IMG/VR virus record: IMGVR_UViG_3300004369_000086
Location: 1 to 30,826 of that record
DNA: 30,826 bases
Source of the DNA: a virus
Reading direction: 5' to 3' (one strand)
The translations under genes were made by a program, and so were the position numbers. Under the pieces are notes generated by a model that was not told the origin of the DNA, searched no databases, and saw only the letters and a list, made by a program, of their open reading frames with translations. How positions within the stretch are numbered: position 1 is the stretch's first letter; every line of letters begins with the position of its first letter. Shown piece after piece: positions 1 to 30,826 of this stretch.

Positions 1-2
1 CT

Positions 3-413
3 GGATTTAATGATTATGGTATTAAAAATATCTACAATTTAGAATCAACTATTTATTATTTAGACTCTTTAAAAAATATTTTTGAAGAAAAAATTGATAC
101 AGAATTAATACCAGTAAATACATACATGAGAAAATATGTAAAAGGAAATCAATTAAAACCACACATGGATAGAGAAGCATTAGATGTTACTGTGAGTATT
201 CAAGTTGATAAATCTGATGATATTATAAATCCACTTATCATACACACAAACCCCAAAACTATTTTAAATTTAGAAAATGGAGATGCTGGTATAATTTTAT
301 ATGGAAATCGTATAATACATGAAAGACCTCCTTTAAAATCGGAATGGATGTATAATTTATTTTTACATTATTCTTTCAAGAATAAAAGTGATTTGAAAAA
401 AAAACTAATATAG
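3..413 (+). CDS. 2-oxoglutarate/Fe(II)-dependent oxygenase (prolyl 4-hydroxylase-like), 5' partial
   Basis: The reading frame is open from the first base of the window, so the gene starts upstream and 136 residues are visible. The ATG at 126 is internal: the 41 codons before it read as normal protein. The visible part is the catalytic barrel of the phage-type prolyl 4-hydroxylase-like family. A YVKGNQLKPHMDRE segment supplies the HxD iron ligands (His at 162-164, Asp at 168-170). A later GDAGIILYGNRIIHERPP segment supplies the distal His. The family couples 2-oxoglutarate decarboxylation to hydroxylation of a protein, nucleic acid or small molecule; the substrate cannot be read from the sequence. 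It is followed after 37 bases by a host-type promoter and belongs to an upstream transcription unit. Confidence 0.75.
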   Translation, partial: GFNDYGIKNIYNLESTIYYLDSLKNIFEEKIDTELIPVNTYMRKYVKGNQLKPHMDREALDVTVSIQVDKSDDIINPLIIHTNPKTILNLENGDAGIILYGNRIIHERPPLKSEWMYNLFLHYSFKNKSDLKKKLI

Positions 414-415
414 GC

Positions 416-446
416 TTGTTTAATTAATAAAAAATTCGTATATTTG
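416..446 (+). promoter_or_regulatory. Bacteroidota-type promoter (TTG-N20-TATATTTG)
   Basis: TTG lies at 416-418 and TATATTTG at 439-446, separated by 20 bases. This matches the Bacteroidota vegetative promoter pattern, a -33 TTG and a -7 TAnnTTTG. The -7 box sits in the extended context TTCGTATATTTGTAT, shared with two other promoters in the window. The ATG of the next gene is only 5 bases downstream, so the transcript is predicted to be leaderless or nearly so. Confidence 0.75.
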
Positions 447-450
447 TATT

Positions 451-927
451 ATGAAAAAATATAAAGTTATTTTAATTAGTGGTGGATTTGACCCTGTTCA
501 TAAAGGCCACATAGAATGTATCCAAAATGCAAAAGAACTTGCAGATGAAGTTTGGATTGGACTCAACAACGATAGATGGTTGAGAAATAAAAAAGGAAAA
601 TATTTTATGGATGAAAAAGAAAGAGCATTCGTAATGGATAATATAAAGGGAGTAGATTGGGTTTATATTATGAATCCTAAAATCCAAAACGATGAAACCG
701 CTGTAGATTTTATTGACTCTGCAAGACACAAGTGGATGAGAGAAAGAGGAACTTGGGAAGAAGGAGTTATGGCGTTTGGTAATGGTGGTGATAGAGTTGC
801 TGGAGGAGTTCCTGCAACTGAAGAAGATGTTTGTAAAGGATATGGCATCGATATGGTTTGGGGATTGGGTAATAAAGTTCAATCATCATCTTGGCTCCTT
901 GAAAAATATAACAATACCGCAGTTTAA
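451..927 (+). CDS. HxGH-motif nucleotidyltransferase (cytidylyltransferase-like)
   Basis: A 158-residue protein of the nucleotidyltransferase superfamily. The N-terminus has GGFDPVHKGH, the nucleotide-binding HxGH signature of cytidylyl- and adenylyltransferases. It is followed by LNNDRWLRNKKG, resembling the NSDxW segment of glycerol-phosphate cytidylyltransferase and heptose-phosphate adenylyltransferase enzymes. A late SSSWLL resembles the second nucleotide-binding loop (ISST in relatives). These enzymes join a nucleotide to a phosphorylated sugar, alcohol or NMN, releasing pyrophosphate. The substrate is not decided here; an NAD-salvage role (NMN adenylyltransferase) is an alternative. 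The start at 451 is needed because the first beta strand (KKYKVILISGG) begins directly after it. It is the first gene of an operon reaching about 2237. Confidence 0.75.
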   Translation: MKKYKVILISGGFDPVHKGHIECIQNAKELADEVWIGLNNDRWLRNKKGKYFMDEKERAFVMDNIKGVDWVYIMNPKIQNDETAVDFIDSARHKWMRERGTWEEGVMAFGNGGDRVAGGVPATEEDVCKGYGIDMVWGLGNKVQSSSWLLEKYNNTAV

Positions 928-947
928 TTTAATATAATATAACCACT

Positions 948-1148
948 ATGAATATTGAAAAGTTAGTTAAAGAAACTCCAAACGATATGGAGTTAGGAAA
1001 GAAAGTTAGAGAATTATATTGGAATAATAAAAAAACATTAGAACAATATAAAGATTTAAAAATATATGAATCACCAGATGGAGGTAAGACCGTTTACGAA
1101 AGACCTTTCGGTGGAGATTATACAACAAAAAAATTAGTTAAAGAATGA
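948..1148 (+). CDS. Small hypothetical phage protein, 66 aa
   Basis: A 66-residue hydrophilic, Lys/Glu-rich protein with no membrane segment or signal peptide. The C-terminal half contains SPDGGKTVYERPFGGDY, likely a small beta hairpin. I do not recognise the family. It lies 20 bases after the nucleotidyltransferase gene. Its stop overlaps the start of the deformylase gene in an ATGA arrangement, so the two are probably translationally coupled. Confidence 0.7.
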   Translation: MNIEKLVKETPNDMELGKKVRELYWNNKKTLEQYKDLKIYESPDGGKTVYERPFGGDYTTKKLVKE

Positions 1149-1759
1149 AATTAATAAAAGAACCGAATAAACTTAAAACTCCATTGGAAGCAAAACCAAT
1201 GAGTCAACAAGAGATTAACGAAGTCTCTACAACTCTGCTACAAGAGCTAACAAAACATGGTGGGATTGGTTTATCCGCAAATCAAATTGGTTTAGATGTT
1301 CGTGCTTGCGTAATCAATGTAAAAGAACCTTTGGTGTTGATAAACCCTAAAGTAACTGAAGTATCAGAAGATACAGTTGCATATGTAGAACAATGTTTAT
1401 CTATTCCTAAATCAATGAAGAAACCTGTAAAGACTGTTAGGTTTAAATCTTTTACAGTAGAGTGTGATAATTTAGGAACTGTTATTTTCTCACCAGACCA
1501 AAAAGAACCTTGGAAGGATTCTAATGAGTTTTTTAGTGATGAAGGGTTATTAGAGTGTGTTTGTGCACAACACGAAATAGACCATCTTAATGGTGTTCTT
1601 ATAACAGACTCTATTAGGAGATATACTACAACAGTAATAGCACCAAAAAAATATGGTAGAAATGATAGAGTAATGGTAAAGTTTTCAAATGGAGATACTG
1701 AATTTATGAAATATAAAAAGGCAGAACCATTATTAAAACAAGGTGCAGAAATATTATAA
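1145..1759 (+). CDS. def: Peptide deformylase
   Basis: A 204-residue enzyme that removes the formyl group from the initiator methionine of nascent proteins. All three family motifs are visible. Motif 1 is GIGLSANQ (residues 40-47, family GxGLAAxQ). Motif 2 is EQCLS (82-86, usually EGCLS), with Cys84 as a metal ligand. Motif 3 is QHEIDH (142-147), with His143 and His147 as metal ligands and Glu144 as the catalytic acid. Residues 107-133 hold an acidic insertion before motif 3. Deformylases are known from marine T4-like phages, notably cyanophages, where a link to photosystem protein turnover has been proposed. That explanation would not apply to a non-photosynthetic host. The start overlaps the previous gene by four bases. 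Confidence 0.93.
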   Translation: MKLIKEPNKLKTPLEAKPMSQQEINEVSTTLLQELTKHGGIGLSANQIGLDVRACVINVKEPLVLINPKVTEVSEDTVAYVEQCLSIPKSMKKPVKTVRFKSFTVECDNLGTVIFSPDQKEPWKDSNEFFSDEGLLECVCAQHEIDHLNGVLITDSIRRYTTTVIAPKKYGRNDRVMVKFSNGDTEFMKYKKAEPLLKQGAEIL

Positions 1760-1762
1760 AAA

Positions 1763-2026
1763 ATGGGAAAACTTATATTTAGATATACCGATGAAGAGTT
1801 CTTAACTATACAAAGAGAAGCTTCGAAAATAGAATTCGATGTACCAGATGATATGGATATGAATGAATTCAAAGTTATGTGTGTTAGATTAGCTTCGGCT
1901 ATGGGTTATCATGAAAAATCTATAAAGAGAGCTTTTGGAGATTTAATTTTTGGAGATGATAATCCAAACACAATAAAGGAATTATTAGATGAGCTTAATA
2001 TCAAAGTCAGTAATAAAAAATCTTAA
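1763..2026 (+). CDS. Hypothetical phage protein, 87 aa
   Basis: An 87-residue acidic protein starting 3 bases after the deformylase stop. It reads as an N-terminal beta strand (GKLIFRYTDEEF) followed by helices, including VRLASAMGYHEKSIKRAFG, which could form a small helical bundle. There is no signal peptide or membrane segment. I do not recognise a catalytic motif. Tight packing with neighbours on both sides supports it as a real gene. The downstream gene overlaps its 3' end by up to 38 bases. Confidence 0.7.
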   Translation: MGKLIFRYTDEEFLTIQREASKIEFDVPDDMDMNEFKVMCVRLASAMGYHEKSIKRAFGDLIFGDDNPNTIKELLDELNIKVSNKKS

Positions 2027-2237
2027 CGATAGAATTCTTACTCAAAATATAATCATGCAAACTCTCGTAGAAGTTATACTTGAAAACGGATTGATTACAG
2101 AAAAAGAATTAGAACAAAGAATACAGAAAAGTATCAATAAAGCAGAAAGCGTTATTGGTAAATTACATCAAGAATCCTCAGATAATTTAGAAGAGGAACT
2201 GAATGGTCTTTACTTCGGACCAGTTGGTGAAGCGTAA
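1989..2237 (+). CDS. Hypothetical phage protein, 82 aa
   Basis: An 82-residue largely helical protein. The core LTQNIIMQTLVEVILENGLITEKELEQRIQ resembles a short oligomerising helix pair, with an acidic C-terminus. The frame overlaps the preceding gene by 38 bases if the ATG at 1989 is used. An internal ATG at 2055 would shorten it by 22 residues and remove the overlap. The residues between (KNLNDRILTQN) look like normal protein, which favours the longer form, but the start is uncertain. It is the last gene before a promoter. Function unknown. Confidence 0.6.
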   Translation: MSLISKSVIKNLNDRILTQNIIMQTLVEVILENGLITEKELEQRIQKSINKAESVIGKLHQESSDNLEEELNGLYFGPVGEA

Positions 2238-2279
2238 AAACTTTTTATCAATTTATTAGGAATATACAAAAAATTTTTG

Positions 2280-2287
2280 TATATTTG
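2280..2287 (+). promoter_or_regulatory. Bacteroidota-type -7 element, TATATTTG
   Basis: TATATTTG lies 35 bases before the transglycosylase start, in the context TTTGTATATTTGTAAG. No TTG occurs at the expected 20-base distance; the region at 2256-2260 reads TTAGG. It is therefore a weaker match than the other three sites of this class. Confidence 0.6.
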
Positions 2288-2306
2288 TAAGAGAAGTATG
2301 TTTAAC

Positions 2307-2314
2307 AAAAGGAG
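2307..2314 (+). promoter_or_regulatory. Strong Shine-Dalgarno AAAAGGAG
   Basis: AAAAGGAG is followed by an 8-base spacer and the ATG at 2323, which fixes the start of the secreted lytic protein. The element is strong for a phage whose inferred host phylum uses Shine-Dalgarno pairing sparingly. Confidence 0.75.
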
Positions 2315-2322
2315 TAATCCGT

Positions 2323-2919
2323 ATGAAGAACACCAATCTTATTTTATTGACATTGATAGTTGCACTATTATCATTCGGAATGATTGATTCCGCAACTACA
2401 AAAGAAAAAACAACTGAACTCACAACATGGGAACAGATGTTAGAAGAAGAAAGACTCAGAAAAGAAGCTGAGGAACTTCGAATTAAACAATATCATGAAG
2501 ATGAACTACAAAGATTCTTACATGATATTGGATTTAGAGAAAGTGGTAACAGATATGATATCACAAATAATTGGGGATATATGGGAAGATACCAATTTGG
2601 TAAAGCAACTTTAAAAGGTTTAGGATATAATGTTACCAAAAAAGAATTCCTTAATAACCCACAACTACAAGATTCAGCAATGATAGATTTATTAAATCAC
2701 AACAAAGAAAAACTACAATCTTATATTGATATCTATGATGGTAAAACCATCAATGGAATGGAAATAACAGAGAGTGGTATTCTTGCTGCTGCACATCTTG
2801 GAGGACAGGGTTCTGTTAAAAGATACTTTAGAAACGGTAAAGTGTTTCGTGATGGTAATGGTACAAAGATTACATCATACATGAAACAATTTAGCGGATA
2901 CGATATTAAATTAAATTAA
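2323..2919 (+). CDS. Secreted lytic transglycosylase-like protein (endolysin candidate)
   Basis: A 198-residue protein. Residues 1-24 form a signal peptide or signal anchor (Lys, then a LILLTLIVALLSFGMI core, then DSA). A charged helical linker (about 30-62) follows. The rest resembles lysozyme-like transglycosylases: FRESGNRYD, with the likely catalytic Glu, WGYMGRYQFGKATLKGLG, and a C-terminal SGILAAAHLGGQGSVKRYF. Members cleave the glycan of peptidoglycan. The export signal suggests it reaches the periplasm without needing a holin pore, as signal-anchor endolysins do. It heads a unit with a small membrane protein, which is compatible with lysis. Its promoter is host-type rather than late-type, so a non-lysis role such as cell-wall remodelling remains possible. 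Confidence 0.75.
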   Translation: MKNTNLILLTLIVALLSFGMIDSATTKEKTTELTTWEQMLEEERLRKEAEELRIKQYHEDELQRFLHDIGFRESGNRYDITNNWGYMGRYQFGKATLKGLGYNVTKKEFLNNPQLQDSAMIDLLNHNKEKLQSYIDIYDGKTINGMEITESGILAAAHLGGQGSVKRYFRNGKVFRDGNGTKITSYMKQFSGYDIKLN

Positions 2920-2924
2920 AAGTT

Positions 2925-3200
2925 ATGTTAGAAATATTTACTACCTACAACATCATTGTAGGTATTTCAGTTTTACTGAATATTATATTCCTTATTGGAA
3001 TACGGAATTTATTACGTCAAAATGAACAACTCGAAGATAGAGTTGTTGGAACTGTTATCTCAGTTAGAGATAGAGTAGAGAATGCTCTTGAGAAAATGAG
3101 AGTTTTAGATAATAGAGAGGCATTTGAAAAAGATGATGAAGTTGGAGTTACGTTTAAAGAGTTAAAAAAGATAGTAGAAGATTTAAATAATCAATTATAA
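2925..3200 (+). CDS. Small membrane-anchored coiled-coil protein, 91 aa
   Basis: A 91-residue protein with one N-terminal membrane segment (about 10-28, IVGISVLLNIIFLIGI). A charged helical region with heptad-like spacing follows (RQNEQLEDRVVGTVISVRD). The acidic tail contains REAFEKDDEVGVTFKELKKIVEDLN, a pattern I associate with conserved small proteins of marine T4-like phages. It follows the transglycosylase gene by 5 bases. An inner-membrane spanin is conceivable from topology and position, but no partner outer-membrane lipoprotein is seen nearby, so this stays a guess. Confidence 0.65.
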   Translation: MLEIFTTYNIIVGISVLLNIIFLIGIRNLLRQNEQLEDRVVGTVISVRDRVENALEKMRVLDNREAFEKDDEVGVTFKELKKIVEDLNNQL

Positions 3201-3201
3201 T

Positions 3202-3954
3202 ATGCCAAGACCAAGAAGAAAAAAATCCAAAATATACTTTGGTACTCCTGCTCAAGAAGCGATAATAGAATATAATAAATGCAAAGACCCAATTAAAAGG
3301 TCAAAAATTTATGAAGAAAAAATTAAATATCCTTTTGAAAAACTAGCAGAGAATGTTTTAAATACATTTAAGTTTACTTACTTTGATGTTCCTAAACGAG
3401 ATATTCAAGTTGAAGTAGTTTCTACAATGGTAGAAAAAATGCATATGTACAAAGAAGGTAAGGGTAGAGCATTTTCATACTTTACTATTATTGCAAAAAA
3501 TCATTTGATTTTAAAAAACAATGGTAACTACAAACGATGGAAACAGAATGCTCTTTTATCAGAAATGCCAGAAACATGGAATCCTGAAAATGATTTTTAT
3601 GAAGTAGAAGAGAACGATGAGTTTAAAGAATTTAAATCGATAATGTTAAAGTATTGGGATGAAAATTTAAATTTTGTTTTTACAAAGAAAAGAGATTTAC
3701 AAATCGCAGATGCTGTATTAGAACTTTTTCGTAGAAGTGAACACATAGAAAACTTTAATAAAAAACACTTATACCTACTTATAAGAGAAATGACCGATTG
3801 TAAAACTCATTATATTACTAAAGTTGTAAATGTAATGAAGCAACATCAGAAAAAAATGTTAAATGAATATCTTGAACATGGTGACTTCGATTCTTCTCAA
3901 TCTTCTTTTTGGGAAGAATCTGATAATAGATATATAGATAAAGATTATTTGTAA
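3202..3954 (+). CDS. Probable late-transcription sigma factor, T4 gp55-like
   Basis: A 250-residue basic protein starting MPRPRRKKSKIYFG. The central part (about 45-110) resembles sigma region 2 as kept in T4 gp55. A helix ENVLNTFKFTYFDVPKRD leads into a segment containing GKGRAFSYFTIIAKNHLI, comparable to the gp55 stretch around NPHAYITQACFNAF. Residues 165-225 hold a second helical unit (NFNKKHLYLLIREMTD, then HYITKVVNVMKQHQKKM) that could be a region-4-like helix-turn-helix, absent from T4 gp55. The C-terminus SSQSSFWEESDN recalls the short hydrophobic-acidic tail with which gp55 binds the sliding clamp. In this family the protein directs host RNA polymerase to late promoters. Assignment is from remembered family patterns, not a search. 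It abuts the next gene with no gap. Confidence 0.6.
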   Translation: MPRPRRKKSKIYFGTPAQEAIIEYNKCKDPIKRSKIYEEKIKYPFEKLAENVLNTFKFTYFDVPKRDIQVEVVSTMVEKMHMYKEGKGRAFSYFTIIAKNHLILKNNGNYKRWKQNALLSEMPETWNPENDFYEVEENDEFKEFKSIMLKYWDENLNFVFTKKRDLQIADAVLELFRRSEHIENFNKKHLYLLIREMTDCKTHYITKVVNVMKQHQKKMLNEYLEHGDFDSSQSSFWEESDNRYIDKDYL

Positions 3955-5658
3955 ATGAGTTATATTTTAGGAATAAGTTGTGGTTACCATGATAGTGCCG
4001 CATGTTTAGTTTATAATGGAAAAGTTTTAGGAGCTTGTGAAGAAGAAAGATTTACGGGTATAAAACACGATTCTGCATTTCCACATAAAACAATTGAGTG
4101 GTTATTATCGGAAAACAATATTACTAAAGATAATATTAGTTGTATTTCTTTTTATGAAAAACCAGAATTAAAATTAGATAGAATAGAAACTACTACTAAA
4201 AGTGGTGGGTTTTTGAATTATTTTAATAGAAGAAAAATCATAAAAAGAAATAAAACTCAATATAAAGAATTACTCCAAAATTTAGAATTATATAAAGGTT
4301 CTAATACAGAATTATATTTCTCAGAACATCACCAATCACATGCTTCATATTCTTATTTAACATCACCTTATAAAGATTCTTTAATATTTTCTGTTGATGG
4401 TGTTGGTGAGTGGGAAACTACTTCAGTATATCTTGGTGAATCTAATTCAATTAAAAAATTAGAAACAATTCACTTCCCACATTCATTAGGAATGTTTTAT
4501 TCAGCAATGACAGCTTTTCTTGGCTTCAAACCAAATGAAGGTGAGTATAAAGTTATGGGCTTAGCTCCATATGGAAATCCTTTTAAATTTTTTAAAAGAT
4601 TTAAAAATATTATTAAAGAAAAAGAAAATAGCAAGTTTGAAATCAATATGGATTATTTTACATATGATTGGTCAGATACACATATGTTTAATGAAAAACT
4701 TGGTATAGAACTTGGTATCATAAATAGATTACCAGATGAACCACTTACACAAAAACATAAAGATTTAGCTGCGGCAGTACAACTGATTTATGAAACATAT
4801 TTTTTTAAATTATTAAATTATGTTAGCACACTACATCCTACAAAAAATATTTGTTTGAGTGGTGGTTGTGCTTATAACGGAACTGCTAATGGAAAGATAT
4901 TAGAAAAAACACGATTTGATAATTTATGGATTCCACCAGCACCATCTGATGCTGGTTCTGCAATTGGTTGTGCTTTAGAATATTTTTATTTGAATAATTC
5001 TTCTTTAAGAAAAGATAATAGTAACCCATATCTTGGACCAAGTTATAAACGAAAAGATTGTGCTGATGTGGTTGAGAAATATAAAAAATATGTGTACAGC
5101 GAATATCATACTAACCAATCTTTGATAAAAACTATATCAAAAGAAATAACAGATGGGCAAATTGTAGGTTGGTTTGAGGGACAAATTGAATTTGGTGCAA
5201 GAGCATTGGGTAATCGTTCTATACTTGCAAATCCAAGAGACCCTCAAATGAAATCTCGTTTAAATAGAGTAATTAAGAAACGAGAAGGATTCAGGCCTTT
5301 TGCTCCTATTGTAAAAAGAGAAACTCAAGTAAAATATTTTAAATACCAAAGAGTTGTACCTTATATGAATCAGGTGGTAAAAGTTAAAGAAGAGTACATC
5401 GATAAACTACCTGCTATTACTCATGTTGATAACTCAGCAAGAATACAAAGTTTAGATTCAAAACAACATTCTCGAATATATAATTTACTTACACAACTTG
5501 AGATTGATAATGGGTATCCTATTGTAGTTAATACATCTTTTAATTTAAAAGACCAAACAATGGTATTAACCCCAGAAGATGCTATTAAAACGTTTTTAAA
5601 TTGTGAAATGGATATTCTTGTTATGGATAATTTTGTAATTAGAAAAACAATCATATAA
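3955..5658 (+). CDS. Carbamoyltransferase of the NodU/CmcH family
   Basis: A 567-residue enzyme of usual family length, apparently complete. The N-terminal ASKHA-like domain begins ILGISCGYHDSAACLV and contains CEEERFTGIKHD, the His-rich SEHHQSHASYSY, and the nucleotide-site segments FSVDGVGEWET, YKVMGLAPYG, CLSGGCAYN and APSDAGSAIG. The C-terminal YrdC-like domain has GQIEFGARALGNRSILANP, REGFRPFAPIV and NTSFNLKDQTMV. The family uses carbamoyl phosphate and ATP to carbamoylate a hydroxyl group on sugars, antibiotics or, in some phages, hydroxymethylated cytosine in DNA. The acceptor cannot be read here and no cytosine hydroxymethylase is seen in the window. The ATG follows the sigma candidate's stop directly, so the pair is cotranscribed. 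Confidence 0.93.
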   Translation: MSYILGISCGYHDSAACLVYNGKVLGACEEERFTGIKHDSAFPHKTIEWLLSENNITKDNISCISFYEKPELKLDRIETTTKSGGFLNYFNRRKIIKRNKTQYKELLQNLELYKGSNTELYFSEHHQSHASYSYLTSPYKDSLIFSVDGVGEWETTSVYLGESNSIKKLETIHFPHSLGMFYSAMTAFLGFKPNEGEYKVMGLAPYGNPFKFFKRFKNIIKEKENSKFEINMDYFTYDWSDTHMFNEKLGIELGIINRLPDEPLTQKHKDLAAAVQLIYETYFFKLLNYVSTLHPTKNICLSGGCAYNGTANGKILEKTRFDNLWIPPAPSDAGSAIGCALEYFYLNNSSLRKDNSNPYLGPSYKRKDCADVVEKYKKYVYSEYHTNQSLIKTISKEITDGQIVGWFEGQIEFGARALGNRSILANPRDPQMKSRLNRVIKKREGFRPFAPIVKRETQVKYFKYQRVVPYMNQVVKVKEEYIDKLPAITHVDNSARIQSLDSKQHSRIYNLLTQLEIDNGYPIVVNTSFNLKDQTMVLTPEDAIKTFLNCEMDILVMDNFVIRKTII

Positions 5659-5698
5659 CACTTAATTTTACATTTTCGTAACAATTTCTTAACATTGG

Positions 5699-5710
5699 TA
5701 TATTTATATT
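5699..5710 (+). promoter_or_regulatory. Putative late promoter, TATATTTATATT
   Basis: Contains the invariant decamer ATATTTATAT found at seven gene starts in this window. It lies 26 bases upstream of the ATG at 5725, followed by AAAAAGG. No conserved -33 element is visible, as in T4 late promoters. Confidence 0.6.
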
Positions 5711-5724
5711 AAAAAGGAATTATT

Positions 5725-6099
5725 ATGAATGAACAATTATTCAAAGTAAAGATTGTTCAAATAATAGCAATCCTATTATTTTCTCTGTGTACCATTCCAC
5801 TCTTAGGACAAGAATCCAAAGTTATTACACAGATAGATGACAATCTTTACGAGTATAGAGCTTACAACGAAGATGGTTCTATACACCAAAAAGGAACATA
5901 CATCGGAACAGAAGATGGCAAATTATTAGTCCACTCTTATTGGAGTGATGATGTAGGAACAAAGGCGTTGTATAACAAAGGTCAGTTAGTGTGGATTAAA
6001 CCTAAAGGACATCCTCGTTATACTTATGAACAGATAGAGTATCACAGAATGAAAGCAGAAATTGAAAGACTAAGGTCAATAGTGGCTCTAAATGATTAA
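5725..6099 (+). CDS. Secreted protein with YwqK/MORN-like region, 124 aa
   Basis: A 124-residue protein with a signal peptide (Lys8-Lys10, then the hydrophobic VQIIAILLFSLCTIPLLG). A GQ pair precedes the mature part, a common cleavage context in Bacteroidota. The mature part is beta-rich: YEYRAYNEDGSIHQKGTYI and GKLLVHSYWSDDVGTKALY resemble the repeated hairpins of YwqK/MORN-type proteins. A C-terminal helix (YTYEQIEYHRMKAEIERLRS) could oligomerise. It stands alone between a late-type promoter and a strong terminator. A role at the host envelope (for example superinfection exclusion) is plausible but not shown. Confidence 0.7.
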   Translation: MNEQLFKVKIVQIIAILLFSLCTIPLLGQESKVITQIDDNLYEYRAYNEDGSIHQKGTYIGTEDGKLLVHSYWSDDVGTKALYNKGQLVWIKPKGHPRYTYEQIEYHRMKAEIERLRSIVALND

Positions 6100-6133
6100 A
6101 ATGACTTGGTCGTAGAATAAAGTGGCTAAGAAC

Positions 6134-6163
6134 AAAAACCCAACTAAAAAAGTTGGGTTTTTT
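6134..6163 (+). terminator. Intrinsic terminator
   Basis: A perfect 12-bp stem (AAAAACCCAACT at 6134-6145 with AGTTGGGTTTTT at 6151-6162), loop AAAAA, and a T-rich 3' arm. It ends the single-gene unit of the 124-aa secreted protein. The A- and T-rich flanks mean it could also work on the opposite strand. Confidence 0.9.
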
Positions 6164-6179
6164 ATTTGACACCCAATAG

Positions 6180-6221
6180 AGTTCACACAATCGGTGTGAA
6201 AATAAAAAGTGAACTTTTTTT
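6180..6221 (+). terminator. Second terminator-like element with competing hairpins
   Basis: AGTTCAC (6180-6186) can pair with GTGAACT (6209-6215), followed by a run of seven T from 6215 to 6221. An alternative inner hairpin pairs TTCACAC (6182-6188) with GTGTGAA (6194-6200). The two share the 5' arm and so exclude each other, like an attenuator. It lies in the untranslated leader of the 76-aa membrane protein gene or the trailer of the preceding unit. Confidence 0.45.
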
Positions 6222-6296
6222 ATCATATATACAATAGTTATTTATTGGATATCCGCTGTTTTGGAATATGAAAAAGTTATTTTTCTTAAAATAAAC

Positions 6297-6303
6297 AAAG
6301 GAG
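6297..6303 (+). promoter_or_regulatory. Shine-Dalgarno AAAGGAG
   Basis: AAAGGAG with a 6-base spacer to the ATG at 6310 fixes the start of the 76-aa gene. No copy of the late decamer was found in the 90 bases before it, so the promoter of this gene is not identified. Confidence 0.7.
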
Positions 6304-6309
6304 AACAAT

Positions 6310-6540
6310 ATGGATTTTTTAAATAAAATCGGCTCATGGGCTGATGAATTAACAAAAATCGGTATTAGTATCATCGCTCTTGGAGTAGTACTTGAAGTAT
6401 TATTCAAAGGTGCAAACATTCCTTTCTGGCCAAATGTATCAGTAGTTGATAACATCATGGGTATATTGGGAAGTTTGAGTGCTGAAGGTCTATTAGGACT
6501 GGTTGGTGCTTTTGTACTTTACCACATTATTAAGAAGTAA
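6310..6540 (+). CDS. Small membrane protein, 76 aa (holin candidate)
   Basis: A 76-residue protein with an amphipathic N-terminus (MDFLNKIGSWADELTKI) and two hydrophobic segments (about 17-33, IGISIIALGVVLEVLF; about 58-73, LLGLVGAFVLYHII) separated by a loop, ending in KK. Two-helix topology, small size and a basic tail fit a class II-type holin, but such features are common to unrelated small membrane proteins. It stands alone between terminators at about 6221 and 6603 with a strong ribosome-binding site, suggesting high and independent expression. Not near the transglycosylase gene. Confidence 0.65.
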   Translation: MDFLNKIGSWADELTKIGISIIALGVVLEVLFKGANIPFWPNVSVVDNIMGILGSLSAEGLLGLVGAFVLYHIIKK

Positions 6541-6577
6541 ATTTTAAACTTAATAATTTCAGAACGCGTTAAGAACT

Positions 6578-6603
6578 AAACCTCTCTTCGGAGAGGTTTT
6601 TTT
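6578..6603 (+). terminator. Intrinsic terminator with UUCG tetraloop
   Basis: A perfect 9-bp stem (AAACCTCTC at 6578-6586 with GAGAGGTTT at 6591-6599) closed by the stable TTCG loop and followed by a T run. It ends the 76-aa gene, 37 bases after its stop, just before a late-type promoter. Confidence 0.93.
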
Positions 6604-6609
6604 GTTTAG

Positions 6610-6621
6610 TATATTTATATT
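6610..6621 (+). promoter_or_regulatory. Putative late promoter, TATATTTATATT
   Basis: Same decamer as the other late-type sites. It lies immediately after a terminator and 32 bases before the ATG at 6642, the first gene of the spike operon. A minimal frame ATG-GAA-AAA-TCA-TGA (6631-6645) overlaps that ATG as ATGA. Confidence 0.65.
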
Positions 6622-6641
6622 AAACATAATATGGAAAAATC

Positions 6642-7052
6642 ATGAGTACAGAATTTGAATTATTCCCAGGAAAAAATTTAAGTGGATTGTTCAAGGATAT
6701 CTATGATAACCAACAAAACAAGAAACAAAGAATCTCAGAATTAATTGCTGAGATGAAAAAAGTAATCAGACACGCAGGTGATATGGCAGTTATTGGACCT
6801 ATCATCAAAGATTTGGTAGATACCTCAGTAAAGAACGATGATGCCTTAATCAAGATGGCAGCAATTGCCCAACGAATCATTGGTGCTCAGCACAAAGCAG
6901 AAGGTGATAGTGGGTTCTTAACCGATGAAGAAAAAGAACAACTTCTAAAACAATTGGATGATACAATTGCAGAAGTACATGATGAAACAGAATCAAAAGT
7001 TGATGAACTTACAAACGAAATAGAAGAACTTAAACAAAAGGTAGGTAAGTAA
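6642..7052 (+). CDS. Helical phage protein, 136 aa, probable tail/virion component
   Basis: A 136-residue acidic protein, predicted nearly all helical. The centre (AGDMAVIGPIIKDLVDTSVKNDDALIKMAAIAQRIIG) looks like a packed helical bundle, and the C-terminal third (DDTIAEVHDETESKVDELTNEIEELKQKV) is a coiled coil. I do not recognise the family. It shares a late-type promoter with the spike gene and its stop overlaps that start (TAATG), so a structural or chaperone role in baseplate assembly is inferred from position. Confidence 0.7.
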   Translation: MSTEFELFPGKNLSGLFKDIYDNQQNKKQRISELIAEMKKVIRHAGDMAVIGPIIKDLVDTSVKNDDALIKMAAIAQRIIGAQHKAEGDSGFLTDEEKEQLLKQLDDTIAEVHDETESKVDELTNEIEELKQKVGK

Positions 7053-8293
7053 TGAGTAAAAGAACGTCATCATCTAATAGTAGTTTTTTTGGAAATAAAA
7101 ATGATAAGTTATTTGCAAGAAAATTTAAAACAGGTGTTGTTGTATTTGTTCACTTAGATGATTCTAAATTTGATACAATTACAATACCAGATGATATTTC
7201 AGATTCGGTATCTGATAAAGAATCTCTTTTAGGTTATGCAAAAATCGTAGAACGAGGAGATACCTCATATGATTTAGCTGATGTTCCTTTTTATCCACCA
7301 TATGATAGTGAAGAGGGGTTGCCAATTCTCGGAGAAACTGTTGAATTAATTCGATTAGGTGGAAACTATCATTACAAAAGAATATTTAACATTGATATTA
7401 ACAAAGGTAATGCCGTTGAAGATGCATTATTATTAGGATTACCAAGTGAGAACACAGAGAATAATTCATCAGAATATGGAGAAACCTCTGCAACAGGTAC
7501 ACCAAATGGAGGTGGCAATGAAGATAGAAAAAATAAACTTGGTGAATATTTTGAAGCAACTCAAATAAATCCTTTAAAATATTACGAAGGTGATAAAGTT
7601 ATACAATCACGATTTGGCCAATCAATTCGTTTTAGTGGATATAATAATGAAGAAAATGTATTAGCTCCAACTATTATAATTAGAAATAGGCAAAACGATA
7701 AATCAATTGAAGATTTAAAAGAATTTGAAATTACTGAAGAAGATGTAGTAGAAGATGGTTCTACTATTGCAATTACAAGTGGTGATTATTTGTTAGGATT
7801 CACACCTGGTACAGAGGATATCCCATTTGAAACCGAACCAGTATATCATGAACCACCCGAAGAATTAAAAGGTACTGACCAAATCTTAATTAATACTGGT
7901 AGACTTATTTTATCATCTAAAGATTCTGAGATGATATTTTATTCTAAAGGTCAGTATTCATTCATATCCGATGGTAAACTTACTATTGATAATGGCTTAG
8001 ATGGTGCTGATATGGATTTCAATGGAGATGTTAGGATTACTACTAATGATTTTAATACATACATACTTGGGGGTGCTGGTGAAATTTATTTAAATACCGA
8101 AGAAACAACGGAGCCATTAGTACGAGGTGAAACTTTAAAATCACTATTAGAACAGCTAATTGATGAAATAAATAAACAAATATTCATGACACCTGCAGGC
8201 CCAACATCACCTGGTCCAACAAACGCTCCAGCTTTTAATCAGATTAAATCAAAGTTAGATACATTTTTATCTACGTTAAACTATACGGAGTAA
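7052..8293 (+). CDS. Baseplate hub/spike protein, gp5-like OB-fold
   Basis: A 413-residue protein. Residues about 25-120 read as an OB-like beta barrel (KTGVVVFVHLDD..., then ILGETVELIRLGGNYHYKRIF). A low-complexity Asn/Gly/Glu linker (about 130-160) follows, then DKVIQSRFGQSIRFSGYN. Short beta repeats (GRLILSSKDSEMIFYSKG, QYSFISDGKLTIDN) resemble the beta-helix of membrane-piercing spikes. The C-terminus has a helix (ETLKSLLEQLIDEIN) and a Pro-rich strand. The order OB fold then beta helix fits gp5-type spikes of contractile tails; the lysozyme domain of T4 gp5 is absent. The start overlaps the preceding stop by one base. Confidence 0.65.
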   Translation: MSKRTSSSNSSFFGNKNDKLFARKFKTGVVVFVHLDDSKFDTITIPDDISDSVSDKESLLGYAKIVERGDTSYDLADVPFYPPYDSEEGLPILGETVELIRLGGNYHYKRIFNIDINKGNAVEDALLLGLPSENTENNSSEYGETSATGTPNGGGNEDRKNKLGEYFEATQINPLKYYEGDKVIQSRFGQSIRFSGYNNEENVLAPTIIIRNRQNDKSIEDLKEFEITEEDVVEDGSTIAITSGDYLLGFTPGTEDIPFETEPVYHEPPEELKGTDQILINTGRLILSSKDSEMIFYSKGQYSFISDGKLTIDNGLDGADMDFNGDVRITTNDFNTYILGGAGEIYLNTEETTEPLVRGETLKSLLEQLIDEINKQIFMTPAGPTSPGPTNAPAFNQIKSKLDTFLSTLNYTE

Positions 8294-8294
8294 A

Positions 8295-8858
8295 ATGTCT
8301 TTCCAAACGTTTAAAGCAAATATGTTAAACTATATGTCCAATCAAAATGGAATCGGGGCATATACTGATTTTGCACTTAAACTAACTACTGAATATGATT
8401 CTTGTATAAAACGAGGATATCAAACAATAAATCTAATTCCATTATTAAATGGTAACGTTCCTACGATGAATGCATTGGTTGCAACCGCATGTACTATTGC
8501 GTTAACAAAAAGAGAAGGAAAGCATACGTTTATAGATGATATTGGAAAGGCGGTACTTTCTTACTGGTCACCCGCTTTTCTTCAACCTGGTGCACCTCCT
8601 ATTACTCCTGCGGCTGGAGCTGTTGTAAATATAACAACCGTCAGTGCTCTGTGTATGAGTCCAGGTAGTTGGACACCTGTTGGGCCGTTAACACCAACTG
8701 ATAATACTTCTTTATTTTTGGATTTATTAATATCTTCTATGCAATCACACATAACTACTTTGGTATTTCAATATACTACTGTTTCACAATATCCAGGAGT
8801 ACCACCACCGATAGCACCTGGTGTTTTAATCGCAAATGGATATACTGTTCCTGGTTAA
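8295..8858 (+). CDS. Hypothetical tail-operon protein, 187 aa
   Basis: A 187-residue protein starting 1 base after the spike stop. The N-terminal half is helical (MSFQTFKANMLNYMSNQ, then LTTEYDSCIKRGYQT). The rest has Pro-rich loops (LQPGAPPITPAAGAV, PGVPPPIAPGVL) around hydrophobic helices (LFLDLLISSMQSHITTLVF). No known motif was recognised. Position between the spike and the next late promoter suggests a virion or assembly protein, possibly one that contacts the spike. Confidence 0.65.
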   Translation: MSFQTFKANMLNYMSNQNGIGAYTDFALKLTTEYDSCIKRGYQTINLIPLLNGNVPTMNALVATACTIALTKREGKHTFIDDIGKAVLSYWSPAFLQPGAPPITPAAGAVVNITTVSALCMSPGSWTPVGPLTPTDNTSLFLDLLISSMQSHITTLVFQYTTVSQYPGVPPPIAPGVLIANGYTVPG

Positions 8859-8880
8859 ACAACTATAAAAAACAAAAGAA

Positions 8881-8892
8881 TATATTTATATT
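8881..8892 (+). promoter_or_regulatory. Putative late promoter, TATATTTATATT
   Basis: Third copy of the late-type element, 35 bases before the ATG at 8916. It would drive the long baseplate operon from 8916 to about 16704. Confidence 0.65.
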
Positions 8893-8915
8893 AAGATAAA
8901 AGAAAATAAATTAAA

Positions 8916-9497
8916 ATGGATTCGAAACAATTAGTAAAAGTTATCAAAACTATTGTAGAAGCTGAAGTAGCTAAAAAGCATGAATCGTTCCTTACTAAAA
9001 CTTTTCCAAAGATTTTAGAAGAGGAGGTTAATCGTAGAGTCAAAACTCTATTGGAGGAGAAGGGAGGTGTTGCCGCTTCCTCCACGCATTTCGTGGAAGA
9101 AGAAGTAGACCCATTTCAAATGGCAGAACAGGTTTTACAAGAAGAAAGAGAACAACCTAAAAGACAGTTTACAAAAAATTCTGTTTTAAATGAGGTATTA
9201 AATAACACACAACCATTTACATCTGCACAAAGAAAAGGTGGTATGGAACAAAAATCTGTATTAGATAAATTCCAACAACCTGTAAATGAAAGTATGGATA
9301 AAACTGTAACATTTAACTCTCAAGGTGCACAAGGTGGTACTGATATGATGAGAGCTCAGATGGCACAGAAAATGGGTTATGGTAGTATGACAAAAGGACC
9401 AAGTAAAGCAGGACTTGGTGTTCAAACAGGATTGCCCGGTTTAGATAGAATTCTAAATAGAGATAATTCTGAACTTGTTAAAAAGTTTAAAAGATAA
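8916..9497 (+). CDS. Coiled-coil structural protein, 193 aa
   Basis: A 193-residue protein with a long charged N-terminal helix (residues 1-50, VKVIKTIVEAEVAKKHESF to RVKTLLEEK). A Gln/Gly/Met-rich, low-complexity remainder includes MMRAQMAQKMGYGSMTKGPSK. The C-terminus is basic (ELVKKFKR). No family recognised. It opens the gp25-gp6 operon, so a baseplate or assembly role is likely. An internal 11-bp inverted repeat with one mismatch (9076-9086 with 9092-9102) lies in the coding sequence. Confidence 0.65.
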   Translation: MDSKQLVKVIKTIVEAEVAKKHESFLTKTFPKILEEEVNRRVKTLLEEKGGVAASSTHFVEEEVDPFQMAEQVLQEEREQPKRQFTKNSVLNEVLNNTQPFTSAQRKGGMEQKSVLDKFQQPVNESMDKTVTFNSQGAQGGTDMMRAQMAQKMGYGSMTKGPSKAGLGVQTGLPGLDRILNRDNSELVKKFKR

Positions 9498-9571
9498 TGG
9501 TTGATGGATTGATTATAGTAGTAATGGGAATTGTTATTATAATGGCAGTGCTTCAACAATTTTTTAAATAG
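9497..9571 (+). CDS. 24-residue single-span membrane peptide
   Basis: A tiny frame starts at the TAATG junction with the preceding gene and ends 11 bases before the gp25 start. It reads MVDGLIIVVMGIVIIMAVLQ then QFFK, that is, one hydrophobic helix of about 17 residues with a basic end. Coupling to the upstream stop, a clean fit into the gap and the transmembrane composition argue for a real microprotein. It is short enough that chance cannot be excluded. Confidence 0.45.
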   Translation: MVDGLIIVVMGIVIIMAVLQQFFK

Positions 9572-9582
9572 GAAATAATAAT

Positions 9583-10017
9583 ATGGCATATGTTCTTGGT
9601 AGAAAAGTAGTAAAAGATGGAGAAGAATTTGATTCTTATGCATACGGTATTACCCTACCTTTAAAAAGAGGTGAGACTGGGTTCTTTGAACAAGCGTTCA
9701 CTTCAGTAGAACAGGCAAAAACAAATTTGAGAAACTTATTATTAACTGCAAAAGGTGAACGAGTAATGCAACCTAATTTTGGTTCTGGATTACATAGTGT
9801 TTTATTTGAACAGATAGATGATGAAAGATTTGAAGATTTGCTTAAAAAAACGATTTTAGATAGTGTATCGTTTTGGTTACCGTATATAGATATAAAAGAT
9901 ATTGAAGTTGAGATTACAAATGAGTTACGAGATAATAATCAAGCTAATTTGAATCTTACATTTACAGTTGGTTCAGAAATTGATTTACAAGAATTAACAT
10001 TTACAGTACAAGGATAA
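9583..10017 (+). CDS. Baseplate wedge protein, gp25-like
   Basis: A 144-residue protein of the GPW/gp25 family, the sheath-initiating wedge protein conserved in contractile tails. The diagnostic segment TNLRNLLLTAKGERVMQPNFGSGL is at about 47-70, followed by LHSVLFEQIDDE. The C-terminal strands (NLNLTFTVGSEID, LQELTFTVQG) close the fold. Length is typical (T4 gp25 is 132 residues). It precedes the gp6-like gene by 6 bases, the conserved gp25-gp6 order of T4-like phages. Confidence 0.9.
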   Translation: MAYVLGRKVVKDGEEFDSYAYGITLPLKRGETGFFEQAFTSVEQAKTNLRNLLLTAKGERVMQPNFGSGLHSVLFEQIDDERFEDLLKKTILDSVSFWLPYIDIKDIEVEITNELRDNNQANLNLTFTVGSEIDLQELTFTVQG

Positions 10018-10023
10018 TAAAAG

Positions 10024-12045
10024 ATGGCATTAAATTCAGCAACAACAAAAAGTAATAAGGGAAGGGATATAAAATATCTAAGTAAAGATTTCTCTAAGTT
10101 TAGAGCTAATTTACTTGAATACGCAAAAACATATTTCCCACAAACTTATTCTGATTTTAATGAAGCATCTCCAGGTATGATGTTTATTGAAATGGCATCC
10201 TATCTTGGAGATATACTTTCTTATTATACAGATGATTCTTTAAAAGAATCACTAATGATGTATGCGGAAGATAAACAAAATGTAATAGCTCTTGCAAATT
10301 ATTTAGGATATAAACCAAAAGTTACTTCACCTTCTATTGTTACACTAACTGTATATCAATTAGTACCCGCAATTGGTTCTGGTGCTGATATTAGACCTGA
10401 TTCTGAATACTACCTTAGAATTAAAGAAGGTATGGGTATAAATTCATCTAAAACAAATACCAAGTTTAGAACAACAGAATTGGTAGATTTTAATGATGAT
10501 ACTGATAGAGAAATTACTGTTTATAGTAGAACTCCATCTACAAACGAACCTACACAATATCTTATTAAAAAGAAAGTAAAGGCAATATCTGCTACATTAA
10601 AAACTATAAATGTAACATATACTACACCTAAGAAATTTTCAAAAATTGATATTGCTGATAAAAATGTAATTGATATTTACGATGTTCGAGATACAAATGG
10701 AAATAAATGGTATGAAGTTCCTTATCTTGCACAAGAGATGGTATATGTAGATTATGCTAACGATGCTCAAACGGATAAAGATTTATATCAATTTAAAGAT
10801 TCTGTTCCAAGTGTTTTAAAATTATTAAAAACTTCAAGAAGATTTGTTACTAAAAGAAATGATGATAATACAACAAGTATTATTTTTGGTGGTGGTAATT
10901 CAACCTCTTCGGATGAAACTCTTATACCAAACTTTAAAAATGTTGGATTGGGATTAAATTCATCAATAGATAGATTGGGAGCATCATTTGACCCATCTAA
11001 TTTTTTATCTACAAAATCGTATGGACAGGCCCCATCAAACACAACACTAACTGTGAGATATTTAGTTGGTGGTGGCGTTGAATCGAATGTATCCAAAGGT
11101 GAATTAACAACAATCGATAGAATTGAGTTTGATGATGATGTTAAAACTTTTGTAGGAGATGATTTAAAATTATACAATAGAATTAAAAGTTCAGTTGCGG
11201 TTGATAATGAAGAACCAGCAACAGGTGGTAGAGGTGCAGAAACGATTGAGGAAATAAGAGAAAATTCTCTCGCAATGTTTGGTTCTCAGAACAGAGCAGT
11301 AACTCGTAAAGATTACCAAGTAAGAGCTTTAGCATTACCACCAAAATATGGTGGTATCGCAAAGGCATATTGTGCACCAGATGGTGAATTAGATAACAAT
11401 TCCCCATCATCTATACTTAATAACCCAGAGTCATTAGAAGAGTTTGCAGGATTGGTACAATCTCTTAAAGAAAGTAATTCAACTGAGCAGGAAATTAAAG
11501 ATGAAATAAAAAGATTTTTAGGTGGTAAGAAAAACAATCCTGGTGAAAAGAATAATCCGTTTGCAATAAATCTATATGTACTTGGATATAATTCTAACAA
11601 AAATCTATCAACACTTAATAGAGCTGTTAAAGAAAACTTAAAAACTTATATTAGTGAATTTAGAATGCTAACCGATGGTGTAAATATTATCGATGGTTTT
11701 GTTATTAATATTGGAGTGGATTTTGAAATAAGAACATATGGAGGATATAATAAAAGAGAAGTTCTTGCAAAATGTATATCTGAATTGAAAGAATATTTTA
11801 ATATTGATAATTGGACATTTAATATGCCTATTAATATTTCTGAAGTTGAACTAACAATTGCTGGTGTAGAGGGTGTACAATCAGTACCGAAATGCGAAAT
11901 TACAAATAAATGTTTAGGTAATTATTCTGTACATTCATATAATATATCAGATGCAACAAAAGGGAAAATGGTATATCCATCTTTAGACCCATCGGTCTTT
12001 GAGGTTAAATTTCCTAATAAAGATATAAAAGGGAGAGTTCTATAA
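10024..12045 (+). CDS. Baseplate wedge protein, gp6/J-like
   Basis: A 673-residue protein close in length to T4 gp6 (660). The N-terminus has the hallmark YLSKDFSKFRANLLEYAKTYFP, then FNEASPGMMFIEMASYLGDILSYYTDD, the region that positions wedge gp6/J-type proteins. The central part contains ENSLAMFGSQNRAVTRKDYQVRALALPPKYGG, as in baseplate J proteins. The C-terminus includes INIGVDFEIRTYGGYNKREV. It forms the inner wedge ring of the baseplate. Its stop and the next ATG share one base (TAATG). Confidence 0.88.
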   Translation: MALNSATTKSNKGRDIKYLSKDFSKFRANLLEYAKTYFPQTYSDFNEASPGMMFIEMASYLGDILSYYTDDSLKESLMMYAEDKQNVIALANYLGYKPKVTSPSIVTLTVYQLVPAIGSGADIRPDSEYYLRIKEGMGINSSKTNTKFRTTELVDFNDDTDREITVYSRTPSTNEPTQYLIKKKVKAISATLKTINVTYTTPKKFSKIDIADKNVIDIYDVRDTNGNKWYEVPYLAQEMVYVDYANDAQTDKDLYQFKDSVPSVLKLLKTSRRFVTKRNDDNTTSIIFGGGNSTSSDETLIPNFKNVGLGLNSSIDRLGASFDPSNFLSTKSYGQAPSNTTLTVRYLVGGGVESNVSKGELTTIDRIEFDDDVKTFVGDDLKLYNRIKSSVAVDNEEPATGGRGAETIEEIRENSLAMFGSQNRAVTRKDYQVRALALPPKYGGIAKAYCAPDGELDNNSPSSILNNPESLEEFAGLVQSLKESNSTEQEIKDEIKRFLGGKKNNPGEKNNPFAINLYVLGYNSNKNLSTLNRAVKENLKTYISEFRMLTDGVNIIDGFVINIGVDFEIRTYGGYNKREVLAKCISELKEYFNIDNWTFNMPINISEVELTIAGVEGVQSVPKCEITNKCLGNYSVHSYNISDATKGKMVYPSLDPSVFEVKFPNKDIKGRVL

Positions 12046-13103
12046 TGTATTACTTTGTAACAGCATCTAAAGATGCAACGATTTACTTACAACAACCAAC
12101 TCAGAACACTGGGTTAGATGAAGTATTAGAAGTTTCCAAAACTTATTATGGGAATCTTAAAGATACTGCTAGAACTTTAATTAAGTTTGAAACAACTAAT
12201 CTTTCATCATCTATCGCTAGTGGTGATGTAACAATGAGTTCTGCTGAACTACTTTTAAAAGAAGTAGAATCATCTGAAATTCCTGTTGATTATACAATCT
12301 ATGCTTATCCTGTTTCTCAATCTTGGGATATGGGAATTGGAACTCGTTTCGATGATATTACAACAGATGGTGTTTCTTGGAACAAAAGAACTACAAATAC
12401 AGATTGGCTGATTGCAGATTATGCTACAGGTACAACAGGCTCTTTTAATGGAAAGGGAGGAACTTGGTACACTGGTTCAGCTTCATCTCAAAATTTTTCA
12501 TATGAATCTTCTGATATTGAAATGAATGTAATTACTTCTCTAAACTCATGGATAAGTGGTTCTATTCCAAATGAAGGATTTATTATAAAACATGATTCGG
12601 TTTTAGAAAACGATACTGAAGATTATGGACAAATAAAGTTTTTCTCGAAAGAAACAAATACAATATACCAGCCTAAAATACGAATTGGTTGGGACGATTC
12701 TTCTTTCTCAACTGGCTCATTAACAGAACTTACCGCTGATGATATTCATGTAACCTTCAAAAGATTAAAGACCAGATACAAGCGTGGAAGTAAACCTGAA
12801 ATCAGAGTTTTTGGTAGAGAGAAATACCCTCTCAAAACATATACCAACCGATATTCTTATACTGATGTAAAATATTTACCATCTACTACTTATTATCAAG
12901 TAAAGGATGCTATTACAGAAGAAGTAATAATTCCATTTGGAGATTATACAAAAGTATCTTGTGATTCAAATGGAAACTACTTTAAACTCAATTTAACAAA
13001 TTGGGAAATTAACAGAGATTATTATATTGAAATTAAAGTTGATAGAAGTGGTATAATTGAATACTTTGAAGATAGGGATTTAACTTTTACCGTAGAGAAT
13101 TAA
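12045..13103 (+). CDS. Baseplate-associated protein with DNRLRE-like domain
   Basis: A 352-residue beta-rich protein. Residues 1-195 resemble the DNRLRE/disaggregatase-type carbohydrate-binding sandwich. They include SKDATIYLQQPTQNTGLDEVLEV, TARTLIKFE, SAELLLKEVE, VDYTIYAYPVSQSWDMGIGTR, VSWNKR and GFIIKHD. The C-terminal part (about 240-352) is a second beta domain with VTFKRLKTRYKRGSKPEIRVFGREKYP, resembling extracellular Ig-like modules. There is no signal peptide, as expected for a virion protein. Position directly after gp6 is that of the gp7/gp8 wedge genes in T4. A baseplate role with possible glycan contact is inferred. Confidence 0.6.
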   Translation: MYYFVTASKDATIYLQQPTQNTGLDEVLEVSKTYYGNLKDTARTLIKFETTNLSSSIASGDVTMSSAELLLKEVESSEIPVDYTIYAYPVSQSWDMGIGTRFDDITTDGVSWNKRTTNTDWLIADYATGTTGSFNGKGGTWYTGSASSQNFSYESSDIEMNVITSLNSWISGSIPNEGFIIKHDSVLENDTEDYGQIKFFSKETNTIYQPKIRIGWDDSSFSTGSLTELTADDIHVTFKRLKTRYKRGSKPEIRVFGREKYPLKTYTNRYSYTDVKYLPSTTYYQVKDAITEEVIIPFGDYTKVSCDSNGNYFKLNLTNWEINRDYYIEIKVDRSGIIEYFEDRDLTFTVEN

Positions 13104-13104
13104 A

Positions 13105-14421
13105 ATGGGATTAAAAGATAGATTTAGAATTGATGAACTTGTAAAAAAAGGTTCGGCTGCTATTCCACGAGATAAAGCTGGTGGTATTGTTGTGCGAAGA
13201 TTACAAGGTAAACAAATTCCCCCATCATTACCTCCAAGAGATGCAGAAGAATTTTTTAGAAGAAAAAGAAAAAATATACCTACTCCGATAAAAAAACCGA
13301 TTCCATTCAAACCATATGGTCAGGAACCTATTACTAAAAAAACAGTTTCACCAAGATATAAACATGAACTACCTCCGATAAAGGATGAAGATGTATTAAA
13401 CATTAACCAAAATTCTTTTGCGGGTGAAACTTCTGGATTTTTAGAAAAACCTATCTACAACGAAGAAGAACTTAAAAAGGCAGTAGATGTAAAAGTTGAT
13501 GAATTAATCAAACCAAAAAAACAAAAAAAAGGTGATTTCATACCAAAGCCAAGGTTTGATAGATTACAAGAAAGGTTTGATTCTGGTTCTCTACAAATAC
13601 AAGATTTATCAGTTAAATTAGCAAATGAACAAAGTATAGTACAAACCCAAGAAGGTGAGATAAATGGATTAATAACTCAGATAGATTCTTTACAAGCTCA
13701 AGTAGATGCAAAACAAGCAGAGTTAGATACACTCTTAGTTAGGTTTAATCAATTACTTGAGGATTATCAAAATTCGATAATACGAGGAACGAAAGAAGGT
13801 ATTGAGAGAGTTTCTTTAACTGCTCAAGTTAGAGGATTACAGGCTCAAAAAGAAACCCTTCAGGCTCAGTTAACTGCTCAACAGGATATTGTACAATCCT
13901 TACAACAACAGGCAGAAATACAACAACAAGTTACTGAAGCTCAAGCTGAAGCTGCTGAACAAAGATTGGAACAGGCAAAGAAAACTAATTTATTAGATAT
14001 TGTTGGAGACAGACCTCAATATGAAGTTAAAGGAAATATAGCTTGGGCATCTAAGGCGAGTAATAAAAATATCAAACCACAATGGCCTGTTTATTGGGAC
14101 GATAGAAAGAAAGACCCAAAGGGAATTTTATCTGGTATGGTATTTGATTTCTTTAATATTGGAGATGAAAGTGTAACCTTAAATGTTACTGAAGAGGTTC
14201 TTAAAACAGGAAAGTGGTTAACTGGTGTTCCGAGTTCATTGACCATACCAAAGAGTCCAGATGCTGGTTCAACCCCTGGACAAAAAAGTATAACATTGGG
14301 AAGAGGTAGTACTGGTAAGGGAACGTATGAAACTTTAATTAAATTTAAAAATCCAAATACAGGTGAAGAATTAAAAATAAAAACTCATTACTGGCAGGCA
14401 AGAAGTAGAAGAAAAACCTAA
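13105..14421 (+). CDS. Coiled-coil virion protein, 438 aa
   Basis: A 438-residue protein. The N-terminus (1-110) is basic and Pro-rich (RRKRKNIPTPIKKPIPFKPYG). Residues about 145-295 form a long coiled coil rich in Gln/Ala/Leu heptads (LQAQVDAKQAELDTLLVRF, LQAQKETLQAQLTAQQ). The C-terminal 130 residues look like a beta sandwich (GILSGMVFDFFNIGDESVTLNV, TYETLIKFKNPNTGEELKIK), resembling NPCBM/Ig-like modules. A rod with a terminal domain suggests a fibre or spacer on the baseplate. No name can be given. Confidence 0.65.
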   Translation: MGLKDRFRIDELVKKGSAAIPRDKAGGIVVRRLQGKQIPPSLPPRDAEEFFRRKRKNIPTPIKKPIPFKPYGQEPITKKTVSPRYKHELPPIKDEDVLNINQNSFAGETSGFLEKPIYNEEELKKAVDVKVDELIKPKKQKKGDFIPKPRFDRLQERFDSGSLQIQDLSVKLANEQSIVQTQEGEINGLITQIDSLQAQVDAKQAELDTLLVRFNQLLEDYQNSIIRGTKEGIERVSLTAQVRGLQAQKETLQAQLTAQQDIVQSLQQQAEIQQQVTEAQAEAAEQRLEQAKKTNLLDIVGDRPQYEVKGNIAWASKASNKNIKPQWPVYWDDRKKDPKGILSGMVFDFFNIGDESVTLNVTEEVLKTGKWLTGVPSSLTIPKSPDAGSTPGQKSITLGRGSTGKGTYETLIKFKNPNTGEELKIKTHYWQARSRRKT

Positions 14422-14427
14422 TAGATT

Positions 14428-16704
14428 ATGGCTATAACTAATTTTAAAGAAATATTAGACAGACGAGGATATCTCGTAGATTCTGAAGATAGAAATATTT
14501 TTGAAAAAGAAATCAAAAAATCTAACTTTGGAATGGGGTATTCTGATATGATTGAATTCATTCTATATGATTCAAATGATAATCAACTGCCTCAAGGTGA
14601 AGATGGTAAGATGGTCAGATATATTAGTATTGATGATGCCAATTTTAATGAATATTTTTTAATATCAGATAACAATTATACTAAAAAAAGAAACGGAGCT
14701 GGTGAATATTTAATTGATTTAGAAAGATTGATTTCTGAAGCAGGATATTCTAATGGTATTTTTAAAACACAAGTAACTCTACTAAACAGAAGAGTAGGTT
14801 CAGAAGAAGTAAATACTGATAAATTATGGATACATGAAATATCACCAAGTAGAACTGAAGTTCGTGTACTTCCTCTTAAAAATAAAAACAATCAAGATTT
14901 ATTAAAAAGATATGGTATTTTTACCGATGGTGGTAATTTTAGAGATGATACAATTTACGCAGCAATTCCTTTTATAGAAAATGTAGATGTTCAAACTGCA
15001 TTTGATTCTTTTATTAGAAGTAAAGGACAAGTTAGAGAAGGTAGACAATATATTAATTTAATAAAATCAGAATTTAAAGTAAATGATGTAGAATTTTTAT
15101 TCAAACAAATTCGAGATAGATATATAGAATCTATGAAAAACTTTATTAATGGTAGAGTTTGGAATATATTAGATATAAACTATGGTAAACCGATTGGTAA
15201 ATCTGAAAAACTTGAATTATCAATACCTACTATTCGAATTACTGCAATGCAATGTCTTACTAATTCAATAGAATATTATTTACCAAAACGAGATATACGA
15301 GAAGTTAGTGGTCTTACTAAAAAGGAACAAGAATCATTTGATAAAGTAAAAGAAATTTTAAAATCAGCTGTTTCAAATACTGAATTTGAATCTACCATAC
15401 CAAGTACAATAGATGCAGTTGTTAGGGGATGTATGGACCCGAAAGCTAAAAACTATAACCCTTCTGCAAAAGAAGATGATGGTAGTTGTTCTTATGGTAG
15501 AAGAGATATTGACCCAATAGAACAAGAAGAAATACCTGATATTATAGTTGACCCACCTGCAATAAAAGGTTGTACAGACCGTACCGCTTTAAATTATAAT
15601 CCGAAGGCGGAAGAAGATGATGGTAGTTGTCAATATAAACAAACTCCAAGACAAGTAACAAAAACTTACTATGTCTGGTCACCAACTGCTGACTGGAAAT
15701 GGAAACAAAAAGGTGAAATCAAATCTGCAAGTGGTAATGAATATGATTCATTTAAAATTACATATGATATCGGAACTTATAAATTTAAAGGAGATATTAG
15801 AGAAGTTCCAAAGGTTAGAAAGCCAGAACCAAAGATTTTTAGTTATATAGTTACCAATGTAACCTATAATACTGACTCTCGACCTTTTCTACAAATATTA
15901 AGGGAACGAGGTAAAGGTAAGGATGGATATAGAAACGAAGTTAAATTCGAAGATAGATTGTTTACCCGTAAAGGAAACCCAATTACATTTACATATAAAG
16001 ATAAACTTGGAAATAATAAAACAAGTTCAACTGTTGACATAGGTGAAAGTGTAGTAGTTTGTGCAATAGAAAATACAATTTCTCCAATACCAGGAGTTAC
16101 TATTGTTAAAAGTGGTGCATGTAATACAATAATAGACCCGCCACCAAGAAAAATATTCGGATGTACGGACCCTACAGCTTTAAACTTTAATAGATTGGCT
16201 GAAATTGAGGATGGAACTTGTAAGTATAAAATAAGATTAGAACCAATTCTTGGATGTACTGATTCTAAAGCAGTAAATTACAATTCAAACGCAACTCAAG
16301 ATGATGGAACTTGTAAGTATCCAGACCCTCCACCTCCACCAGTACTTTGTAATGACCGTAAGGCATTAAACTATGGACAACCTGGTCTTTGTAGATATCC
16401 ACAACCACGATTACGTTGTACTGACCGTAATGCAATAAACTATGGAGAGGCGGGGGCTTGTGTATATAATAGACCAAAACCAAAACCAAAGCCAACACCA
16501 AAGCCAACACCTCAACCACCAAGACCTAACCCAACACCTCAACCACCAAATAGTGGCGGCCGTGGTGGAGGCGGAGGCGGAGGTGGTTTCCGAGAAGAAG
16601 TCTTTACAGATGATGGTTTAACATTGGGTGGTAATAATGTAAACCCGTTTACAAACAGAGGTGATTTTGTAAATAGAATAGTGAATAATAGAAACTTTAG
16701 ATAA
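14428..16704 (+). CDS. Baseplate/fibre protein with GCTD Cys repeats, 758 aa
   Basis: A 758-residue protein. Residues 1-320 are mixed alpha/beta, unrecognised. From about 334 on, Cys-pair repeats of the pattern GCTDxxAxNYN...DDGSC occur: four full (15427-15489, 15568-15630, 16159-16221, 16252-16314) and two shortened (16345-16392, 16414-16461). Between repeats 2 and 3 lies a beta domain. The tail is a PKPTPKPTPQPP-type Pro-rich stretch, then eight Gly in a row and a short end. Such repeats are frequent in surface and secreted proteins of marine Bacteroidota and may bind calcium or form disulfides. Function as an exposed tail component is inferred from context. Confidence 0.65.
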   Translation: MAITNFKEILDRRGYLVDSEDRNIFEKEIKKSNFGMGYSDMIEFILYDSNDNQLPQGEDGKMVRYISIDDANFNEYFLISDNNYTKKRNGAGEYLIDLERLISEAGYSNGIFKTQVTLLNRRVGSEEVNTDKLWIHEISPSRTEVRVLPLKNKNNQDLLKRYGIFTDGGNFRDDTIYAAIPFIENVDVQTAFDSFIRSKGQVREGRQYINLIKSEFKVNDVEFLFKQIRDRYIESMKNFINGRVWNILDINYGKPIGKSEKLELSIPTIRITAMQCLTNSIEYYLPKRDIREVSGLTKKEQESFDKVKEILKSAVSNTEFESTIPSTIDAVVRGCMDPKAKNYNPSAKEDDGSCSYGRRDIDPIEQEEIPDIIVDPPAIKGCTDRTALNYNPKAEEDDGSCQYKQTPRQVTKTYYVWSPTADWKWKQKGEIKSASGNEYDSFKITYDIGTYKFKGDIREVPKVRKPEPKIFSYIVTNVTYNTDSRPFLQILRERGKGKDGYRNEVKFEDRLFTRKGNPITFTYKDKLGNNKTSSTVDIGESVVVCAIENTISPIPGVTIVKSGACNTIIDPPPRKIFGCTDPTALNFNRLAEIEDGTCKYKIRLEPILGCTDSKAVNYNSNATQDDGTCKYPDPPPPPVLCNDRKALNYGQPGLCRYPQPRLRCTDRNAINYGEAGACVYNRPKPKPKPTPKPTPQPPRPNPTPQPPNSGGRGGGGGGGGFREEVFTDDGLTLGGNNVNPFTNRGDFVNRIVNNRNFR
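15427..16461 (+). repeat. Six GCTD-type Cys repeats in the 758-aa protein
   Basis: Coding repeats of about 21 codons, each with a Cys near both ends and Asp/Asn-rich spacing. Repeats 1-4 are full length; 5 and 6 are 16 codons with the Asp cluster lost (NYGQPGLC and NYGEAGAC). The DNA is diverged between copies, so the repeats are old or under diversifying change. Confidence 0.85.
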
Positions 16705-16705
16705 A

Positions 16706-16717
16706 AATATTTATATA
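16706..16717 (+). promoter_or_regulatory. Putative late promoter, AATATTTATATA
   Basis: Contains the invariant ATATTTATAT decamer (16707-16716), directly after the 758-aa gene stop and 29 bases before the ATG of the 1855-aa gene. Confidence 0.6.
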
Positions 16718-16735
16718 GGTAACTTAGGATACTAA

Positions 16736-19700
16736 ATGGCAAGAAACAGAAACATATTTGACCGAGATTTGGGAGATTTCGATTCCGGGAGAGATGACCT
16801 ACAATATGGTGAAGAATGGAATGGATTTCGCAGTTCTACTGAGGTGCTGTTAGACCCAATCGGCCGAGGTGGTGGAGGTGGAGGCCGAGGTGGTAGTAGT
16901 ACACCTATTATCGGTGGATGTACTGACCCTAAAGCAAAAAATTACAATGCAAGGGCAACTAAAGATAATGGTACTTGTTTATACTTCGAACCAATAGAAG
17001 AACCTATTATAAAAGTTGTACCTGGTTGTACTGACCGAACTGCTCTTAATTATAATCCAAAGGCTACCTTTAATAATGGTACTTGTAGATATCGAACAGT
17101 AGAACCTATCAGTACTTATAACAATTACAACGCACCTGTACGAGTAACGGTAACTTCTAATAATGGAGCTGCTACTGTTTTTGTAAATGGAGAATCTACT
17201 TCATTATCAACTACTCATGTGTTAGAGTTTACTGAAAAAGAACTATTAACTCCAAAATTAATAACAGTAAAAAAATCTGGATATACTTCAAAAGATGAAT
17301 ATAAAATATCTGCTTATAAAAAATCATACGAAGTACCAGTAAAAAAACTTCCTATAATATCAGTACCAGATAGACCAACACTACCACCACGTCCATTTAT
17401 TGGAGATGGTATTCGAGAATTTAATGATGACCTTGGTAACAAACAATTTTTTGGTGGTACTGGCTTTGGTGAGTTTAATACTGATGTATTTAGAGGTGGT
17501 GCATTTGAAGGAAATATAAATCCAATAAGAACATCTGGTGGACTTGGTCGTGGGTTTAATAACTTGAATCTTCGATTTGATGAAATTACTCCTCAACGAG
17601 TATCACGAGATTTAAATCCAACCAGACTTACAGTAGCTCCTCTTACTAAAATAGTAAATAATTACTATGAAATTCTTGTTGAAAAAAAGGTAAATGGTAG
17701 ATGGGTACAACAAAATATTCTGAAACCTGGGGAGATTACAAATTCGTTATTTCTTAAAAATAGAGTAGTAACAATTAATACTCCGTTTTCATTAAAGCAA
17801 GATTCTATTATCAAAGATGATGAGGATGATGTTGTAATTGATAATGGTGGTGGTGATGTTCAAAATGAAAGAAGAACTACAAAATATTCTGTAAGAATTA
17901 TTGCTGATGTTCCAAATGATGAAACCATACAATATAGAACAAACTATGGTCAACTTGGATATGTACTTGATGAAGATGATTATGTAGAATTTACCTTTAC
18001 ACAAACTGAAGGACAGGACTCTCCTTTTATAGAATTTTTTGGACAAGGTATTTCAGAATATACACATAAGGCAACATATGAGTTTAAGAATGGTACTAAT
18101 CAAAGAACTGCAAGACAAATAGATTCAAAATTTGAGTTATTACCTGGTGCAAATAATTTTAAAGTTACAGTTGCTAAATCTATATCAGTACAGGATTCAC
18201 CAAGTACACCTTTATTAAATGTAAATCAGAATTCTGTAATCTTTAATACCGCACAAGATAATAATGTAACTAAGATAAGTTATACGTCATCAAATGCGGA
18301 AGAAGTAATTTATACACTTGGAAAAGTAAAAAAATCCATTTCACCAAATGGAACTATTAAACTTACTAAGAATGATTTTACAAATGGTTTAGGAAGATAT
18401 ACACTTTACTTACAACCAGTATCTGCTAGAGGTGGTAGTGGTGATATTCAAAAAGTAGTAATAACAGTAGAAAGTAAAGCTTACTTACCTGGACCAGATA
18501 TTACTACGATTAATTACCCACAAAATATTCAAGGTGCAGATTTTAAAGGAACTGATGTAGATTTTCAAGTTAGTTGGCAATCTATTAATACAAACTATAT
18601 TAGAATTTATGTTGGTAAATACTCCAATGATTATAATTTAGGACAATTTCCTGCGATTGGCACTACTTCATTTAATGTTGGTAGCTTAATTAGAAAAGGT
18701 GGAAACCAGATATTTTCAAATAGAGATGTAAGTCAAATTACATTACTATTAGTTCCATTCAATGAAGAGGGTGATGAATTAACAGAAGGTAAGGTTGAAG
18801 AAATTAATATTACCTTTGATAAAGGAGATTTAACATTAAGAAGAGCAGAAGTAGTTTCGGATATTAAATCTGCATTCTCTCGTCAATTTAATGAATCTAC
18901 ATTTAATGAATATATATCACCTTTCTTAACACACTATTTACATCTTGGTGATGGTGATAATAAATTAATTGCTACTTGGGGAATTGATGAAGATACTTTA
19001 TCTGAGTTTGAAATCGATGAAACTACCAATAGACAAAAATTAATAAAAAAAGAAAAAGCGTTAGTATTAAAGTTATACGAACCTCTTCCAAGAAATATTG
19101 GTACAAATGATACTATTTGGATTTCTAAAATTCAATCGATACCACTAATAGACCAAATTACAATATTAGATGATATTGTAAATGCTTGTACTCCACTTAC
19201 ACCAAATTTTAATTTAGAAGTAAATGATGATGTTGGGTATCAAATATTAGATGATTTAATAGCAAGTGGTTCTACTTCATCTACTGAAGTTGTTAATCAA
19301 TTTATATCATCAAGCAACTTTTCTTTAGAAAATCTTAACATTAATTTCGTAACACAATCTACAATAGAATCTGGTTCGATATTAATATCTGCAGGAGATG
19401 AAGATTATAATTGGAAAGATTTTATAAAATATTCATCAGCCGCGGAACGAGTAGAAAATTTTTACTATAAAGTTAAATTAATAGAATCATACGAAGGTCA
19501 ATACGAACTTCTTACTTCAGGTAGTGCAGGTTCAAATTGGACAGGTTCGTTGGCAGTTGTAAATGATGCTAATAAAAAACTTGAAAAAATTAATGATGTT
19601 AAAAAAGGTTTTGATGCATTTGAAAAATTCTTATACACCTCATCATCTATTGGTGGGTTAACATATCCTGGAGCGGGACAAACAGAATTATCATCATCAA

Positions 19701-22303
19701 CTGATTCAAGTGTTACTAATTGGTATGCTGGAATACTTTCATCAGCTGTTGAATATGATAACTACAATACCTCAAGATTAACATATAACTTACCAAAACA
19801 TATTACAAATGATGAAAATAACTCAGAGTTCATTTTATTCTTTGATATGGTTGGTCAGCATTTTGATATTTTATGGACACATATTAAAGGAATATCTCAA
19901 TCTAAGAAGTTAGAAAATAAATTTGAAAATGGTATTAACAATGATTTAATTTATCATATGTTAGAATCTTTAGGTTGGAATGCAGATATGGGAGTTAAAT
20001 CTCAATTCTTGTGGGAATATGCATTTGGTAAACATTCTGATGGAACTCAGATTTCTTCCATGAGTGGTAAGGAAAGACAACAAGAAGTTTGGAGAAGATT
20101 ATTAAACAACTTACCATATCTATACAAACATAAGGGTACAAAGAGAGCAGTACATGCTGCTCTTAGTTGTTATGGTATTCCTGCTTCATTATTAACTGTA
20201 ATGGAGTTTGGTGGACCACAAGACCCAACTACAGCTGGTACAACTAATTTTACTTACGAAGATAGAACAGCTTCTATAAACATAAGTGGTTCAGCTTCTA
20301 TTATAGTACCTTGGAAAGAATATTCAGAAACATCAGACCATCCAAATTCAGTAGAAATTAGATTAAATACAGACCAAAGACAAGACCAACAAGTTATTAG
20401 TGGTTCTGAATGGTCATTGCATTTATTAAAAGATACTGGTTCTATGGCTCACTTTGAGTTAAGAGTTAGTGGAAGTGGTACTTTATATTCCGCATCAACT
20501 GATAGTGGTTCTTTCTTTAATGATGAATATACTCAAGTTGTTGTAAATAAAACAACAACTGGTGGTGATGATGTATTTACATTTTATGCTAAAGAAGGAT
20601 TCCAAGAAAGATTAAGAACAAACGTAAGTGGTTCATTAACTATTAGTGGAGTAAGTGGATGGACAAGTGGTAGTAATATAGAAATTGGTGGAAGTACACT
20701 TACTGCTTCGGTAGATGAATTTAGATTATGGACTACTGCTTTATCTGAATCACGAGTTGATAATCACACACTATTACCAGATGCTATTGATGGTAACCAC
20801 ATTTCTTCTTCAACTGAAGATTTAATTTTTAGATTAGATTTTGAGTATCCAAAAAATAGAAGTACAAGTGGAGACCCTTATATTAAAAACGTTTCAATAA
20901 ATCGTTTTTATGGTGAATCTTATGCAACTGCTTCAATGTTTGTTGATGATACAACATATCCATATCAATATACTCCATATGATAGAACAGTAACTGCAAA
21001 TGTTCCTTCAAGTGGATTTAACGTTGGAAATAAAGTTAGGTTTGAATCCCAAACTAAAATTGCTGATTTATCTTACAGACAAAGAGCAACTAAAAAATCA
21101 CTTGACCAATCTCCGATTGATACCGATAGATTAGGTTTGTTCTTTTCTCCTGTTAAAGAAATTAACATGGATATTCTTAAATCATTGGGTTCATTTAGTA
21201 TTGATAATTATATTGGTAACCCAAGTGATGAATATTCTGATGAGTATAGAGAATTACGAAGTTTAAGAAATTATTATTTTGATAGATATTCTCTAAATTT
21301 CAACGAATACATTCAATTGGTTCGTTATATTGATAAATCTTTATTTGATACGTTAGAATCTCTTGTACCCGCACGAGCAAAAGTTTCAAGTGGGTTGTTG
21401 ATAGAACCACACATCTTAGAAAGAAGTAAGACGAAGTGGAATAAACCAACATCTGAAAAAAGAGATTATTCTGTAACTATAAATGTAGATGAAGATATTA
21501 ATGCTATAGCATCAAACGAAGGGTTATTAACAATAATAGATGCATCAAATGATACTATATTAACTGGAGATAATTCACAATATCAATCTACAATTGATGC
21601 TGAAGCTGATATTAATTTAACTGCTACTAATGATAACTACTCTTCTACTATTATTGCGAATGATGATATTAATTTAGTTGGAACAATTACACGAAATAGT
21701 GGTTCAACTATGGGTGGTATTGAAGTAACTATTGATGCAGAATTTACAGGTTCATTACAAGGTCAATATGAATCAACCGAAGTCTTTACTCAAATTGGAA
21801 TGGAACCTGATTCTATTTCACGATTAGGTTTTGGAGTATATGGTAAAAATGGTAACTCAGTACGAACAAGATTAGATAAGGATAATAATTATATTAAAGA
21901 AAGAGTAAAGATATATTTATTAAAACAATCATATACCGAAGATGTACCACAAAATATTTCTGTTGATGCATCACAAGGTAGAGAATTTGTAACACAAACA
22001 AAATATAGATACAAAGTAAATATTTTACCTTTTACTGGTTCTAATGGATTAGAAACACAAGCTCCAAGTGGAGGAGATATTGTTTCAGCTACACCACTTG
22101 ATGGTTATTTTCCTTTACATTATAGAAATGTAGGAGATTTAACTACTGGTTTAGAAAATTCATTTTTTAATGGTTCAAAACAAACAAGTGCAACTACCTT
22201 AGATGGTGGTTCACCTGTTCAAATATTTACTACTAACCCTAATACTCTTAGAGTTTCTGATAGTGGAAGAGGTAGTGGTGAACCAATTTTGGAAGTTGAT
22301 TAA
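16736..22303 (+). CDS. Giant baseplate/tail protein, 1855 aa, with LamG-like and Cys-repeat regions
   Basis: The largest gene in the window. The N-terminus has a Gly tract (about 45-57), two GCTD Cys repeats (16916-16978, 17024-17086) and a PEGA-like strand set (VTVTSNNGAATVFVNGE). The middle has several beta modules. About 720-1160 is a mixed region with QEVWRRLLNNLPYLYKHKGTKRAVHAALSCYG. A LamG/concanavalin-like sandwich lies at about 1178-1370 (EWSLHLLKDTGSMAHFELRV, SVDEFRLWTTALSESRVDNH). Near 1578-1653 are four tandem 19-residue repeats. The C-terminus contains HYRNVGDLTTGLENSFFNG and DSGRGSGEPILEV. It could serve as the gp7/gp10-type wedge or fibre-attachment protein, with the LamG domain contacting glycans. 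It has its own late-type promoter. Confidence 0.7.
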   Translation: MARNRNIFDRDLGDFDSGRDDLQYGEEWNGFRSSTEVLLDPIGRGGGGGGRGGSSTPIIGGCTDPKAKNYNARATKDNGTCLYFEPIEEPIIKVVPGCTDRTALNYNPKATFNNGTCRYRTVEPISTYNNYNAPVRVTVTSNNGAATVFVNGESTSLSTTHVLEFTEKELLTPKLITVKKSGYTSKDEYKISAYKKSYEVPVKKLPIISVPDRPTLPPRPFIGDGIREFNDDLGNKQFFGGTGFGEFNTDVFRGGAFEGNINPIRTSGGLGRGFNNLNLRFDEITPQRVSRDLNPTRLTVAPLTKIVNNYYEILVEKKVNGRWVQQNILKPGEITNSLFLKNRVVTINTPFSLKQDSIIKDDEDDVVIDNGGGDVQNERRTTKYSVRIIADVPNDETIQYRTNYGQLGYVLDEDDYVEFTFTQTEGQDSPFIEFFGQGISEYTHKATYEFKNGTNQRTARQIDSKFELLPGANNFKVTVAKSISVQDSPSTPLLNVNQNSVIFNTAQDNNVTKISYTSSNAEEVIYTLGKVKKSISPNGTIKLTKNDFTNGLGRYTLYLQPVSARGGSGDIQKVVITVESKAYLPGPDITTINYPQNIQGADFKGTDVDFQVSWQSINTNYIRIYVGKYSNDYNLGQFPAIGTTSFNVGSLIRKGGNQIFSNRDVSQITLLLVPFNEEGDELTEGKVEEINITFDKGDLTLRRAEVVSDIKSAFSRQFNESTFNEYISPFLTHYLHLGDGDNKLIATWGIDEDTLSEFEIDETTNRQKLIKKEKALVLKLYEPLPRNIGTNDTIWISKIQSIPLIDQITILDDIVNACTPLTPNFNLEVNDDVGYQILDDLIASGSTSSTEVVNQFISSSNFSLENLNINFVTQSTIESGSILISAGDEDYNWKDFIKYSSAAERVENFYYKVKLIESYEGQYELLTSGSAGSNWTGSLAVVNDANKKLEKINDVKKGFDAFEKFLYTSSSIGGLTYPGAGQTELSSSTDSSVTNWYAGILSSAVEYDNYNTSRLTYNLPKHITNDENNSEFILFFDMVGQHFDILWTHIKGISQSKKLENKFENGINNDLIYHMLESLGWNADMGVKSQFLWEYAFGKHSDGTQISSMSGKERQQEVWRRLLNNLPYLYKHKGTKRAVHAALSCYGIPASLLTVMEFGGPQDPTTAGTTNFTYEDRTASINISGSASIIVPWKEYSETSDHPNSVEIRLNTDQRQDQQVISGSEWSLHLLKDTGSMAHFELRVSGSGTLYSASTDSGSFFNDEYTQVVVNKTTTGGDDVFTFYAKEGFQERLRTNVSGSLTISGVSGWTSGSNIEIGGSTLTASVDEFRLWTTALSESRVDNHTLLPDAIDGNHISSSTEDLIFRLDFEYPKNRSTSGDPYIKNVSINRFYGESYATASMFVDDTTYPYQYTPYDRTVTANVPSSGFNVGNKVRFESQTKIADLSYRQRATKKSLDQSPIDTDRLGLFFSPVKEINMDILKSLGSFSIDNYIGNPSDEYSDEYRELRSLRNYYFDRYSLNFNEYIQLVRYIDKSLFDTLESLVPARAKVSSGLLIEPHILERSKTKWNKPTSEKRDYSVTINVDEDINAIASNEGLLTIIDASNDTILTGDNSQYQSTIDAEADINLTATNDNYSSTIIANDDINLVGTITRNSGSTMGGIEVTIDAEFTGSLQGQYESTEVFTQIGMEPDSISRLGFGVYGKNGNSVRTRLDKDNNYIKERVKIYLLKQSYTEDVPQNISVDASQGREFVTQTKYRYKVNILPFTGSNGLETQAPSGGDIVSATPLDGYFPLHYRNVGDLTTGLENSFFNGSKQTSATTLDGGSPVQIFTTNPNTLRVSDSGRGSGEPILEVD
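16916..17086 (+). repeat. Two GCTD-type Cys repeats in the 1855-aa protein
   Basis: Two 21-codon repeats (16916-16978 and 17024-17086) of the same type as in the preceding gene, with DNGTC and NNGTC in place of DDGSC. The second shares GCTDRTALNYNPKA with repeat 2 of the 758-aa protein, showing exchange or duplication between the two genes. Confidence 0.85.
21467..21694 (+). repeat. Four tandem 57-base (19-residue) coding repeats
   Basis: Consecutive units at 21467-21523, 21524-21580, 21581-21637 and 21638-21694, pattern xxxTIxAxxDINLxxxxxx. Examples are YSVTINVDEDINAIASNEG, YQSTIDAEADINLTATNDN and YSSTIIANDDINLVGTITR. Unit 2 (LLTIIDASNDTILTGDNSQ) is the most diverged. Regular strand-turn spacing suggests a small beta-solenoid in the C-terminal part of the giant tail protein. 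Confidence 0.75.
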
Positions 22304-22332
22304 TGGTTATGTAATTAATTTTACAAAATACT

Positions 22333-22343
22333 TATATTTATAT
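22333..22343 (+). promoter_or_regulatory. Putative late promoter, TATATTTATAT
   Basis: Contains the same decamer (22334-22343), 39 bases before the ATG at 22372, in the 68-base gap after the giant tail gene. An AAGGAA ribosome-binding site lies between. Confidence 0.65.
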
Positions 22344-22371
22344 ATTGAACAATAACAAGGAATTTTAAATT

Positions 22372-22998
22372 ATGGCTTATTTAGATAATACGGAAATCAC
22401 AGTAGATGCGATTCTCACTAAGAAGGGTAGAGAGAAGTTAGCAGCTGGGGATGGTTTAAACATCACAAAGTTCGCTTTAGGTGATGATGAAATTGATTAC
22501 ACCCTTTACGAACCAGCACATCCAAAAGGAAGTGCTTATTATGATGCAGCAATTCGTGCGATTCCAATTACGGAAGCATCACCAGATGAAACTCAAGTAT
22601 TAAGATACAAATTAGTTACCTTACCTAAAGGTACTACTAAGATTCCTAAAGTTGAGTTCGGTATCCCTTCAATATCAGTAAATCAAAATTCTGGTCAAGT
22701 AACTCTTTCACCAACAACTTCACCAAGTGGAAATACACAAAGTGGATATACTGTAATTCTTGCTAACAAAAATGCAGGTTCAGTAGTTGGTAGTGGTTTA
22801 GCCGCTGGAACAGTAGCACCATCATTCTTAGGAGATGAGATTACAGCAACAGCAGCTATTGAAACTGGATTACAATTTACTTTTATTCCAAACCCAAACA
22901 TTACTCAAACAATTAGAACAACGATTACGGTGTATGGTAACGAAACTGGTGGTTCACAGTCAATACCAGTAACAGTAACATATGTACAACCAACATAA
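22372..22998 (+). CDS. Virion structural protein, 208 aa
   Basis: A 208-residue protein. The N-terminus AYLDNTEITVDAILTKKGREKLAAGDGLNITKFALGDDEIDY is a conserved module of marine T4-like phage tail proteins. The C-terminal half is an Ig-like beta sandwich (ISVNQNSGQVTLSPTTS, RTTITVYGNETGGSQSIPVTVTY). It resembles a decoration or tail-fibre adaptor with an exchangeable Ig domain. It shares a unit with the 409-aa gene and ends before a CGGAGAA ribosome-binding site. Confidence 0.7.
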   Translation: MAYLDNTEITVDAILTKKGREKLAAGDGLNITKFALGDDEIDYTLYEPAHPKGSAYYDAAIRAIPITEASPDETQVLRYKLVTLPKGTTKIPKVEFGIPSISVNQNSGQVTLSPTTSPSGNTQSGYTVILANKNAGSVVGSGLAAGTVAPSFLGDEITATAAIETGLQFTFIPNPNITQTIRTTITVYGNETGGSQSIPVTVTYVQPT

Positions 22999-23016
22999 AA
23001 CGGAGAATAATATAAA

Positions 23017-24246
23017 ATGGCACAAATAACAGGACAAGCGGGTTCTAATTTAACAAACGAATTATCAAACTATCTTGCTGATAATCAAGGTAATTTGACT
23101 TCTGAACAATTAGCATCCATCATCAACCAATATTTAAGTGGTGGTGATAAGTTAGGAGCATCTGGTGGACAGATTGCAAATGGTATCTATAAAAGATTTG
23201 GTGAATTTGACCAAATCACTGGTAAAGTTGAAGTAGTAACTACTGGTTTATGGAGTGGTGATACAGGAAGTTTAACTTCTTTTTATACATCATCTACTCA
23301 GGCAGTAGCTGCAAGTTCAGATTACTATCTTAATGTTTACAATGCTAACCCATCTACTGATTCATCAGCAGCTGTACAATATGCTGTTGCTTATGGACAT
23401 AGATTAGGTAGTGGTTCTGTATCTCTTTCAAACGATGATACATCTACTTTAGCATCTAAAGCAACTTATGCACAATATCGTTCAATCCTATTAGACCAAG
23501 ATGATAATAAATTTACTTTCTTTTCATCTTCAGCAGCAGGAACTCATGATTCAGAAGATATCTATGTAATCAATGTATCACGTGCCAGATACAAAGAAAA
23601 AATGGATGCTGGAAACTGGTCATTAAATCTTTCTGGTTCTAATGGTATCTCAACTCTTATAGATGATAGTGGTAAGAAATTTTCAGATACAGTTGGTAAG
23701 GCGGGTAGAATATTTAATGTAGGTAGTGGTTCACTTAATTTAGGAACTGAATCAGAAGCAACAGTTAATACATTAACTGCTTCAAATGGTCAAGGTTTAG
23801 GATTATTTTATCCAGATTTGGGTATGGTAGTTCTTAATCCAACTGCAGTTCATGATTTGATTGGAACATCAATAGATAGTGGTTCTAATCAAGGAGCTTC
23901 ACTTTATAGTGGTGTTGCTTATGAAGGTAAGAATCATTTCTTATTACATAATGCAATTGAAGGTGGTGGAGACTTTGAAGCAAGAAGAACTGAAAATGTT
24001 TCTACATCACACTACTTTGTAAGAGCAACAAATAGAGAATTTAACTTTTCAAACAACCCAACATTTGTAACAGGTAATGATGGTTCTTTTGCAGAATCAA
24101 CTTTTGAAAGAGACCCAAAAACTTTTATTACAACTATTGGATTATTAAACGATGCAAACGAAATGATTGCAGTAGCTAAAACTTCACAACCAATCGCTAA
24201 ATCATTTGATAAAGAAGTTCTAATAAAAGTTAAACTTGATTTTTAA
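23017..24246 (+). CDS. Tail structural protein, 409 aa
   Basis: A 409-residue Ser/Gly-rich protein. The helical N-terminus (about 1-65, LTSEQLASIINQYLSGGDKLGAS) leads to a body with YYLNVYNANPSTDSSAAVQYAVAYGHRLGSGS and VINVSRARYKEKMDAGNW. The end, VRATNREFNFSNNPTF and TTIGLLNDANEMIAVAKTSQPI, is shared with the 378-aa protein downstream, so both carry the same C-terminal domain. This domain pattern is typical of T4-like marine phage structural proteins. A strong terminator follows 20 bases after the stop. Confidence 0.7.
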   Translation: MAQITGQAGSNLTNELSNYLADNQGNLTSEQLASIINQYLSGGDKLGASGGQIANGIYKRFGEFDQITGKVEVVTTGLWSGDTGSLTSFYTSSTQAVAASSDYYLNVYNANPSTDSSAAVQYAVAYGHRLGSGSVSLSNDDTSTLASKATYAQYRSILLDQDDNKFTFFSSSAAGTHDSEDIYVINVSRARYKEKMDAGNWSLNLSGSNGISTLIDDSGKKFSDTVGKAGRIFNVGSGSLNLGTESEATVNTLTASNGQGLGLFYPDLGMVVLNPTAVHDLIGTSIDSGSNQGASLYSGVAYEGKNHFLLHNAIEGGGDFEARRTENVSTSHYFVRATNREFNFSNNPTFVTGNDGSFAESTFERDPKTFITTIGLLNDANEMIAVAKTSQPIAKSFDKEVLIKVKLDF

Positions 24247-24266
24247 AAAATTTAACCTATAAAAAC

Positions 24267-24298
24267 AACCCTCACCACTTAGGTGGGGGTTTTTTTTT
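24267..24298 (+). terminator. Intrinsic terminator
   Basis: A 10-bp stem with one G-T wobble (AACCCTCACC at 24267-24276 with GGTGGGGGTT at 24282-24291), loop ACTTA, then a nine-T run (24290-24298). It ends the unit of the 409-aa tail protein. A GTG inside its 3' arm is in frame with the next gene but is not a believable start. Confidence 0.92.
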
Positions 24299-24309
24299 GT
24301 TATAGAATT

Positions 24310-24894
24310 ATGGAAAAAAAATATTTACCATTTAACTTTAAATTTTTAGGAAATATAGATATTACAGAAGTAGTAGATAAGTTAAGTACATTTACTGAAG
24401 ATGATTGGTTAAGAGATGTTTCACGAAATTTAAGAGGTAGGGCCCACCAAAATACACATTCAATAGGTGTGTTATGGGATGGCGATTCTTTGGCAAATAA
24501 TTCAATTGCTGAAAAAAATGAATACAACTATAATAAAATAGATTTTGATAGTATTAAAAATACATTACTTTCCATATATAAAAAACATTATGGAGATGGT
24601 CACATACTAAGAGTACTTTTAGCTAGATTAAAACCAAACTCTATAATATTAGAACATGAAGATGCTGGGAAATCTTTACTTATATGTAATAGAACTCATA
24701 TTCCATTACAAACGAATGACGATATAATATTTTCTGTTGGACATGAGGAAAAGATATTAAAACCAGGGGAAATTTGGGAAATAAATAACGCAAAACTTCA
24801 TTCGGTAAAAAATAATAGTAATGAGTATAGGATACATCTTATTGTAGATTATTTAAAAAAGAATCTTGGAAATAACAGTAGTTTACTAAACTAA
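24310..24894 (+). CDS. Aspartyl/asparaginyl beta-hydroxylase family 2OG-Fe(II) oxygenase
   Basis: A 194-residue enzyme starting at ATG 24310; the in-frame GTG at 24283 lies in the terminator stem and is rejected. The double-stranded beta-helix core is clear: LRVLLARLKPNSIILEHEDAG with His116 and Asp118 as iron ligands, RTHIPL (Arg128, His130), LKPGEIWEINNAKLHSV with His164 as the distal ligand, and YRIHLIVDY with Arg174 for 2-oxoglutarate. Members hydroxylate Asp or Asn side chains or small peptides; the target is unknown. The gene sits between a terminator and the promoter of the next tail gene with no promoter of its own visible. It looks like an inserted cassette relying on read-through. 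Confidence 0.85.
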   Translation: MEKKYLPFNFKFLGNIDITEVVDKLSTFTEDDWLRDVSRNLRGRAHQNTHSIGVLWDGDSLANNSIAEKNEYNYNKIDFDSIKNTLLSIYKKHYGDGHILRVLLARLKPNSIILEHEDAGKSLLICNRTHIPLQTNDDIIFSVGHEEKILKPGEIWEINNAKLHSVKNNSNEYRIHLIVDYLKKNLGNNSSLLN

Positions 24895-24913
24895 GGTGGG
24901 TTTTCAACTTTTG

Positions 24914-24924
24914 TATATTTATAT
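24914..24924 (+). promoter_or_regulatory. Putative late promoter, TATATTTATAT
   Basis: Same decamer (24915-24924), 28 bases before the ATG at 24942, followed by the ribosome-binding site GAAGGAG (24925-24931). Confidence 0.68.
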
Positions 24925-24941
24925 GAAGGAGTATTAGATAT

Positions 24942-26078
24942 ATGTTAAAGACAATACCAAAATCAAGTGTAAGTAGGAGACGTTTTCCTGTATATAAACA
25001 ATGGAGTGTTAGTAATTCAGACTACCCCATTATATCAGCTTCTGCCGAAAGTGGTTTTTTTGATAGCTCTTCTTTTTCTTCTCAACAAGGAGTTTATATA
25101 CATCCATTGTATAAATCTTTAAGAGCAAAATACTATAATCAAAATGCAAATCCATTTACATTATTTGGTTCGGTTGATAATATAGCTAGATTGGATGTAG
25201 ATAGAAGGTATTCCAACACACTTAATATAATATCTATACCACAATCAAAATATGGTGAACAGATAAAACCAAACTCTGTTATTTTAAATGATACAGATAA
25301 TGATGTTTCATATACAGATAACGGAACAGGGAATCTTACATCTACCGTTCCTCTCTATACTCTGGTTAGTATAGATTTTGAAGATGAAACAATTGTAATC
25401 CAAGATAATGATTTTGAAGTATTTACGGGTACAATAACATCTTTTGATGTATTTAGTGGTATTGCTGTTTTAACGTTTGGTAGTGATACAGATTCAGTTC
25501 TTGTAGTTAAGATAGATTTAGAAAATTCGTTTATACAAACCGCAGACCCATTAGATTTTGATGGGTTGGATATAGATGAATTACAATATGGAAATGTTTT
25601 TTATGATGAAGGGTTAGTTGTTACGGTTGATACTCCTGCGTTTAGTTCATATAACTTAAATTTCAGAAGTACTCAAACTATATATGAAACCGAAGTTTTA
25701 ATTACAGCAAAAGCTGGAGAGTTTAACTATTCACAAAATCCATCAGCGGTTGAAGTAACACTAAGTGGTTCGTATGATTTTAATACAACTGCAGTTTACA
25801 ATGGAATTCCAGCTGGTACTAAAAAAATAAAAGAAGTATTAGATATAAAAAGAAAAGAATCTTTCGTGGGTTCGGTTAATAGTTCAATAAGTGGTTCTTG
25901 GGATGATTATTATAATTCATCATCAATAGACCCAACTGGTTCTTATTTATCAACATATGTAACTACAATAGGATTATATGATAATGCTGGAGATATGGTT
26001 GCTGTAGCAAAATTACCTACACCAATCAAGAATTTACCAGATTATGATTTAAACTTTATTGTACGTTTCGATACTTAA
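24942..26078 (+). CDS. Tail structural protein, 378 aa, paralogous C-terminus
   Basis: A 378-residue beta-rich protein. The N-terminus has SSSFSSQQGVYIHPLYKSLRAKYYNQNANPF, then LNIISIPQSKYGEQIKPNSVILND, a pattern seen in marine T4-like tail proteins. The middle contains repeated IDFEDETIVIQDNDFEVFTG-like strands. The last 110 residues match the 409-aa protein (EFNYSQNPSAVEVT and TTIGLYDNAGDMVAVAKLPTPI), so the two are paralogues by their C-terminal domain. It is a single gene under a late-type promoter. Role as tail or fibre component is inferred. Confidence 0.7.
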   Translation: MLKTIPKSSVSRRRFPVYKQWSVSNSDYPIISASAESGFFDSSSFSSQQGVYIHPLYKSLRAKYYNQNANPFTLFGSVDNIARLDVDRRYSNTLNIISIPQSKYGEQIKPNSVILNDTDNDVSYTDNGTGNLTSTVPLYTLVSIDFEDETIVIQDNDFEVFTGTITSFDVFSGIAVLTFGSDTDSVLVVKIDLENSFIQTADPLDFDGLDIDELQYGNVFYDEGLVVTVDTPAFSSYNLNFRSTQTIYETEVLITAKAGEFNYSQNPSAVEVTLSGSYDFNTTAVYNGIPAGTKKIKEVLDIKRKESFVGSVNSSISGSWDDYYNSSSIDPTGSYLSTYVTTIGLYDNAGDMVAVAKLPTPIKNLPDYDLNFIVRFDT

Positions 26079-26081
26079 TTC

Positions 26082-26092
26082 ATATTTATATT
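26082..26092 (+). promoter_or_regulatory. Putative late promoter, ATATTTATATT
   Basis: Contains the invariant decamer at 26082-26091, directly after the 378-aa gene stop and 30 bases before the ATG at 26112. Confidence 0.62.
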
Positions 26093-26096
26093 ATAT

Positions 26097-26104
26097 AAAA
26101 GGAG
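26097..26104 (+). promoter_or_regulatory. Strong Shine-Dalgarno AAAAGGAG
   Basis: AAAAGGAG with a 7-base spacer to the ATG at 26112. Together with the late-type promoter just upstream it identifies the 59-aa gene as real. Confidence 0.8.
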
Positions 26105-26111
26105 AAATATT

Positions 26112-26291
26112 ATGGCTTCAATCGAAGAACTTTACAACAAATCAGAATTTTCAAAATATCCAAATAAATCTTTGGACAAAACACCTATTGAGTTAGATGG
26201 TGGAAAAGATTTAAGAAATGAAGAAAACTTAGCAAAGGCTAGGGGTGGTAAACTTAACGAAAAAAAATATTCTGATTCAGTATCTCGTTAA
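26112..26291 (+). CDS. Small hydrophilic protein, 59 aa
   Basis: A 59-residue charged protein reading MASIEELYNKSEFSKYPNKS at the start and ending KKYSDSVSR. No Cys, no membrane segment, probably partly disordered (LDGGKDLRNEENLAKARGGKLNEK). It has its own late-type promoter and a strong ribosome-binding site, which suggests abundant late expression, as for a small virion or head-decoration component. Family not recognised. Confidence 0.75.
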   Translation: MASIEELYNKSEFSKYPNKSLDKTPIELDGGKDLRNEENLAKARGGKLNEKKYSDSVSR

Positions 26292-26301
26292 AAAATAAAT
26301 T

Positions 26302-26871
26302 TTGAGTTTATTAATAAACAATGCCAATCAATGGGCCTTTGTACATATACCTAAAACAGGTGGCACAACAATAACTAATATTATATCAAACCAAGAAGGC
26401 ACTCAATTTATAACGGCACATGATTCTGTTAGAATGGTGCCAGATGATTATTTTATATTTACATTTGTAAGAAATCCATTTACAAGATTAACTTCAGCTT
26501 GGCAACATGGTGTGAGAAAAAATAAATATAGTACTTCTTTTTCTCATTTTTTAAAAACAATAAACTTAAATGATTTATGGATATTACCGCAAAGTTATTA
26601 TTTTAGTGCTGGAAAAACTGATACTAAAAAAATTAATTTTGTTGGAAAATATGAAGAATTTACAAACGATGCAAAGGTTATCTTAAACAAAATAAATGTG
26701 GATGTTAAATACATACCACATCTAAATAGAAATCCAATATATGATAATCATCCAAGTTTAAAACAAGAAAAATACTACAAAAGTTTTTATACAGAAGAAT
26801 GGATGAAAGATTGGGTTAGGGATAACTACAAAGATGATTTCAAAATTTTTAACTATGACATGGACATATAA
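26302..26871 (+). CDS. Sulfotransferase family protein
   Basis: A 189-residue protein of the PAPS-dependent sulfotransferase superfamily. The 5'-phosphosulfate loop is FVHIPKTGGTTI (13-24). The 3'-phosphate site is FTFVRNPFTRLTSAW (53-67) with Arg57. A later FVGKYEEF and a C-terminal FKIFNYDMDI match the family layout. It transfers sulfate from PAPS to a hydroxyl on a glycan or other acceptor, unknown here. The only plausible start is TTG at 26302; a stop (26296-26298) bounds the frame upstream and the first in-frame ATG comes after both PAPS motifs have begun. It follows the 59-aa gene by 10 bases and overlaps the next gene by 17. Confidence 0.85.
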   Translation: MSLLINNANQWAFVHIPKTGGTTITNIISNQEGTQFITAHDSVRMVPDDYFIFTFVRNPFTRLTSAWQHGVRKNKYSTSFSHFLKTINLNDLWILPQSYYFSAGKTDTKKINFVGKYEEFTNDAKVILNKINVDVKYIPHLNRNPIYDNHPSLKQEKYYKSFYTEEWMKDWVRDNYKDDFKIFNYDMDI

Positions 26872-27325
26872 AGGAAAACTAATAACCGAATTATCAGATA
26901 TGCCCGAAGATGTATTTGGGTTTATTTACAAAATAACAAATGGTAAAACTGATGAATATTATATTGGAAAAAAACAAGTAGTTTCAGTTCGTAAAAGAAA
27001 TTTCGGTAAAAAAGAAATTGCTGCTCTTGAAGATAAGAGAATGAAAAAATACGAAATGGTTACCAAAGAATCTGATTGGAAATCATATCGTTCATCTAAC
27101 CCCACAGTAAGAATGTGGTTTCACGAAAATGAAGTAGCTTTGAAAGAAGATAGACGGGAAGATATCAATAACCAACTAAAATTGGAAATACTCCACTTCT
27201 GTTCAAATAAAAAATCACTCACATATTACGAATTACAAGAACAATTTGCACATAATGTTCTTGCAGATGAATACTCATTAAATGATAATCTTCTTGGAAA
27301 ATTTTTTAGAAAAGACTTGGAATAG
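26855..27325 (+). CDS. SegE-like GIY-YIG endonuclease domain protein
   Basis: A 156-residue protein from ATG 26855 (MTWTYKGKLI...); an upstream in-frame ATG at 26834 would overlap the sulfotransferase further and is less likely. FGFIYKITNGKTDEYYIGKK is the GIY-YIG pair of the phage SegE-type family. TKESDWKSYRSSNP and the later Glu-rich helix follow as in relatives. The family includes homing endonucleases and stably kept phage proteins of unknown role. The conserved layout in T4-like phages and the absence of a surrounding intron suggest the second. The gene ends 14 bases before a host-type promoter. Confidence 0.75.
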   Translation: MTWTYKGKLITELSDMPEDVFGFIYKITNGKTDEYYIGKKQVVSVRKRNFGKKEIAALEDKRMKKYEMVTKESDWKSYRSSNPTVRMWFHENEVALKEDRREDINNQLKLEILHFCSNKKSLTYYELQEQFAHNVLADEYSLNDNLLGKFFRKDLE

Positions 27326-27347
27326 TGGAAATTTTTTCGTATATTTG
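27317..27347 (+). promoter_or_regulatory. Bacteroidota-type promoter P1 (TTG-N20-TATATTTG)
   Basis: TTG at 27317-27319 and TATATTTG at 27340-27347, separated by 20 bases, in the TTCGTATATTTGTAT context. It lies 106 bases before the primase start, giving a leader of about 100 bases. Confidence 0.72.
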
Positions 27348-27402
27348 TATGTTACCTATATTATAATGGAAAATAATATTTAGGTAATTATTAAAAATAA
27401 AT

Positions 27403-27433
27403 TTGGATATATCAAATATTTTTCGTATATTTG
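27403..27433 (+). promoter_or_regulatory. Bacteroidota-type promoter P2 (TTG-N20-TATATTTG)
   Basis: TTG at 27403-27405 and TATATTTG at 27426-27433, again 20 bases apart and in the TTCGTATATTTGTAT context. It lies 20 bases before the primase ATG. Together with P1, 86 bases upstream, it forms a tandem pair. Confidence 0.75.
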
Positions 27434-27453
27434 TATAAATTTAAAAGTGTGCT

Positions 27454-28395
27454 ATGTTATCACACCACGATAAACAACAAGTTATAAACATCTTAGATGA
27501 TGTATTGGGACCGGGTACATCTCTAAAAGGAGATGAACAGGCCCACTATTGTCCTTTTTGTCATCATCATAAAAAGAAACTACAAGTAAACCTACAAACT
27601 CAACAATGGCATTGTTGGGTATGTGATGCAAAAGGAAAACGCATTCAAAGGTTATTAAAAAGATTGCACGTAGATTCTCGTAAGTTAAAAAAGATATACG
27701 AAATCTATGGTGATGATTATGTTGTATATAGTAACAATACCGAAGATGAAAAGGTAGAGTTAAGGTTACCAAATGAGTTTCGTTCACTATTAGAAGAACC
27801 AAAGGGATTAAACCCAACGTTCAGAAAGGTGAAAGAGTATGCAAAACAACGAGGAATCACCACAGAAGATATTAGAAAATATAATATCGGGTATTGTGAT
27901 ACTGGTCTTTATTCCAATCGTATTATTATTCCTTCCTATGATTCGGATAATCGACTTAATTACTTCATCGCACGTTCTGTATTCGATGAGGAAAAATTTA
28001 AATATAAAAATCCGCCGGTTTCGAAAAATGTTATCATGTTTGAAAACCAAATAAATTGGAATGAACCTATTACTTTAGTAGAGGGGGTATTTGATGCAAT
28101 GGCTGTGAAAAGAAATGCAATCCCTCTACTTGGTAAATTTATTCCAAAAACTTTAAACGATACTATATATAAAAAGGGTGTATCTAATATTAATATTCTA
28201 TTAGATGAAGATGCACAAGAACAGGCTTTATATTATACTATGCAATTCCAAAATCAAGGAATCACTACAAAAAATATTAAACCATCAGATAAAGATGCTG
28301 GTGAGATGGGGTTCTCCCAAGTAAATAAAATTCTAAAAAATACAGAAGAAACACAATTTGGTGATATCATATCACAAAAATTAAAAGGTTTATGA
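27454..28395 (+). CDS. DNA primase, gp61/DnaG-like
   Basis: A 313-residue primase. The N-terminal CHC2-type zinc ribbon has Cys33-x2-Cys36 (CPFC) and Cys54-x2-Cys57 (CWVC). The Toprim fold follows, with TLVEGVFDAMA (Glu210) and NILLDEDAQ (Asp251, Asp253) as the metal-binding acids. Length is close to T4 gp61 (342). It makes RNA primers for lagging-strand synthesis at the phage replication fork with the replicative helicase, which is not in this window. It stands behind two tandem host-type promoters, fitting early expression. Its stop overlaps the next start (ATGA). Confidence 0.9.
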   Translation: MLSHHDKQQVINILDDVLGPGTSLKGDEQAHYCPFCHHHKKKLQVNLQTQQWHCWVCDAKGKRIQRLLKRLHVDSRKLKKIYEIYGDDYVVYSNNTEDEKVELRLPNEFRSLLEEPKGLNPTFRKVKEYAKQRGITTEDIRKYNIGYCDTGLYSNRIIIPSYDSDNRLNYFIARSVFDEEKFKYKNPPVSKNVIMFENQINWNEPITLVEGVFDAMAVKRNAIPLLGKFIPKTLNDTIYKKGVSNINILLDEDAQEQALYYTMQFQNQGITTKNIKPSDKDAGEMGFSQVNKILKNTEETQFGDIISQKLKGL

Positions 28396-30826
28396 TAATA
28401 AACAAGATTTACCATTTGGCAGATTTACATATTCGTAATCTCCAAAGACACAAAGAATATAGAGGGGTATTTAAAAAGTTTTTAAAACAAGTTAAAGAAG
28501 ATAAGATTGAGGATTCCCTCATTTATATAGCTGGTGATATTGCACATGCAAAAACTGAGATGTCACCAGAACTTGTACAAGAAATCTCTTGGTTCTTAAC
28601 TGAATGTGCAAAACTAAGAGAAACCATCTTAATTACAGGTAACCACGATTGTAATTTAAACAACTCACATAGATTAGATGTACTCACACCCATTATTGAT
28701 AATCTTAAAAATGATAGGATTCATTATCTTCGAGATACTGGTATTTACAATATTCACAATCTTACTTTTGTTGTCTATTCCATATTGGATAATAAAGAAA
28801 ACTGGCCCAAAGGAGATGATATAGAAGGAGAAAACAAAATTGTTTTATTTCATGGACCAGTAAACAAAGCACAGACCGATATTGGTTATACTGTATCATC
28901 CAACTCATTCCAAGTAGATATGTTTGATGGATTTGATATGGCCCTTTTAGGAGATATACACAAACGACAAACTTTTGGTGAAGGATATGAGTGGGTTGCC
29001 TATGCAGGTTCAATGATTCAACAGAATCATGGTGAACTACTTGAAAATCATGGTTACTTACTTTGGGATGTTCCCACTCGAACCTTTACCGAACATCACA
29101 TACATAATGATTATGGATTCTTAACTGTTGATGTAGTTAATGGTGAGATTCCACAATGGGTGTATGATGAGGTTGGTACTAAACTTCCAAAATATCCTCG
29201 ATTAAGATTGCGGTTTACCAATACAGAGGCAACTGATATGAAACGAAAAATAACTGAACTTAAAAAGTTATTTAAAGTTGCTGAAGTTACTGTAACAAGA
29301 ACAGATACGATTGGTCAATTAAAAACAAACCAAAAGGTAAATAAAAATATTGTTGGTAATGTTAAAGATGAAACATTCCAAAATTCTCTAATACGAGATT
29401 ATTTAGAAAGGCAGTATCTATTAGAAAATGATGAGTTAGATAAGATAGCAGAAATCAATTCAGAGTTAAATGGACAGATAGATGATTCGGATTCTGCTGG
29501 TAACATTCTTTGGACACCCAAGACATTTAATTTCTCTAATATGTTTTCTTATGGTGAAGATAACTTAATCAGATTTGATAAGGCACAAGGTATCATGGGT
29601 ATCTTCGCACCAAACGCGAGTGGTAAATCTTCTATGTGGGATGCACTTTCTTTCTGTATCTATGATAAAACATCTCGGACAACCTTTGCTAAGAATGTTT
29701 TAAATAATCGCAAAACAAACTTCTATTGTAAGTTTAACTTTGAGATTGATGGAGTAGATTACTTTATTGAAAGAAGAGCTAAGTATGTTAGAAAAGGAAC
29801 ATCGGTAAAAGTAGATGTAGATTTTTGGAAAGAAGATGGTGGAGTTATAGAATCACTTAATGGTGAACAAAGAAAAGATACTAATAAGAATATAGAAAAG
29901 TACTTAGGTAAGTTTGAGGATTTTGTTTTAACTGCTCTATCCCTACAAGGAAACAATGCACTCTTTATCGATAAATCACAAAGTGAAAGAAAGGAAATCC
30001 TTTCTCAATTTATTGGAGTAGATATTTTTGATAAATTATATCAAAAGGCGAGTGATGAGAATCGAGATAATGCAACACTTATCAGAAAATTCAAGTCCGA
30101 TGATTTTACTACAAAATTAGCTGAGATTGAAACTCAACTTAAAACTGATAAATCTGAGTATAAACTTTTAGAGTTAAATCAAAAGGCTTTAAAAGAAGAA
30201 GAGGATTTACTAAATAGACAAATTATTAAACTAAACGAGAAAATCGTAAAGTTAAATGCTGATAGTGGTGTTTCAATAGAAGAGTTAGAAAAAAGATTAA
30301 AAAATCTTGAAATTAAAAAAGATGGAGTTTCAACCACAAAGGGGTCAATACAAGAGAGAATCACATATAGAGAAGAGTTACAAATTACCTTAGAAGAAAT
30401 TATTGATAAATTTGATGAGGAAGATTTAGAAGAAGGAATCCAAAAATTAAAAGATGCAAAAGAAAAGTTAAGAGATATACAATCGGATATAGATAAGATA
30501 CAATTAAAATTAGATTCTTTGTATGAGAGAAAAGACCATTTAGATAAACACAAATACAATGAAGATTGTGATATCTGTATGGAAAACTCTCAAACTATTT
30601 TAGAACAAAAAGATAAGGTAGAAGATGGAATCAAGGAACAAGAATTTGAATTTAAATCTGCGGATGAGGAAAGATTAATGATAACCTTATTAATAGATTC
30701 TTTAAAAGGTTATGAAGATGAGTGGGGTAAATATCAAGAAGCAAAAGAAAAAGAAGATAAATTAGATAGAGAAATATCACAACTTATTAACAAGTTATCA
30801 ACAACTGAAACTGAAGAAATTCGTTT
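28392..30826 (+). CDS. SbcD-SbcC (gp47-gp46) fused recombination nuclease/ATPase, 3' partial
   Basis: A single frame of 811 codons, without a stop, runs from ATG 28392 off the window end. Residues 1-300 are the Mre11/SbcD nuclease: HLADLH (Asp11, His13), AGDI (Asp49), TGNHD (Asn84, His85), FHG (His154) and LLGDIH (His190). After a linker, from about 383, the SbcC/Rad50 ATPase begins with WTPKTFNFSNMFSYGEDNLI and the Walker A APNASGKSS (406-414, Lys412). ALSLQGNNALFIDKSQSERKEIL (about 515-537) follows, the Q-loop region. A long coiled coil reaches a zinc-hook CDIC (726-729). The second coiled-coil arm and the Walker B/signature half lie beyond the window. T4 uses separate gp47 and gp46 subunits to resect DNA ends for recombination-dependent replication. 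Confidence 0.88.
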   Translation, partial: MIINKIYHLADLHIRNLQRHKEYRGVFKKFLKQVKEDKIEDSLIYIAGDIAHAKTEMSPELVQEISWFLTECAKLRETILITGNHDCNLNNSHRLDVLTPIIDNLKNDRIHYLRDTGIYNIHNLTFVVYSILDNKENWPKGDDIEGENKIVLFHGPVNKAQTDIGYTVSSNSFQVDMFDGFDMALLGDIHKRQTFGEGYEWVAYAGSMIQQNHGELLENHGYLLWDVPTRTFTEHHIHNDYGFLTVDVVNGEIPQWVYDEVGTKLPKYPRLRLRFTNTEATDMKRKITELKKLFKVAEVTVTRTDTIGQLKTNQKVNKNIVGNVKDETFQNSLIRDYLERQYLLENDELDKIAEINSELNGQIDDSDSAGNILWTPKTFNFSNMFSYGEDNLIRFDKAQGIMGIFAPNASGKSSMWDALSFCIYDKTSRTTFAKNVLNNRKTNFYCKFNFEIDGVDYFIERRAKYVRKGTSVKVDVDFWKEDGGVIESLNGEQRKDTNKNIEKYLGKFEDFVLTALSLQGNNALFIDKSQSERKEILSQFIGVDIFDKLYQKASDENRDNATLIRKFKSDDFTTKLAEIETQLKTDKSEYKLLELNQKALKEEEDLLNRQIIKLNEKIVKLNADSGVSIEELEKRLKNLEIKKDGVSTTKGSIQERITYREELQITLEEIIDKFDEEDLEEGIQKLKDAKEKLRDIQSDIDKIQLKLDSLYERKDHLDKHKYNEDCDICMENSQTILEQKDKVEDGIKEQEFEFKSADEERLMITLLIDSLKGYEDEWGKYQEAKEKEDKLDREISQLINKLSTTETEEIR

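Follow-up and report, generated by a model that had tools for sequence, protein, structure and literature searches.

A window of 30,826 nucleotides of virus DNA (the whole stretch analysed here) carries the decamer ATATTTATAT before seven gene starts, which raises the question of what this repeat does and what reads it. We suggest, with a probability of roughly 0.78, that the decamer serves as the -10-like element in a phage promoter class for virion genes, with TATTTATA as its core, and that it would be read by host RNA polymerase together with the sigma factor encoded at 3202-3954. This promoter class would belong to T4-like phages infecting Bacteroidota and would have no -33 box.

At the window level, the seven positions of the original prediction were confirmed: the + strand of the 30.8 kb has seven exact copies of ATATTTATAT, and the - strand has none. 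All seven are intergenic, in a window with 3.4% intergenic DNA, and ATATTTATAT is its commonest or joint commonest intergenic decamer. The core TATTTATA occurs on the + strand at the same seven places and at no others. Two sets of shuffles ruled out chance from A/T richness as the source of these sites. Whole-window dinucleotide shuffles gave a mean of 0.84 copies (maximum 4; seven or more in 0/100), and intergenic-only shuffles (1,049 bases) gave a mean of 0.07 (maximum 3; seven or more in 0/20,000). The motif had been placed 26-39 bases before an ATG; the placement stands and the figures were off by one, since the measured distance from motif start to ATG is 25-38 nt.

The downstream genes had also been described as mostly structural. 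This is right for the module: homologues of the genes that follow 6611, 22334, and 24915 lie in the baseplate/tail-fibre block of the cultured Flavobacterium phage immuto (vB_FspM_immuto_2-6A, NC_055915), which shares with the window a baseplate wedge protein (38.8% identical) and TATTTATA before virion genes. It is too strong for single genes, most of which have no assigned function, and the motif also occurs outside virion genes. The sites and their neighbours are as follows.

5700..5709, + strand: predicted late promoter motif ATATTTATAT, core TATTTATA at 5701-5708, 25 nt to the ATG at 5725
6578..6599, + strand: intrinsic terminator (9-bp stem, TTCG loop, T-run), just 5′ of the 6611 motif
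6611..6620, + strand: predicted late promoter motif, 31 nt to the ATG at 6642 (immuto gp117 homologue), site kept in many relatives
8882..8891, + strand: predicted late promoter motif, 34 nt to the ATG at 8916, kept in relatives
9583..12045, + strand: baseplate wedge genes (gp25-like and gp6-like), lying in the block that the predicted late motifs would serve
16707..16716, + strand: predicted late promoter motif, 29 nt to the ATG at 16736 (1855-aa protein, tail/fibre-like)
22334..22343, + strand: predicted late promoter motif, 38 nt to the ATG at 22372 (immuto gp107 homologue), kept in relatives
24915..24924, + strand: predicted late promoter motif, 27 nt to the ATG at 24942 (immuto gp105 homologue)
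26082..26091, + strand: predicted late promoter motif, 30 nt to the ATG at 26112 (59-codon ORF)

This phage group is widespread and almost unstudied; a baseplate gene search gave at least 576 confirmed IMG/VR stretches. In 78 related loci, the motif was found 131 times on the coding strand (120 intergenic) and never on the opposite strand, and it is conserved at orthologous gene starts. In a 288-kb relative (G014), it is about 200 times denser between genes than within them. An equal density inside genes had been named as the result that would speak against a promoter, and the + strand decamer sites of this relative are 26 intergenic and 2 coding. Among five clade relatives examined in full, the decamer was the top or joint-top intergenic decamer in four and second in G014. 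The order of terminator and then motif, as at 6578-6611, was seen again in relatives, with an enrichment directly after intrinsic terminators of P about 0.02-0.04 (three genomes), which argues that the motifs begin new transcripts.

The distance from motif to start codon in the related loci is mostly 24-48 nt. Such a fixed range could also suit an RNA element acting on translation or stability in the 5′ UTR of virion mRNAs, with no promoter, and Bacteroidota initiate translation without a Shine-Dalgarno and tune it via other upstream features (PMC6847099). We consider this very improbable: some sites abut the T-run of a terminator and thus lie outside the upstream transcript, the host-type promoters of the other gene class sit in the same distance range, and the genes with the motif would otherwise be missing a promoter.

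Gene starts fall into two classes: those of non-virion genes carry host-type TTG-N20-TAnnTTTG, and those of virion genes carry TATTTATA with no -33 box. Using EM motif discovery with no preset motif, we retrieved the same core at 20/25 virion-module starts of immuto, as [A/C]TATTTATAA, and TATATTTATA at 24/33 virion-module starts of G014, while the other, non-virion genes of these two phages gave TTCnTATATTTAGG and TTCGTATATTTGTA. The module bias was significant in immuto (17/58 virion vs. 8/150 other genes, P=9e-6) and in G014 (15/70 vs. 22/320, P=6e-4), and the full host-type box in G014 preceded 0/70 virion and 15/320 other genes. More than half of the G014 motif sites are outside virion modules, so other genes may use the class too, and the major capsid gene of immuto has no obvious motif directly upstream. 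Immuto differs from the window in that its motif mostly continues as TATTTATAA and not as TATTTATAT, in its host-type class (TTG-N-TATATTTAGG), and in its PolA replication.

These results support the view that the decamer marks a phage promoter class tied to virion genes and distinct from host-type promoters, which are also present in the window.

416..446 (box 439), + strand: host-type promoter TTG-N20-TATATTTG, precedes the ORF 451-927
2256..2287 (box 2280), + strand: host-type (Bacteroidota) promoter TTAGG-N19-TATATTTG, heads the genes at 2323, 2925, and 3202 (sigma)
27317..27347 (box 27340), + strand: host-type promoter TTGG-N19-TATATTTG, between the ORF 26834-27325 and the primase
27403..27433 (box 27426), + strand: host-type promoter TTTGG-N19-TATATTTG, precedes the primase gene 27454-28395

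The late class shares an A/T-rich -7 box with the Bacteroidota primary promoter (-33 TTTG / -7 TAnnTTTG), which forms a separate class in the window. However, it has neither the -33 element nor the TTTG, and all seven window sites end in TTTA instead of the G-final TAnnTTTG. The lack of a conserved -33 element had been noted, and no TTTG or TTG was found about 20 nt upstream of the core in G014, G017, and immuto, where information was low throughout the upstream side and that of the flanks was not comparable to that of the core.

The original prediction derived the decamer from the host -7 element TATATTTG by a change of the final G to A. This derivation is disfavoured by immuto, which does not have TA ahead of the core: the preceding base is A or C, and the next base out carries 0.0 bits. 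Thus, the invariant unit is TATTTATA. Moreover, the non-virion promoters of immuto read TATATTTAGG, so TTTA cannot mark late promoters in that phage. The conserved core is TATTTATA, that is, T4 TATAAATA with the central AA changed to TT.

The same positions bear on whether the motif could be a variant host promoter, namely a Bacteroidota -7 element with TTTA used by the host primary sigma, perhaps with a phage activator replacing the -33 box. In the window clade, a T usually precedes the decamer and makes TATATTTA, one change from TATATTTG; the immuto non-virion TATATTTAGG resembles a TTTA host-type promoter with TTG upstream, and the -33 motif of F. johnsoniae is weak (PMC6847099). Despite these resemblances, we regard it as quite unlikely, as G(-5) is nearly invariant in F. 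johnsoniae -7 elements (PMC6847099), the would-be T(-12) and A(-11) are not kept at immuto late sites although TATTTATA is fixed, and the two classes go with different gene modules.

Regarding orientation, the likeness of the reverse complement to the T4 core had been offered as a possible clue. Since TATAAATA and TATTTATA have the palindromic frame TATnnATA in common, with only the central AA/TT setting them apart, a likeness to TATAAATA on the opposite strand is a near-palindrome effect and says nothing on orientation. The direction is set by the gene polarity (131:0) and the adjacent terminators, which rule out minus-strand T4 late promoters. The coding strand shows no enrichment of TATAAATA, with 0 copies in the window and 5 intergenic + sites in G014 vs. 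38 for TATTTATA.

Our preferred reading is a phage promoter class, and the most likely reader of TATTTATA would be the host core RNA polymerase with a gp55-like phage sigma bound to it.

3202..3954, + strand: putative late sigma factor, 250 aa, with gp55-like sigma region 2 (residues ~1-120) and a C-terminal helical domain (~136-228)

This protein is likely the matching sigma and, judging from remote homology and structural models, a distant gp55 relative. It had no significant sequence match in PHROGs, Pfam, or PDB, and the phrog_234 and PF04542 profiles gave no match in IMG/VR contigs; we reached it only through its immuto homologue, hhalign, and folding, not through ordinary profiles. The homologue, immuto gp118 (37% identical), gave a weak profile match to the T4 gp55 family PHROG_234 (E=0.008), and the hhalign profile-profile comparison with the gp55 family was collinear over residues 1-104 (P=1.1e-4). 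The full-length model had modest confidence (pTM 0.42). Sigma factors made up most of its Foldseek matches, among them T4 gp55 in the open complex (7d7c_F, TM 0.58 on target) and isolated sigma-2 domains at TM 0.64-0.67; no match in the PDB reached E 0.001. Region 2 would place the protein in the gp55 family, with a similarity that is remote but consistent. The C-terminal domain, modelled alone with good confidence (pTM 0.70), had no fold match, no PDB sequence match, and no significant gp33 match, and a search for a shared clamp-binding tail at the C-termini gave nothing decisive. Four related contigs and immuto each carry a single copy of the sigma, and T4 has none; the sigma gene adjoins the virion block.

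A real phage promoter class could also have another reader, such as an unrecognised sigma, a single-subunit RNA polymerase, or a DNA-binding activator. Mel-JY01, LR756508, and RM378 carry homologous sigmas, yet TATTTATA was not enriched in those parts of them that were examined, so the motif does not have the same range as the sigma family. The single-subunit polymerase search ran without a positive control. However, no further sigma region 2 (Pfam PF04542) was found in any related contig and no multisubunit RNA polymerase (beta-subunit) gene in the relatives, and the sigma candidate lies in the same genomes as the motif, beside the virion genes; a different reader seems unlikely to us.

The candidate sigma gene itself is preceded by a host-type promoter (the strict pattern was present in only 11/31 loci); its expression would thus begin with the host polymerase, and opening of the TATTTATA promoters by the sigma would follow. 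RNA would start about 5-10 nt 3′ of the motif, transcription from TATTTATA would be late, and the 3202-3954 protein would recognise the core.

Compared with the T4 late promoter (TATAAATA; gp55, gp33, and gp45), the class described here shares the 8-bp A/T box, the lack of a -35 region, the virion genes, the T4-like myovirus setting, and a sigma-2-like phage factor in the same genome. In the 288-kb relative, a clamp of the T4 type was found (phrog_223, E=5e-16; a reading of no sliding clamp there from Pfam PF02916 was wrong). In contrast to T4, the core is TATTTATA, the host promoters are of the Bacteroidota -33/-7 type, and the sigma has a C-terminal helical domain that gp55 lacks, with gp55 models barely detecting it. 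Moreover, gp33 (phrog_254) was found in T4 only and not in the relatives, although a very diverged gp33 could escape the profile. The motif is also present in immuto, which, unlike T4, has PolA and no detectable T4-type clamp (phrog_223, likewise not detected in partial contigs). Late boxes had been predicted in silico before virion genes of the T4-like cyano-, vibrio-, and aeromonad phages S-PM2, KVP40, 44RR, and Aeh1, with gp55 homologues (reviewed in PMC2988020); those keep the T4 consensus or stay close to it (Aeh1 with -13/-12 changed), whereas here the central AA is TT.

We found no report of the TATTTATA class or of Flavobacterium phage late promoters in the open-access literature searched. 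The findings map two transcription classes at the sequence level in abundant aquatic T4-like phages with most genes unannotated, name a putative sigma factor for a protein whose homologues databases list solely as 'hypothetical protein', and suggest that late promoter recognition in T4 relatives let the central bases of the box drift and kept its frame. More tentatively, and rather doubtfully, the late sigma may be a single chain that reads TATTTATA, with region 2 fused to a C-terminal domain in the beta-flap role of gp33, and clamp-free in immuto-type phages. If true, it would be a 'fused late sigma' occurring in nature, and the T4 literature raises the lack of one as a question (PMC2988020). 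These phages may thus offer a natural case for two questions of T4 biology: is there a fused late sigma, and can late transcription proceed without a T4-type clamp? Both could be tested in immuto, as it is an isolate with a named host.

At the sequence level, the TATTTATA motif is a real and conserved promoter class. In the window, a viral fragment of 30.8 kb, its decamer ATATTTATAT was confirmed at the seven predicted positions, all intergenic and on the + strand only, and the 8-bp core TATTTATA was confined on that strand to the same sites.

Features of the window (host-derived genes lie in regions 126-5658 and 26302-27325)
5700, 6611, 8882, 16707, 22334, 24915, 26082 (+), decamer ATATTTATAT
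439, 2280, 27340, 27426, host-type promoters with a -33 element (four in total)
3202-3954 (+), sigma candidate, a putative gp55-like late sigma factor
126, ferrochelatase-like gene
451, nucleotidyltransferase gene
1145, peptide deformylase gene
3955, NolO-like carbamoyltransferase gene
26302, sulfotransferase-like gene

The ATG lay 25-38 nt further downstream; the original prediction had the upstream placement right and the range (26-39 bases) slightly wrong. The dinucleotide-shuffled window contained on average 0.84 decamers and never reached seven, and 20,000 shuffles of the intergenic DNA only (1,049 bases, 79% A+T) gave a mean of 0.07 and a maximum of 3.

The window's gp6-like baseplate protein (10024-12045) was used to retrieve relatives, with 80 IMG/VR loci among the matches listed. 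We counted decamers in 78 of them (964 kb, 2.6% noncoding with a crude ORF caller) and found 131 on the coding strand vs. 0 on the opposite one. Most were intergenic (120/131), start-codon choice explained several of the remaining 11, and orthologous gene starts carried the decamer repeatedly across relatives. Over whole contigs, the strand bias was 28:3 in G014 (a related 288-kb IMG/VR contig), 19:1 in the related contig G017, and 8:1 in the cultured Flavobacterium phage vB_FspM_immuto_2-6A (NC_055915, immuto). The decamer ranked first or tied among intergenic decamers in the window and in four related contigs (G003, G017, G018, and G021); in G014 only its one-base shift TATATTTATA was commoner. 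Density inside genes, a check proposed with the original prediction, was ~200-fold lower than between genes in G014 (2 in 272 kb coding vs. 26 in 16.3 kb intergenic). In G014 (IMGVR_UViG_3300012347_000377, 288,673 bp), the sequence near base 27 is repeated near base 288,635, which suggests that the genome is complete, with a terminal repeat.

Window site 6611 comes after an intrinsic terminator, as do many motif sites in relatives, some abutting the T-run; the terminator enrichment was modest and reached significance in some genomes, not all. Where a motif directly follows a terminator, it has to lie on a new transcript, and this argues for a promoter rather than an RNA element.

EM motif discovery on 60-nt upstream regions of immuto and G014, with the motif not preset, bore out a separate motif before virion-module genes. 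With module boundaries of our choice, based on immuto annotation and homology, it returned [A/C]TATTTATAAtAAA for the immuto virion module (20/25 regions) and TTCnTATATTTAGG for its other genes (35/64), and TATATTTATA (24/33) and TTCGTATATTTGTA (51/113), respectively, for G014. Per gene, virion vs. other, the core was found at 17/58 vs. 8/150 in immuto (P=9e-6), and in G014 the motif at 15/70 vs. 22/320 (P=6e-4) and the full host-type box at 0/70 vs. 15/320. In immuto, the core precedes terL, gp20, sheath, tube, tape measure, hub, and gp107; none was found directly upstream of the major capsid gene. The Bacteroidota promoter consensus is TTTG/TAnnTTTG (PMC6847099); one host-type promoter of the window precedes primase and another heads the gene run containing the sigma candidate.

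Two other promoter sets were observed. Between 22 and 76 kb, immuto (NC_055915) has a distinct repeated class, AGTTGC-N-TATATTTAGGTATCAATAATTAAAACA, before small early-type genes (15 intergenic copies, zero in virion modules). The Microcystis phage Mel-JY01 (L297, PP395634) has repeated AGTTCTTGC-N20-TAnnTTTG promoters of the Bacteroidota type (e.g. 1806, 4211, 4890, 8417), with 12 forward vs. 3 reverse matches to TTG-N17-22-TAnnTTTG. Its host was deposited as Microcystis elabens, perhaps wrongly, and the real one may be a co-cultured Bacteroidota bacterium.

In the window clade, the motif is readable as TATATTTA(TAT), one change away from TATATTTG. This reading, a host -7 element with one change in the original prediction, is broken by the immuto flanks: A or C precedes the core, the base before carries no information, and only TATTTATA is fixed. 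The immuto non-virion class likewise reads TATATTTA, and the best alignment of TATTTATA is therefore with the T4 late promoter octamer, TATAAATA, the central AA of T4 being TT in the Bacteroidota phages. Both share the palindromic frame TATnnATA, so one resembles the reverse complement of the other; the T4 core previously seen in reverse stems from this near-palindrome and gives no clue to orientation. Like the TATTTATA class, T4 late promoters have no conserved -35 and a single 8-bp TATA box, about one helical turn before the start (PMC2988020).

From sequence and model comparisons, the 3202-3954 protein is the likely reader of TATTTATA promoters. It is a homologue (37% identity) of immuto gp118, which weakly matches the gp55 family (E=0.008), and has >150 IMG/VR relatives. 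A 36-sequence profile matched an 8-sequence gp55 profile collinearly over residues 1-104 (P=1.1e-4), and a Rhodothermus phage RM378 protein (E=1e-8). With the AlphaFold model of the candidate (pLDDT 73, pTM 0.42), most matches were to sigma factors, T4 gp55 (7d7c_F) and isolated sigma-2 domains among them, and phage sigma factors dominated the named viral-library matches. Neither a second sigma-2 domain nor a beta-subunit RNAP was found in the relatives. T4 gp55 has 185 aa, whereas the window protein has 250 aa, with a separate four-helix C-terminal domain (modelled at pTM 0.70) for which no relatives were recognised; this extra domain makes it a candidate for the natural fused late sigma, the lack of which is raised as a question in work on T4 (PMC2988020). 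In the window clade (A1), the family C-termini have an acidic/aromatic tail ending near F[WY], absent from immuto, that could bind the clamp like that of T4 gp55; no other proteins convincingly shared it.

In the window, in G014 (promoter 66262, gene 66950), and in immuto (promoter 76214, gene 78174; TATATTTAGG class), a host-type promoter lies upstream of the sigma gene. Within 1.5 kb upstream of the sigma gene, a strict host-type pattern was present in 11/31 loci and the late motif in only 1/31. We infer a circuit in which the host holoenzyme would make sigma, which would then open TATTTATA promoters across the virion block. The candidate is plausibly cognate to this class; late timing and the sigma-promoter pairing are likewise what we infer.

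Regarding the T4 late system, box type and sigma-2 are shared, consensus and gp33 (found in T4 alone among the genomes searched) are not, and the T4-type clamp is mixed, with no match in immuto and one in G014:

G014:210523-211119, T4-type sliding clamp (PHROG_223, E=5e-16)

This clamp was missed by Pfam PF02916, so claims of absence call for caution. Close to it are a family-B-like polymerase gene and loader genes, judged by reading their sequence; immuto carries PolA. If the clamp is truly absent from immuto, the late class there works without a T4-type clamp. Altogether, the class is a new T4 late promoter variant in Bacteroidota phages, with partial membership in the T4 system.

Follow-up and report, generated by a model that had tools for sequence, protein, structure and literature searches.

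Mre11-Rad50 is a near-universal DNA-break enzyme that normally consists of two proteins. At the end of IMG/VR virus record IMGVR_UViG_3300004369_000086, which was analyzed over its whole length of 30,826 nucleotides (hereafter the window), a single open reading frame appears to carry both partners. This raises the questions of whether such an SbcD-SbcC (Mre11-Rad50) fusion is real, whether it is made as one chain or two, and what task it might serve in the phage that encodes it.

The frame starts at an ATG and continues for 811 codons without a stop to the last nucleotide of the window, and it holds both the nuclease and the ATPase motifs, as the preliminary description had reported. The start codon shares ATGA with the stop of the upstream primase-like ORF (Table 1). 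The record stops inside the gene, with ~240 C-terminal residues lying beyond its end. All five calcineurin-like phosphoesterase motifs of Mre11/SbcD are present (D11-x-H13, G48-D49-x-x-H52, G83-N-H-D86, H154, and G187-D188-x-H190, which read DLH at 11–13, GDIAH at 48–52, GNHD at 83–86, H154, and GDIH at 187–190), with motif V being GDxH and not GHxH. The hallmarks of Rad50/SbcC follow in the same frame: a Walker A motif APNASGKSS (406–414), a Q-loop LSLQGNN (516–522; Q519), and a long coiled coil with a CxxC hook (C726/C729). The succession described at the outset, of five SbcD motifs followed by the Walker A and zinc hook of SbcC, was thus found in its entirety, with ~216 residues separating motif V from Walker A. 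The window protein matches Pfam Metallophos (E=4e-9) and the SbcC-like PHROG 77 (E=8e-31), and both Metallophos and AAA_23 exceed their cut-offs in L002, a full-length homologue. Matches to the NCBIfam SbcC and SbcD models were far below cut-offs.

Table 1. Coordinates in the window of the fusion gene, its parts, and the genes directly upstream.
Feature	Position	Strand	Evidence
N-terminal 811 residues of single-chain Mre11-Rad50 (SbcD-SbcC) fusion	28392..30826	+	ORF, motifs, Pfam, PHROG
Mre11/SbcD nuclease and predicted capping region, residues 1–326	28392..29369	+	Motifs; Pfam Metallophos; Foldseek 3qg5_C, 3thn, 7dog
Predicted helix pair, residues 327–361, at Mre11 helix-loop-helix position	29370..29474	+	Predicted helices, L002 model; role from PMC3175470
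Predicted interdomain linker, residues 362–374 (~13 residues)	29475..29513	+	Low-confidence loop between helix 346–361 and strand 375–381
Rad50/SbcC N-lobe: first strand 375–381, Walker A, Q-loop	29514..30115	+	Motifs, L002 model, Pfam
ATG codon 384, conserved Met in FSNMFSYGE	29541..29543	+	Alignment; internal start judged unlikely
Rad50 coiled coil with zinc hook C726-D-I-C729 (30567–30578)	30116..30824	+	Motifs, L002 model
DnaG-type primase gene, directly upstream of fusion	27454..28395	+	PHROG 47 E=1e-50; DNAG_N and CHC2 zinc finger
GIY-YIG (SegE-like) endonuclease gene, same conserved block	26834..27325	+	Pfam SegE_GIY-YIG E=4e-21

The remainder of the protein is visible in relatives. L002 is 88% identical to the window protein over the shared 811 residues, and its frame runs on to 1052 residues. 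The additional ~240 amino acids contain CSGMERF (signature motif), FLVIDEGFGTLD (Walker B and D-loop), and ISHID (H-loop). These elements are found in the full-length relatives, and the window copy ends before them. One relative (L067, 6001–8991) is without ~55 residues of the capping region and keeps both catalytic halves.

The continuous frame is not peculiar to this record. Two scans of IMG/VR yielded 106 and at least 575 encoding stretches. Among the loci examined, 134 have both domains end to end in one ORF, and they encode 103 distinct proteins; IMG/VR contributes 132 of these loci, Mel-JY01 and LR756501 the other two, and at least 14 contigs are counted under two locus numbers. In a further 22 homologues, the contig gives out within the gene, and the frame passes from one half to the other without a stop; in one more, from a 484-kb uncultured phage (LR756508), an inserted ORF interrupts the gene. 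Isolated phages encode the fusion as one CDS as well, including Microcystis phage Mel-JY01 (1066 amino acids), Tenacibaculum phage PTm1 (1318 amino acids), Sphingomonas phage PAU (1301 amino acids), and Chryseobacterium phage MA9V-1 (1326 amino acids). The expectation that independent phage genomes would hold both domains in one protein with the same junction was therefore borne out many times, by these 134 loci and 103 proteins. The window is a metagenomic fragment that ends within the gene, as might be the case had an assembly or sequencing error joined two genes; however, the unbroken frame recurs across 134 loci, whose sequences take 103 different forms, and across complete genomes of isolated phages; this rules out an assembly artefact and leaves such an error a negligible likelihood. 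With the two domains kept in a single ORF at 134 loci, the joining of SbcD and SbcC in one chain is real and not due to chance, and the fusion is very widespread in water viruses.

In the interrupted copy (L083; LR756508.1, 5950–10172), the coding sequence breaks off shortly past motif V (GDIHKRQ), where an ORF (6671–7585) with clustered Cys residues and, by Pfam (E=6e-6), a TnsA-like endonuclease domain is inserted, and the gene picks up in a new ORF ahead of an SGSLIQQNHGE motif. It looks as though this gene has been split by a homing-type endonuclease; an Rfam search of the interrupted copy gave no group I intron match. Among host-genome contigs, relatives were limited to two short, cut-off contigs in MAGs labelled Dehalococcoidia and Cellvibrionales (L158 and L159; 42% and 49% identical, respectively), which may be viral contamination of bins. 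A plasmid search returned only remote matches, to the SbcC half.

The AlphaFold2 model of L002, which has the same numbering as the window protein, is of moderate confidence (mean pLDDT 70.9, pTM 0.42). It predicts the nuclease with its capping region, places two helices (327–342 and 346–361) between nuclease and linker, and a loop with pLDDT below 50 (367–373) between the second helix and the first strand of the ATPase (375–381). Foldseek comparison of the model with solved structures found both Mre11 and Rad50/SbcC, including 3qg5_C, 3thn, and 7dog; the alignments to 3qg5_C span ~400 columns of a query of moderate confidence. Profile searches pointed to E. coli SbcC (6s6v), archaeal Rad50 (3aux), and Thermotoga maritima Mre11 and Rad50 (3qg5/3tho) as solved relatives. 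In the T. maritima complex, the C-terminus of Mre11 is ~28 Å from the N-terminus of Rad50, a distance that 9–12 residues could bridge, and the Mre11 helix-loop-helix binds the root of the Rad50 coiled coil (PMC3175470). The predicted linker of ~13 residues after the helix pair matches this published bridging argument.

A single frame may still give rise to more than one product. The preliminary description had seen no Met codon around residue 381, where SbcC would be expected to begin. Codon 384, three residues from that position, is nevertheless ATG, and all 40 aligned relatives as well as all 41 close sequences keep the Met. This invariance is what would be seen if a Rad50-only protein were initiated at codon 384 alongside the full-length fusion. 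However, a start there would cut off the first ATPase strand of the L002 model, and the LR756501 fusion, 29% identical, reads FSNFKSYGD at this position, without the Met. Met 384 also belongs to a structural motif, N-M-F-S-Y-G, which can account for its conservation. Upstream of codon 384, synonymous codon identity is 0.52–0.62 and does not exceed the average over the gene, 0.62 (SD 0.06); it thus gives no hint that an internal ribosome site is conserved. Shine-Dalgarno-like words precede codon 384 in 8 of the 41 sequences and the true start in none, and are therefore uninformative here. A conserved internal start near 29530, foreseen earlier as an observation that would speak against a fusion, thus exists as a conserved ATG at 29541, whereas its use for initiation is unlikely given the lost strand and the unconserved upstream sequence. 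We consider a two-product arrangement very improbable, and conclude from alignment and model that the normal product is probably the fusion chain.

The nuclease half departs from the canonical sequence at one metal-ligand position. Throughout the window clade, the first His of motif V is replaced by Asp (D188), where T4 gp47 has GHFH, and the same replacement has been reported in Mimivirus R555, which has the variants GDxxH and GDxH (PMC3175470). With GDxH at motif V, metal binding may differ. Taken further, the replacement could mean that the nuclease is inactive or altered, and that the protein acts mainly as a DNA tether driven by Rad50. Asp, though, can bind metal, and the remaining metal-ligand positions are all kept; strict conservation of D11, H13, D49, N84, H154, and H190 among the aligned relatives suggests an active site under selection. 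We regard a primarily tethering role as unlikely. Motif V is likewise GDxH in Mel-JY01, LR756501, PTm1, and MA9V-1, and GHIH in PAU; the window clade and Mel-JY01 share GDxxH at motif II.

How the fusion relates to separately encoded enzymes was examined in trees of each half. In both, 16 of 16 fused proteins fall on one side of a single branch (support 100/99 in each), apart from five separate-gene phages (T4, cyanophage S-RIM2, Salmonella phage SJ2, Staphylococcus phage 676Z, and Tenacibaculum phage Larrie). The trees are unrooted and have long branches, and because of this and the small number of separate-gene phages, a single origin of the fusion is compatible with these sequences rather than proven by them. 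T4 gp47 and gp46 have the same two domains and presumed role as the fusion, but are two genes with 46.2 and 46.1 in between, as opposed to one ORF in the window, and gp47 has GDxxD and GHxH at motifs II and V in place of GDxxH and GDxH. With a single ORF, and one branch dividing fused from separate forms in both trees, the window protein is not a gp46/gp47 pair of the T4 kind. The label T4-like, in its strict sense, is not supported: the phage has contractile-tail baseplate genes, yet both halves of the fusion group apart from T4 and cyanophage gp47/gp46. E. coli SbcCD provides structural relatives of both halves, but is encoded by two genes and has only remote sequence similarity to the fusion.

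Among isolated phages, a close counterpart is Mel-JY01, whose 1066-amino acid fusion (WWT39521.1) is 38% identical. It is annotated "AAA domain containing protein," which leaves the nuclease half unnamed. The order GIY-YIG endonuclease, primase, fusion is common to both genomes, with one small ORF between primase and fusion in Mel-JY01. The single-CDS fusions of Tenacibaculum phages PTm1, PTm5, and pT24, Chryseobacterium phages MA9V-1 and MA9V-2, and Sphingomonas phage PAU (gp288, annotated "metallo-phosphoesterase") lie on the same side of the trees for both halves, but are longer (~1300 amino acids) and distant (23–24% identity to the LR756501 fusion), and PAU differs at motif V.

In 11 long contigs of relatives (123–289 kb, possibly incomplete), the fusion is the only convincing match to PHROG 77, which is gp46-like; searches of these contigs for a second gp46-like gene gave weak matches only, and their other Metallophos ORFs are short (217–490 amino acids). 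The 735-kb phage LR756501.1 (L084) has both the fusion and a separate SbcC-like gene (278528–282133 and 670999–672753). Most likely, the fusion replaces separate gp47 and gp46.

The window encodes gp25-like and gp6-like baseplate proteins, and therefore a contractile tail. Two large structural-looking proteins (14428–16704 and 16736–22303) have several Cys-containing repeats of the form GCTDxxAxNYNxxAxxDDGSCxY and gave no Pfam match. Between the tail and replication genes are an aspartyl/asparaginyl beta-hydroxylase-like gene (24283–24894) and a Sulfotransferase family 2 gene (26302–26871). The window also has genes for a peptide deformylase (1145–1759; Pfam E=2e-23) and a Nol-like carbamoyltransferase (3955–5658; PHROG 1601, E=4e-113). 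tRNA and Rfam scans of the window gave no match.

The preliminary description treated the fusion as one not known to be described for T4-like phages; the novelty this implied does not survive the literature. Yoshida, Claverie, and Ogata reported in 2011 that Mre11 and Rad50 are fused in Mimivirus, in a Bacillus phage (0305phi8-36), and also in bacteria, plasmids, and eukaryotes, and found R555 homologues, which may be phage genes, to be abundant in aquatic viral metagenomes beside phage primases (PMC3175470). Their paper also gave the linker argument and a model of recombination-dependent replication, with the fusion confirmed in only a few environmental scaffolds; by their account, with fewer sequences, the fused forms were not one group (PMC3175470). 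Literature searches for more recent accounts of the phage fusion returned only this paper as directly relevant. One part of a jumbo-phage overview treats SbcC and SbcD as near-universal partners, and that part makes no mention of a fusion (PMC7824862).

By its published description, R555 shares with the window protein the order of domains in one frame (nuclease first), a short linker after the helix-loop-helix, the motif variants (G48-D-I-A-H52 and G187-D-I-H190 here; PMC3175470), an aquatic viral setting, and a neighboring phage primase. R555 differs in being 1351 amino acids long with a longer coiled coil, compared with 1052 amino acids for L002. The window protein belongs to this already described kind of viral Mre11/Rad50 fusion. 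Among viral fold matches (BFVD), full-length giant-virus proteins with the same domain composition ranked first (Tupanvirus, Harvfovirus, Yasminevirus, and Catovirus), and Tenacibaculum phages pT24 and PTm1 came next. The giant-virus proteins fall in the length class of the fusion, and the one from Tupanvirus aligns over its entire length at 25% identity. A tentative reading, which we hold to be somewhat doubtful, is that the single chain is no sporadic curiosity: it would have arisen once, in line with the one split from separate-gene phages that either half shows, would be the sole and ancestral Mre11-Rad50 enzyme across a very large assemblage of aquatic tailed phages, and would have supplied Mimivirus-like giant viruses with their fused enzyme.

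The best explanation, to which we assign a probability of roughly 85%, is that an aquatic contractile-tailed phage makes its Mre11-Rad50 machine as a single chain from this ORF, and that this machine has a gp46/gp47-like task. Based on the known biochemistry of Mre11-Rad50, the helix pair would dock on the root of the coiled coil and two chains would dimerize through their ATPase heads and nuclease domains; such a homodimer would therefore equal the usual 2:2 complex. ATP binding and hydrolysis in the heads would gate the nuclease, and the CxxC hook would link the coiled coils. Going by the known Mre11-Rad50 family, single chains would pair into a homodimer that processes DNA ends under the control of ATP. 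As for T4 gp46/gp47, the likely task would be to process DNA ends in support of phage DNA repair and recombination-dependent replication, with host DNA degradation as a possible extra task. The fusion would fix a 1:1 stoichiometry, tether the two halves, and let the module pass on as one gene.

Such fusions and their abundance in aquatic viruses have been known since 2011 (PMC3175470). New here are complete genes, isolated phages that carry them, and evidence that its genomes have the fusion as their sole gp46-like gene. Phage genes named only "metallo-phosphoesterase" or "AAA domain protein" are thereby given a corrected annotation. The fusion constitutes a natural single-chain form of Mre11-Rad50, ~1050 residues in length, abundant, and conserved, and offers a ready-made 1:1 construct for structural and single-molecule work.
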